From the NCBI GenBank assembly GCA_020055645.1, contig CM034546.1, positions 59,334,001-59,398,000 of the forward strand: 64,000 bases of DNA. Direction: 5' to 3'. The stretch's first letter is position 1. Every line of letters starts with the position of its first letter. The notes below the pieces were generated by a model. The model did no database searches and was not told the DNA's origin. It worked only from the letters and a program-made list of their open reading frames with translations. The stretch is from Tomocerus qinae. Its lineage: Eukaryota > Arthropoda > Collembola > Entomobryomorpha > Tomoceridae. Position numbers and translations under genes: made by a program. Of this stretch, positions 1-64,000 are shown piece after piece.

Positions 1-280
1 TATTAATTTACTATTTACCTTCTAATATAATTAGCTGTTTAATTCCAATCAATTTTAGTAATACTTCTTTGCTTTAATATTGTCATGGGATATGAATACT
101 TTATGATCTTTCTATCTTTATCTAATTGCTGAAATAACACAATATAAAAGTGATACCCTCCTATTTAAGAAATAATCTAGGTTTATATTATAGCTTAGAA
201 ATAATTATTGCTTTTCTGTCATTGTCTTGACTGGTTGTTTCAGTCCAAAATTTCTTAAGAGCTAATACTATCGGATAAAA
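1..280. promoter_or_regulatory. 5' flank of IR-like gene 1, duplicated at 4.4-4.7 kb
   Basis: Non-coding. The stretch is recognisably the same as about 4400-4679 in front of the second receptor gene: both carry a TTAGCTGTTTA block, a CAATCAATTT block and, just before the ATG, a shared AAGAGCTAATA block. The duplication therefore includes the upstream region, and the conserved block next to the start may be the promoter or 5' UTR. No specific factor site is claimed. Confidence 0.5.
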
Positions 281-2857
281 ATGTTACGACTAATTTCAAT
301 AATATTTTGTACAATTACATCCTACATGTTTCCTACAGTGGAAACGAGGAGTGATAAATTAGATCAAGTGATCAATCTTGAAAGCGATTGCTACATCAAC
401 GTGATTTTTAACAAATGGGATTACAAAAAGCCATCCACCATTAAATATTTACACTCGCTGACAAAGATTCAAGTTCCATATGCGCTGACCCGATTTGATA
501 TTCTAGAGGATACATTTTCCCAAAAACTTTCAGAGTGTGAAAATAGAATCTGCGATGGACAAATTCCATTTATGAAAAAGAAGTTATTCTCTCCTCCACA
601 TTTTATCCCTCGATTTAACTGTTTGTCTCATATTGTTATTAACTTCAATGGCAAAAGCAAAACTCAAAAACATTTCATTTACTACATATCTAGAAACCTT
701 GTTTTGCCTTTCTACCACCAACACGCTGAAAATATACTTTACCCAGAAAACAGTCTTTACAATTCCGAGGAATATTCGTCAGTACATATTTTATTACCCG
801 AACATAATGGCGTATTTAACCATTTGTATCGGATTGTTAATAAACTGCAGTATTTGCCAATATTTAAAAGGAATGTTCTAATGTTTGGTTCCCAACCCAA
901 TTATGACTACAAGTTGAAACCTTTCTATTTGCACCCAATAGAAAACGATAGATTAGTTTATTTCATGTGCCCCGATTGCGACTCCACATATTATTTCTGC
1001 GTTCCGTTAACTTTATCTGCACCGCTCAGCATTAATATGAAGACTGAAATTCAAGATTTTCGATTCCTACTGGAAGGTCGACAAAAAATACGAAAAAATA
1101 TAGTAGAGGTTTCCAACAGTAAATATTTTCGATCCAAAGGAAGCATGCCTATATGGCAAGCTAAACTGATGAACTACAAAAAGCAAACAATGGAGGTGGC
1201 AATAGGTTCAGCTTTATTTGACAGCATGCCAAATGCTACTTTGATCATAAGTAAAATCTATCACAGAACACTATTTTCTTCGTCAGTCAATTTGAAGTTG
1301 AATAGCTACCAATTTGATTATGATTATTATAAATACCGTTTGCTATCTGCAGATGCAAATAAAAACACAAGTTCGGCTGTTTTTATATTTTCCCTTCTAA
1401 CGTCTACACCTGTTTTCATTCCAACATCAGAAGAAGGTTACAACTTTATTTCATGCAGCATTAGTGGAGAAAGTACTCAAAATTTCCAGGCATTTATAAG
1501 ACCATTTGATTTCGAGACGTGGATTTGCTTATACTCAACATTATTTTTGGTCATCTGTTTTGTTTTAGTTGTGCTTTATTTAAAGCATGACTTGTATTTA
1601 TCATTTCCACTAATTGTTTATGCATATATTTTGGAAATAAGTTACTCCTTGCCCAGAAAATATCAAAAATTAACTTGGCTGAAATTTGTAGTTGGTCCAC
1701 TTCTTTTAATGTTGATTGTGATGGCCAACGCATATAAGGGCATTGTTATTACGGATTTAATCAGTGAGCCACATGTACAAAGAATTGAATCAATCTACGA
1801 TCTAATCAGCTACAAGCACCTTGTTTCTACTGGTCCAACTATTTACCATTCTACCAATGGTACTTTAAAAAGACACAAGTCTTACCTATCTGACTTTTCT
1901 GCAATTTTGAAATGTTTGGAAGAAGGGGAATCGGTTGACGATATCGTCAATTATAACATACCAAATGCATGCTACATGAAGTACAAGTACATGAAAAAAG
2001 AAGATTGGAAAGATAAAGATTCGTTTGAAAAAGACCAATTTGCAAGAATGGCGATGGTTCATAGAACTTTGAAGGATAAATCCCAATTGTTTGCTGAATT
2101 TATGCAGTTTATGGATTTTGTGGAGACTGAATTAAGTTTCCATTTAGCATCTGGGATACAAAGAAGTGCATCTAAGAAACTATCTATACTGTCAAAACTT
2201 AATAAAACTATTTTTAAAAGGCACGTGGTAAATCCAAACTTTCCATCAGTAACCCCCCAAAAATTCATTTCTGAATGCAATAATTCAATCTATATTGACA
2301 AACAGAGCAATCTCCATTGGTTTGTTAATGACTCGAACTGGAACTATAAAAAGGGTCCACATCCAATTCGGAGAATGTATTTTGGGAAAGCAGAGCAAGC
2401 TGTTCTTCAAAAAACAGAGGGAATCAGTTTAGGGACTCAAAACTTTAAATTTGGAGCATCGTATTTTAAGAAACGTTTATACTACATCATTGAGTCAGGA
2501 ATATACAGCAAATGGGAAATTTATTTTCAAAGAGCTACTGACGGAAACTTTAGGGAATGTCGCCATTGTCTTGATGGGGAAGGAGTTCGTCCTCTAAAAT
2601 TTTCGAATTCCAATATAGCCGTTGTTTTTTATATCTTTCTAGCTGGAGGGTTGGTTTACTTCTGTGAATTCTTATTGGAGAACAAAAACAAATTGAACCC
2701 CAAAAATGTATTTATTTCAATTCGCACTAAATTTTCAAACATCGTTGCCTATCTATTAATTTTCAGTACGTCTAAAAAAATAAACTTTTCTGACGGCTCA
2801 ATCATGATTAACACTAAATTTTGTGAAATAATGAGGAAATTTCTTAGAAAGAATTGA
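281..2857 (+). CDS. Divergent ionotropic-receptor-like protein, copy 1
   Basis: Single-exon gene for 858 residues, apparently intact. The N-terminus (MLRLISIIFCTI...) looks like a signal peptide. After about 400 extracellular residues comes the ion-channel core: TM1 about residues 412-434, a hydrophobic pore-like stretch about 440-460, and TM2 about 466-486 running into AYKGIVITDLISEP, which resembles the end of the second channel helix in ionotropic receptors. A long second extracellular lobe follows, then TM3 about 776-798 and a short basic tail. This order matches the iGluR/IR family, and the large divergent N-terminal half is usual for lineage-specific chemosensory IRs. The ligand cannot be predicted. 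An AATAAA lies about 15 bp after the stop. The nearby second copy indicates a tandem expansion. Alternative: another three-TM ligand-gated channel; less likely. Confidence 0.72.
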   Translation: MLRLISIIFCTITSYMFPTVETRSDKLDQVINLESDCYINVIFNKWDYKKPSTIKYLHSLTKIQVPYALTRFDILEDTFSQKLSECENRICDGQIPFMKKKLFSPPHFIPRFNCLSHIVINFNGKSKTQKHFIYYISRNLVLPFYHQHAENILYPENSLYNSEEYSSVHILLPEHNGVFNHLYRIVNKLQYLPIFKRNVLMFGSQPNYDYKLKPFYLHPIENDRLVYFMCPDCDSTYYFCVPLTLSAPLSINMKTEIQDFRFLLEGRQKIRKNIVEVSNSKYFRSKGSMPIWQAKLMNYKKQTMEVAIGSALFDSMPNATLIISKIYHRTLFSSSVNLKLNSYQFDYDYYKYRLLSADANKNTSSAVFIFSLLTSTPVFIPTSEEGYNFISCSISGESTQNFQAFIRPFDFETWICLYSTLFLVICFVLVVLYLKHDLYLSFPLIVYAYILEISYSLPRKYQKLTWLKFVVGPLLLMLIVMANAYKGIVITDLISEPHVQRIESIYDLISYKHLVSTGPTIYHSTNGTLKRHKSYLSDFSAILKCLEEGESVDDIVNYNIPNACYMKYKYMKKEDWKDKDSFEKDQFARMAMVHRTLKDKSQLFAEFMQFMDFVETELSFHLASGIQRSASKKLSILSKLNKTIFKRHVVNPNFPSVTPQKFISECNNSIYIDKQSNLHWFVNDSNWNYKKGPHPIRRMYFGKAEQAVLQKTEGISLGTQNFKFGASYFKKRLYYIIESGIYSKWEIYFQRATDGNFRECRHCLDGEGVRPLKFSNSNIAVVFYIFLAGGLVYFCEFLLENKNKLNPKNVFISIRTKFSNIVAYLLIFSTSKKINFSDGSIMINTKFCEIMRKFLRKN

Positions 2858-3347
2858 TGTATCTTATCGTTTCAATAAAATGCCAATTCCTTTATTAACC
2901 ATAATTTTCACCCACAGTTTAATTATCCCAATCCTAGATTGTGTCATTTGACGCTCAAGTGCTGAGAAATAGCGTTCCTTCTCCGTTAATTATGTATTAG
3001 AAAGCTTTTAGTATCTGATTTAACCGAAATTTCTTAAACTTCTTAAAAGCCGACTGCCGATTTATACACGCCATTGTTTACTTATTCCGATTAATGTCAT
3101 CATTTATTTAGGAAACGATTTACGATTTATGTCCACTAATCATCTAAATATTTTAATTACCATAAAAATTGTAAATTACAACGATATCCATTGCCGTAAA
3201 CATCCCTTTTAGTAGATGAATCTGGTCAGGGCATCGAAAAATAATGTAATAATTAAAACTTAGCCAAAGGTTACTCAAAAGCATGTCCTCTGCAGCTTTG
3301 GTGCGTTAAATAACATTGATTACTGCTAATTTTATATCAACAACAAG
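2858..3347. other. 3' flank of IR-like gene 1
   Basis: Non-coding. It contains the AATAAA of gene 1 and is repeated in diverged form at about 7262-7740 behind the second receptor gene, so it is part of the tandem duplication. No separate gene is seen. Confidence 0.6.
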
Positions 3348-3750
3348 CAAGGTTAGGTTTTCGCCACCAAATTTTCGTTTATGCCAGCCGGCTAGCAAAA
3401 ACAGGTTTAAACCAGGTTATAACTTATAACCAGGCGAAAAATGGCTGAAACTATACACTACTTCAATATGAAAAACTATGCTTAAAATTCTAAAAAATCG
3501 TCCATTTTGATCTTGACTGCTTAAATACACGACGTTAAATCGAAATTAGACATCTGCTAGAAAACAGTTGGAAGTCAGCATGAATGCTATAACAAAGTTT
3601 TATATAGCTTATAGGTAAAAAATAACTTTAAACCGTTCCAAATAATGGGAAAATTTGTTTTGTCACATTTGTGAGTTTCAAACAGTTTATGTCAGTACGT
3701 TTTTACCAGCCGGTAATAACCAGGATGGTTTTAACAATGGGCCAACCCTG
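3348..3750. mobile_element. hAT-like MITE, 403 bp
   Basis: It begins CAAGGTTAGG and ends GGCCAACCCTG, an imperfect inverted pair; a second inverted match lies further in (CAGCCGGCT... against ...CAGCCGG). The 8-bp sequence ACAACAAG occurs directly before (3340-3347) and directly after (3751-3758), as expected for a hAT target-site duplication. The matching stretch behind the second receptor gene (about 7690-7740) lacks the element. No coding capacity. Confidence 0.75.
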
Positions 3751-3758
3751 ACAACAAG

Positions 3759-4679
3759 CCATAATTACAACATCTTCGATATTGATAATACTGAATACTT
3801 GCTTTATTGACATGTCAAAAGGTACAATCAGTCGAAACATTTCCACAACGAAACAACAAGATAATTTCCATGGGGTATAGAAATAAGATGAATTATATCG
3901 CTTAGAAAACTGTCAAAACTCACATAAAGCAATTTTGTACTCTTAGAAGAGGTGTTGTTTGTTTGTTTGTTAGTGGGAGGGTGCAAACTTACTATTGATG
4001 ACTAAGCTGCAATGAGGGTGTATCTAGTCACCAATTCTAAGTAATATGAATTAATACTCCTGCGTAGCAGGCGTGGTATAAAATCCTATCTCCATTTTAT
4101 TATTGCTAATTTCATAATGATCTTGAAATGGTCGTGCGAGAAAAAAACCGAACGACATAGATGCACGTGGTGTATATTACCTTCATAGTAGTAGTAGTAG
4201 AATCTAGTTATTTGTTCAACCACTGTCTTACTTCACCACTAGGGTTATTATGAACCAATAGATATGAGGGTGGATGGAGTAATATAGATTCTGCAGATTC
4301 TGCGGCTCCGGAATTCTGGAGCCGGATGGCATGACGCATAATTATTTCTTCGTAAGGTTATACCACAAAACACTTAGACAAATGACTATTTATTTGAGTA
4401 AAACCTTATGAAATAATTAGCTGTTTACTTACCAATCAATTTCAGTAATACATCTTTTCTTTAATGTTAATTGATATGAATACTTTATGATCTTTCTACA
4501 TTAATTACATATTAGTAATTACTATAAATTGCTGTTGTCTTGTATTTCTGAGATCATCCAGCTTTATAACAACAGGGCATTAAAAGTAGGTAAATATTGT
4601 TGTTTCATTGACAAGGTTGTATTGTGAATATTGAAAAGCGTCATTACAAAATTCTAAGAGCTAATAATTTCGTATAAAA
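3759..4679. other. Intergenic region between the two IR-like genes
   Basis: No gene is seen. It contains a short GTA microsatellite near 4186-4200 and, from about 4400, the duplicated 5' flank of the receptor gene. Confidence 0.5.
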
Positions 4680-7261
4680 ATGCTACGAGTAATTTTGACA
4701 ATATTTTTTGCAACTGTCTGCTACATATTTGCTGCAACAGAAACGAGGAGTGATAAATTAGAAAAAGTAGTCAATCTTGAAAGCAATTGCTACATCAACC
4801 TGATTTTTAACAAATGGGATTACAAAAAGCCATCCACCACAAAGTATTTACACTCGCTGACAAAGATTCAAGTTCCATATGCATTGACCCGATTTGATAT
4901 TCTAGAGGATACATTTTCCCAAAAACTTTCAGAGTGTGAAAATAGAATCTGCGATGGACAAATTCCATTAATGAAAAAGAAGTTATTCTCTCCTCCAAAC
5001 TTTATCACTCGATTTAACTGTCTGTCTCATATTGTTATTAATTTGAATGAATCTAGCGAACCCCAAATATTTTTCACTTACTACATTACCAGAAACCTTG
5101 TTTTACCTTTTTACCACCAACATGCTGAAAATATACTCTACCCAGAAAATAGTCTTTACAATTCTGAAGAATTTTCCTCAGTCCATATTCTATTACCTGA
5201 GCATATTGGCGTTTTTTTCCAATTGTATCTGATTGTTAATAAGCTGCAGTATTCACCATTGTTAAAATGGAATGTCCCAATGTTTGGTTCGCAACGGAAA
5301 TATGATTACAAATTAAAACCTTTCTATTTGCACCCAATAGAAAACGATAGTTTAGTTTATTTCCTGTGCCCGGATTGTGACTCCGCCTATTATTCCTGCG
5401 TTCCGTTAACTTTATCTGCACCGCTCAGCATTGCTATGAAGACTGAAATTCAAGATTTTCGATTCCTTCTGAGAGGTCGACACAAAATAGGAAAAATAGA
5501 AGTAGAAGTTTCCAACAGCAAATATTTCCGATCCAAAGGAAACATGCCTATATGGCAAGCTAAAATGATGAACAACCAAAAGCAAACAATGGAACTGGCC
5601 ATAGGATCAGTTTTCTTTGACAGCATGCCAAATGCTACTTTGGTCATAAGTAAAACCTATTTCAATACAATACTTTCTTCGTCAATCTATTTGAAATTGA
5701 ATAGCTACCAATTTAATTATGATTACTATAAACATCGTTTATTGTTGTATCCAGAATTAAATAATAACAAAGGTTCGCCCATTGGTTTATTATCTTTTCC
5801 AATGTCTGAATCTGTTTTTATTCCAACTTTAGAAGAAGGTTATAACTTTATTTCCTGCAGCATTAATGGAGAAAGTACTCAAAATTTCCATGCATTTATA
5901 AGACCATTTGATTTCGAGACGTGGATTTGTTTATACTCAACATTATTTTTGGTCATCTGTTTTGTATTAGTTGTGCTTTATTTAAAGAATGAATTATATT
6001 TATCATTTCCACTGATTGTTTATGCATATATTTTGGAAATAAGTTACTCCTTGCCAAGAAAATATCAAAAATTAATTTGGCTGAAATTTGTGATTGGTCC
6101 ACTTCTTTTAATGTTTATCGTGATGACAAACGCATACAAAGGAATTGTTATTACGGATTTAATCAGTGAGCCACCTGTACAAAGAATTGAATCAATCTAC
6201 GATCTAATCAGCTACAAACATCTGGTTTCTACTGGTCCAACTATTTATCATTCTACCAATGGTACTTTCAAACTAAAGAAGTCTTACATATCTGAGTATC
6301 CGGCAATTTTGAAATGTATATAGAAGAAGGGGAATCGGTTGCCGATATTTACAATTATAATAAACCAAATGCATGCTTCTTGAAGTACAATAACATGAAA
6401 AAAGAAGATTGGAAAGATAAACATTCCTTTGAAAAAGACCAATTTGCAAGAATGGTGATGGTTCATAGAACTCTGAAGGACAGATCCCAATTGTTTCCTG
6501 AATTTATGCAGTTTGTAGATATCGTTGAGACAGAATTAAGTTTTCATTTAGCATCTGGGATACAAAGAAATGCATCTAAGAAACTGTCCAAGCTGTCAAA
6601 ACTTAATGAAACTATTTTTAAAAGGCACATTTTAAATCCAGACTTTCCATCAGTAACCCCCCAGAAATTCATTTCTGAGTGCAACAATTCAATTTATATT
6701 GACAAAGAGAGCAATCTCCATTGGTTTGTTAATGACCCGAACTGGAACTATAAAACAGGTCCACATCCAAGTCGAAGAATGTATTTTGGGAAGGTAGAGC
6801 AAGCTGTTCTTCGAAAAACTGAGGGAATCAGCTTGGGGACTCAAAACTTTAAATTTGGAGCATCGTATTTTAAGAAACGTTTATTTTACATGATTGAGTC
6901 AGGAATTTACACCAAATGGGAAAATTACTTTCAAAGGGCTGGGAAAAGAAACTTTATGCAATGTCGTCATTGTCTTAATAGGGAAGGAGCTCGCCCTCTC
7001 AAATTTTCGAATTCCAATATAGCCGTAGTTTTTTATATTTTTCTTGCCGGAGGATTAGTTTACGTTTGTGAATTCTTGCTAGAGAACAAAAACAAACTGC
7101 ACCCCAGAAATTTATTGATTGCAATATATACTAAATATTCAAACATGGTTGACTTATTAAGTTTTTGTAGATCTGGAAAGATAAGAGAACTTTCTGACGG
7201 CTCAATCATGATTAACACTAAATTTATTGAGGTAATTAGGAAGTTTCCTAGAAAGAATTAA
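4680..7261 (+). pseudogene. Ionotropic-receptor-like protein, copy 2, frameshifted
   Basis: Tandem paralogue of the gene at 281-2857, alignable from signal peptide to stop. The first part (4680-6323) ends AILKCI-stop, where copy 1 reads AILKCLEEGES. Copy 1 has TGTTTGGAAG and copy 2 TGTATATAGAAG, so copy 2 has a net 2-bp gain at about 6317-6321. The second part (from about 6324 to 7261) continues the homology in the shifted frame through TM3. As written, the product would stop after about 547 residues, past TM2 but without the second lobe and TM3. The remaining codons look well kept, so the break is young or a sequence error at a TA repeat. An AATAAA follows the stop. Confidence 0.72.
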
Positions 7262-8058
7262 TGTATCTCATTTTTTTCAATAAAATATCAAATACCGTTA
7301 TTAACAATAATTTTCACCCATATTTTAATTATCCCAATCCTAGATTGCGTCATTTGACGCTCAAGTTCTCCATTAATTATGTATATAAATGTATTACAAA
7401 GCTTTTAGCATCTATTTGACCGAAATTTATATAATTTCTTACATGCCGAATTGCCAATTTATACTCGCTATTTTTTACTTATTCCGATTACAGTCATGAG
7501 TCATGAATTATTTAAAGAACGAAACGTCCACCTTTCGCCAAAATATTTTAATTAGCGTAGAAAGTTGTAAATTACACCGCAATCCACAGCCGTCGTGGAC
7601 ATACTTTTAATAGCATGTAAAGGGTCTGGAAAAAAAGGTAATAATTAACCTTGCCAAAGGTTACCCAAAAGCCACGTCCTATTTAGTGCGATAAATAACA
7701 TTGATACGGCTATTTTTATATAAACAAAAACATCATCGCAACCTAAACTAAAGTAACATTTTTTTGTAATAGGCATGCAATTTTTAACTGATAAATCCGA
7801 CCTCAAAGCGTTACTATTGCATAGACCAGTAAACACTCGTTGCAGTTTAAAAAAATGTCAAATGCGTCACATCCCGTCGATCAATCATTTTGTGATAGCA
7901 AAGCAGTCCAAGATAAGATTATTCAATCGAGTACACTGTTTATAATTAAATGATTAAAATAAATGCGCCTTACCTTTCATATAAATACCAATCAATTGAT
8001 ATTTCAGCTTCAGTATTCATCAATCATAACTTTGCATTTAAAAAACCATACAATTGAA
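7262..8058. other. Intergenic region
   Basis: Begins with the duplicated 3' flank of the receptor genes (to about 7740). The remainder is the upstream region of the monooxygenase gene; no reading frame longer than shadows is seen. Confidence 0.5.
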
Positions 8059-11000
8059 ATGAAGTTTTCGGTTTTAACTAGATTTCTAACACTTTTGGTA
8101 ATTCTGTTTGCAAATATAGCTTTTGCAAAACGAACAGAAGAAATTGTAAAAGATGGAATATACGTTGCCAGTTGGGAGATTGACAAAGTTGATAAAATAA
8201 TTACATTTGAGGTAAACGTAAAAACAACGGGATTTGTAGGGTTCGGTCTTTCTAAAAATGGTGGCATGGGTGGTGCTGACATCGTCATTGGAGGAGTCAA
8301 TCCAGATGGAACCGTTTATTTCACAGTAATATCTACTTTTTAATAAATATTATTAACTATGTTAGTTTTTATTATATAAGTGATACCAATTTCATTAGCA
8401 AACAGCATATAGATATATAGCTAATTAGCAGAATCATAAGTGAGCTATTACTATAACAGTGGGCAATGTATAGGTAAATCTACGTTGTTATACAATTTCA
8501 GAGTCTGATAATTTTTAGCAAACTGCAAAATAGTATGTTGTATTATCTATATCAAATATATTTGGAAATTCGTCTACTGAAAATTATTTAATTTAAAGTT
8601 TGGTAGAAATTGTGTCGTTTTATTTAATCAATAATTTTATGGTTCAAATATTTCTATACATGGGTTCATGGTTAATGTATTTACCTATTTGTAATCAAGG
8701 TTATATTCAAGTTTGGTGATAAATAATGAATTGAAAGCACTTAAGAAGAAGTTAAGTTAGGTATGAAAATAATTATAATATGGTCTTGAATTTTGCTCAT
8801 GATTAATTTTGATAAGGATCGTCATGCGAGTGAAAACGGATATCCCCCTGAAGACGCGAGTCAAGATTGGACTCTGATTGCAGCAAATGAGACAGCTACT
8901 CACACTTTTCTGAAATTCTCACGACCTCTCGATACATGTGACACAGATGACGTTGCTGTAACTCAAGATACCACAAGAATAATATGGTCCATTGGCGAAA
9001 CTGATAATATCGGCTACCATGGGTCAAATCGGGGTGCTTACGCCGTCAGCATTCTTTCAGAGCCTTATCCAGAAGAAGATTTATCAAAGTTGGTATCAAA
9101 TACGTTTTAAAACTAACCTTGTAACGAGTTTAAATAAGCTTTTTAACTGTTTTATTTTGTATTTGCTTTAGATATGACACTTTCGAGGCGATTACAAATG
9201 TGACCATGCCGTCAAAAGAAACGACCTATTGGTGTACGGTGCACAAAGCTCCGATATTTTCTGGTTATCAGCATGCAGTTGCTGTAAATTAAAATTATTT
9301 TATGATTTTGTTTCATATTTATGTAAAAGTGTAATATTTGCATAGTATTAATGTTCCTGTACAAGATGAACTTATTAGGTACAAGAAATTTATGATTTTT
9401 TATATTACAGTTTGGTGCAGTACTGAAAGGGAATTTGTCTGTAAAACACAGTCATCATTTGAGCCTCTATTCATGCAAAGCTCCTGAAGGAAAAGACCCT
9501 CAAGAATTTTTTGATAGATATATCGTCCAAGGAGGTATTGACTGTTTGGATCGTGAACCTGGACAGATATCTGCTTATGCCTATTGCGTCGATTTGGTTT
9601 ATACTTGGACTATTGGCGGAAGAGTAATAAATATCTTTTTGTTTCAACATAGTTATTGTGGGTAGTACATCACTGCATACGGAAAGACCCTTTATTGTCA
9701 ACACCTTTTTGTCAACACCTTTATGGCAACAGGCTTTTTTGAAATCCTTTTTTTGTCAACAAATTATATAGCAATTTGTTGGTATTATATCCAAAACTGG
9801 TGTTGACAAAAAAGAAATTGCTGTTAACAAAAGAAGAATGTGGTGTTGACAAAAAAGTTTTTTTTTGGGTCTGCTGGAGATTTAATGTTGACAAAAAGAG
9901 GGTGAATCCTACATACATACAGATATGAAATTAAAGTGAATGGGGGCATTAATGGGTATTATTTAAATAGGAGAGATTAAATCATTTATTGATATTTTTT
10001 ATTTGCTAAATAGTATGTTGATATTTGCAGGAAATGCATATGCCCGAAAACGTTGGATTTCCAATCGGCGAGGAAGAACATATGTACTACTTAATGGAAA
10101 GCCATTTTGACAACCCGCTTCAAGAAACTGGAGTAAATTTTGAAAGTGGGGTCCGAGTATATTACACATCTGAATTACGGTTAGTGATGGATAAGTAAGG
10201 CTAATTTAATGCTGTTCGATTCAAAATTGTCTTTATTTAATTTCTTGTTTATTTACAGACCAATAGAAGCCGGAGTAATACGTATTGGGCAAATGTACAG
10301 TTATAACTTTGTCGTTCCACCAAATTCAAAGGATTACTTGGTTGTGGGACATTGTAGTTCTAATTGCACTGCACAATGGATTCCTGAAGCTGGTGTCGAC
10401 ATTTTCAACGTTATGCTTCATTCTCATGCGTTTGGTATGTTAAATACGAACAGACAAATTAACGTTTAATTGATTACTACTCTCACTTAGATTATTATGT
10501 TAATTAAACTACTGTAGGAGAAAAAATGAAGTTCCGCCAATTTAGGAACGGAACAGAACTTCCTTGGATCATTAATGATGATAACTATGATAACAATTAT
10601 CAAGACAATCGAAATATTCCTCAGGTCAAATTGATGCCTGGAGACCAATTGGCCATTGGTAAATCCTATTAAATGACCCCAAGGGCAATAGCCCGAAGGG
10701 GAGTTTTTTAATAATAAAAAATAATAAGTACTGCTAAATAAGTAGGTACTAATAATAACATTCTATTAATGTATTCCAACGAAACTTTAACTATAATTCA
10801 TTTAAAACAGAATGTGAATATGACAACACCTGGCTCAATCCTTCGGGAACTGTAATCGGAGGATTTGGTACTCGTGAAGAAATGTGCGAAGTTGTATCCT
10901 ATTATTACCCACGCATGAAGCTTGAGAATTGTCGTAGTAATATTCCATTTAGTACCATTTTACGACATTTTGGTATACAAACAGTCCGAAGGTCAGTCAA

Positions 11001-11444
11001 GAAGTTAATTTTATGATTTATATTACAAAATGTCCTTTGAATGCCAATGATGTTAGATTTTGCACACTTTCGTTATATTTTGCATTTAGTAATTTAATCT
11101 TTTTATAAATAGGCGGTGGTAGTATGCCTATAATAATTGCACGTTTCACTTGATAATGGTCATAATTTTCTGATTATATTTTCAGTGTTGATTCGTCTAC
11201 AAATCCCATTATAACAGCCCCTGCTTCTTTGGCTGGACGGCGATTTCTGGAGTATATTGATTCCCTCAACTGGACAGAAGGCAGTAGGCGATTATTGGAA
11301 AGGATGATGAGATATAGTCAACATGAAGAAGTCTGTGGAGGAGATGGCTTTCAAAAATCTTCCAACATGGACGAAATTACCTATATTACTTATCCAGAAA
11401 TCGATCATGAGTACGAACCACCAACAAGTGAATGTCCTGCTTAA
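8059..11444 (+). CDS. DBH/MOXD1-like copper type II monooxygenase
   Basis: Nine exons: 8059-8325, 8817-9088, 9172-9283, 9411-9623, 10031-10179, 10259-10434, 10518-10658, 10811-10991, 11186-11444. All junctions are GT-AG and phases agree; the sum is 1770 nt, or 589 residues, close to vertebrate MOXD1. Order: signal peptide (MKFSVLTRFLTLLVILFANIAFA), DOMON domain (SWEIDKVDK...GFVGFGLS...YFTDRHA), then the two copper domains. Visible copper-site features are HHLSLYSC and ESHFDNP (CuH site), and LHSHAFG with the methionine of GGFGTREEMC (CuM site). The family hydroxylates small amines or related substrates with ascorbate, in the secretory pathway or outside the cell. The substrate here is unknown; whether it is a tyramine beta-hydroxylase is not decided. 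The exon 2 donor is GTTGGT: using the GTATCA four bases later would break the frame. Confidence 0.88.
9690..9903. repeat. Inverted TGTCAACA-motif cluster in an intron
   Basis: Within the fourth intron of the monooxygenase gene. TGTCAAC motifs followed by T runs occur on the left (about 9696, 9710, 9753) and the inverse GTTGACAAAAA on the right (about 9802, 9844, 9887), around a centre with CAAATT...AATTTG. This looks like a small fold-back element with repeated subterminal motifs. A clean target-site duplication was not identified. Confidence 0.5.
10677..10701. other. GC-rich hairpin followed by a T run, intronic
   Basis: In the seventh intron of the monooxygenase gene. CCCC-AA-GGGC-AATA-GCCC-GA-AGGGG can fold as a two-part stem and is followed by AGTTTTTT, the outline of a bacterial intrinsic terminator. 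In an animal intron it has no such function; it may be chance or a MITE remnant. Confidence 0.35.
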
Positions 11445-12081
11445 GAAAAGGCTAAATGAAATTGCAATGATTTTGCATGCAATCATAAAATTATCCCTAG
11501 CTAAAGCATACGTTTTTTGATTTTCATGCCGTTTAATAAGAATAATAATAATTCATAAATGTGTGAAATATATCAAATAGGTTATTAGACATGTGAAAAT
11601 AGAATTAAATGATAATAATTTGTAGGATGACAATTTTGAGCACAAACAAGTATAATAAAAATCGTAATTGTTACAAATTGATTGTGTGTCTAATGATATA
11701 ATATTATATACCTTAGTACTTGCTAGCTATTTTATTGCCACATTAGGCTACAAACTATATAGTACTAGTATAATTATAGTGTAATTTCGTTTGGTTGGAG
11801 GGAAACCGCGCAGAATTTACCAACTGGAAAACCCTACTGCTTGTAAAATCTTCCTATTTTAGGAAGTTGAGTTAAAAATATTTTCGTTAAAATAGCTTCG
11901 TCCTTTTTTCCAAAGTATAATGAAAGGGCAAGTAGGCCAAAGCGGTAACATTTAAAAAAAATAACTAACAATTCATCTGTAAATATTGACCGAGGTTGTT
12001 AGGGCTTAAATACAAAACTAAATGTTAGGTTCAATTCAAAATCAAGCCTTTCATTCTCAAGCCTCGCTTAGTCGATATGCA
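11445..12081. other. Intergenic region
   Basis: 3' flank of the monooxygenase gene. No gene is seen. Confidence 0.5.
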
Positions 12082-12257
12082 CAGGCACGTATCTAGGAAT
12101 TTGGTCAAGGGGGGGCGGAACCAAAAATCATGTTAAAAATAAGACATATTCGCGCGAAGCGCAAAAAATTTTTGCAATTTTTGGAAAAATTCCTCTCTTT
12201 TTCTCAGATTTAGGGGGGGCGCTGCGCCCCCCCGCCCCCCTACTGGATACGTGCTTG
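12082..12257. mobile_element. hAT-like MITE, CAAGCACGTATCCAG family, copy 1
   Basis: 176 bp. It begins CAGGCACGTATCTAGG and ends CTGGATACGTGCTTG, an imperfect terminal inverted repeat. The 8-bp target GATATGCA is present on both sides (12074-12081 and 12258-12265). Inside are G or C runs near both ends and a GCGCGAAGCGC core. Two further complete copies of the family lie at 30806 and 34643. Confidence 0.85.
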
Positions 12258-12265
12258 GATATGCA

Positions 12266-12720
12266 TATTGTGATTTAAAGAAATATTGTTAGCTATTTTA
12301 TTATTAAATGTTCCAAGTTAGGTATTCAAGCTTAGGACGCACTTTTGTCGTAAACCGTCTTTTAGATGAATAATTATTACAATGACCCTTATAGCATTAT
12401 ATTGTATATATATAAGAAACGAGTTGTTGTTATTGTTATGTTCATTATTTATATTTATTGCAACAGTACATGTTTTGGATATCGGAAAAACAATTTTATG
12501 TTAAGCCAATGTGGTTTTTCTGTAAGCAAATAATTTCCTACTAAAAGTGGCTATTTCTATACAAGTGAAAGAATTTCTCAATCAATAGCAAACCTACATC
12601 ATACTGGACAGTGATGTGTAACAATGACAAGTTATTGTTTATTCCTCTATCATAGTTCAAATTATTTGTTGTATTCATTTAAATAGTCAAATAGCTTTTT
12701 ATCTAATTGTTGGAAATAAA
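12266..12720. other. Upstream region of the steroid reductase-like gene
   Basis: Non-coding AT-rich sequence; nothing specific recognised. Confidence 0.4.
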
Positions 12721-13997
12721 ATGTCAAGTCTTTCATCAACTCATCTCGAATTTTTCTATAAAATTTGTGGTGCTAAAAATGATTCTCAGATGATAACTAA
12801 CATTTGTGAAATGATGACTGTCTCAGGTGTCATCATAGCATTTTGGAACGTTTTTATTGGACCCCTACCTTATGGCAAACATAAGTCGGTTAGAAAACTT
12901 GATGGATCAGAAAAAAACAATTGGTTTGACTTTCCATTGCTAAATACAAGATTGACATGGCGGGTAAGAAAATTAAACAATTAGTAAACATTCCATTTGA
13001 TATAATTAAGATTACTAAATTTTAAAAGTGACAACAACATCGCAGATATGTTTATCGCCAACTATCGGAATACCAATATCCATTCTTCTTTTTTCTACAT
13101 GCGAAAAACTTGGAAATCTACATAATTTGTTGGCTTTCGTACTTTTGATGATCCATTACTTTAACAGGTTGGTACCAACTCACAAAAAATAATTAGTATA
13201 ATTTAAAATAATATTCATTGTTAAATCCATTGCATGGCAATAGGAAACTTAATAATAAACTTTAATATAATATTTCCTTAGTAACTCTTTTCAACATATG
13301 TTAATTATTTTACAGAGTCATAATTTACCCTTTTCGAATATCTAAGGACTCAAAACTTGTTGGTTGGCTTGTTTTGGTTATGTTGATCTGGCCTAATATC
13401 GGTGCTTTATTACTAAGTCATCACTTAGCCAATGTTCATTCCATAGAAGTTGGGCCTGCATCTTATTTAGGTAAGGTTTAGTGCTTATGACATAAAATTA
13501 ATGTTAAAGTATTACGTAGTACAGATAAAAGTAATTACTGTGATTTTACTAATGATATTGAATAGGTTTGCCAATATTTCTCTTTGGGATGACAACAAAT
13601 ATATATCACGATATCCTGTTGACTAATATGAGGAAAACTAACAACTCTAGCAAAGACAAAACAGTTTATAAAATACCACAAGGAGGACTCTTTAAATACA
13701 TTTCATGTCCTAATTACTTAGGAGAAATCGTGGAATGGTACGGCTTAGCAATATTCACTAATGGATATCCCCAGGTTAAATTTTTTATAAGTAGAAGCCA
13801 CTAAATTACATTAATATCCTTGTAACTATTATTATACAATTATAATACATCAATTTCATTTTATACAGCTCGTTTTGGCAGTGTTTACAACAGCGGTGGT
13901 TGGTTTACGTGCCTTTCATCATCATAAGTTTTACAAGAATATTTTTCCCACATCTTACCCAACCCACAGAAAGGCATTAATTCCTTATGTATTCTAA
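12721..13997 (+). CDS. Steroid 5-alpha-reductase-like protein (SRD5A1/2 group)
   Basis: Five exons: 12721-12963, 13046-13167, 13316-13470, 13566-13774, 13869-13997; all GT-AG, phases consistent, 858 nt, 285 residues. The C-terminal half shows the family signature: PQGGLFKYISCPNYLGEIVEWYG, then AFHHHKFYKNIFPTSYPTHRKALIPYVF ending at the stop, as in vertebrate SRD5A1/2 where the NADPH-binding C-terminus closes with IPFxF. Several hydrophobic segments fit a multi-pass endoplasmic reticulum membrane enzyme. Family members reduce the 4,5-double bond of 3-oxo steroids or the 2,3-double bond of fatty-acyl chains. The substrate in this animal is unknown. Confidence 0.87.
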
Positions 13998-14385
13998 ATA
14001 AAAAGGAATATCTAATAAGACCCAGTTCGACGTGTCTAACTTGAGCATCAAATCTGAGTCATTGAATTGATGCCATTCGAATATTATAGTAATCATAGCA
14101 TTCGTGATTGTTAATCCTTAGCGCAACCATGTAAAACCGTTTTATTCACCATTTAGGTTACATAATATTTTTAATATTTTAAAATGTTCAAAACTAAGTC
14201 CGCTATAGAATTAATCAATACGAATACCGTAAGTCATTTCATTACGAGGATATTTAATACATTCGGAATGGAGACAAATACTAAACTAAAGTAACTGTAA
14301 TATTTGGAGATTTTTACATTTAATTGAATAAAATTGAATGAATTGGAAAATCCATTTGCAATAAATGTTGCTCATAGAAATATAA

Positions 14386-17236
14386 TCAATGGGAGAGATG
14401 TAATAATTCTCCATTCACCCAGAATTTACAACTGCCATATCTTTTTGTGGTAGTGTAATAACTTACTAACCCCGGCAGACTTTTGTCTACCATATCCAAA
14501 AACCCATTTAAAGCTTTATCATCGAAGTACATTTTCCTTAGTCTGTAAACCATTTCCACACACTCATCATGAGCATCCATAAGCATATTCTGGCCTTCCT
14601 GTAAGGCCTCGTTTAATTGATTGGTGTTTTTATAATTCCAATAAATCATGTTATCGTAATCGTCGTTTGCCAATTCTCTGGCAAATCCCATTAGGTCATT
14701 AAGACACGTGGAATACGTTCTTATTTGGTCACGTAGCAATTGAAAAACGGGATCGGCCTTAATCATTGGATTTAGAGTCAGTCCGTGCAAAATTGCACAA
14801 AGATCATAATGAAAACCTGCCCCAAATCTCTGTTCTCTGAAGTAGTAAAGACTTCTTTTCTGAGCTGTTTCATATTTTGGGTGATAAGTCACCCACCAGA
14901 TGAAAGTTAGAAGGTAAGTCCGCATATGTTCAACAAATGTGCCGTGAACCCTTTCTTCCAAGTAGAAGGGTCTGTAGTCTATTAAATGCTCTACAAATCT
15001 CTTTAGCAATGTAAGCTGCCTATTTAATAGCCAATTAAAACTGGGTGCTGCCTTCATTATGTTGTTGTCACAAGGTTTTGCTTGTAATAAGTCAATACAA
15101 GTTTCAGCAAACATTTTCAATTCTTTCACGTCAAAAGAATTTGCCTGCTTTTCGTCCGAAAATAAATAATTGTCAATTGTATCATCAACAAAGAAGAAAA
15201 ATACTAGGAACATCGTGTAGATATATCCTGAGCGTGACGATGAATCGAAACCACTACACTCCTCTGCTATACGAGACAGTCGCATTTTTCTGAAATGTTT
15301 CAACTCCTTCCTCATCTTTTCTTCGTCTTTGGAGAAATATCCAATTTCTATCAATTCATTCGCCAATTTCTCATCCAACATTTCACATTTTTCTACCGAT
15401 TTTTTCTGTCCGGGATAGTCCAATGGAACTGAGGTCTTGAAGCGAATCCGAATATTCTCTCCATTTTCAGTGACATGACTTGTGTTGTTCATTTCCATCT
15501 CCAATTCAACATACTTGCAACCCTCGAAGCAGAAGCACCGCTTTTCAGTAACTGAAAATCACGATTAAAAATTAGCATGCTAAGATAGTGACATCTAAAA
15601 TGAAACATTGTTACATTTTACAAAATGAAATCTCCAGAACTGCTGTAAAATACTGGAAATACAACTCTTTGTTTTATATTTCAGTGAAAATCTATGACAA
15701 TATCTGGATTCTTCAAACCCGGAATTAAACTCGGGTTTCAAATATAATAATTGTTTGTTATTTGACATAAATATTGGTATTAAATTTTTCGAATGCATAC
15801 CAAGCCGTATGGATTTGAAACTTCAATAAGTTAAATAATACTTAAATTCCTCTGTAAACGTTAAAAATGTCAAAATTAACAAATTTAATTTAATAATTTC
15901 ATCTGCTACTTCTACTTTTAACCTTATTAATACAATAATAGCCTGTGAAGAAATATCTTAAGCTCAATGTGTAAGAGATCAAATTATGACCAAGCCATAT
16001 TTGTAACTGGTGACCACACGACCATCTAGATTTGAAAACACACATTTATTTTATATAAAACAACCTGACTAACTTAAAATTAGGCATTTCACAACGTTTA
16101 CTCTGCTTTTCACGTTTTTAAAAGGCCTACTAAGTTTGACTTAATTCATTTAGTCATTTCACTCTTATAAAAAATAGGAGCAAAATTTTCATTTATGGGG
16201 AGCTTAACCCTAATTCATAATTTATTTGGGTTTCCTGTATAATTGCTTATCTTCTTATCTCTTTTTAATTTGAGTTCAAAACCCCTATAAATGTTCCTGT
16301 GAAATCGGGCAGTATCCGTGGATATTTAAAATCTCTTAATACTGACTAAGTAGAACAAAATATTAAATTAAACCACGCTTAAAATGATTATGGCCAATTT
16401 GCGCTTTATTGTGTTATATTAGTCATAAAAATTAACTGACGTTGGAATCCAAATGCTCAAAGCAATAGATTATGTTTAATATTATACAGTTCCATCTTAT
16501 TGATTTTGTAGGTTTTGTAGCCCTTGGCATTCAATGCTCAATGAGTCAAAATGTCTGGAAATAGAATTGATCATTATCTATGTCTTGCAAAACTCGGTTT
16601 CTGGTTTTAATCCAGTTTTATCCAAACAATTATTTTAATCGAGGCGTTGTAAACCAGTTGAAACCACGGTTTGGAAGCCTTAATATTGATTTCAAACCAC
16701 TACGTTTATAGGGATACAAAAAACTTTTTAAATCAAAGTGATACATAATACTTTAATGGCTACTTTAAATGAATAATATACAAAGTTGGTCGTTCAAGAC
16801 ATAGTGAAAATAGAGTTTCCCTTTCACATTGATTTGGAATTGACTTAAGCAGTTTAGATCCAAAACATAAAACTTTGTTTTCACTGTGTCCTGAACAGCA
16901 AACTTTATGCAATGCTTTACTATATTAATTGTTATATCTTGTATGATAACGTTTGTTTGCTTTAAAATATAAATAAATTTTCTTCAGTGTAAAATCTGAA
17001 ATCCGTAAATTAGTTTTTGATGAAGCCATAGCTGTAAATTAACGAAAGACATTGTTTTAACAGGAGACTAAAATAATAAAAACATTTGTAAGGAATATTG
17101 CAATTGAAAAATTTAACTGCCTTGTTTGAAAAATATTGAACTTTGAATTTTACATTCTAATTTGAAATTTTTATGGCAAAGAAGCCAGCAAAAAGAGCAA
17201 ATTATGATGTTAAAATAAAAAGTTACCTTTCTCCAT
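14386..17236 (-). CDS. Class I terpene synthase, TPS1
   Basis: Two coding exons on the minus strand: exon 1 is the 10-nt ATG-GAG-AAA-G (17236-17227, donor GTAACT); exon 2 is 15551-14386 after acceptor TTTTCAG. Together they give 391 residues. Class I hallmarks: the aspartate-rich metal motif VDDTID (D126, D127, D130), an NSE-type motif NDLMGFARE (N288 to E296) with Gly instead of Ser/Thr at the third ligand, an Arg in YFREQR about 46 residues before the NSE motif (diphosphate sensor position), and a C-terminal RY pair (TTKRYG). These residues bind three magnesium ions and the diphosphate of a prenyl diphosphate. The short single-domain form is that of microbial-type terpene synthases. Product unknown; probably a C15 or C20 terpene. 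A start at the in-frame ATG at 15498 without exon 1 is the alternative. Confidence 0.85.
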
Positions 17237-17860
17237 GTCTTATCACGGGAATCTTGAACTATTACATTCGCCAAGCATTTGCCGATGTTCCAATCTTCAG
17301 TATCGCAGTTTTATTCTATCCAGATGAGAGATTCTAGAATGCCAAATTAAAGTAAAACAAAAAAGTTGTATTGCTTTGCATTTAATCATTCCATCTATCT
17401 ATTTATTCCATTTATATGCTAATTCAAAATCCTATTTACATGCAAATACGTATAGCTGGTTACATTTATTATGCCTACTATCCTTATTATATTATGACTG
17501 ACCTTTCCATCATGCAAGTCATACAACATCATAATATTTTATAACCTAAAACTAAGTTGATTGTAATGCATTGCGTCAGCGTGCATACCTAACCAATAAT
17601 CGTATGCTGATTTGAGTGAAGATGAACACGTACCGTTCTTTCAATCGGACGGCACTAAATTGTAAACTTTTATGAGCAGATCAAGGAATTATAATTCTGC
17701 TCATTTAGTCGAATAATAAAAATGATTTGTATTTATTTTCTTTCGAGGAAGAGATGGTTAGGTCCAAACGCAATATTTCAAAATTTAACCAAAATCTTTG
17801 TAAAATTCAATAGCAATAAAGGTTTCCTAGTAATATAATAAACCATGTCCAAATGGATGT
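17237..17860. other. Upstream region of TPS1
   Basis: Non-coding; contains the TPS1 promoter by position. Nothing else recognised. Confidence 0.4.
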
Positions 17861-17861
17861 A

Positions 17862-18276
17862 AAAAAGTGGTGTAAAATTGCATAAAAAGTTTGAATTGAT
17901 TATCTGACTTTACAAGGCTTTTTAAGTGAATTTTTCAATGACCTTTGACCTTTTGACACGTGTGACTTGACTTTGATATGGTCTAAGGACTAAACTTTTC
18001 GAACGAGCTATCTCATGACGTTCTACAATGTCAATAACTAAAGTTATAACAATTTTTAATTTTTGGACCACGCCCAAAGGCAGGGGGTGTATTCGATTTT
18101 GTCCATTTTCGAACTCGGCCTTCGTTTTTTGTCCCTACATTACGTATAGTGAGTTTGAGTTGATTATGTCAAACGGTTTTTGAGTTATCGTGCTAACAGA
18201 CAGACGGACGGACGGACGGACGGACAGACAGACAGATCAGGCATTCCTATAAAGCGGTGTTGCACACCACTTAAAA
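17862..18276. repeat. Interspersed element with GGAC microsatellite
   Basis: The ends resemble each other in inverted orientation (AAGTGGTGT at the left, ACACCACTT at the right). The right part has an anonymous stretch rich in TTTGAGTT motifs followed by a GGAC/AGAC tetranucleotide array at about 18198-18236. A non-autonomous mobile element is likely, but no target-site duplication was established. Confidence 0.5.
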
Positions 18277-18620
18277 TTGATTTGGTATCTCAATACGTAA
18301 CTAGATATTCGTAATAAAAAAATTAATTCAAGTTTTTTCAATTCAATGGAAATTTATTTCAATTCAAGTTAATTTTATATGATATTTTAATTACATAATT
18401 TATGATTTCATTAAAATATTTTTAAGCCAAAAATATACGGCATTGTTAAAAACTGCATCGTTGTACATTATATGTACAAAGTTTTAAAACAGTGAGATAT
18501 ATTGTCAAACATATCTAATACTATCAACAATTTTCGTAGTCGGAGTTGCCGATACTATTTGATTAATAATTGTTGATAAATAAACATAATCATAATATTA
18601 AATCATTTTTTCATGTTAAA

Positions 18621-20150
18621 TTAATCATTGATGTGTAATAATTCCCCATTCATCCAATATTTACAGCTGCCATACCTTTTCGTGTTGGTGTAGTAAGTTA
18701 CCAGACCCGCCAGAAATGTTTCTACTATATCTGAATACTTACTTAGTGTATTATCGCAATACATCTTCCGGAGTCTATGAATCATTTCTAGGCATTCATC
18801 ATGTGCATCCATAAACACATTCTGACCTTCTTGCAAAGCGTCTTTCAGTTTATTGTTATTTTTATAGTTGCAATAAATCATGTTGTCGTAATCGTCCTGC
18901 AATATTTCTCTAGCAAGTCCCATAAGGTCGTTAAGACATGCAAAGTAAGTTCTAACTTGATAGCGAAATAATTTAAAAACGGGGTCACTCCTAATAATAG
19001 GCTGTATATTCAGTCCATGTAAAATGGCACAAAGGTCGAAAAGAAGATCAACTCCAGACCTTTGTTCTCTGAAGTAATAGAGGCTTCTCTTTTGAGCGGT
19101 TTCATCTTTCGGGTGATAAGTCACCCACCAAATGAAACACAAAAGGTATGTCCTCATATGTTCTGCAAATATTCCATGAACCTTTTCTTCTAAATAGTCT
19201 TGTCTGTACTTTATTAAATGGTCAACAAATCTGCGTAACAAAATTAACTGCCTATGTAATTGCCAATGAAAGTTTTGAGTGTTAATCTCACATGATTTTC
19301 CTTTCAAAATTTCAGTACAAGTTTCTGCAAAAGCTTTTAACTCATTAGGGTCAAAGGAATGTGTTTGTTTTTCGTCCAAGTACAAATGATTGTCAATTGA
19401 ATCATCTACAAAAATAAAAAATGCTAGGTACATCACGTAAATGTATCCTGCTGGTGTGGATGGATCAAATCCACTACACTGTTGTCCTATATATGAGACT
19501 CCCATTTTTCTGAAATGTTTCAACTCCTTTTCCATCAATTCTTTATCTTTGGGAAAATATCCGATTTCTATCAATTCATTTGCCAATTTTTCATCCACCA
19601 GTCGACATTTTTCTATTGATATTTTCTGTCCGGGATAGTCAAATGGAATTGAGGTCTTGAAGCGTATCCGAATATTTTCACCAGATTCAGTGACATGACT
19701 TGTGTTGTTCATTTCCATCTCCAATTCAGCATACTTGCAACCAACAAAGCAGCGCTTTTCAGTGACTGAAATAATTTTTAATAAGGATTATCAAACAAAG
19801 GCATTATCATTGCTAACACTCTGATTTATAAATTAATGCAACTGAAACATGCTGGTATTTTATATCTTCCTTGTATAGAACTTGGCAATTGCATAATTAT
19901 TGTACTTCTTAATAATGCATGAGTTCGCTAAAATTATTTATGATTTCCCTACTTCATATCTTTACATTTACTTAATAGTATGTAAGTTAAAGATTGGTAT
20001 ATAGTCGCTGCCTTGCTCTACTTGGATAATTGACATTGGTTTTAAAATTAGTACTATTTTATATTTTAAGGAGCGCTAATTAAGGTCGAAAGAAGATAAA
20101 ATTATATTAAACTGACTTCCATAGCAAATAAAATAATTACCTTTATCCAT
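18621..20150 (-). CDS. Class I terpene synthase, TPS2
   Basis: Exon 1 is ATG-GAT-AAA-G (20150-20141, donor GTAATT); exon 2 is 19765-18621 after acceptor ATTTCAG; 384 residues. The intron is 375 bp, against 1675 bp in TPS1. The metal motif is VDDSID (about D124-D128), the NSE-type motif NDLMGLARE is followed by DDYDNMIY, and YFREQR and KRYG are in place, so the active site looks complete. It is a close paralogue of TPS1 and TPS3. A fold-back repeat is inserted about 15 bp upstream of the ATG, so its transcription start may lie in or beyond that element. Product unknown. Confidence 0.85.
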
Positions 20151-20165
20151 GTTTTATTGGTTCTA

Positions 20166-20880
20166 GGTCATTTTGGCAAAAGTCAATTTGGCAAAATTTT
20201 TTTTTGAAAAGTCGGATAATTTGGCAAAACATTGTGGATAATTTGGCAAAAAAAGCGGATAATTTGGCAAAATGTGTTATTTCTGTTCAAGTTACATTTA
20301 TTATAGCTTTATAGGTCAATAAAAACAAACATTATCATTATCAAGTCATAAATAATCATGATCACGTAGTCAAATAGGCAGAAGTAATGAGTATCTTTTG
20401 AATTTCATTAATATATCATATAAATTAATTACACAATGTGTAAATTAAGTAAAAATTCCTTCGTTTTCAATTAACGATGCAGTACAAAGTACAAATATAT
20501 CTTTGTCTACAGTACCAATATTTCTTCTGTCCACATGCAAGTGTTTCGCAAGCTATAAGAATATCCATTACGAGCCACCTTATGCGTTACTTTAGTCAGG
20601 GTTTGGAAAACGTAATTTATTGTTGACTCAGCCATTCATTCCTCAGAAGAAACTGAGAGGTTAGTGATAAAGGAGTGATACAAATTAGAATGTATTAACA
20701 TGCACAACCATCTCATTATAAACTAAACCAAGCATAAAACATCTTATATGTCCTGCAGCGTCTTAAACATTACTTAAACCGACTTTTGCCAAATTATCCG
20801 ACTCGTTTTGCCAAATTATCCACAGTGGTCAATTTGAAAAAAAATATTTTTTTGCCAAAATGGCTTTTGCCAAATTGACC
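20166..20880. mobile_element. Fold-back element with TTTGGCAAA subrepeats
   Basis: Both ends read (TA)GGTCA(A/T)TTTGGCAAAAG inwards. The left end holds about five GATAATTTGGCAAAA-type subrepeats, and the right end about four of the inverse (TTTTGCCAAATTATCC). The element is flanked by TA on both sides (20164-20165 and 20881-20882). The 715-bp body has no clear gene. It sits directly in front of TPS2. Confidence 0.7.
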
Positions 20881-20882
20881 TA

Positions 20883-22728
20883 CCACCGTTTTATTATTGG
20901 AAATAGAATATTAAGTGTAACTTAATTCGGTTACTTTTACTATTGTCGGCGTTGAATGTAATAATAGTTTTCTAATAATTGAGTTGGATACGGTGATAGA
21001 AAGAATTTTGATGATAATGTATCCTTATTGCGTTTTACAAATATACTGGAGATGGGAGTTGCAGCGTTGGTTTATATACATCAGTAAAAGTGGGCCAAAA
21101 TAATTGGCAGAGGTTTTGGGGGATTGTAACACAATCAAAGGGTTGTACTGCATATTTAGAGTAATTACTGGGATGTAGGGATGATGGGATGAGTGGAAGT
21201 ATCTGAACAAAAGTAATTGATTAAAGCCAAGATTATTTAGGTTACTTTAGACTTTAGACAAGGTCAAGTAATTGATCAGGATTAAATTAGCATACCTACT
21301 TACATACCAAGCCTCATAAAAAGTGGTATGTTTATTGAAACAGGTGAGGTGTAAATGTCGGATTGCAAAGCAAAAACTTTTCTTAACCAATAATTACACT
21401 GCTCCACTATAACAAAATAACGCGTAGGAAACAAAAGTAAAGTTTGGACTTTGGACACATTTCTCTGTTTATGATACTCATATAAATTTATGCCGTCATA
21501 ATAATTATATAATTGAATGAACATTCCTGTGCAAATGAGAATCTTTAATCATATTCATATTCGAAATTACCATTTTTATTGAAACTAAGAATATTTTCCA
21601 GGAATTTACATCTTGGAAATTCTAGTAACAGCGTCAAGAATGGGTGTGGCTTCGTAAAGAGCTAAAACAGAGTAATCTCAAAATATATTACAAAATTCAC
21701 ACTAATCCTATGGCTGAACTGCACTGAGTCCTTGTTTCTTTGTCTCAAAATTCGTGTGCAGACGGTGGGACTAACTCTTTAAAGCTGATGTAAAACACCG
21801 CTCTTTTAATGAATATTTATTATACCAATACTCAGTCGTTTGAAATTTACATTTCACGAATCCCATTGTCTTTACAATTTTATTTAATTGCAGTAATCTT
21901 CTTAATCTTTGACGTGGAAATTACATTAGTTATACATACATATTCCAATTCTATTAAAACCTCAAACTTAATATTTTGAATACGAGTGAAATCAACTGGA
22001 TTGGCTACAGGGCAAATGGCCACATGTTGCGGAATGCATAAAAAATGGAGATATAGAATCCTCTGATTTTGTAGATTTCATTGACAGCAAAGTTTTGTGA
22101 TGCAAGTATCCGGGCGTTAGGAAACCCGGTTTAAACATTTTCGGTTTTATTTTTGTAATGAGTAATTTAAAAGGAAAATTAAGATTATTAATATCGGATG
22201 ATATGTTAAGGTACTAGAGCTGTTGTTTTTGCATATAAGGTACTGTTGTAAAATTTTTATTTTTATTTTTAAAAAATCGGTTTTAGTTATTGTATACCAA
22301 AATGACGCTATGTATACTCGAATATATAAGTTTTGACACCGAATTTAGATAGAGCACATTTGATAATGATATAATTGGAGCAATAAAATCTTATGTATTC
22401 CGGGACGAATAAGGCAAAAAATAGACCTGAATATTTGGCTATAGGTATAGCAGACGACAATGATGTAAATTCATGTTAAGAGCCAGGGAACCAAAATATC
22501 AGGAATTATTTTTCCGTATTTTGTACTTGTTGCAGGATAAGACAGTTCATGCAGACACTATCAAGGAATTTGAGAAGGCCTACCAAAGATATTATCAGAA
22601 ATAGTAAGTTTTCACTCGAAACGCAAATTGTTTTTCCATTTTTAATCGTTTTGGCTAAAAAATCTTCTTGGGATGGATTAGTTTATGGGTCAATGATGGG
22701 TCAATAGTATCAAATAAATATTTTAGAA
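20883..22728. other. Intergenic region upstream of TPS2
   Basis: About 20930-21560 reappears upstream of the three TPS relics (31262-31920, 39060-39760 and, less complete, 45567-46030), so it marks the ancestral 5' side of a TPS gene. A short open stretch after a CAG at about 22536-22604 (ending RYYQK-stop) could be an orphan exon but cannot be assigned. Confidence 0.5.
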
Positions 22729-24522
22729 TGATTCTTTTTAAGTATGTACATTTTACATGTTACACAGTTACACTATAGTTTTACACAAATGTGTTAAACA
22801 AGACCACAGCAGATATTTACATTAAACGCCTCCCCCAAAATGGCGCAAAAAAATCAATATTTATCTTCAAATTTTAAAAATTGCTCGTGCACAAGAAAAT
22901 TATATTTTTCGTTGCTTAATATTTTTAATAGAATATTAATATTATTGAAAGCAGTTTATTTAGAAAAGTTTATCGTGTCCGTAGACGAATACTATTTCCG
23001 TCAGTTACTGATTAGGTTTTTATCCCTGTCCACGATAGCTTTTGAAGATTTAGCTAGAGTGAATTTTTAAAGTACAACCTACAAGTAAATACGAGGCCCA
23101 AATTGGTGAATAGGCTCATTTGCTCGGTCACGTCCAGACCCTCTGACAGGTGGAGAGTTTCAAAAGTTAAAAATTGCTAAAAGTCAATGTCACTTTGGTT
23201 CTATCAATCGTACATCATGCAACAGTAGTCAGTAAGTTAGGCAGCTAAAATGTAGTGTGACACTAATAAATTGAGTTTTAATCCTCCCCTGATAGGGGAT
23301 GTGTGGGTGAAAACCTTTAATTAAAAGTCGATATATATTCATCGCTCAAAGTCGTGGAACAGCTCGATTGAATGTTGACACGACAACAGACACTATTAAA
23401 TAGGTTACAGTCAACCCCTGACAGGGGCAGGGGTGAAAAACTTATAACAACTGAAAATGACTATAACTTCGGTTATATTCATTGTACAAAGCAGTACACT
23501 AGCTGGATTGAAAGCTGATAGTTCAATAGAAATCACTATCTAGGTGGCCGTCATTCCCTGATAGGAAATGGGTGAAACATTTGCAAACAAATAAATGTCG
23601 TCTATTACTTCGGCTTTTATCATAGTGATTCTTTTTAAGTATGTACATTTTACATGTTACACAGTTACACTATAGTTTTACACAAATGTGTTAAACAAGA
23701 CCACAGCAGATATTTACATTAAACGCCTCCCCCAAAATGGCGCAAAAAAATCAATATTTATCTTCAAATTTTAAAAATTGCTCGTGCACAAGAAAATTAT
23801 ATTTTTCGTTGCTTAATATTTTTAATAGAATATTAATATTATTGAAAGCAGTTTATTTAGAAAAGTTTATCGTGTCCGTAGACGAATACTATTTCCGTCA
23901 GTTACTGATTAGGTTTTTATCCCTGTCCACGATAGCTTTTGAAGATTTAGCTAGAGTGAATTTTTAAAGTACAACCTACAAGTAAATACGAGGCCCAAAT
24001 TGGTGAATAGGCTCATTTGCTCGGTCACGTCCAGACCCTCTGACAGGTGGAGAGTTTCAAAAGTTAAAAATTGCTAAAAGTCAATGTCACTTTGGTTCTA
24101 TCAATCGTACATCATGCAACAGTAGTCAGTAAGTTAGGCAGCTAAAATGTAGTGTGACACTAATAAATTGAGTTTTAATCCTCCCCTGATAGGGGATGTG
24201 TGGGTGAAAACCTTTAATTAAAAGTCGATATATATTCATCGCTCAAAGTCGTGGAACAGCTCGATTGAATGTTGACACGACAACAGACACTATTAAATAG
24301 GTTACAGTCATCCCCTGACAGGGGCAGGGGTGAAAAACTTATAACAACTGAAAATGACTATAACTTCGGTTATATTCATTGTACAAAGCAGTACACTAGC
24401 TGGATTGAAAGCTGATAGTTCAATAGAAATCACTATCTAGGTGGCCGTCATTCCCTGATAGGAAATGGGTGAAACATTTGCAAACAAATAAATGTCGTCT
24501 ATTACTTCGGCTTTTATCATAG
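22729..24522. repeat. Tandem duplication, 897-bp unit, two copies
   Basis: Positions 22729-23625 and 23626-24522 are nearly identical; I noticed one substitution (A at about 23415, T at about 24312). Each copy contains a 76-codon open frame (22840-23070 and 23737-23967, start MAQKNQYLSS) and three internal CCCTGA(T/C)AGG motifs. The near identity means a recent event or an assembly duplication. The small open frame resembles no family I know and may be fortuitous. Confidence 0.85.
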
Positions 24523-25469
24523 TGCAAAGTCCGCAATGGTTTATTTGCTTTTTATAGGTTTATTCTTTTTGTCTGTCTAGCTGTTTAACAATTTGAAGTT
24601 ACAGTTACACTAAGAAGTTACAACATTGTCTTATAACTAGATAGAAAAGAGCAAAAGGACATAATAACTATATAAGGACTTGAAATATGAAATTTGAGGA
24701 AATAAATACAATGTTATGAATTAATTCAGAGACTGAAGGTATCTTTTCCTTTTGCCTATCAATCTGGAAATTGCTGTGCATGATAAAAGTTTTGAACAGT
24801 TTAAGCTAGGAAGTTCAAATGTTTAGAAAACCACAAAGTCTAAAAACGCAAAAAATGACTAAAATAGTAATATTTTTTCTCGGTTCCGCCGCCTCCGAAA
24901 TTTTCAGCCTAAAGTGGGTAAAAATTGATATAACTTAAGTCATTTGTGATATATTCATCATACAAACCCATTTAATTGGGTCTCAGATATCAGATATTAT
25001 TGCCTTTTGTATTTTGTCTACGTTATGCAATTGCTCATATAAAAGTACACACAATAAAATGAGAAAAACACACACTAAGCCTTATTTTTCGAATTGCTTG
25101 TAATTCAAAGAAACGATAATATACAGTACCATAAAAGACTATTATTACATCAACTTAATTTAAGAATTTCTTTTAGAAGAATTGGTTAAGGTTAAGTATC
25201 CTTATAATCAATTTTTATAAAAACTATGTCAGACTTAATTTAGAACAGTATAGATGAAATCGTTGTTAAATCAAAAATCGTACAATATAATTCTGTCACA
25301 TTTTGTCATCATAAAATGTAACTAATATATTCCTACGTTCAAGTGGCTTAACATTAAAATAAATAGTTAATTATGCGCAGGAATGACAGGGATATTACAC
25401 ATGAATAAAATATAATCACATAATACAAAAAATTTAATTGCAAGTTGTAATATAAGTCTCGAAATACGC
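24523..25469. other. Intergenic region
   Basis: No gene recognised. It may include the 3' part of the transposon at 25.5-28.1 kb; its terminal repeats were not found. Confidence 0.35.
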
Positions 25470-28083
25470 TTAAGAATTTCTAGCAATTTTTAAATGCTCC
25501 TTAAGAAGTGCATCCCATTTTTTAAAATGCACAGACAGTAAAATAACCCAGTTTGCATCTTTCTGTTTAGGTGGCAGTAAAACATCAATGACAGCTCCAA
25601 GTGAAACCCAATTTTGTGATTCTTTTTTGACAAAGCTGGTACTTCTAGTTTTAGTTTTGCATTTGTAAAACTCAACAAAACATGCCCCCATTTCTTTGTT
25701 AATCTCGGAAATTTGAGAAATGTGCCATTGTTTGTCAAAGATACAAACAATGAAGTCCCCAACTTTTGAAATATTTTCATCAAACTGGAATTTGATTTGA
25801 TCTCCTATGGTACAAAATGTGGTAATGTCTTCATCAAATGAGGTTTCATAAAATTTCAAACCACCGACATTTTTCCCTTTGTAGAATGGAACTACCTTGT
25901 GGAATGATCGTGTACCTGCAACGGTTTTAAAAGCAGAGTACCGTTCTTCCAGTCTAAATGTTGCAACATGAGTCTTCACATGCTCTGCAGAGACAAAGAA
26001 AAAGGATACGTTTGGTAAAAGTCTTTTGCAATGTCGACAAATTGGGATGCGGTAATAACAGGGTTGGAGGCATTTTGTAAACTATAATTACGGACTTCAC
26101 GCTTAGATGTTCCACCAATGGCATCGCAAGCACTTTTGCCATGGTAGCTTGCTGAATAATGATATTCGGCTTCAACCTGAAAATCTAACTTGTGGTAAAA
26201 GATATTAATAAACATTTTAAAGCTTTTGTATTGACTGCCTGCTCCATCACTGAAATAATATATTTTAGTAATTTCTGGCAAATTTTTTGACTGAAATTGA
26301 CATTGAAGAATCTTTATAAATTCATATTGAAAGGCATGGACAATATTTGTGTCATGCTTCAACTCATCACTTATGGCACAAACCGATAAATGTTGCAATT
26401 TTTGTTGGTGTCTGTAGTAGACAACAAATGGGTGAAGAGCAATTTGTTGCCATTCATGCCTATAATATGCTGATTGAATTTCATTTTGTATTTTTGGATC
26501 ATAGTTTTCCGAAAAGTCCATTACCACTAGGATTTCACCCGGTAGAAGGCTTTCTTTCAAACCATCTCGAAACATCCGTTGTTTTCTGGAAGTATAAGAA
26601 TGTTTTAATAGGTTCTCTAATTCTGTAGCTGCGAAGTTGACAAAATCATCTCTTGATAAGCTTTTTTGATAAATTGTGCACCTTTTGTTTTTGTAATGAT
26701 CCACCTATTGAAGTTTACCGACATTATTGATGGATCCATGAAAGATTCAATTTCTAATTGACAATCCTGTTGTTTATTTTTACAGTTTCTGCAGATGCGA
26801 AACATGCAGTCTTTATTTTCAATGTCACAAATCAGTTTTTTCCGAAATTCGTTGTAATTATGACATCTAATGGCATCAAAAAGATGGTTGACATTTTCAT
26901 GATAAATGCAACAACAAACATTGTGATATCCAGTGGTGGACTGCAGCATGCATTCTTTGGGGCGAAGTGTGGTAAAAGATGACCTTTTGACATTATCTTC
27001 AGGGTATTTCTCTAAGTAGTGGATGTAGGCTTCATTCAAGTTCAGTAAAAGCAACCGCTTTTGCATAAGTTTGCGTTTGCCATCATTTTGTTTGACAGAT
27101 TTACAATCCCTTAATCCTGGGGTGGCTCTACTTATTTCATCTTCATAATAGAAAGATTTAATTCTTTCAACTACTTCAGCAGAAAGTGGATGACCAACAT
27201 TTCTTACTTTAGGTGGAAGTATACATCTCGCTCTTTTGTCCTGTTTTGCCTTGGCAATAGATCTCACAGAAACTCCAAAGAATTTGGATGCCTTCCTGCA
27301 CGACCAGCTTTGGGGAACTAAAGTGAGAATTGATCTTTTCTCGCTTTCGGTAGTGGAATTCAAACGGGCTTTTAATTCCTTCATTAGCGTTTGTAAATCT
27401 TGGGAGTCCCGCTTGAGTTGTGAAAATTCATTTCGGGATACGATAGGAGATTTTTCAAAGGACATTCCACATCTTTCAAACCCAGATTCTAATTTATGTT
27501 TGAATTTTTTTATCTTTTTTCGAATTTTTGTAGCTTGTTGAATTTTATTCTCCCTACCTAATTCTATAGGACTTAAATCTGAAACCATTAGACACCTATT
27601 GACTTCATCTAGCAATCGTTTTTTTCTAACAGGAGTTGAAGCTATTGGATCCGTATTTGAATCATTATCAAATTTTTCCTCTTCATTGCTAGCGTCCGGC
27701 TTAGCAAAACTATTGTAGCATTTTCTGCATATTCGGGGTTGTGGAAACCATTTACTGTCAAATGAAAAATATTTACAATAGTCTACAGTTTTCAGTGATA
27801 GTAAATTAGATTTGCATTTCTTTTTATGCGCTTCAATATTTTGACAGTAGCTTTGGGGCCATTTCGAGAACAAATTAAAATGTTTAGTGCAGATTACTGT
27901 ATTTGGCCTTTTAAAATCATTTCTGGTTTTGGAGTCAAAATTACTAAAGAAACGGAATTTTTGGCGGTCACTTATTTCAGATAACGAACTAATGGCTTCG
28001 TCAGAAAAATCTTGGCAAAATAGATCAAAGTGAGTTCCTATTGCACACCATTTAGCGCCGCCTATAAAAATTAATAAAACCAA
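25470..28083 (-). pseudogene. DDE-type transposase-like gene, frameshifted
   Basis: Three overlapping open frames on the minus strand read as one protein: 28061-26617, 26704-25976, 25979-25470. The first has a Cys-rich N-terminus (WCAIG..., ICTKHF, CKYF, RICRKC) and a CxxC-rich segment (CCCIYH, CRNCKNKQQDC). The second has VVMDFSENY and YYFSDGAGSQYK, which look like the first two catalytic acids of a DDE/RNase H-like transposase, then SACDAIGG. The third has GTRSFHKVVPF. Frame changes at about 26700 and 25978 break it. A splice acceptor (TTTATAG) at 28062 suggests a further upstream exon. The family is widespread in animal genomes as 'uncharacterised' proteins; I do not assign a superfamily. 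Confidence 0.65.
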
Positions 28084-29260
28084 TTTCTAAGTGCCGGAAA
28101 ATCAAAGTTTGACAGATATTCCATAATAATTATTTAATTTAAAACATATGTGTAATAAAACAAAAGGCTACGTTGGAGCTGATGTAGTGAAAACAGTACC
28201 TTAATAACTAATTTTTAATTTTACAATGTATTTGCCATATAATATTTTCCAGTAATTATTGGGAATTACATATTACATTTATAATCATGTGACAGCCAGA
28301 ATAATTATTGATAAAATTCATCTATATTTTGATAAAACAAGTCTTAATAAGTTTTATAAAATTCATTGTTTAATTAACAGAAAATGATTAATATTTTAGA
28401 CTTATAATTTGCAAACAATTTAAAAAACAAACAATACACAGAGATGAGGAATATTAACCTTTTGGTTTAATAAACGACATAATATTTAGCAAGTCACAGT
28501 GCGAACCCCCCAAACAACCTTTACAAAATTTTGATTAATGCTCAGTAGCTTTTGCTTCATAAATACAATTTTACTTAAAAGTGCATTTGGCTTCCTATTC
28601 CAAGAGGATTCGACGAAATGAATTATAACATAAAATAAGTACCTTTGCAATAATTCCAAAACTTATTAATTATCACAAGTCTTAAAGTTTAAATTGTGCC
28701 ATAAAATATCGAATTGTAACAAAAAATTGTAGGGCACAAATTACGCTGGCAAAAAAGCATGCAAAATACGTTTACAACATTCATTGTTGGAAACGGGTAC
28801 AGTAACAGACTAGAATCAGTATTTTCATGCTAGAAACTATTCTTTATAAAACTCAAAGTTGTAAAGTTGAAATATGATCAGTGACAAAAATCATAATAAT
28901 TTTTATTTACCGGATGCTGTGATAGATAAATTAGCTGTCATTATTAAAATTATTTTATAGTATATATCAATATCAGGCTTTTCAAATTCACAAGTGTCTC
29001 AACACAATAAAGAACAACATCAATAACATCAATTCATCGTCACATGACAAAATATCAACAACAAAAGTTAAAGGTCATGTCATTCAAAGCCGTTCGAAAA
29101 AGATATATGCAGAGAGAGTGAGTGGATAATACACATCTATAGACACAACTACAGAACAAGTAAATTTAATTCAACAGCTCTTTACTTTCCATTACCAAAT
29201 GCAGTTTCAGCCAAACACTGTTGGGAGTTTAAATTTAGAGCGCAAAACAAGCTAATATGC
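28084..29260. other. Intergenic region
   Basis: AT-rich, no gene recognised. It should contain the 5' end of the transposon to the left, and its junction with the first zinc-finger cassette. Confidence 0.4.
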
Positions 29261-29778
29261 TCCAAACAGTGTGCTTACTATGAGAACAGGCAAACGAGAG
29301 CAATCCATTTGGTTTCACTCATAAAAGGGTTCACTCTGGCGAAAAACCTTACATGTGTGAGTTTTGTGGAAAGGAATTTGCACGACAAGGTGCTAAGAAA
29401 AGGCACGCAAGAGGTCATACTGGAGAACGACAATATAATTGTGAGGTTTGTGGTAAGGGATTTAATGAACAATGGAATCTAAAATTACATAAAAGGGTTC
29501 ACACTGGCGAAAAACCTTATATATGTGAGTTTTGTGGAAAAGGATTTGCGCAGAAAAGTAGCTTCAATGACCATGTTCGAATCCATACTGGCGAAAAGCG
29601 TTACAAGTGTGCATTTTGTGGAGAAGGATTTGCATGGAGACCTAGTTTGAATCAACACATTAGAACTCATACAGGAGAAAAGCCTTATAAGTGTGAATTT
29701 TGTGGAAAGGAATTTGCATATCAAAAAGCAAAGAAAAAGCACGTTAGCACTCATACAGGCAAAAAGAACTTAATGTAA
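29261..29778 (+). pseudogene. Zinc-finger relic of cassette 0
   Basis: Five C2H2 fingers in an open frame from 29353 (MCEFCGKEF...) to 29778 (KKNLM-stop), with H-TGE(K/R)-type linkers and a degenerate finger piece before them. The end matches the final fingers and KNLM terminus of the gene at 42376-44491. ZAD exon, middle exon and the N-terminal part of the finger exon are missing, so this is a 5'-truncated copy. It is convergent with a TPS relic, as in the other cassettes. Confidence 0.75.
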
Positions 29779-30354
29779 TGTAACATGACAAAATGTTGCT
29801 ACTACATCTTTGCAACATAATAAATTTAAAAATAACATAAAATCCATATTCTAAACAAAAATATGAAAATAATTCTATAAAAGGTTTAAAACTAAATTTA
29901 TGAACCAACATTGGAAAGCGTGATTGTTTTTTTCTTGAAAGTTTGCGAATGGTTGTTAGTAGGTGATTATTTTAAAATATGGATTAACTATTTATTGTCA
30001 AGATGATGAAGATTGACAACAGTAGGAATAATAATTGAACCAAACTTACTGTAGTTTATTGCAAATGTCATTAAGGTCATCATTTCTACCATGTATTATA
30101 ACCATTTAATTAATATATTATATTGTAATCACTAATTAACTAAAATTATTACTTATGAAATAAGTTGTCATTCGAATTCGTGTCAATAAATTTGTCGAAT
30201 TGAAGAAATGTATTGCTGCAATGATAGATGCATTTAAAGACACATGAGGTGTGTAGGTTTACGTTTCTCTAGATTAATTATTAGTTTATTAGAAATAACA
30301 AAATTTTTGGGGATATCATTTTAATTATCCATAAAATTTTAAAGTCCTTAAATA

Positions 30355-31195
30355 TCAAGTCAGTTGGAGTAACTCTCCATTCACCCAATATTTAGAGCTG
30401 CCATACCTTTTTGTAGTAGTGTAATAAGTTACTAGACCAGCGAGAAATTTTTCTAACATATCCAAAAACCCAATTAATGTTTGATCATCATTGTAGTACA
30501 TCTTACGAAGTCTTTTTGCCATCTTCAAATATTCATCATGTGCATCCATAAGAATAGTCGATTCGATTCGATTGCAAGGCTTTTGATAATTGATTGTCAT
30601 TTTTATAGTTGAAATAAATCATGTTATCGTAATCGTTATTTGCCAATTCTCTTGCAAATCCCATTAGGTGATTGAGACAAGTCGAGTACGTTCTAATTTC
30701 TTCAAGCACCAATTTAATACTGGATCAGCTTTAATCATTGGATTTAAAGTCAGTCCATGCAAAATAGCACAAAGATCATAATGGACATCAACATTACATC
30801 TTTGTCAGGCACGTATCCAGGAATTTGACCTAGGGGGGGCACCAAAATATATTAATAAAATTAAGGTATATTCGCGCGAGGCGCGAAATTTTTTTGAATT
30901 TTTAACCTTTTTAGACAAAAAATTGCCTTTTTCTGGATACTTAGAGGGGGCCAGGGCCCCCCTCTGGATACGTGCTTGATCTTTGTTCTCTGAAGTAATA
31001 GAGATGCATTTTCAGAGCAGTTCCATCTTTCGGGTGGTAAGCCACCCAGCCACCAAACAAACGTCAGAAGGTATGTCATCATATTCTCCACAAAAGTGCC
31101 ATGAACTCGTTCTTCAATGTAGCAAGATCTAAACTCTATTAAACGATCCACGAATCTGCGTAAGAATATTAACTGCCTATTTAGTTGCCAATGAA
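30355..31195 (-). pseudogene. Terpene synthase relic of cassette 0
   Basis: It matches the C-terminal two thirds of TPS3: GELLQLT end, KRYGSS, YDNMIYFN, ELANND, TLNPMIKADP, YFREQR and the FVDRLIEFR region. It carries frame breaks near 30555 and 30700 and a MITE insertion at 30806-30978. Homology stops at the FHWQLNRQL codons (about 31195), the same point as in the other two relics; the DDxxD half is gone. Confidence 0.85.
30806..30978. mobile_element. hAT-like MITE, CAAGCACGTATCCAG family, copy 2
   Basis: 173 bp, from CAGGCACGTATCCAGG to GGATACGTGCTTG, flanked by the 8-bp duplication ATCTTTGT (30798-30805 and 30979-30986). The intact TPS3 gene reads CATCTTTGTTCTCTGAAG at this place (about 51675), which is the empty site. 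The insertion therefore came after the TPS sequence. Confidence 0.93.
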
Positions 31196-31199
31196 AACA

Positions 31200-32582
31200 A
31201 TTACTTTGTGATTATTTTCAGTCCCTTTTCTTGTCTTGACTCTGATTGCTTTAATAGCTTTTACTATTGTCGTTGAATGTAATAATAATAATTATCTAAA
31301 AATAAATAATTGAGTTGGGTACAGTGATAGACGAATGTTGAAGATAGCTTTATCCTGTGTATTGCATTGACGAATATACTGCGGATGGGAGTTGCAGCGT
31401 TGATTTATGTACATCAGTAAAAGTAGGCCAGAATAATTGGTAGAGGTTTTGGGGGATTGTACTACATAATTAGAATAATTACTGGGATGTAGGGATGATG
31501 GGATGAGTGGATGTATCTGAACAAAGTAATTGATTAGAAACAAGATTATTTAGGTTACTTTAGACTTTAGACACGGTTAAGTAATTGATCAGGATTAAAT
31601 TGGCATACCTACTTACTTACCAAGTCTCATAAAAAGTGGTATTTTTATTGAATCAGTTAAGGTGTAAATGTCGGATTGCAATGCAAAAACTTTTTCTACT
31701 CAATAATTACACTGCTCCCCTATAACAAAGTAACGATTAGGTAACACATGTAACGTTTGGAAACTTTCATCTGTTTATTGTACTCATGTAAATTTATGTG
31801 GACATAATAATATTATATCATTGAATGAACATTCTCGTACAAATGAGAGTCATTCATCATATTCTTTTAAAAACTACTAATTTTTTTAAAACTAAGAATA
31901 TTTTCCATGGTTTTAAATTTTGAAAATAAATATTCTTTAGACCAATGCTCAGTGGTTAGAAATTTATTACACATTTCAACATTAATCTAGCACAATGTGC
32001 TAGGTTTGCAGCTAGTTATTAAGGTTATAGCCAGGTTTAGCTATTTTCACTTTTATTCCGTCTCAGCAGGCTGGTATGGTACTGGTACAACAGTCACATG
32101 CAACTGAAAATGTTCAATCTGCATACTACAAAAATTTGCAAGACACAGAAGGACAACTCTCCGAATTCTTAGCTGAAGTAAACCTTCTTTTGGGTTGACA
32201 AAACTAAAATCTGATCACAGATTGCGCGATCAATCAAATGCAACGCTGAGGTTCCTACTTCATTCATACACCTTCCCGCTACGCAGTTTCTCGCAGAAGA
32301 AGTGCAATTTCAGGACAATTGCATTAAAATGGCTTAGCCTGAGTTGTCAATGTGACCGCGTCATTTAAATCGACTCGATGCATATTATCACATTTTGTGA
32401 ACAAAAGCAAATCTCTATTACATCCGATCCTGTCATATCTCAATCTTATCTGCTGCAGTGTGTTCTTACGTTACACTTACGTCTTGTTACTTTTGACATT
32501 AATAATTAGGTAGTCCAATGAGTTGAATTCGTGTATATATTCATTTCAATTTATGTTTTATCATACATACACGTGTAATATA
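31200..32582. other. Duplicated TPS-upstream and zinc-finger-upstream region
   Basis: 31250-31920 matches the region upstream of TPS2. 31920-32582 is shared with cassettes A to C, including ATTTAAATCGACT(C/G)GATGCATAT near 32370, also seen near 41590 and 46990. It runs into the 5' flank of the next zinc-finger gene after the fold-back element. No gene is seen. Confidence 0.6.
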
Positions 32583-34487
32583 GACAGAAATTATTTGAAA
32601 TAGGAAAATGAAAAAAAGTAGATCTTCAGTGGACATTTTTAGTTCTGTTTTTCTGTGCACTTTTTTATTGTTAACTGACATCTTTGGTCAAAAAAATTCA
32701 TTTTTCAGTATTTCAGGGCCCATGTGAAATAACACCAAAAAATCGGAATATGAAATAGCTCCGAAACTACCGGTCCGATTTGGATGAAACTTGGAACAGA
32801 AGTCAACAATCGCTGTATCTCGGGGTGTTTTTTGAATTTGTGAAAAATTCGAATTTCTTCCCTTTCAAAATTACGAAAACATTTTCGAAATAGGCAGTTT
32901 TTCATATAAGGAATTGTTTCATCAAAATTCTGCCCGATTAAAAATGAAGCCCTTATAAAGTTATGGTTTATAGAGGAAAAAAATATTTCAAAATTGTTGA
33001 CCTCTATAAGATGTCAGAGGTCAAATTTTATTTTTCGTCAAAATATGCTTATGTAAGGTGACGTTCGCCAGCTAAAGTTATAGTAAACACCAAATAAGTA
33101 CATAATTTGGCTACAGAGGGCTTCATAAAGGGGTCAAAGGTCATAACTGTGAAAATGGAAATGTCTGATGCACAAGCTATGCGGCTGTAGTGCATCCGGC
33201 ATTTTAGTACGTACCAGCCATAACCCCTTTTTAACATAGGCTTGTGCCTGCTCCAGTGCCTAGATAATACATGGCAAAGTTTATTTAACCTTCCTGCCCA
33301 TTCAACACTTGTGACTTCTAATGCAATCTAATGTAATTGATCTATTACATCGTAATGATATGTGTGTTGTTAATAGAAAGCTGAGGATAAGAAAATTTAG
33401 TATATCGAAGTGAAGAAGATGAGATGAATAATTGTGAATTATCATAAAAATCATAGAACTTTCTTAATATTTACCCACAATGCGACTTGTGAATGCGAAT
33501 AGTATTTTTGTCGCTAAGTCACTTTAACACTGTTTTTCAAAAAGAACTTGTTGCGCTTTAAAACATTTCCAGTTTCATTCATTAATATCTCTGATATCGA
33601 TTAGAGTTTAAATTGGCAGTAATAAATTAAAGTATAAATTATTTATCTCATCTTCTTCACTTCGATATACTAAATTTTCTTATCCTCAGCTTTCTATTAA
33701 CAACACACATATCATTACGATGTAATAGATCAATTACATTAGATTGCATTAGAAGTCACAAGTGTTGAATGGGCAGGAAGGTTAAATAAACTTTGCCATG
33801 TATTATCTAGGCACTGGAGCAGGCACAAGCCTATGTTAAAAAGGGGTTATGGCTGGTACGTACTAAAATGCCGGATGCACTACAGCCGCATAGCTTGTGC
33901 ATCAGACATTTCCATTTTCACAGTTATGACCTTTGACCCCTTTATGAAGCCCTCTGTAGCCAAATTATGTACTTATTTGGTGTTTACTATAACTTTAGCT
34001 GGCGAACGTCACCTTACATAAGCATATTTTGACGAAAAATAAAATTTGACCTCTGACATCTTATAGAGGTCAACAATTTTGAAATATTTTTTTCCTCTAT
34101 AAACCATAACTTTATAAGGGCTTCATTTTTAATCGGGCAGAATTTTGATGAAACAATTCCTTATATGAAAAACTGCCTATTTCGAAAATGTTTTCGTAAT
34201 TTTGAAAGGGAAGAAATTCGAATTTTTCACAAATTCAAAAAACACCCCGAGATACAGCGATTGTTGACTTCTGTTCCAAGTTTCATCCAAATCGGACCGG
34301 TAGTTTCGGAGCTATTTCATATTCCGATTTTTTGGTGTTATTTCACATGGGCCCTGAAATACTGAAAAATGAATTTTTTTGACCAAAGATGTCAGTTAAC
34401 AATAAAAAAGTGCACAGAAAAACAGAACTAAAAATGTCCGCTGAAGGTCTACTTTTTTTCATTTTCCTATTTCAAATAATTTCTGTC
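32583..34487. mobile_element. 1.9-kb fold-back element with 850-bp arms
   Basis: Two inverted arms, 32583-33433 and 33637-34487, nearly identical (about three mismatches noticed), around a loop of about 200 bp. The ends are GACAGAAATTATTTG and its inverse. TATA stands on both sides (32579-32582 and 34488-34491). The corresponding place in cassette B (about 41800) reads CAATATAGTGTTTTAACCC without the element; cassette C (about 47205) is also empty. Small mirrored open frames in the arms (62 and 66 codons) look like by-products. No transposase is seen. Confidence 0.9.
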
Positions 34488-34642
34488 TATAGTGTTTTAA
34501 CCCAAACCCCATTTTGAAGCGTCAAAGGACCTGGTAAATGAATTTTCTTCTTGGTTATTAGGTAAAGGGTAGCGATACGTCAAGTCGGCTTCACAAAGAC
34601 TGACGACAAAAGTTGAAAGCCACTAAAAAGATTTGAAACGCT

Positions 34643-34782
34643 CAAGTACGTATCCAGAGGGCGGGCCCGCCCCCCCCTAAGCTACCAAAAAAATCCAAAA
34701 TTTTTGCGCTTCGCGCGAATATGCCATAATTTTACTAATATATTTTGGTGTGCCCTCCCCCCTAGTCTAAATTTCGTGCTTG
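34643..34782. mobile_element. hAT-like MITE, CAAGCACGTATCCAG family, copy 3
   Basis: 140 bp in the opposite orientation to copies 1 and 2, from CAAGTACGTATCCAG to TTTCGTGCTTG, flanked by GAAACGCT (34635-34642 and 34783-34790). Cassette B reads TTGAAATGTTTATTGAA at about 41947, the empty site. It lies in the 5' flank of the zinc-finger gene of cassette A. Confidence 0.9.
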
Positions 34783-34941
34783 GAAACGCTTATTGAATAT
34801 TTTTCGTTTCAGACCATTTGGGGTCGATTTAAGTGACTCAAAATGCATTTTCCTTGACCATACGTTCAGAATAGTCATTCTTTGTATTTGTATTTGCCTA
34901 TAGGTAAAATCTCAAAAACATCAAAACTGAAAACAAGAAAA

Positions 34942-37809
34942 ATGAACCTAATTCAAGACTGTATCCTGTGTTACAATGAATTCGAAGAAGGAATAGCGCC
35001 CTGTAGTGACACTCAGAATTTATCTGAAGTCTGTTGCAAATATTTGCATCCTTTAATAACACAAAAGATTTTGTCAAGTCATTCCAGTCGAGATAATTTA
35101 CCGCTCTGTCCGAAATGCTTCGAATCTGTCGTGGAACTGAAGGATCTTAATCAGCAGTTGGCATTTCTTCAAACAAGAATTTCAGAATTAGTTTTCATTC
35201 GTTCATTGGAAATTCTTCATCATCGTGGAAAAAGTAACAGTAGAGACGACAATAGACCAAAAGATGACAATTTGGAAAGACAAATATTATTAATCGAACT
35301 TGATGTTTCAACTTTACCAAATTGCGATTTTTCGAAAGTGAATTCTAATGTCCCGAAGGGTATTGTAATTGTAACATCCGAAGAGAATTATAATGTTAAC
35401 AACCCTGTTGAAGATACTGGTTTCGAAGAAGGTCCAGAATCATTGCTCATTCCTTTGTCAGATATCAACACTGTGGATGTAACATTTGAAACAATAAAAG
35501 TGGAGTGGGATGAAGTGGATTTGATTAATAACATTCATGGAATGAACTATATACCCGAAAACGTTGATGCAGATTTATGTGTTGAAAAGTCACAACAGAT
35601 TTCAGGTTTTTTCTACTGTCAACGCTAAAACCAAAAGAAAGAATCCCGTTCTGAAATTTCAGAGTAAGTACTTATTAAGCTCACAAACTACGTGTTTCGA
35701 ATAATTCGTAACGATTATTGAAAACCAATGCCACATATAAAAATTTTAATCTAAATCACATTTGTATAGAACTGAATTATTGCGAGAAAATAATATCGAT
35801 AAAAGAAAAGCAGGATAATTTTGGAGCTGAAGATGAAGATAGTCAAAATATACAAATAGAAGGGACTGAAAAAGCTCCCGGGGGCAACTTAGAAATTGCT
35901 GATGCAAGTAAAATATCTTCCGATGGCTGGTAAATTTAAATTATTTTTGCTTTTTTTAAAAAGCTTTTTAAAAAAAGTTCCTAAAAATGACTAAATTATG
36001 TATTTATATATTTCTAGTTTTAACGGATCATCCCAAAATTGTGTTTCAACTATAAAGTTGGGGTCGTTATCTAGTCAGCAGATATCGGAGGAAAAAGATC
36101 AAAATGCTGCAAGTGCATCGACATCTGGGATTATTAGTAGTTCAACTAGTGAATTGGGAAACCAGAATAGTCATTTGATTGAATCGGTCAGCAAAAATGT
36201 CCATTGCCAAGTGATTGACGAGGAGCAACAAGAATTGCAAGAGGTTCTCCCAGAAATTCATGCCAAGAAAAATGATTCTAAGAACGATCTGTCTAACGAA
36301 AGCAAAAATAGATGTCGAAGAGTATTACGGTCAAAAATAGGTCATGTAGATAGAGGGAAAATTAATTACAAGTCGGCGGCTTGTGGGAAGGGATTTGGTC
36401 AGCAATATGGTGATCTAAAAAAGCATGAAAGAGTCCACTCGGAAAAAAGATCGGTGCACACCGGCGAAAAACGTTTTCAGCGTGAATTGACTGATGCGAG
36501 TAAAATATCTTCCGATGGCTGGTAAAATTGAAATGGTTTTTTCCTTTAAAAAAACTTTTTTTAAAAGGTTCCTAAAAATGACTAAATTATGTATTTATAT
36601 ATTTCTAGTTTTAACGGATCATCCCATAATTGTGTTTCAACTGTGAATTTGGGGTCGTTTTCTAATCAGCAACTATCAGAGGAAAAAAATCCTGCAAGTG
36701 CAACGACATCTGGGACTATTAGTAGTTCAACCAGTGAATTGGGAAACCAGAATAGTCATTTGATTGAATCGGTCAGCAAAAATGTCCATTGCCAAGTGAT
36801 TGACGAGGAGCAACAAGAATTGCAAGAGGTTCTCCCAGAAATTCATGCCAAGAAAAATGATTCCAAGAAAGACTTGTCTAACGAAAGCATAAATAGATAT
36901 CGAAGAGTATTACGGTCTAAAATAGGTCGTGTAGATAGGGGGAAAACTAATTTGAAGTGGGCAGCTTCCAGGAAGGGATTTAGTCATCATCGTGGTCTAA
37001 AAAAGCATAAAAGAGTCCACTTGGAAAAAAGATCGGTGCACACAGGCGAGAAACGTTTTCAGTGTGAATTTTGTGGCAAAGGATTTCTAAGGAAAGTTGA
37101 TTGGAATGATCATGTTATTAGGAGTCATACTAAAGAGAAACCTTATAAATGTGAATTTTGTGCAAAAGGATTTGTCACAAAAAGGGAATTGAATCTTCAT
37201 GTTATTAGAATTCATCCGGATACTGAAGTACGACCTTATAAATGTGAAGTTTGTGGTAAAGGATTCAAAAAACATCGTAATCTAAAAGTACATAAAAGGG
37301 TGCACACTGGCGAAAAACCTTACATATGTGAGTTTTGTGGAAAAGGATTTGTCACAAAAAGGGAATTGAATCTTCATGTTATTAGAATTCACCCGGATAC
37401 TGAAGTACGACCTTATAAATGTGAGGTTGGTGGTAAAGGATTCAAAAGACATCGTAATCTAAAAGTACATAAAAGGGTGCACACTGGCGAAAAACCTTAC
37501 ATATGTGAGTTTTGTGGAAAAGGATTTCTAAGGAAAGGTGATTGGAATGATCATGTTATTAGGAGTCATACTAAAGAGAAGCCTTATAAATGTGAATTTT
37601 GTGCAAAAGGATTTGTCACAAAAAGGGAATTGAATCTTCATGTTATTAGAATTCATACGGATACTGAAGTACGACCTTATGAATGTGAGGTTTGTGGTAA
37701 AGGATTCAAAAAACATTGTAATCTAAAAGTACATAAAAGGGTACACACTGACGAAAAACCTTACATATGTAAGTTTTGTGAAAAAGGATTACGCAGAAAG
37801 GTAGTTTGA
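34942..37809 (+). pseudogene. ZAD zinc-finger gene of cassette A, with exon duplication and breaks
   Basis: Copy of the gene at 42376-44491. The start is the ATG at 34942 (MNLIQDC), conserved in all copies; an in-frame ATG at 34882 is upstream. Exons: 34942-35663, 35770-35929, 36018-36521, 36609-37809. The ZAD exon has the Cys pairs CILC and CPKC but gains one T near 35607-35612, shifting the frame. The finger exon is duplicated with a 591-bp offset: the first copy breaks off at KRFQRE and jumps to the end of exon 2 (DASKISSDGW) with a new donor. The second copy encodes eight or nine fingers, one with its second zinc Cys replaced by Gly (CEVGG). A 1-bp loss near 37790 ends the frame early (LRRKVV-stop), while finger homology continues to about 37910. 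Confidence 0.8.
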
Positions 37810-37912
37810 ATGACCATGTTAGAACTCATTCTGGCGAAAAGTGTTATAAGTGTGGATTTTGTGGAGAAGGATTTGTACAGAAAGCTGATTTGAATCAACA
37901 CATTAGAACTAA

Positions 37913-38020
37913 GCACGTATACAGAACTGAGTTACGGAGGAGGCTAGATTTCCAATAGATATTTTAGAAAATTTTTGGCATTTTTTGAAGGAACTGAGTC
38001 AAAAGAGCGCGAAATTATTA
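37913..38020. mobile_element. Possible truncated MITE of the CAAGCACGTATCCAG family
   Basis: The finger homology of cassette A stops at AAGCACGTATACAG, close to the MITE terminus, and a GCGCGAAATT core-like motif follows. Only one end is seen and there is no target duplication, so this is tentative. Confidence 0.3.
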
Positions 38021-38439
38021 TTTTATAATATGGATTAACTATTTATTGTCAAGATGATGAAGATTGACTACAGTAGGAATAATAATTGAACCAAACTTAC
38101 TGTGGTTTATTGCAAATGTCATTAAGGTCATCATTTATTAAGGTATTCATTAAGGTATTATAACCATTTAATTAATATGTTATATTGTATTGTAATCACT
38201 AATTAACTAAAAGTATTACTTAACTTATGAAATAAGTTGTCATTCGTGTCAATAAATTTGTCGAATTGAAGAAATGTATTGCTGCAATGATATATGCATT
38301 TAAAGACACATGAGGTGTGTAGGTTTACGTTTCTCTAGATTAACTATTATTATTATTAGTTTATTAGAAATAACAAAATTATTGGGGATATCATTTTAAT
38401 TATCCATAAAACTTTAAAGTCCTTAAATATCAAGTGAGT

Positions 38440-39010
38440 TGTATATACCTTTTTGTAGGAGTTTAATAAGTTACTAGGCCAGCGAGAAATGTTTCTACTA
38501 ACATATCCAAAAACCCAATTAATGTTTGATCATCGTAGTACATCTTACGAAGTCTTTTTGCCATCTTCAAATATTCAGCATGTTCATTGTGCATGCATCC
38601 ATAAGAATAATCTGACTTTCTTGCAAGATAATTGATTGTCATTTTTATAGTTGAAATAAATCATGTTATCATAATCGTTATTTGCCAATTCTCTTGCAAA
38701 TCCCATTAGGTCATTGAGACAAGTCGAGTACGTTCTAGTTTCGTCAAGCACCAATTTAAATATTGGATCAGCTTTAATCATTGGATTTAATGTCAGTCCA
38801 TTCAAAATGGCACAAAGATCCTAATGGACATCATGGACCGTCTTTCGGGTGGTAAGCCACCCACCAAACGAACGTCAGATGGTATGTCCTCATATTCTCT
38901 ACAAAAGTACCAAGAAACTCGTTCTTCAATGTATATAGCAAGGTCTAAACTCTATTCTTTAGACGACTCATGAATCTGCTTAAGAATATTAACTGCCTAT
39001 TTAGTTGCTA
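38440..39010 (-). pseudogene. Terpene synthase relic of cassette A
   Basis: Recognisable pieces of TPS3 in order: FLDM-like C-terminal region, RKMYYDD, YDNMIYFNYKNDNQL, NDLMGFARELANND, TLNPMIKADP, then the FREQR-to-VHGTF region with deletions, ending at the NWQLNRQL codons. Several frame breaks. The DDxxD half is missing and the 5' breakpoint equals that of the other relics. Confidence 0.8.
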
Positions 39011-39019
39011 ATGAAAACA

Positions 39020-40075
39020 ATTACTTTGTGATTGTTTTCAGTCCCTATACTTGTCTTGACTCTGATTGCTTTAATAGAGCTTTTACTATTTTCGTTGAAT
39101 GTAATAATAATTATCTAAAAATAAATAATTGAGTTGAATACAGTGATAGACGAATTTTTAAGATACTGTATCCTGCCTGGGTATTGCATGTACGAATATA
39201 TTACTGATGATAGTTGCAGGTTGCAGCGTTGGCTTATATACATCAGTAAAAGTAGGCCAGAATAATTGGTAGAGGTTTTGGGGGATTGTACTACATAATT
39301 AGAATAATGGAATGTAGGGATGATGGGATGAGTGGATGTATCCGGACAAAGTAACTGAATAGAAACAAGATTATTTACCTTACTTTAGACTTTAGACACG
39401 GTGAAGTAATCAATCAGGATTAAATTAGCATACCTACTTACCTAGTCCCATAAAACGTGGTATTTTTATTGAAACAGTTGAGGTGTCAATGTAGGATTGC
39501 AATGCAAAAACTTTTTCTACCCAATAATTACACTGCTCCCTTATAACAAAGTAACGCTTAGGTAACAAAAGTAACGTTTGGAAACATTCATCTGTGCTAC
39601 TTATGTAAATTTATGTGGACATAATAATATTATATCATTGGATGAACATTCTCGTCCAAATGAGAGTCCTTAATCATGTTCTTTTTAAAATTACTAATTT
39701 TTTTGTAACTAAGAATATTTACCACGGATTTAAATTTTTCAAAGTTAATTCGATCAATATGCTCAGTCGCTAGAAGTTTACATATTTCAACATTAATCTA
39801 GCACAGTGTTCTAGGTTTGCTGCTAGTTGTAAAGGTTATGGCCAGGTTTAGCTATTTTCACGAGTTACATGCTGCTGAAAATGCTCAATCTGCATACTGC
39901 AATGCAAAGATGTGCAAGACACAGCAGAGGACAACTTCTTCGCAGAAGTATATACCACTTGGGTTGACAAATCTAAAATCTGATCGCAGATTGCGCGACC
40001 AATCAAATACAGCGCTGAGGTTCACACACTTTCCCGCCTTTACGCAGCTTCTCGCAGAAGAAGTGCAATGGCATA
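39020..40075. other. Duplicated flank in cassette A
   Basis: Matches 31200-32330 of cassette 0 (TPS-upstream block and following sequence). The open frame at 39817-40101 lies in it and is not conserved as protein in the sister copies, so it is not called. Confidence 0.55.
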
Positions 40076-41450
40076 AGCCTAAACTAAAGTCGAATATTTA
40101 AGTGAGTTTCAAAGTTTACGTTCACGATCACGTTTGAGCGAAATGTGACGGAATAGTTATAGTTTACTATTTGGTTACTTTAGTTGTCGTTTCATTTCCA
40201 GTTTAAAATATAAACTGAATGCTCCGTGGCTATACTTCAATTTTACACAACGGCAACTGGAGCTAAACTTAAACTGAACACTCTCGTAGCTATACTTGAC
40301 GATCACCGATCTCGATAGACCAAAAAGTAAAATGTGACCAGCGTTTATTATTATTACCTTCCAATTCCATTTGTGAAGCAATCGAAGACCACGCGTTGAC
40401 TTTTTTTAAATGATCTTTATAGCTCTATCACTTTTATCATACAGATATGGATGCTAAATTACCAAAGTTATCAGTTTTTCTTCGATTTCTACAGTATCGT
40501 TATTTGTAGACATTTTGATTGAAATTTAAATCCTTTTTCTTGATTGTCTGAAATAATATCGATGATGCAAAAATGGAAGACAGCAAACAGACAGGTAGAT
40601 CAGTTGATTTGAAACATAATGGCAACTTGCAATCGCGTCTTGTAGCAGAATTCTGCTTCGCCATTGGTCAAAAGCATAACTGAATACGTTTCGATCAGTT
40701 TCCAAATCGGCTGCCGTTGGGTTGTTGAAACGTGATAAGTTTCGAGAAACTGTAATTAAACTGGATCGGTAACTGAACAGTATAGTTACGACAAAATGAA
40801 AATGGAACCACAACGCAATCTCACCGTGATCGTGATCTGAACAGTATAGTTACGGGAAACTCATCGGTAACTGAAACTAACCTTAAGGGGAGCCACCCCT
40901 CCGTCGAGGTATCTACCGGAATTTGGCATGAACTCGATCTATTTACATTGAGTTGAGTACAAAACCATTCAAATTTTATTTTTTTAGGAAATCAAGGAAA
41001 ACTCAAAAACTCTTCCGTTTTCAATTTTGATTTTTTTACCTAAAATTCTTACAGGGTCGTGGAGGGTCACAAGTTTGCGTTTTGTTCAAAAAGACTTTTG
41101 GTTATTTTATAAAAAATTCATAAACCTATCCCGCCAAAAAAAATAAAAAACTTTTTGGTAGAATGGCCAGTGTGACCTTTACAGGTCAAATTTGTAACAT
41201 ATCTGAAACTTGTGACCCTCCAGGATCTTCATCCTAAATTTTGAGATCAACTACGCCCAGATTGCTTGAAAATTAGGCGACTTATCCATGATTTCCTGGA
41301 GTAGGAAATTACATTGAAAACCAAGTACTACTGCCTGACCTTAATCATGAACTAAAACCAAATAGATACGGACAGTATAGTTATGAAATCATGAACTACA
41401 CCGTGAACTGATTAAGTTTTGCCTTCAAACCTGCGACTTTAGTTTAGGCT
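40076..41450. mobile_element. 1.4-kb element with 17-bp inverted ends
   Basis: AGCCTAAACTAAAGTCG at 40076-40092 and its exact inverse at 41434-41450. ATA stands on both sides (40073-40075 and 41451-41453). The sister cassettes lack this stretch. Inside are several AACAGTATAGTTACG-type motifs and no clear gene. A non-autonomous DNA transposon is likely; the superfamily is not assigned. Confidence 0.65.
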
Positions 41451-41453
41451 ATA

Positions 41454-42375
41454 GTCTGGTAGGAGCTTAGATTATATAAATAGTACACGGGTAGGAGTCA
41501 CAAGTCGCCAAGCTTAAAGTTGTTTGAGTTGTCCTCATTGACATAGTAGTGTGTTGTTAGAGTGTATGTGTACAAGTAAATTCCGCGTCATTTAAATCGA
41601 CTGGATGCATATCACATTGTAGAAACAAAAACAAATATCATTTCCTGTCATATCACACCTATGACCTACATTCAGCATTGTGTACACTTACTTCTTAATA
41701 CTTTTGACCTTAAAGTTAATTAAGTAGTCCAACATCCAATGAGTTGAATTCGTGTATATTCATTTCAATTTGTGTTTTATCATACATACACGTACAATAT
41801 AGTGTTTTAACCCAAACCCCATTTTGAAGCGTCAAAGGACATCTGGTAATAATGAATTTTCTTCTTGGTTATTAGGTAAAGGGTAGCGATAAGTCAAGTC
41901 GGTTTCACAACGACTGACGACAAAAGTTGTAAGTCACTAAAAAGATTTGAAATGTTTATTGAATATTTTTCGTTTCAGACCATTTGGTTGGGGTCGATTC
42001 AAATGTAATAATTTTGAATTTTTATCGCTGGTGGACTCAATCCGGCCACTTCTAGAGGAAAATTATATTTTAATACTATCTTACATGGCACTTGCACTGG
42101 CAGCTATAAGCTTGTATCCAGTTCAAATACATCATTTTCAGCCGTGTCAGAAATAAACATACCACTCATGACTCAACAGACCACATTCAAGAATAAAATT
42201 TAAATAATAATAATTGCTTCAGGTCTTCAAAAATATCCAAAGATTTTTTTTTACGTTTTAGTGATTTTCAAAAACTATTTTGTCAACTCCGACATCGCTA
42301 CAATACGTTCAGATTAGTAATTTTTTGTATTTACATTTGCCTAGGTAAAATACTAAAAACATCAAATCAAGAAAA
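41454..42375. promoter_or_regulatory. 5' flank of the cassette B zinc-finger gene
   Basis: Shared with 32340-32582 plus 34488-34941 (cassette A) and about 46960-47751 (cassette C). The conserved block TTTTAACCCAAACCCCATTT near 41802 and a TTTCGTTTCAGACCATTTGG block near 41970, which contains a possible 5' UTR splice acceptor, suggest a shared promoter and leader. Confidence 0.5.
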
Positions 42376-44491
42376 ATGAACCTAATTCAAGACTGTATCC
42401 TGTGTTACAATGAATTCGAAGAAGGAAGTGCACCCTGTGGTGACACTCAGAATTTATCTGAAGTCTGTTGCAAATATTTGCATCCTTTAATAACACAAAA
42501 GATTTCGTCAAGTCATTCCAGTCGAGATAAATTACTGCTCTGTCCGAAGTGCTTCGAATCTGTCGTGGAACTGAAGGACCTTAATCAGCAGTTGACGTTT
42601 CTTCAAGCAAGAATTTCAGAATTAGTTTTCATTCGATCATTGGAAATTCTTCATCGCCGTGGAAAAAGTAACAATAGAGACGACAATAGACCAAATGATG
42701 ACAATTTGGAAAGGCAATTATTATTAATCGAACTTGATGTTTCAACTTTACCAAAATGCAATTTTATGAAAGTGAATTCTAATGTCCCGAAGGATATTGT
42801 AACATCCGAAAAAAATTATGATCTTATCAACAACCCTGTTGAAGATATTTGTTTCGAAGAACTTCCAGATCCATTGGTCATTCCTTCGTCAGATATCAAT
42901 ACTGTGGACGTAACATTTGAAACAGTAAAAGTGGAGGGGGATGAAGTGGATTTGATTGATAACAGTCATGGAATAAACAATATACCCGAAAACCTTGATG
43001 CAGATTTATGTGTTGAAAAGTCAAAACAGATTTCAGACATTTCTACTGTCAACACTAAAACCAAAGGTAAGAATCTCATTCTGAAACGCCAGAGTAAGTA
43101 CTTACGTTCACAAACTACGTATTTCGAATAATTCGGTACGACTATTCGTAACCAATACCACATATAAAAATTTTAATCTAAATAACATTTCTATAGAACT
43201 GAATTATTGCGAGAAAGTAATATCGATACAAAAAAGGCAGGATAATTTCGCAGCTGAAGATGGTAAAAGTATACAAATCGATGGGGCTGAAAAAGCTCCC
43301 GGGGCCAACTTTGAAATTGCTGATGAAAGTAAAATATCTTCGGATGGCTGGTAATTGTTTTTTGCTTTTAAAAAAGCTTTTTTTAAAAGATTCCTAACAA
43401 TGACTAAATTATGTATTTATATGTTTTTTAGTTTTAACGGATCATCCCAAAATTGTGCTTCAACTATGAATTTGGGATCGTTGTCTAATCAGCAGATATC
43501 GGAGGAAAAAAACCCTGCAAGTGCAACGACATCTGGGAGTATTTGTAGTTCAACCAGTAAATTGGGAAACCAGAATAGTCATTTGATTGAATCCGTCAGC
43601 CAAGTGATTGACGAGGAGCAACATGAATTACAAGAGGTTCTCCCAGAAATTAATTCCAAGAAAAATGATTCCAAGAACGATCTGTCTTACGAAAGCAAAA
43701 ATAGATGTCGAAGAGTATTACAGTCTAAAATAGGTCATGGAGAAAGGGGAAAAATTAGTTTCAAGTGGGCGGCTTCCGGGAAGGGATTTGGTCAGCAATG
43801 TGATCTAAAAAAGCATGAAAGAGTCCACTCGGCAAAACAGAGTAATCTAAAAGCACTTAAAAAGGTGCACTATGGGGAAAAACGTTTTCATTGTGAATTT
43901 TGTGGCAAAGAATTTTTCACGAAAATGGGATTGTATCTTCATAATATAGAAATTCATACGGATAATGACGAACGACCTTATAAATGTGAGGTTTGTGGTA
44001 AGGGATTCAACCAACAATGTTATCTAAAACTACATGAAAGGGTTCACTCTGGCGAAAAACCTTTTATCTGTGAGTTTTGTGGAAAGGAATTTTCACGACT
44101 AGGTGTAAAGAATAGGCACACAAGAATTCATACTGACGATCGACAACATAATTGTGAGGTTTGTGGTAAGAGATTTAATGAAAAATGGAGTCTAAAAGTA
44201 CATAAAATGATGCACACTGGCGAAAAACCTTATATATGTGAGTTTTGTGGAAAAGGGTTTGTGCTGTCAAGTGGTTTGAATAACCATGTTAGAACTCATA
44301 CGGGCGAAAAGCTTTACAAGTGTGCATTTTGTGGAGAAGGATTTGTACAGAAAGCTGGTTTGAATCAACACATTAGAACTCATACAGGAGAAAAGCCTTA
44401 TAAGTGTGAATTTTGTGGAGTGGAATTTGCATCGCAAAGTGGAAAGTACAAGCACGTTAGCACTCATACAGGCAGAAAGAACTTAATGTAA
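42376..44491 (+). CDS. ZAD C2H2 zinc-finger protein (cassette B, intact)
   Basis: Three exons: 42376-43093, 43197-43350, 43432-44491; GT-AG junctions, phases agree, 643 residues. The first exon carries a ZAD-like domain: Cys pairs CILC (about residues 7-10) and CPKC (about 56-59) with CCKYLHPLITQKI between, then a leucine-rich helix (VELKDLNQQLTFLQARISELVF). ZAD domains bind zinc and make dimers. The last exon has one degenerate and seven standard C2H2 fingers joined by TGEKP-type linkers, so a sequence-specific DNA-binding nuclear protein is expected. It is the only copy of the four without a frame break. It faces the TPS relic of its cassette. Target sites are unknown. Confidence 0.87.
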
Positions 44492-45130
44492 TGTAACATG
44501 ACAAAATGTTGCTAATACAACTTTGCAATATAATAAATGAATTTAACAATTTCAGCTTAAACTTAAAAATAACATAAAATTCATAGGCTAAACAAAAATA
44601 GAATAATAATAATTTTATAAAAAAGTTCTAAATAAATTGATAAAGCAACACTGCAAACATGTTAACCTTGAAAGTGTTCCGATGGTTTTGTTAGGGTAAT
44701 TACTGCAAAATATATATTAACTATTTTCTGGTTATTAAAATGAAGATTGATCACAGCGACACTAGTAACAATAATAATTAAATGAATATTAGTAAGATGT
44801 CTTTAATGTGTCTTTAAAAATCATCATTTTTACCAGTTTGTTATAATCATTTGAGTAATATGATATATATTGTATTCTCTATAATTAAATAAAAATTTAG
44901 TATTGATTATTTATAAAATAAATTGTCATTCGTGTCAATAAAACTGCCGGATTGATGAAATGTATTGCTAAAGTGATATTTGCATTTATGGAATGAACAT
45001 ACACATGAGGTGAGTGGCTTTACATTTACTAGATTTAGATAACTATTATTAGTTTATAGTTTATTAGAAATAACAAAGTTATGGGGGATATCACTTTAAT
45101 TATCCATAAATACTTTAAAGTCCTTAAATA
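44492..45130. other. Convergent intergenic region of cassette B
   Basis: Non-coding, diverged copy of 29779-30354 and 37920-38430. Holds the 3' ends of the zinc-finger gene and the TPS relic. Confidence 0.5.
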
Positions 45131-45545
45131 TCAACTGAGTTGTAATAACTCTCCATTCACCCAATATTTAGGGCTGCCATACCTTTTTGTAGTAGTGTAA
45201 TAAGTTACTAGACCAGCGAGAAATTTTTCTAACATATCCAAAAACCCAATTAATGTTTGATCATCGTAGTATATACATCTTACGAAGTCTCTGAAGATCA
45301 AAATGGACATCAACAGTATATCTTTGTTCTCTGAAGTAATAGAGATTTCTTTTCAGAGCAGTTACATCAGTTTCATCTTTCGGGTGGTAAGCCACCCACC
45401 AAACGAACGTCAGCAGGTATGTCCTCATATTCTCCACGAAAGTGCCATGAACTTGTTCTTCGATTTAGAAAGGTCTAAACTCTATTAAACGATCCACGAA
45501 TCTGCGTAAGAATATTAACTGCCTATTTAGTTGCCAATGAAAACA
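45131..45545 (-). pseudogene. Terpene synthase relic of cassette B
   Basis: The C-terminal 60 codons (GELLQLS end, KRYGSPKYW) are followed, after an internal deletion at about 45290 that removes the whole NSE region, by the FREQR to FVDRLIEFR segment and the NRQL codons. The 5' half is missing at the same breakpoint as in cassettes 0 and A. Not functional. Confidence 0.82.
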
Positions 45546-46039
45546 ATTACTTTGTGATTATTTTCAACGTTGAATGTAATAATAATTATCTAAAAATAAA
45601 TAATTGAATTGGATACAGTGATAGACGAAAGATACTGTATCCTGTGTATTGCATTGTACGCGAATATACTGCGGATGGGAATGGGAGTATGGCGTATGGC
45701 AAGTTGCAGCGTTGGTTTATATACATATCAGTAAAGTTAGGCTATAAGTGGTAGGTACTATATATAATTAGAATAATTACTGGGATGTTGTGAGTAGTGA
45801 GGATGAGATGAGTGAATATATCTGAACAAAAGTAATTGATCAGAAATAAGATTCTGTAACTTTGTTTTAGATACGGTCGTACGTAATTGATTGGAGCTAA
45901 AGCATATATATAATATATAAGTATGTCTACAAAGTTTTTAGGGTTGTTGTCGTAACAAGTGGTATCTTTGTTGAAACATACACAGGTGTAAATGTCGAAT
46001 CATAAGACAACTTTTGCTACCCAATAATTACACAGCTCC

Positions 46040-46398
46040 CACCACGAAGTACCCCTTAGGTCTACACACCCTCAAACCGGTGTCGGGGGCGGGGGGGGAA
46101 GCCGGGGTACGCGCCCCTTGAGGGGCGCGAAATTTTTTTGAAAAGTTGACACAGTAGTTTAGGAAAATGACCTTAAAATTTCATTGTCATGTAATAATAA
46201 TATCATTCATTTCACCATTGCGACTTTCTTTATATTCTCATTCTCTAATTCATGGTTTGGTTTGGTAGTTTTATAATGAAATATATAAAAATTTCCAAAA
46301 GATCTTAAAAATTTGATCATAATCTGGGACCCCTCAATCCGGTGGGGCAGTTTCTAGACCCCCTCAACCCCTTATAAACCTGTAGGGATTTCGTGGTG
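46040..46398. mobile_element. Putative TIR element with CACCACGAA ends
   Basis: Left end CACCACGAAGTACCCC, right end GGATTTCGTGGTG (inverted). Sister cassettes read ACACTGCTCCC(C/T)TATAAC without interruption (31710, 39530). Here the CTCCC part stands on both sides (46036-46040 and about 46406-46410), an imperfect target duplication. The interior has a GGGGCGCG core, similar in style to the other MITEs. Confidence 0.55.
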
Positions 46399-46443
46399 CG
46401 CTGTGCTCCCCTATAACAAAGTAACGCTTTTGGGTAACAAAAG

Positions 46444-46790
46444 TCTATCTCCATTTTTCGTTTTGTGGACGAAATAGCCTATCTCCATTTTTCGTTTTGT
46501 GGACGAAATAGCCTATCTCCACTTTTCGTTTTGTGGACGAAATAGCCTAAATCCATTTTTCGTTTTGTGGACAAAATAGCCTATCTCCATTTTTCGTTTT
46601 GTGGACGAAATAGCCTATCTCCATAGCCTAGACACTCTCTACATACATGGGGCAGCATTTAGGCTACATGGCGTTTAGGCTATGGCGTCCAAAAAACTAA
46701 AAATGGAGATAGGCTATTTCGTCCACAAAACGAAAAATGGATTTAGGCTATTTAGTAAACAAAACGAAAAGTGGAGATAGGCTATTTGGT
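46444..46790. repeat. Fold-back array of a 34-bp unit
   Basis: Five direct units and part of a sixth (46444-46627), each with TATCTCCATTTTTCG and TTTTGTGGACGAAATAGCC in succession. After a 60-bp centre, about two and a half units follow in inverse orientation (46690-46790). There are no variable spacers. The structure matches fold-back elements with tandemly repeated ends. Confidence 0.8.
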
Positions 46791-47751
46791 TCCTTAAGGG
46801 ACGATAACGATAATATACCTTTCGGGTTAATCTGATCGCAGATTTTGCGCAACCAATCAAAATCAGCGCTGAGGTTCACACACTTACCCATCCCTGCCTT
46901 TGCTTGCTTGACAGGACCTTTTGTCTTAGTGTGATGGAGAGTAAGAGTGTATGGCGACAAGTAAATTGCAAATACTTGTAAGTGACCGCGTTATTTAAAT
47001 CGACTGGATGCATATCACATTTTGTAGGAACAAAAGCAAATCTCAATTACATCCAATCCTGTCAGTGTCACATCTCACCTGCTTTGCTGTGTGTACAATT
47101 ACTTCTTGTTTGACATTAAATTTAATTAGGTAGTCCAATGAGTTGAATCCGTATATATATAGCCATTTTAATTTGTGTTTTATCTTACATTACACGTGTA
47201 TTATATTATTTTAACCCAAACCCCATTTTGAAGAGGCAAAGGACCTGGTTACTGGTTAATGAATTTTCTTTTTGATTATTTATTAGGCAAGGGTAGCGAT
47301 GTCGGCTTCACATATTTTTCGTTTCAGACCATTTGGATTGGATTCAAATGATATTATCGGTGCGCGGTGGGGAGACTCAATCCGGCCCCTTCTAGGGGCA
47401 AATTATATTTTAAAATTATTATTATCTCACAAGGCAGGTATAACTTCTATCCAGTCCAAATACATCACTTTCAGCCATTTCAACAGTAAATATACCACTC
47501 AACACACCAGGCACATTAAGAACAAAAGTTTCGAATAATAATTTAATAATAAATAATTCAGGTCTCCAAAACTTTCCAAAATCAAAGTTTTAGTGGTATT
47601 CAAAAACTTTTTTGCGGACCCTGACATAGCTACTCTTATCAAAAATTATTAGGGATTAAAAATGCATTTTCCTTGAAAATACGTTCAGATTAGTGATTTT
47701 TTGTATTTATATTTGCCTAGGTAAAATCTTATAAACTTCAACTCAAGAAAA
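46791..47751. promoter_or_regulatory. 5' flank of the cassette C zinc-finger gene
   Basis: Duplicate of the flanks of cassettes A and B, including TTTTAACCCAAACCCCATTT near 47210 and TTTCGTTTCAGACCATTTGG near 47320. No gene is called; the frame at 47299-47538 is not conserved as protein. Confidence 0.5.
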
Positions 47752-50103
47752 ATGAACCTAATTCAAGACTGTATCCTGTGTTACAATGAATTCGAAGAAG
47801 GAATTGCGCCCTGTGGTGACACTCAGAATTTATCTGAAGTCTGTTGCAAATATTTCCATGCGTCAATAACACAAAAGATTTCGTCAAGTCATTCCAGTCG
47901 AGATAAATTACCGCTCTGTCGGAAATGCTTCGAATCTGTCGTGGAACTGAAGGATCTTAATCAGCAGTTGGCATTTCTTCAAGCAAGAATTTCAGAATTA
48001 GTTTTCATTGGATCATTGGAAATTCTCCATCGTCGTGGAAAATGTAACAGTAGAGACGACAATAGACCAAATGATGACAATTTGGAAAGACAATTATTAT
48101 TAATCAAACTTGATGTTTCAACTTTACCAAATTGCGATTTTACGAAAGTGAATTCTAATGTCCTGAAGGATATTGTAGCATCCGAAGAGAATTATAATGT
48201 TAACAACCCTGTTGAAGATACTTGTTTCGAAGAACTTCCAGATCCATTGTATATTCCTTCGTCAGATATGAATACTGTTGACGTAACATTTGAAACAATA
48301 AAAGTGGAGAGGGATGAAGTGGATTTGATTAATAACATTCATGGAATGAACAATATAATAACCGAAAACGTTGATGCAGATTTATGTGTTGAAAAGTCAA
48401 AACAGATTTTAGGTATTTCTACTGTCAACACCAAAACCAAAGGAAAGAATCCCATTCTGAAACGTCAAAGTAAGTACTTATGTTCACAAATTACGTATTT
48501 CGTATAATTCGGGATGAATAGTCAAAATCAATACCACACTAAATTTTATTAATCTAAATCACATTTCTATAGAACTGAATAATTATTGCGAGAAAACAAT
48601 ATCGATAAAACAAAGACAGGGCAATTTCGAAGCTGAAGATGGTCAAAATATACAAATCGATGGGACTGAAATAGCTCCTGGGGGCAACTTTAAAATTACT
48701 GATGGAAGTAAAATATGTTCCGATGGCTGGTAAAATTGAATTGTTTTTTTTTTTGCTTTTTAAAAAAAGCTTTTTTAAAATAAAGTGCCTAAAAATAACT
48801 AACTTATGTGTTTATATATTTCTAGTTTTAACGGATCATTCCAAAATTGTGCTTCAACTATGAATTTGGGATCGTTGTCTAATCAGCAGATATCGGAGGA
48901 AAAAAATCTTTTAAGTGCTTCGACATCTGAGACTATTTGTAGTTCAAACAGTGAATTGGGAAACCAGAATAGTCATTTGATTGAATCCGTCAGCACAAAT
49001 ATCGATTGCCAAGTGATTGACGAAGAGCAGCAGGAATTACAAGAGGTTCTCCCAGAAATTCATGCCAAGAAAAATGATTCTAAGAACGATCTGTCTAACG
49101 AAAGCAAAAATAGATGTCGAAGAGTATTAGGTTCTAAAATAGGTCATGGAGATGAAGCAAAATTAATTTAAAGGGATTTAGTCAGCAATGTCATCTGAAA
49201 AAGCATGAAAGAGTCCACTCGGAAAAAAGATCTCATATTTGTAAGGTTTGTGGCAAGGGATTTAATGAGCAAGGTCATCTAAAAGCACATGAAAAGGTGC
49301 ACACGGGCGAAAAACGTTTTCAGTGTGAATTTTGTGGCAAAGGATTTCTAAGGAAAGGTGATTGGAATGTTCATGTTATTAGGAATCATACTAAGGAGAA
49401 GCCTAATAAATGTGAATTTTGTGCAAAAGGATTTGTCACGAAAAGAGAAATGAATGTTCATGTTTTTAGAATTCATACTAGAGAGAAACCTTATAAATGT
49501 GATTTTTGTGCAACAGGATTTTTAACGAAAATGGAATTGAACGTTCATGTTATTGCAATTCATACGGATACTGAAAAACGACCTTATAAATGTGAGGTTT
49601 GTGGTAAGCAATTCAAACAGCAATGTTATCTGAAAAAACATAAAATATTACACACTGCTGTCGAAAAACCTTACAAGTGTGAATTTTGTCGGAAAAGCTT
49701 TGCAGAGCAAAGTGCTAAGAAAAAGCACGCAAGAATTCATACTAGACCTTATAAGTGTGAGTTTTGTGGCAAGGGATATAATGAACAATGTTATCTAAAA
49801 GTACATAAAATGATGCACACTGGCGAAAAACCTTACATGTGTGAGTTTTGTGGAAAAGGATTTGCGCAGAAAAGTAGCTTCAATGACCATGTTAGAACTC
49901 ATACTGGCGAAAAGCGTTATATGTGTGGATTTTGTGGAGAAGGATTTGTACTGAAAAGTGGTTTGCATCAACATATTAGAACTCATACAAGAGAAAAACC
50001 TTTTAAGTGTAAGTTTTGTGGAAAGGAATTTGCCCATCAAAGTCATTTAGGAAGGCATGTTAGAAGTCATACTGTCCAAACATCTAATCATTCAATTTTG
50101 TGA
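47752..50103 (+). pseudogene. ZAD zinc-finger gene of cassette C, frameshifted
   Basis: Exons 47752-48469, 48573-48729, 48826-50103. The ZAD exon and middle exon are open and in phase, as in cassette B. In the finger exon, a small deletion after SKIGHGDEAKLI creates a stop at about 49169-49171; the homology resumes in another frame at KGFSQQCHLKKHERVH and stays open to 50103. That second part encodes about ten good fingers with different finger-tip residues from cassette B. Either a truncated ZAD-only protein is made, or a downstream start (M at 49297) gives a nine-finger protein. One of the sister-gene segments lost here (KWAASGKG) is short, so a sequence error is less likely than a real deletion. 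Confidence 0.78.
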
Positions 50104-51238
50104 AAAGGAGATTTCCACGACAAACGCAAGATAATAAGTTGATGAAGCAGCAACTCATTAATGTTATGCGTTCTTGTACGTTTCCCGATGGTTGTGTTGG
50201 AGTAATTACTTTAAAATATTCCTATGGTAACTATTTTCTAATTTACTAAACTAATTATAAACTTTTATTATTAACTATAGAATAATATTTTGAATCAAAT
50301 TAGTGTGTTTTAATGCAAATGTCATAATTTTACCAGTTTATTACAAATATGTTTACAGAATCCAATTTTATGGAGGGCCGAAATTTGGAATTGTAATTTA
50401 TTGTGTAGAAAATTGTGGCCTTTTTGGCGAAAATGAGTCCAAAATGGCATAAAATCGTACGTAATTTATTGATATTTAAAAAAAAGTAAACATTTTTTGA
50501 TGTTGGGGTGAGCTACAGCCTCTGAAGCCTACCCTCTATTTGTCCTCTACATTGTTTTCACTAATTAAATAAAAATTTAGTATTAGTTGTAAAATAGATT
50601 GTCATTCGCATCAATAAATGTGTCGGATTAATGAAATGTATTTGCTGAAGTGGTAATAATTTATTTTCTTTCAAAGAATTAACATGTCAAATATATTAAT
50701 GTCAAAATTGAATAAAATTCAAGTTCAATAGGGAATCAGCATACCCAAACTTAGGTATACATAATATGAAACAATTTTGTCATTTAAGGTGGATTTAAAA
50801 CAAAATAAAAACTGTTTCCATCTGAATGATGGAAATCAATTTTGTGAATTACTTGTTTACTGGTTAGTTGTCACAATATACTGTACATTTATTTTAAACG
50901 GCATTTCAGACACCACATTTTATAGACATAAATAAAAATAACGATACACCATTCCATTAAAATACTATGTTTGACACCGAAAATATTAATATGGTGAAAT
51001 GATTATACTATGTAATAGTAATAGAGTACGCAATACTATGATAGTTGGGATGTAACATTTTAACAAATTGTTGCTTGTACTTTGTACTGGTACACCTTGT
51101 GCTAAAACGTTTAATATGGATACAGAACCGAATAACTATGTGTGTTTACATTTCCCTAGATGATATTAATATTGGAAATAACAAAGTTAGTGTGAATTTC
51201 ACTTTAATTATCCATAAATACTTTAAAGTCCTTAAATA
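50104..51238. other. Convergent intergenic region of cassette C
   Basis: Non-coding sequence between the zinc-finger gene and TPS3. Partly shared with the other cassettes (for example 50570-50650 with 44880-44960). Contains about 500 bp not seen in the sisters. Confidence 0.45.
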
Positions 51239-52745
51239 TCAACTGAGTTGTAATAACTCTCCATTCACCCAATATTTAGAGCTGCCATACCTTTTTGTAG
51301 TAGTGTAATAAGTTACTAGTCCAGCGAGAAATTTTTCTAACATATCCAAAAACTCAATTAATGTTTTATCATCGTGGTACATCTTACGAAGTCTCTTTGC
51401 CATTTTCAAATATTCATCATGTGCATCCATAAGCATAGTCTGACCTTCTTGCAAGGCTTTTGATAATTGATTGTCATGTTTATAGTTAAAATAAATCATG
51501 TTATCGTAATCGTTGTTTGCCAATTCTCTTGCGAATCCCATTAGGTCATTGAGACACGTAGAGTACGTTCTAATTTCGTCACGCACCAATTTAAATACTG
51601 GATCAGCCTTAATCATTGGATTTAATGTCAGTCCATGCAAAATAGCACAAAGATCAAAATGGACATCAACATTACATCTTTGTTCTCTGAAGTAATAGAG
51701 ATTTCTTTTCAGAGCAGTTTCATCTTTCGGGTGGTAAGCCACCCACCAAACGAACGTCAAAAGGTATGTCCTCATATTCTCCACAAAAGTGCCATGAACT
51801 CGTTCTTCAATGTAGCAAGGTCTAAACTCTATTAAACGATCCACGAATCTGCGTAAGAATATTAACTGCCTATTTAGTTGCCAATGAAAACTTGGCACAG
51901 GCGAGTCACAAGATTTTCCTTGCAATATTTCAGTACAAGTTTCTGCAAAATGTTTTAATTCTTTCACGTCAAAAGAATGTGTTTGTTTTCCATCCAAATA
52001 CAAATGATTGTCAATTGAGTCGTCAATAAAAATAAAAAATACCAGGTACATAACGTAAATGTATCCTGCGGGTGAGGAGGGATCGAATCCACTACACTCT
52101 TCTCCAATACTTGATACTCCCATTTTTAAAAAGTGCTTCAGCTCCTTTTCCATTAATTCTTCGTTTTGAGGGAAATATCCTATTTCTATCAGTTCATTCG
52201 CCAATTTCTCATCCACCTGTCGACACGATTTTAATGATTTCTTCCTATTAGGATAGTCCAGTGGTACAGATGTCTTGAAACGTATTCGAATATTTTCTCC
52301 AGTGCCAGTGACTTGGTGTGTGTTGTTCATCTCCATCTCCAATTCCACGTATTTGCAACCGATAAGGCAGCAAATTTCCGGGACTAAAATAGAGAATGGC
52401 ATACAATCATACAATTACATTTTGTGTTTACCTACGTTTTTACCAATTACCATAATTTAACTAGGACAGAAAGTGGAAATTGTTTTACAGAAAAGTTTTC
52501 ATGATTTAAAAAATGAAATAAAAAATAGTCGTTTTATGATTTCAAAAGTATTTGGAAGAAATTTTCAAGGCGGTTTATTAAATACAATATATTGGACACT
52601 GAATTTAAATAAAAAATTGACATGAACTTGATTTGGGTGCATAAGAATATATGCAAATGTGTATAATAGTAACCAGCGAAAGGTCAGTTTTCACAAGTTT
52701 TTGAAAACAGTATTATGTAATTAGTAATTAGTTACCTTTTCCCAT
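51239..52745 (-). CDS. Class I terpene synthase, TPS3
   Basis: Exon 1 is ATG-GGA-AAA-G (52745-52736, donor GTAACT); exon 2 is 52383-51239 after acceptor ATTTTAG; 384 residues. The start MYDCMPF... that an unspliced reading would give lies in the intron. Metal motif IDDSID (about D124-D128), NSE-type motif NDLMGFARE, sensor YFREQR, and C-terminal KRYG are all present. It is the parent-like sequence of the relics in cassettes 0, A and B and the only complete TPS of the four cassettes. It converges on the zinc-finger gene of cassette C. The product is unknown. Confidence 0.87.
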
Positions 52746-54881
52746 AGTTTATTTTGTTAAGTCCTGTTTTGGTTTCTCGGACAGAACCTTCCTCGTCTAA
52801 AGCTAAATCTAAAATAAAATAATACGTGAATCGTCTTAAGTCTTTTGTTTCTCAGATTGTAATCACTCTTTACCTTTGCATGCCAAAGGCTTTTATGTAA
52901 TTTTTTCATGACGGATGAAATTTATTTTATTCCAACATTTTTCCTTATGTAATTTTAATAATTATTCCTGCAACAAGAATTATACATATTTGTTTGTCGC
53001 TTGGTTAAACGTTTGTTTTTGTGGTCAATTGTCCCGTAAAAACAGATGTACCCAGTTTTTCTAAAATATTTTAGAAAATATATTTAATCCAGACAGTTTA
53101 CAATAAACGAAGAAGTAAATAGGAGAAAATGTGCACTCAGGATTTCGTATGATATGATAAGTAGATTGATTTGCTGTGGAATTGTGGCAATGCAGTTTAA
53201 GCGGAAAGAAACCAAAATATTAAAAATAAACTCCTCTGCATTCAGTCTATCTTTCTTAATAAATCATGCCCTTCATCATTACACGTGTGTGGTGTTGTAA
53301 TGTACAAAATTGTTACTGCTAATACTACTGTTACAATATTAAATGGCACCTCAGGGTCAGCAGTGATTTATAAACTCTAGTTTTTGGAAATAACCAAGCT
53401 TCAAGAGGTTTTGTATGAAGGTTAAACATTATTTTTGTCTGAGGCAAGTATATCCTTATCATGTAGAAGTTACATGTTTTGAGTATCTTACTGAATGTGA
53501 TTAGTAATCGATTACTATTTCAAACGTGCGGATTGACATTATCAGACAAATTTTCACAGGGAAGTGGAGGGCCACCTATATATACCTGGTCGTTATAATA
53601 AAATATATTTTATTATAACGACCAGACATTTTGAAGTTATAATAGTAGTTGATAGTAAGATTATGTACTTAGGTAAAAAGAAGCCTTTAGCTATATATTG
53701 TTTTTTGCTACTAACGGTGTGTATTATACTGTAAAGACGATTGCTAACTCAATTAATGAAAAAAAATTGCCATTAGAAATAAATGCTTCCATTATTATGA
53801 CCATGAGTAATGAGTATTTTGTGTCCTTTCCTCAATACCTCCAATACTAAGGCTTCAATTTCACTCGGCTCTTTATCTACCAATATCTTTATTCCTTTCT
53901 AATACTTCCTATGTTTAGGTACCAGAGTATAAAGATCTATACTCTGTGGACTGTTTTACTTAGCTCTAATATTAATTGAATGCTAAATGTATTTAATCGA
54001 CTTTCATAATATTCGCTTTTATAGGATATCGTTTTATGATTGTTTTTATTATTTCTGATTTAAACATTGAAAGTATAGAGAAAAACTCAGATTTTGTAAC
54101 CTATCTCCTCTTGAAGCTTTAACCAGTAATCAAAAAATGTTATCGTCCTCGTTAAAGGCTTTCGGGATATCAGGATAATTATTCTTCTTGTTTATAATGG
54201 GCTACACAGCTTAAATGCAACACGAGTGAGTGATATATCAATCAAATACAGCTTAGCAAAGAATATCGGTCGGTACATCAACAGTAACTGCTAATTTGGG
54301 AATAAATAAGATGTGGTAGCACACAGCTGTGAAGTGATTCATTATGACAAAGTGAATATGATATCTATAAACTACGCGATACATTTATAATTTTGTTCAA
54401 AATCAGTTTATTGTTAACTTGATAAAACTCTGTACACTAATTAATATTACGCTTCTTACTAATTAATAACAATTAAGTCTATTTAGATTAAAAATACCAT
54501 CTAACATTTACAAATTGAAGTAGATAGTAAAGATGTGTCACAATTTAACTGGCCATTATAAGACAAAGCCTTAACAAGGCAAGGTATCCAACCAAGGAAG
54601 AAAGAAATAAATAAATATTCAATCAATAATCCGAGTTATTTAACTAACAGTAGACAAGAGAAGGAAATATTATTATAATACCCACAAACTTGCATGTCTG
54701 GCCGAATAAATGGCCATGCATGCATGTCTGTGTAAAAAGATACAGTATATTTCGTATTTCATACTACTGACACAGCTGGCTCAATATTACCTATTTATAT
54801 ATTAATTGATTTAATAGAATTGAAGGGCAAACTTTGTTGCCCACGAAACTTGATTTAAATAAAACAGTATAACGGTATAAC
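52746..54881. other. Intergenic region
   Basis: Upstream of TPS3; non-coding apart from the palindrome listed at 53586. The TPS-upstream block shared by TPS2 and the relics is not obvious here. Confidence 0.45.
53586..53625. repeat. Perfect 40-bp palindrome
   Basis: CTGGTCGTTATAATAAAATA followed by its exact inverse complement, with no spacer. It could be a solo pair of element ends or a hairpin-forming site. No gene is next to it. Confidence 0.8.
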
Positions 54882-54920
54882 TTAAGGACGTGTGGGGACT
54901 TTTACTACGATACTTTCACT

Positions 54921-55081
54921 CAGGGCCGCAGCGAGGGCGGGTGCACCGGGGCACGTGCCCCCCCCCCGAAATCGAGAAAAATAAAGAAATTTTTGTCTAA
55001 AATCGCAAAAAATGGCTAAAATTTTCGCAACTAATTTTTTCTCGGTGCCCCTCCCGAAATTTTTTTCTGGCTGCGGCCCTG
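54921..55081. mobile_element. 161-bp hAT-like MITE
   Basis: Starts CAGGGCCGCAGC and ends GCTGCGGCCCTG, an exact 12-bp inverted repeat; the 8-bp target CTTTCACT is exact on both sides (54913-54920 and 55082-55089). Long C run inside. It lies within the left arm of the TTAA element. Confidence 0.93.
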
Positions 55082-55496
55082 CTTTCACTACAATACACAG
55101 AGAAAAAAGTTGTAGTCCACAAGCTGTGTAAACTCAAATTTACGCAACATTGAAAATTAATTCATCAACATGCAACTATTAATTACTCAGCATCATGTCT
55201 AATGCTGATCGACCACAGAACTGCTGAAACTTTTCCTAAGGTTGTATTTCTTGTTGTGTATTATTTCACAGCAGAATCAAGTGAAACCATTGCGTACAAC
55301 ATTGAGCATATAATAATGAATGTTGTATAATTACCGGGAAAAACAGATGTTGGTTAATAATTAAACAATGTTGTTCTTTGCTGGCATTTCAATCATTCAA
55401 TCTAACCACGAAGCACTGTACAATTACTGACTGTCAAATTTGTTTTGAAAATTTTGTCTTCAAACTTTACTTAAAATTTTAAACCCGGATATTGGA

Positions 55497-58400
55497 ATGG
55501 ATAGTTTTACAACCCAAGTGCTGGAGAGAGCTAAAGTTTCAAGTTTAATTCCAAAATTTGCAGGTAATTGTTTTAATTTTCTTTACATCATCATTATTTT
55601 ATAGAATTGGCTGGATTTAGACAGCTGATCTCGTTGACTCTGTTGCATGCTTTCGTTACCCCTTCCCCCATTGCCCCTAGTTTAGTTACTTAATTTATTA
55701 CTTTAATATATTATCCCCGTTCCCAATAGTCATTATTTTTGCCTCTTTTTGGCCTAACCTAGTAAAAAATAAACCGTTGACTGTTGTATTGCTGAAGCAC
55801 AACAAACAAAAAATAAAATTTTTGATTGGGTTAGGTCAAAAAATGGTAAATATGGTAACCGGAACCAAATGGAAAAAACGTAATAGGCTTACGGGCTAAA
55901 CTAGAGGTACCGGGAGAGGGGACGACGGAGGCAACAAGATCCCGGTACAGACCTAAATCCAGCCGCGAAAGGTTCAAATTTAATCCTAAAATTTGCAGCT
56001 AACTACCTTTAATTTAATTTTCTTAATCATCATTAGTTTTGAATTTACAATTTTTTGTCTAAAGATTTTGTCCCATTATTGTTGTATTTTCAAGTTTTTA
56101 ATTTATTTTCAGAAGAAGAAATAGACAAGGATGTCCTTTTGAAAATTTTAAATTCGGAAGAAGGATCCATTGAAGAGCGACAGTTTGTTACGCTGGTACC
56201 AATCACAGGACAACGAGTAAGAATATTGTCGGCGATTCGTAGTTTTGTCCGAAGAAGGAAAAGAAAACCAAGGAAATTTGGAAGATACGACTACGACTAT
56301 CGAAATATCAGATTCTAATTTGGTAAAAATATTATCAAATATACATGTAGTTTATGTTCAATGCAGCTTGAAACTTTAAGTGATTATTGGACTCACTTAA
56401 GAAAATTTCATGAATTGAAAGGTAGCAAAGCTAGAATATCGTGTCAATTTTGTAAAATGTTATTTAGTGATCTATATCACCTTAAACGACATTTGTTTAA
56501 AAACGTATGCAAATCTAACAAACTAGATTTATCGACGAAATATATTACGGAAAGTAGAGGTAGTAAAAAAGGTTTGGTATCATCTGTTTCTGAAGTATCT
56601 GAAGATGTCGTTATTGAAGGTAATGACTTTAGCGATAATACACGTGAAAAACCTGTATTAGGCTTTATAGCCTCTTTGCAAAAAGATGGATACCTTCCTT
56701 ATCGAAATCTCGTCAGATACTTCAAAGCGCCAATACTTTGGTAAATGATATATTAATAGATTTAAAAAATGACTTGATTTCATCCATAAATGGCTTGTCT
56801 ATTGAGGACAAAGTAAAAATTTCATCGATAGTTGACGCAGCTAAAAATCCAATAGACATTGAGTTTTCGTCTAACTATAAAGTAGAAAAATATTTGCAAT
56901 CGAAAGGTTTTCTTATTAAAGCTAAAGAACTTACTTTGGGTAATGAAATTACGTACAATCCAATTAAAAGGAAGTATAAAAAGACATTCCACAATATGTA
57001 TTATTTCAAACCAGATTTGTTATTAAGCCAGATTTTTAAAAATTATGATTTGGTAAAGTTTTTGAAAGGAAATGATAATGAAAATGAAATATATACTTCT
57101 TTCAAAGATGGCAGTTATTGTCATCAATTAAAAACTAATGACCACGATATACGTTCAGCTTTTCTACGACGACTTAGAAGTGTGTAATCCGTTAGGTAGC
57201 AAATCTAATCTACACAAGCTAGGAATGTTTTACTTTTCTATTAGTAATTTCCCGCGCCATATTAACTGTAAATTAGACTTTATATTTCCTTTAGCTATTG
57301 TGAAAACTAGATATATTAAGGAGTATGGCATGAACAAAATATTAGAACCAATTGTTAATTCATTAGTTAAATTAAACGAAGGAGTGGAAATTAATAACAT
57401 AAAATGCAATGTACAACTTCTTCAATTTTGTGGTGACAATTTGGGATTACATGCATTATTGGGGTTCTCTGAAAGTTTCGTAGCAAATTTCCCATGTCGA
57501 TTTTGTAGGGCACCAAGACAAATGTGCCAGCAGCTAGTTTATGAACAGGAAAGCCTGCGGCGAACAACAATTAATTACGAAACGGATTTAACGATTTCGG
57601 ATTTATCCAGAACAGGAATAAAACACAACTCAATTTTAAATTCAATTCCTAATTTTCACGTTACAAAAAACTTTGCTCCTGATGTCATGCACGACTTTCT
57701 AGAAGGAATTTGCCACGAAGAAATTAAATTACTTTTAAAGCACATTATTTCTACCAAACGTTTGTCTATTGAACAAATTAATTTTAGAATTAAAAACTCC
57801 GTATATAAAAAATTCTTATCAAAGTAGTCGCCCTCCCAATTTAACAATGAACTATATAGAAGGAGACTCCCATTCTGGTATGACAGCTTCACAAATGCTG
57901 ACATTTTGTTTATATACACCAATTTATTTTGGGGATATAATTTCAGAAAAAATGAAATTTGGATTATGGTAATGCTCCTAAGAAAAATAATAAGGATCGT
58001 ATTGTCTCCATTAATTAGTTCAACGGGAATTTTAAATCTTAAAACAACCATCGAGGATCATCATTTATTATTTCTTAAAGTTTCACACAGCCACCTAAAA
58101 CCGAAACATCACCATTTATTGCATTATCCCCATGCAATAGAGCAGTTAGGACCTCTAAAGCAATTTTGGGCGATGAGGTTTGAAGCAAAACATAGATTTG
58201 CTAAGTCAGTTGTTAAAAATACAACAAATTTTATCAATATTCCTAAATCAGTTGCAAATAGATATTCATACAATTTAGCGTCTTTGTTTCAAAAGGAAAT
58301 AAATGATGATGATTCCATGTCTATTGGTAAAGGAGTTGATGTTCTAGTAAAGGATAGTGAGTTTGTTATTCCTTTAGTTGAATCTGGATTAGAATTAACA

Positions 58401-58721
58401 GACACAATTTTTGTTACACAGTTTATTGATTATAATGGCACTACCATAAAGGCCGGTGATGTATTTGTCTCTAATTTTAATGAACATGGTCCCAATTTTG
58501 TACAAATTTTTGCTTGCTTGCTACACAATAGCGTTCCTTTATTAATTACAAGGAAGTATAACTGTATTGAAAATGTTCTGTCATATTCTTTTGAGGTATT
58601 AACACAAGAAAATTATTTAGTTGAAAAATGTAAAACATTAATGTTAGAATATTATATTCCATGTGTTTCCAGTTTTGATAAAAATTGTAACATATTACTA
58701 TGCCCATTTCAAATTGTGTAA
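55497..58721 (+). pseudogene. Transposon gene 1: SAM-like N-terminus, C2H2 finger, transposase-like body
   Basis: Exon 55497-55563 (MDSFTTQVLERAKVSSLIPKFA) joins in phase to an exon at 56113 (EEEIDKDVLL...LVPITGQR); together they look like a SAM domain. It is followed by a C2H2 finger (CQFC...HLKRHLF) from 56361. The body has FYDDLEVCNPLGSK, GDNLGLHALLGFSESF, CRFC, APDVMHDFLEGICHEE, NYIEGDS and GPLKQFWAMRFEAKHR, a pattern common to a large animal family of 'uncharacterised' transposon proteins; D and E residues in these blocks are candidate catalytic ones. The reading frame changes near 56740, 57140, 57815 and 57970, some at A runs. Not functional as written. Confidence 0.65.
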
Positions 58722-58912
58722 TTTAAATTTTAAAGATGACTCCCGATCCAAATGTATTTTTTTCAAACAAGTACCGTAGATGGCACTGAATCTCAGTTTG
58801 TACTTCATTTTGTGGTAATAACCTAAATGTTTTTAATTATAAATAGAAATGTCAAAAATAAAGTCATACGCATTATTAAAAATGGCATTTCGTTTTTATA
58901 TTTTAGAACAAT

Positions 58913-61036
58913 AATGATGACGTTTCTACTGAACAAGGTGTAGTAACTGAAGCCGATTCACACGATAATGCTACGACAACCTCCGCAAATGTTTGCGCAA
59001 CTGACATATTATTTGTAAGTGAATTGTTACGTTTATTACATGTGATGTTATTAATAATGATTATTATCGTATAGTGACACTATAAATATCTATTTCTGCA
59101 ATAATCTTATATGTGCTCTATTTTTTATGTAACAATTTTTATTTAATTTTAGGATATACACAACATACTGAAGGACACAGATGTGAAAAAACTCTGTGAA
59201 AGGAGCGAATATAATAATAGCGTGCCAGAAGGGAAGTTTGAATTTTCAAGAAAAGAAAACCTTAAAAAGCAGAGCAGTTAAGAATATGGTCGACAGATTT
59301 GGTTATTAGTGAGTATTTACCACAAAATTGACATCTCTAAAATTCAATTAAATTTTAAAAAACTTAATCCGTTGGTTTTTAATAGTCCATCTAAGGATAT
59401 CAAAGAAAATTTAGCATCTTGTATTGCTTCGCAATTGTTTCCCAACTTACCGCTTTTCAAAAGGCTCGAAATACAGGTAATTTTAAAGCTATAGTGAATT
59501 GATTCATAAATTAAAGGTTCTTCTATATAATTAATGATACAATTTTGCTTAATTACTTACAGGAGTCGTTTTATTCGTCTTCAAAATTAATTAAGCCTAG
59601 AAAAACCAGGGAAATGAATATGGCGTCTCAGTCTCCTTCTGCCAAGGAATTGAGAATTCCAGCTACAGGCTTTATTGAAGACTATCTTAAGCGCTTAAGG
59701 CAACAAAAAGGTGTAAGGATAATGCAGCCAAAGCTAAAACAAAAAGGGGGTATGCGTTTATTTTATCCATATTGTGCATATTGTATCGGTTATATTATAT
59801 TTTTTTATATGAAATTGTTGTACATTTTGAACAAATAGATGACAATGAATCTTCAAATACGGAAGATCTTGAAAGACAAAAGGGAGATGCAAAAATGGCT
59901 GCTGCATTCAAAGGGACCTTTAGATGTGGTCTGTGATTACATGAAACAAACTGCGGCCATCAGAAGAGACGACTTTTTGACTTCAGATAATTTAAAATCT
60001 GCTTTAAACAGTTGGCCTAGGCTACTAGACACTCCGGAATGGTAACTTCCGTAATAATATATTCCTGCATGATTCTGATGGTGATGATAATGATGATTCT
60101 CTTATAAGTACTGATAATATATTTATTTCAGATCTACAATGATTTTAATTGGCTACACCCTGATCAGGGGGAACATCTTGTTCAGAAATGGGCGAATATA
60201 TCAACCAAAATACTTGAGTACGCCAAAAACTTAAATATAGACATTAGCGAGTGGGATGGGCATAAATTACCGTGTGACTTATCAACAGGTAACCACTGCC
60301 TAAAATTGTTTACATATATACTACCATGTAACAACAACATGTATAAGATAACTAGAAATCGTTATAATGTTGTTAACTTTATTAATATTCGTAGATCAGA
60401 CTGAACTACTGGCGTTCCTGTTACTGCCGAAAATTTTACAACAAACTAGCAAACGGGGCAGAAAACGAAGTCGAATTACGGCAGTAGAATCTATGGATTA
60501 CTTCATTTCTTTTGTTCCGGTAATACCAATACTTCGTTAAAATAATTTATAGCATATTTTTAATGTCTTATATGTTTATTTAGGCTTGTTAATTAAAAGG
60601 TGATCAAAGTTTTATTGTTTGCTATAGGCCAATATATTTTAATTTGAATGGCAAATTACTATAGTTAAACTATTTGTTTGTTATTTGTCTCACCAATTTT
60701 TTTTAAAACTGCTATACCCTATGTTAAAGTAAATAATTATACATTTAGTAAACTGGTTTGGTTAATTTGTAGTTTTAAATGATATTTATGATACTCTTAT
60801 AGGTGGGAACAGACTTGGAATCCCTGCGTTGGAACGAATCAAAAAGAAAACAGCCGTTTATTGTTTGTATGGGAAACGTATTTACTTTAGAAGTCAGCGA
60901 AGTTTATGTTATGGTTGAACGGGAACTTATTTGTGCCTCGACGATGATTGGAGCAGTGGATTGTTGCTACAAAACATTTTTTATTTTACAAATTGAATTT
61001 CCCAGAAGAATGTTCATCTGTATGGTCGTTTTTTGA
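58913..61036 (+). pseudogene. Transposon gene 2: uncharacterised accessory protein
   Basis: Multi-exon gene downstream of gene 1. Likely exon pieces: 58913-59015 (donor GTAAGT), 59154-59309, 59309-59475 (SKDIKENLASCIASQLFPNLP), 59564-59748, 59839-60043, 60131-60288 (FNWLHPDQGEHLVQKWANIS), 60396-60520 and 60803-61036 (SLRWNESKRKQPFIVCMGN). Such a second gene accompanies gene 1 in related elements as far as I recall, but I cannot name its function. A frame break is seen at an A run near 59270 (LKKQSS-stop, where one base fewer gives LKSRAVKNMVDRFGY) and another near 59910. Confidence 0.5.
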
Positions 61037-62020
61037 ACACTGCATTTATGAAATGAAGGTTTCTGGACGATTATCGAGTGCTTGCCTTTTACTCAGCGCA
61101 TTTGTTGGAGAAAATACGCTTTAAATATAATTATAACGTAAAAGCTCTGTGGAATTTAATTTTAATTGCATGCATATATGGTACGAATTGATTGTACTTT
61201 TATCAGGTTAGTTCCCTCCGATGAACTCAAAATAAATCTCACTTTTGTTTGGACTTAAGTTCATAATGTAAAAATATATTTTTATATTTCATATGTTTTA
61301 TACTTTCGCAAGTATAAAACATATATAAAATATAAAAATTATACTACAAAGAAGATATATATATATCATCTTTAAAGTTTTCGAAAAGTGAGATTTCTTT
61401 TGAAACTCTTCGTGAGAACTAACCTATAATAAGATCTAAATTTAAAAAAAATTGATTTTCTCCATATTTATGTTATAACTAAATAATAAATTGTTTTGTG
61501 TTAACTAAGTTAATTAATTCACATATATGAGCTGTATATATATAAATATATTCTCTATTATATGTACTACTTCATATATATAAACATAGAATGGGCATGT
61601 ATTTATAATGCCATGTAGTATAATAACTTTTGTGTTTGGTAATTTTTGTAATTTTTAATTAATTTTGTCTAATAAAGAGTTATTCCAAAATTAAATGAAG
61701 TCGAAACAAATTTTCATCTATTTTATATAACGTAACATCAATCTATCATTCACTCAATGGTTGCATATATTAGGCCCACATAGGTTGTGCAAAGTGTTCA
61801 CAACTTTGAGAACTCAGATACGGCTGTTGTGCAAATTGAAATGCTCAACGTTAAGCACTCATACACCGATGGTTGTAAAAAGGTTGCACAACTCTCGGCA
61901 TTAAAATACACAACATTTGAGTAAAACGGAGTTGTGCAAAAAGTATACAGAATGCGAGACGGGTGGTTTTTTGCACAATATATCGCAGAAGTTTATACAA
62001 AGTTGTGCAAAATTCCACCG
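61037..62020. other. 3' part of the 7-kb transposon
   Basis: Non-coding. A local inverted repeat around 61297-61340 (TTTTATACTTTCGCAAGTATAAAA core) and the GTTGTGCAAA subterminal motifs lie here. Confidence 0.5.
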
Positions 62021-62436
62021 ACTTTTTTCTCTGTGTAGATGCACACTACTGAATTCTGACATCGTAGGAAAATAACTATTATTTCAAGTCCCATACTAAA
62101 ATTTCAGTTGTTACCATCGTTACCAAAAGCTTCCTACATAAAATCAGAAAAATTTCTTAATTTTGGCAAATCGTAAAAGTATAACAAATCTTTAATGAAA
62201 GAAGTATGTCTGCAAATGTGAACAAGAATTCCAAAAAAATCCTTTAATGTGTTTTCCTATTTAAAATCAAAATTTCTAAAATTGGATTTTCGATGATTTA
62301 AAAAATGATCTTCGAAAATCGGGTTTTTATGCTTTTCTTAAAAAATTGGGTAGATTCTGAACTTGAAAAAGGCACTACTTTACGTTGAGCCGGTTTCCCT
62401 GAGTAATATTCGCTGAAAGTCCCCACACCTCCTTAA

Positions 62437-64000
62437 CATTTTCTGTATTACTTGTTTATAGCGTAACACTGCAGTCAGTTGACTTTTACATTGGTTTTAA
62501 GTAGTCGATTCATCAACTACCTATTGGAGACATTTGGCCAGAGGAAAGTTAGTTAGACAGGAGATGAAATTTGAAGATTGAAAGTCATTTAATCACAATA
62601 GTACATTGCCAATGCATTTAAAAATTGTCCTCATTTTAAAAATTAAATAAAAATTGGGTTTTTAAAGTTAAAATAATATTATAATGAAGCTAACATGAAA
62701 TTACAGAAAATAGTTTCTATATTATTTTCCCGTTGTATGATTCAAGATTCTATAAAATGAAAAATAAGGTTTTTATCAGTCATTAAAATCATATAAGTGA
62801 CGAAGTATTTAAATGAATTTGTGCATTATTGAGAAGGATGAAAGGCCATAGTCTGTGCTTAGCAAGAAATTTTATTACCCTCCATTAAACTATATACCAT
62901 AAGATTAGTAAATACCGGAAAGTCAGTTAGTTTTATGCCCCCAAATATTATATGCCCCAAACCTGAGTCTTCCTATTCTCCAATAAAGATGACAGGATGC
63001 TCTACTATTACGCAAGTAAATGTCAATTAGTTAGGTTCAATAAAGTATGTTTAATTAGGCCCATAGATCAATAATAATTACATAGGCACATCATAACCAA
63101 TCAAGAAATATAGCTTAGGTCCATCAGATCATAGAATAATAATAATGCTCAATAATTAGCAACATAATAATATAGTAAATATTAGGACACGGTTTACTTA
63201 CGCTACCAAATACAATAGGATCTAAAGTGAGGTCAACAAGAAGATGAGAGTCAGCGTCGTCATGTCGTCGTCGTCAGTTCTAGGCGGCATGGCAGGGACA
63301 GAAGTGAAGAGACTGGAGGATGAGTTGTGAGGCACTCAAACTCTCCAGGTCTAATGGCGACAAGACTGCAGATCTTGTCGTTATAAGACAACTCACAACG
63401 AGGAAGGACAGGGAGGGATCTCTGACCGTACGAACAGTCGTGCGCATGACTCTCTCCTTATACAACTACAAGACTAACTATAATATACAACAGTCTACAA
63501 CTACAAATACCCCTTACACTCTTTCAATACTTACAGCATTGAATTACAGATATAACAATGTGATGTTTCATTATTGTACTTATAAACAAACGTTACAATT
63601 GATAGGATGTTTCATTATAGTATTTTTTAGGCCAAATTTAAAAATTTGATAGGATGTAGTAGTAGCGAGACATATATAAATTTTATACATTTCCAATTTA
63701 TTGTTTCACTCCAGAGCGTTTTTTGTTTCCAAGTATAAAGTTTTACTTCCTGAGAAAACCCTAAAATATTTTATAAACCATGAAATAAGCAAGTATGTAA
63801 ACATTTGAATAATTAATATAGAACTGAAAAGGCATTTCCTACTATTCTATTGCAACAAACTTAAATAGAGGTCAAATATGAAAACAGTAAATATTTTATA
63901 AGCATTTTAATGCTGCATCGTCCTATACCAAACTATAAGAATTACTCTTTACCTTTGTTCCTTACTATTGCATTAGTATTATATATCGAGCAGTATGCAT
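62437..64000. other. Right-hand intergenic region
   Basis: No gene recognised. Two overlapping open frames near 63280-63649 lie in a locally GC-richer stretch containing GTC repeats (63255-63275); neither resembles a known family. Confidence 0.4.

Follow-up and report, generated by a model that had tools for sequence, protein, structure and literature searches.

Microbial-type terpene synthase genes in a springtail nuclear genome, apparently gained at least twice

Microbial-type terpene enzymes are rare in animals. Canonical terpene synthases (TPS) of arthropods, Collembola included, were reportedly described by Chen et al. in 2024, with selected enzymes active; those of Sciaridae, Acariformes and, reportedly, Collembola resemble the genes T1–T3 described here in being microbial-type genes of nuclear genomes. 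As precedent, these Collembola genes and five fungus gnat TPS genes, reported in the covered part of PMC12051294 to be of mite origin, come closer than the horizontally acquired genes of "some mites" to which a sequence-only reading of this DNA had pointed. Trombidid mites carry two clusters per animal (orthomcl65 and orthomcl1284) that are likewise expanded and laterally acquired; in the sections of PMC6275457 covered, these clusters share at most 30% identity with microbial relatives, found among Actinobacteria, fungi and other bacterial phyla, including Bacteroidetes for one cluster. Flea beetles, a sandfly and termites also perform class I terpene chemistry, with TPS of a different family derived from isoprenyl diphosphate synthases (IDS), and the TPS-fold N-prenyltransferases DabA and KabA transfer a prenyl group to an acceptor. 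Genes of this sort therefore have precedent in such animals; the present genome appears to have acquired them at least twice.

The window, by which we mean the whole stretch of 64,000 nucleotides analysed, contains three intact TPS genes (T1, T2 and T3) and three relics (R1–R3), all on the minus strand, just as the sequence-only reading had proposed. The features are as follows.

14386..15551, minus strand: T1 exon 2, terpene synthase, stop included (open frame, PF19086, motifs, AG acceptor before 15551)
17227..17236, minus strand: T1 exon 1, ATGGAGAAAG, then GTAACT; phase-1 intron 15552-17226
18621..19765, minus strand: T2 exon 2, terpene synthase, 384 aa including exon 1 (PF19086, motifs, acceptor)
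20141..20150, minus strand: T2 exon 1, ATGGATAAAG, then GTAATT
29284..29778, plus strand: C2H2 zinc-finger fragment, repeat unit 1, convergent with R1 (ORF, DNA similarity to other units)
30358..31196, minus strand: relic R1, 3' portion of a frame-broken TPS gene carrying an inserted element (tblastn with T3, nucleotide alignment)
34858..37809, plus strand: C2H2 zinc-finger gene, repeat unit 2, convergent with R2 (ORFs, Pfam zf-C2H2)
38445..39016, minus strand: relic R2, 3' part with stops and an internal deletion (tblastn with T3, nucleotide alignment)
42349..44491, plus strand: C2H2 zinc-finger gene, repeat unit 3, convergent with R3 (ORFs, domain and DNA similarity)
45134..45542, minus strand: relic R3, 3' part with one stop and a large internal deletion (tblastn with T3, nucleotide alignment)
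47725..50103, plus strand: C2H2 zinc-finger gene, repeat unit 4, convergent with intact T3 (ORFs, domain and DNA similarity)
51239..52383, minus strand: T3 exon 2, terpene synthase, 384 aa including exon 1 (PF19086, motifs, predicted class I terpene synthase fold)
52736..52745, minus strand: T3 exon 1, ATGGGAAAAG, then GTAACT

Position 14386 is the last base of the T1 stop codon and position 52745 the A of the T3 ATG; by arithmetic, the T1 protein has 391 aa with exon 1 included. The introns that had been read from the letters are borne out: exon 1 is followed by GTAA in all three genes, and each has an in-frame AG acceptor. On the minus strand of the window the pattern ATGGNNAAAGGTR occurs three times, once ahead of each of the three genes, and the same form of exon 1 occurs in six of six genes of subfamily A (the three in the window and three others, upstream of each). 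Against a curated PF19086 (Terpene_syn_C_2) cut-off of 23.7 bits, T1, T2 and T3 score 41.3, 42.8 and 34 bits. The DDxxD, NSE-type, sensor and RY motifs previously claimed are all there. The first metal motif is DDTID in T1 and DDSID in T2 and T3, the NSE-type motif is NDLMGFARE in T1 and T3 and NDLMGLARE in T2, and an RY pair lies near the C-terminus in all three. Each protein has an Arg 46 residues ahead of the NSE Asn, where we take the diphosphate sensor to be expected. The NSE-type motif has Gly at the site where Ser or Thr is usual. DDxxD is found in T1–T3 and in eight of eight full-length A and B proteins, and the sensor site is Arg in all eight A and B proteins. A structure model of T3, built on a 15-row alignment in which 12 rows are bacterial or metagenomic (13–19% identity to T3), has a predicted alpha-helical class I terpenoid synthase fold; a sequence search of solved structures with T1–T3 was weak, its best match, pentalenene synthase (E 0.019), scoring little better than unrelated proteins. 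Pairwise dN/dS points to purifying selection, as a rough measure, since it is a simple pairwise count and dS is about 1 or above in many pairs.

The relics are well above chance: with T3 as query, the best tblastn segments score 167 (R1), 136 (R2) and 154 bits (R3), compared with a top score of 25.8 bits over 20 dinucleotide-shuffled windows. The zinc-finger genes of units 2 and 3 are 87.6% identical in DNA over 1595 columns, and those of units 4 and 3 76.1% over 3077 columns. In the window, an old TPS copy would have lost part of its length and then been multiplied together with the adjoining zinc-finger gene. To the left of the synthases lies an exon-split DOMON/copper monooxygenase gene, and between them lie C2H2 zinc-finger genes. 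The earlier picture of synthases set between animal genes holds on that side and in the middle; on the right, inside the window, we found only zinc-finger matches below the cut-off (56319-56741). All window genes sit in one 140-Mb contig, which makes up 42% of the genome, and the 4-kb bins with synthases have a GC of 0.314-0.329 within a window range of 0.305-0.352.

Across the genome we found at least 14 TPS loci in three subfamilies (A, B and C), all 14 on this one contig and all of the PF19086 kind; one of them, B_L025, is in two pieces about 1.05 kb apart. Subfamily C is 16–18% identical to T3, and the profile comparison of A+B with C is weak (probability 9.3%, E 0.0035). Like the Chitinophaga/Nocardia-type TPS, subfamily C has the motif NDxFSFEKE, and DDxxD is absent both from its five proteins and from the five such relatives checked. 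Judged by its DDxxD and its sensor Arg at -46, subfamily A of the window is distinct from the Chitinophaga/Nocardia type.

We consider it probable that T1–T3 belong to the microbial-type class I terpene synthases (PF19086), encoded in a nuclear genome and converting prenyl diphosphate to terpene, with subfamily A from a non-animal source and C acquired separately. A predicted fold, metal motifs, sensor, RY pair, common intron and purifying selection are, as far as sequence and model go, what this assignment is built on. By this mechanism, DDxxD and NDxxGxxxE would hold Mg2+ ions that bind the diphosphate group of the substrate, a linear prenyl diphosphate presumably coming from the animal's own prenyl synthases. 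Closure of the active site would fall to the sensor Arg and the RY Arg, the diphosphate would depart, and the carbocation would cyclise or be quenched to give a terpene, which might be put to use in cuticle, defence or signalling. The animal may make its own terpenes with T1–T3. Their subfamily would have been acquired from outside the animals before its members began to duplicate, and would then have gained its intron and spread inside one chromosome.

As to that source, we searched for relatives. T1 had no relative at E<=0.001 among 946 word-sharing candidates, and A+B none at E<=10 among 4355, in both cases out of 5.8 billion proteins; T1 and T2 had no match in plasmids, two peptide patterns found no relative of A in a genome contig collection, and the B protein L022 gave one chance-level match (E 5). 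When the A+B profile was run against bacterial genomes, 3 of 195 matched in the phylum of G002, 1 of 396 in that of G001, and 0 of 395 in that of G003, where no positive control gave a match either. The nearest sampled kin of A+B are two Myxococcota proteins (L112 and L113), whose nearness is partly by selection, as L112-L115 were picked for matching A+B. They resemble A+B in DDALD, an NREQ sensor site and RY, and differ in that their own NDVFSLAKE has Ser, with 21–23% identity. The Myxococcota link rests on low identity, long branches and proteins chosen by their A+B match. A+B might instead have reached this lineage from another arthropod, such as a mite, and not straight from a microbe. The mite-to-gnat TPS transfer reported in part of PMC12051294, and the suggestion in the covered text of PMC13389597 that a different gene has moved between springtails, gnats and mites, speak for such a route, which we hold to be unlikely. 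Fungal, amoebal, mite and other springtail TPS proteins lie outside the tree, and any donor or direction of transfer read from it is provisional.

The tree draws on 64 rows: the 14 genome proteins, 22 of 44 loci found with the pattern [NY]D[FL]FSFEK (a set that favours that motif), 19 of 20 further loci, and L038, L039, P0001, P0002, L112-L115 and L084. The main tree has 53 rows, omitting L084, B_L025, L044, L079, L041, L078, L100, L096, L107, L071 and L067; a reduced tree of 47 rows also omits L103, L073, L105, L109, L112 and L113. Subfamily C nests among the Chitinophaga/Nocardia-type bacterial synthases, which suggests a separate acquisition from a Bacteroidota-like donor. A single ancient acquisition of A, B and C, with very fast divergence of A+B, would agree with all 14 loci sharing one contig and the PF19086 kind. 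Against it, an AU test rejected a single A+B+C clade (p-AU 0.000134), and did so more weakly once long-branch rows and the Myxococcota pair were removed (p-AU 0.00978); the test presumes a group defined beforehand, and this one was chosen with the tree already in view, which eases the case against a single gain. The two C proteins listed are 31–38% identical to bacterial matches, compared with 16–18% for C and T3, and C shares the lack of DDxxD at its place with its bacterial-type relatives. We therefore regard a single acquisition as distinctly unlikely, and the genome appears, from these sequence comparisons, to have gained microbial-type TPS at least twice. The proposal that this lineage "gained and expanded one" stands as to expansion and looks too simple as to the single gain.

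A TPS-fold prenyltransferase would bind prenyl diphosphate with the same metal site and move the prenyl group to another molecule, releasing no free terpene. The RY motif and the sensor Arg are as in ordinary terpene synthases, none of the 50 Foldseek rows listed is such an enzyme, and all but two of the 50 VIA rows listed (48) are other enzymes, though a family beyond the listed rows may exist; we find this reading improbable.

None of the 14 genome TPS proteins matches PF00348 (polyprenyl_synt), which we take to be the family of IDS-derived insect terpene synthases, at E<=1. One of the genome's own prenyl synthases, L084, gave a probability of 0.4% as a single sequence against A+B (hhalign) and E 1.1 against T3 (BLASTP), compared with 98.3% for A+B against an alignment of eight bacterial TPS, one of which (L115) the A+B profile had picked up as well. 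Descent of T1–T3 from animal IDS is the usual insect route (covered parts of PMC12246896 and PMC6275457), and Folsomia candida terpene synthases are placed nearer to flea beetle than to microbial ones in the latter, but these results lead us to reject it as having next to no chance here, in keeping with the sequence-only reading. Microbial contamination or assembly artefact, for which we found nothing in favour, is rejected with near certainty, as that reading had also judged, on the GT-AG introns, the GC of the synthase bins, the 140-Mb contig, the animal-type genes that adjoin and separate the synthases, and the interleaving of relics with zinc-finger genes.

The genome offers a well-assembled case, a 140-Mb contig bearing an intron-containing, constrained and expanded family for which there is evidence of two independent acquisitions. 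Higher terpenes occur on the cuticle of 16 of 23 springtail species studied, unlike insects, and the covered part of that source ascribes them to the ubiquinone pathway, the enzymes it names being squalene synthase, lanosterol synthase and a putative squalene-hopene cyclase and not the PF19086 family (PMC11321324). A PF19086-type family is not named in the portions covered of two springtail-lipid papers, and the 14 genes are candidate enzymes for these terpenes. As a tentative and rather doubtful extension, at least two uptakes (C from a Chitinophagaceae-like donor, A+B from a source with myxobacterial kin) would have given families that build the cyclised, irregularly prenylated higher terpenes of springtail cuticle.

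Two further observations concern the genome at large. A nuclear mitochondrial insert has the gene order cox1-trnL2-cox2, of which a survey, in the part covered, found no chelicerate case (PMC3176236); the genome differs in this from trombidid mites, and a mite genome as the source was rejected on that order. Finally, a search for beta-lactam genes with PF14226 gave 19 matches in the genome, two of which were inspected and are long open frames.

The exon limits of the three intact terpene synthase (TPS) genes, T1–T3, agree with the coordinates that the sequence-only reading had assigned to the family. Three relic copies, R1–R3, lie among them.

TPS genes, relics and multiplied units in the window
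17236-17227 + 15551-14386, minus: T1, coding exons
20150-20141 + 19765-18621, minus: T2, coding exons
52745-52736 + 52383-51239, minus: T3, coding exons
31196-30358, minus: R1, 3' part of a TPS gene only
39016-38445, minus: R2, 3' part of a TPS gene only
45542-45134, minus: R3, 3' part of a TPS gene only
~29.3-32.3, 34.8-40.1, 42.3-46.1 and 47.0-52.7 kb: multiplied units (zinc-finger gene plus TPS gene or relic), from self-comparison

Exon 1 is 10 bases long in each intact gene: ATGGAGAAAG followed by GTAACT in T1, ATGGATAAAG followed by GTAATT in T2, and ATGGGAAAAG followed by GTAACT in T3. DNA similarity among the three starts at the acceptor AG, and the reading frame is intact across the junction. 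As this exon-1/intron layout is found in all six genes of the subfamily to which they belong (A, below), the intron is probably older than the duplications within it. The three proteins are 69-74% identical, and dS values of 0.92-1.01 suggest that T1–T3 are old duplicates. All three relics resemble T3 most and contain stops; R1 carries an insert, while R2 and R3 have internal deletions. In each, the coding part begins at almost the same position and a common unrelated sequence precedes it, so R1–R3 were probably produced by later multiplication of one truncated copy. Self-comparison of the window showed that the multiplied unit includes a plus-strand C2H2 zinc-finger gene, and that the TPS of the last unit (47.0-52.7 kb) is the intact T3.

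When the full genome (334.4 Mb in 115 contigs) was searched with the microbial-type TPS profile PF19086, at least 14 places matched, a lower bound, all above the family cut-off. All 14 sit on C1, the contig that holds the window at 59334001-59398000 (140.5 Mb, 42% of the assembly). The T3 protein matched the genome 18 times: six A genes, three B places and nine segments of the window relics. Subfamily A comprises T1–T3 and L012-L014, B comprises L021, L022 and L025 (21-23% identity to T3), and C comprises L001-L003, L005 and L008 (16-18%). The third B gene (L025:1-2136) is in two pieces, residues 43-152 and 149-391, ~1.05 kb apart, reflecting either an extra intron or an insertion. Spliced A proteins start with MEK, MDK or MGK, and four of the five C proteins with MEK or MET, possibly by chance or through a common leader.

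Pairwise dN/dS was 0.16-0.42 in A (15 pairs), 0.22 in B (one pair) and 0.21-0.32 in C (10 pairs). Prenyl synthases (PF00348) gave 13 matches in the same genome and would supply the substrates; the animal may produce terpenes with the A, B and C enzymes.

The C synthases are of bacterial type within an animal genome. With C as query, tblastn found a Nocardia plasmid terpene synthase (E 2e-32). When genome contigs were scanned with a joint alignment by way of one peptide pattern, 44 loci matched, 35 of them Bacteroidota by title. In a maximum-likelihood tree of 53 proteins, C is nested in a Bacteroidota clade beside Chitinophaga tropicalis and Niastella (96/94). A and B group together elsewhere (100/99), joined to two Myxococcota proteins (99/96). 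A single A+B+C clade was rejected (p-AU 0.000134), also after removal of the Myxococcota pair and four long-branch rows (p-AU 0.00978), with the proviso that the AU test presumes a group named before the tree and this one was named after it. In the reduced tree, support for C with its nearest bacteria falls to 67/90. Kinship of A+B with Myxococcota is weakly indicated, because identity is 21-23%, branches are long and the proteins were picked as A+B matches. The trees covered TPS proteins of this genome and bacterial-type ones; A+B may have come from a donor outside that sampling or by way of another arthropod. The first metal motif, DDxxD, is absent from all five C synthases and from 5/5 relatives checked; a conserved GRD/N block lies near its expected place, and NDFFSFEKE is retained (YDFFSFEKE in L003).

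Chen et al. 2024 (PNAS e2413007121) reportedly described TPS genes in Collembola, with activity of selected enzymes. No report of two separate TPS gains in one springtail genome appeared in the portions of the literature searched, and that study, the likeliest to cover the case, lies outside the search. Microbial-type terpene synthases are reported from trombidid mites (PMC6275457), one horizontally gained synthase from a dust mite (PMC12105342), and five, transferred from mites, from a fungus gnat (PMC12051294). Given these mite and gnat reports and the Collembola one, the window genes are a further case of a phenomenon already known in arthropods. In Folsomia candida, antiSMASH gave two terpene-related clusters (PMC5490193); its synthases are described as closer to flea beetle than to microbial ones (PMC6275457). 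This counts against the simple view that all springtails share the microbial type. Higher terpenes occur on the cuticle of 16/23 springtail species, where they are attributed to the ubiquinone pathway (PMC11321324), and Heteromurus nitidus has an irregular prenylated terpene (PMC11129290). The A, B and C genes are candidates for steps in the synthesis of such higher or irregular terpenes.

The same contig contains a mitochondrial stretch, trnI to nad5, at ~36.67 Mb (G000:C1:36669400-36676800; L030, L031), which either entered the nuclear genome recently or was joined to it during assembly. Its order, with tRNAs from ARAGORN and protein genes assigned from translations, is I-Q-M-nad2-W-C-Y-cox1-L2-cox2-K-D-atp-cox3-G-nad3-A-R-N-S-E-F-nad5, and cox1 is an open frame under the invertebrate mitochondrial code. 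The order cox1-trnL2-cox2 is given as a mark of crustaceans and hexapods, Collembola included; a survey covering 359 mitochondrial genomes of arthropods met it in no chelicerate and no myriapod (PMC3176236). The host is therefore not a mite. Among hexapods and crustaceans, the look of the cox1 protein and published work on soil arthropods suggest that it may be a springtail. Other cox1 matches lie at C1:139.1-139.8 Mb and on contigs C81 and C11.

Elsewhere in the window, two adjacent long frames (266-2857 and 4668-7261, ~860 aa each, 84% DNA identity) had no match in a Pfam scan; the second has a frame shift near 6300. Long, overlapping broken frames at 25470-28086 (minus) look transposon-like; the longest has a weak HTH_23 match below the Pfam cut-off, and another had no match in the Pfam scan. 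A direct repeat of 899 bases (22729-23627 / 23626-24524, 99.9% identical) lies head to tail. An inverted repeat of 855 bases (32579-33433 / 33637-34491, 99.6% identical, 203-base spacer) is a recent fold-back element within the repeat array.
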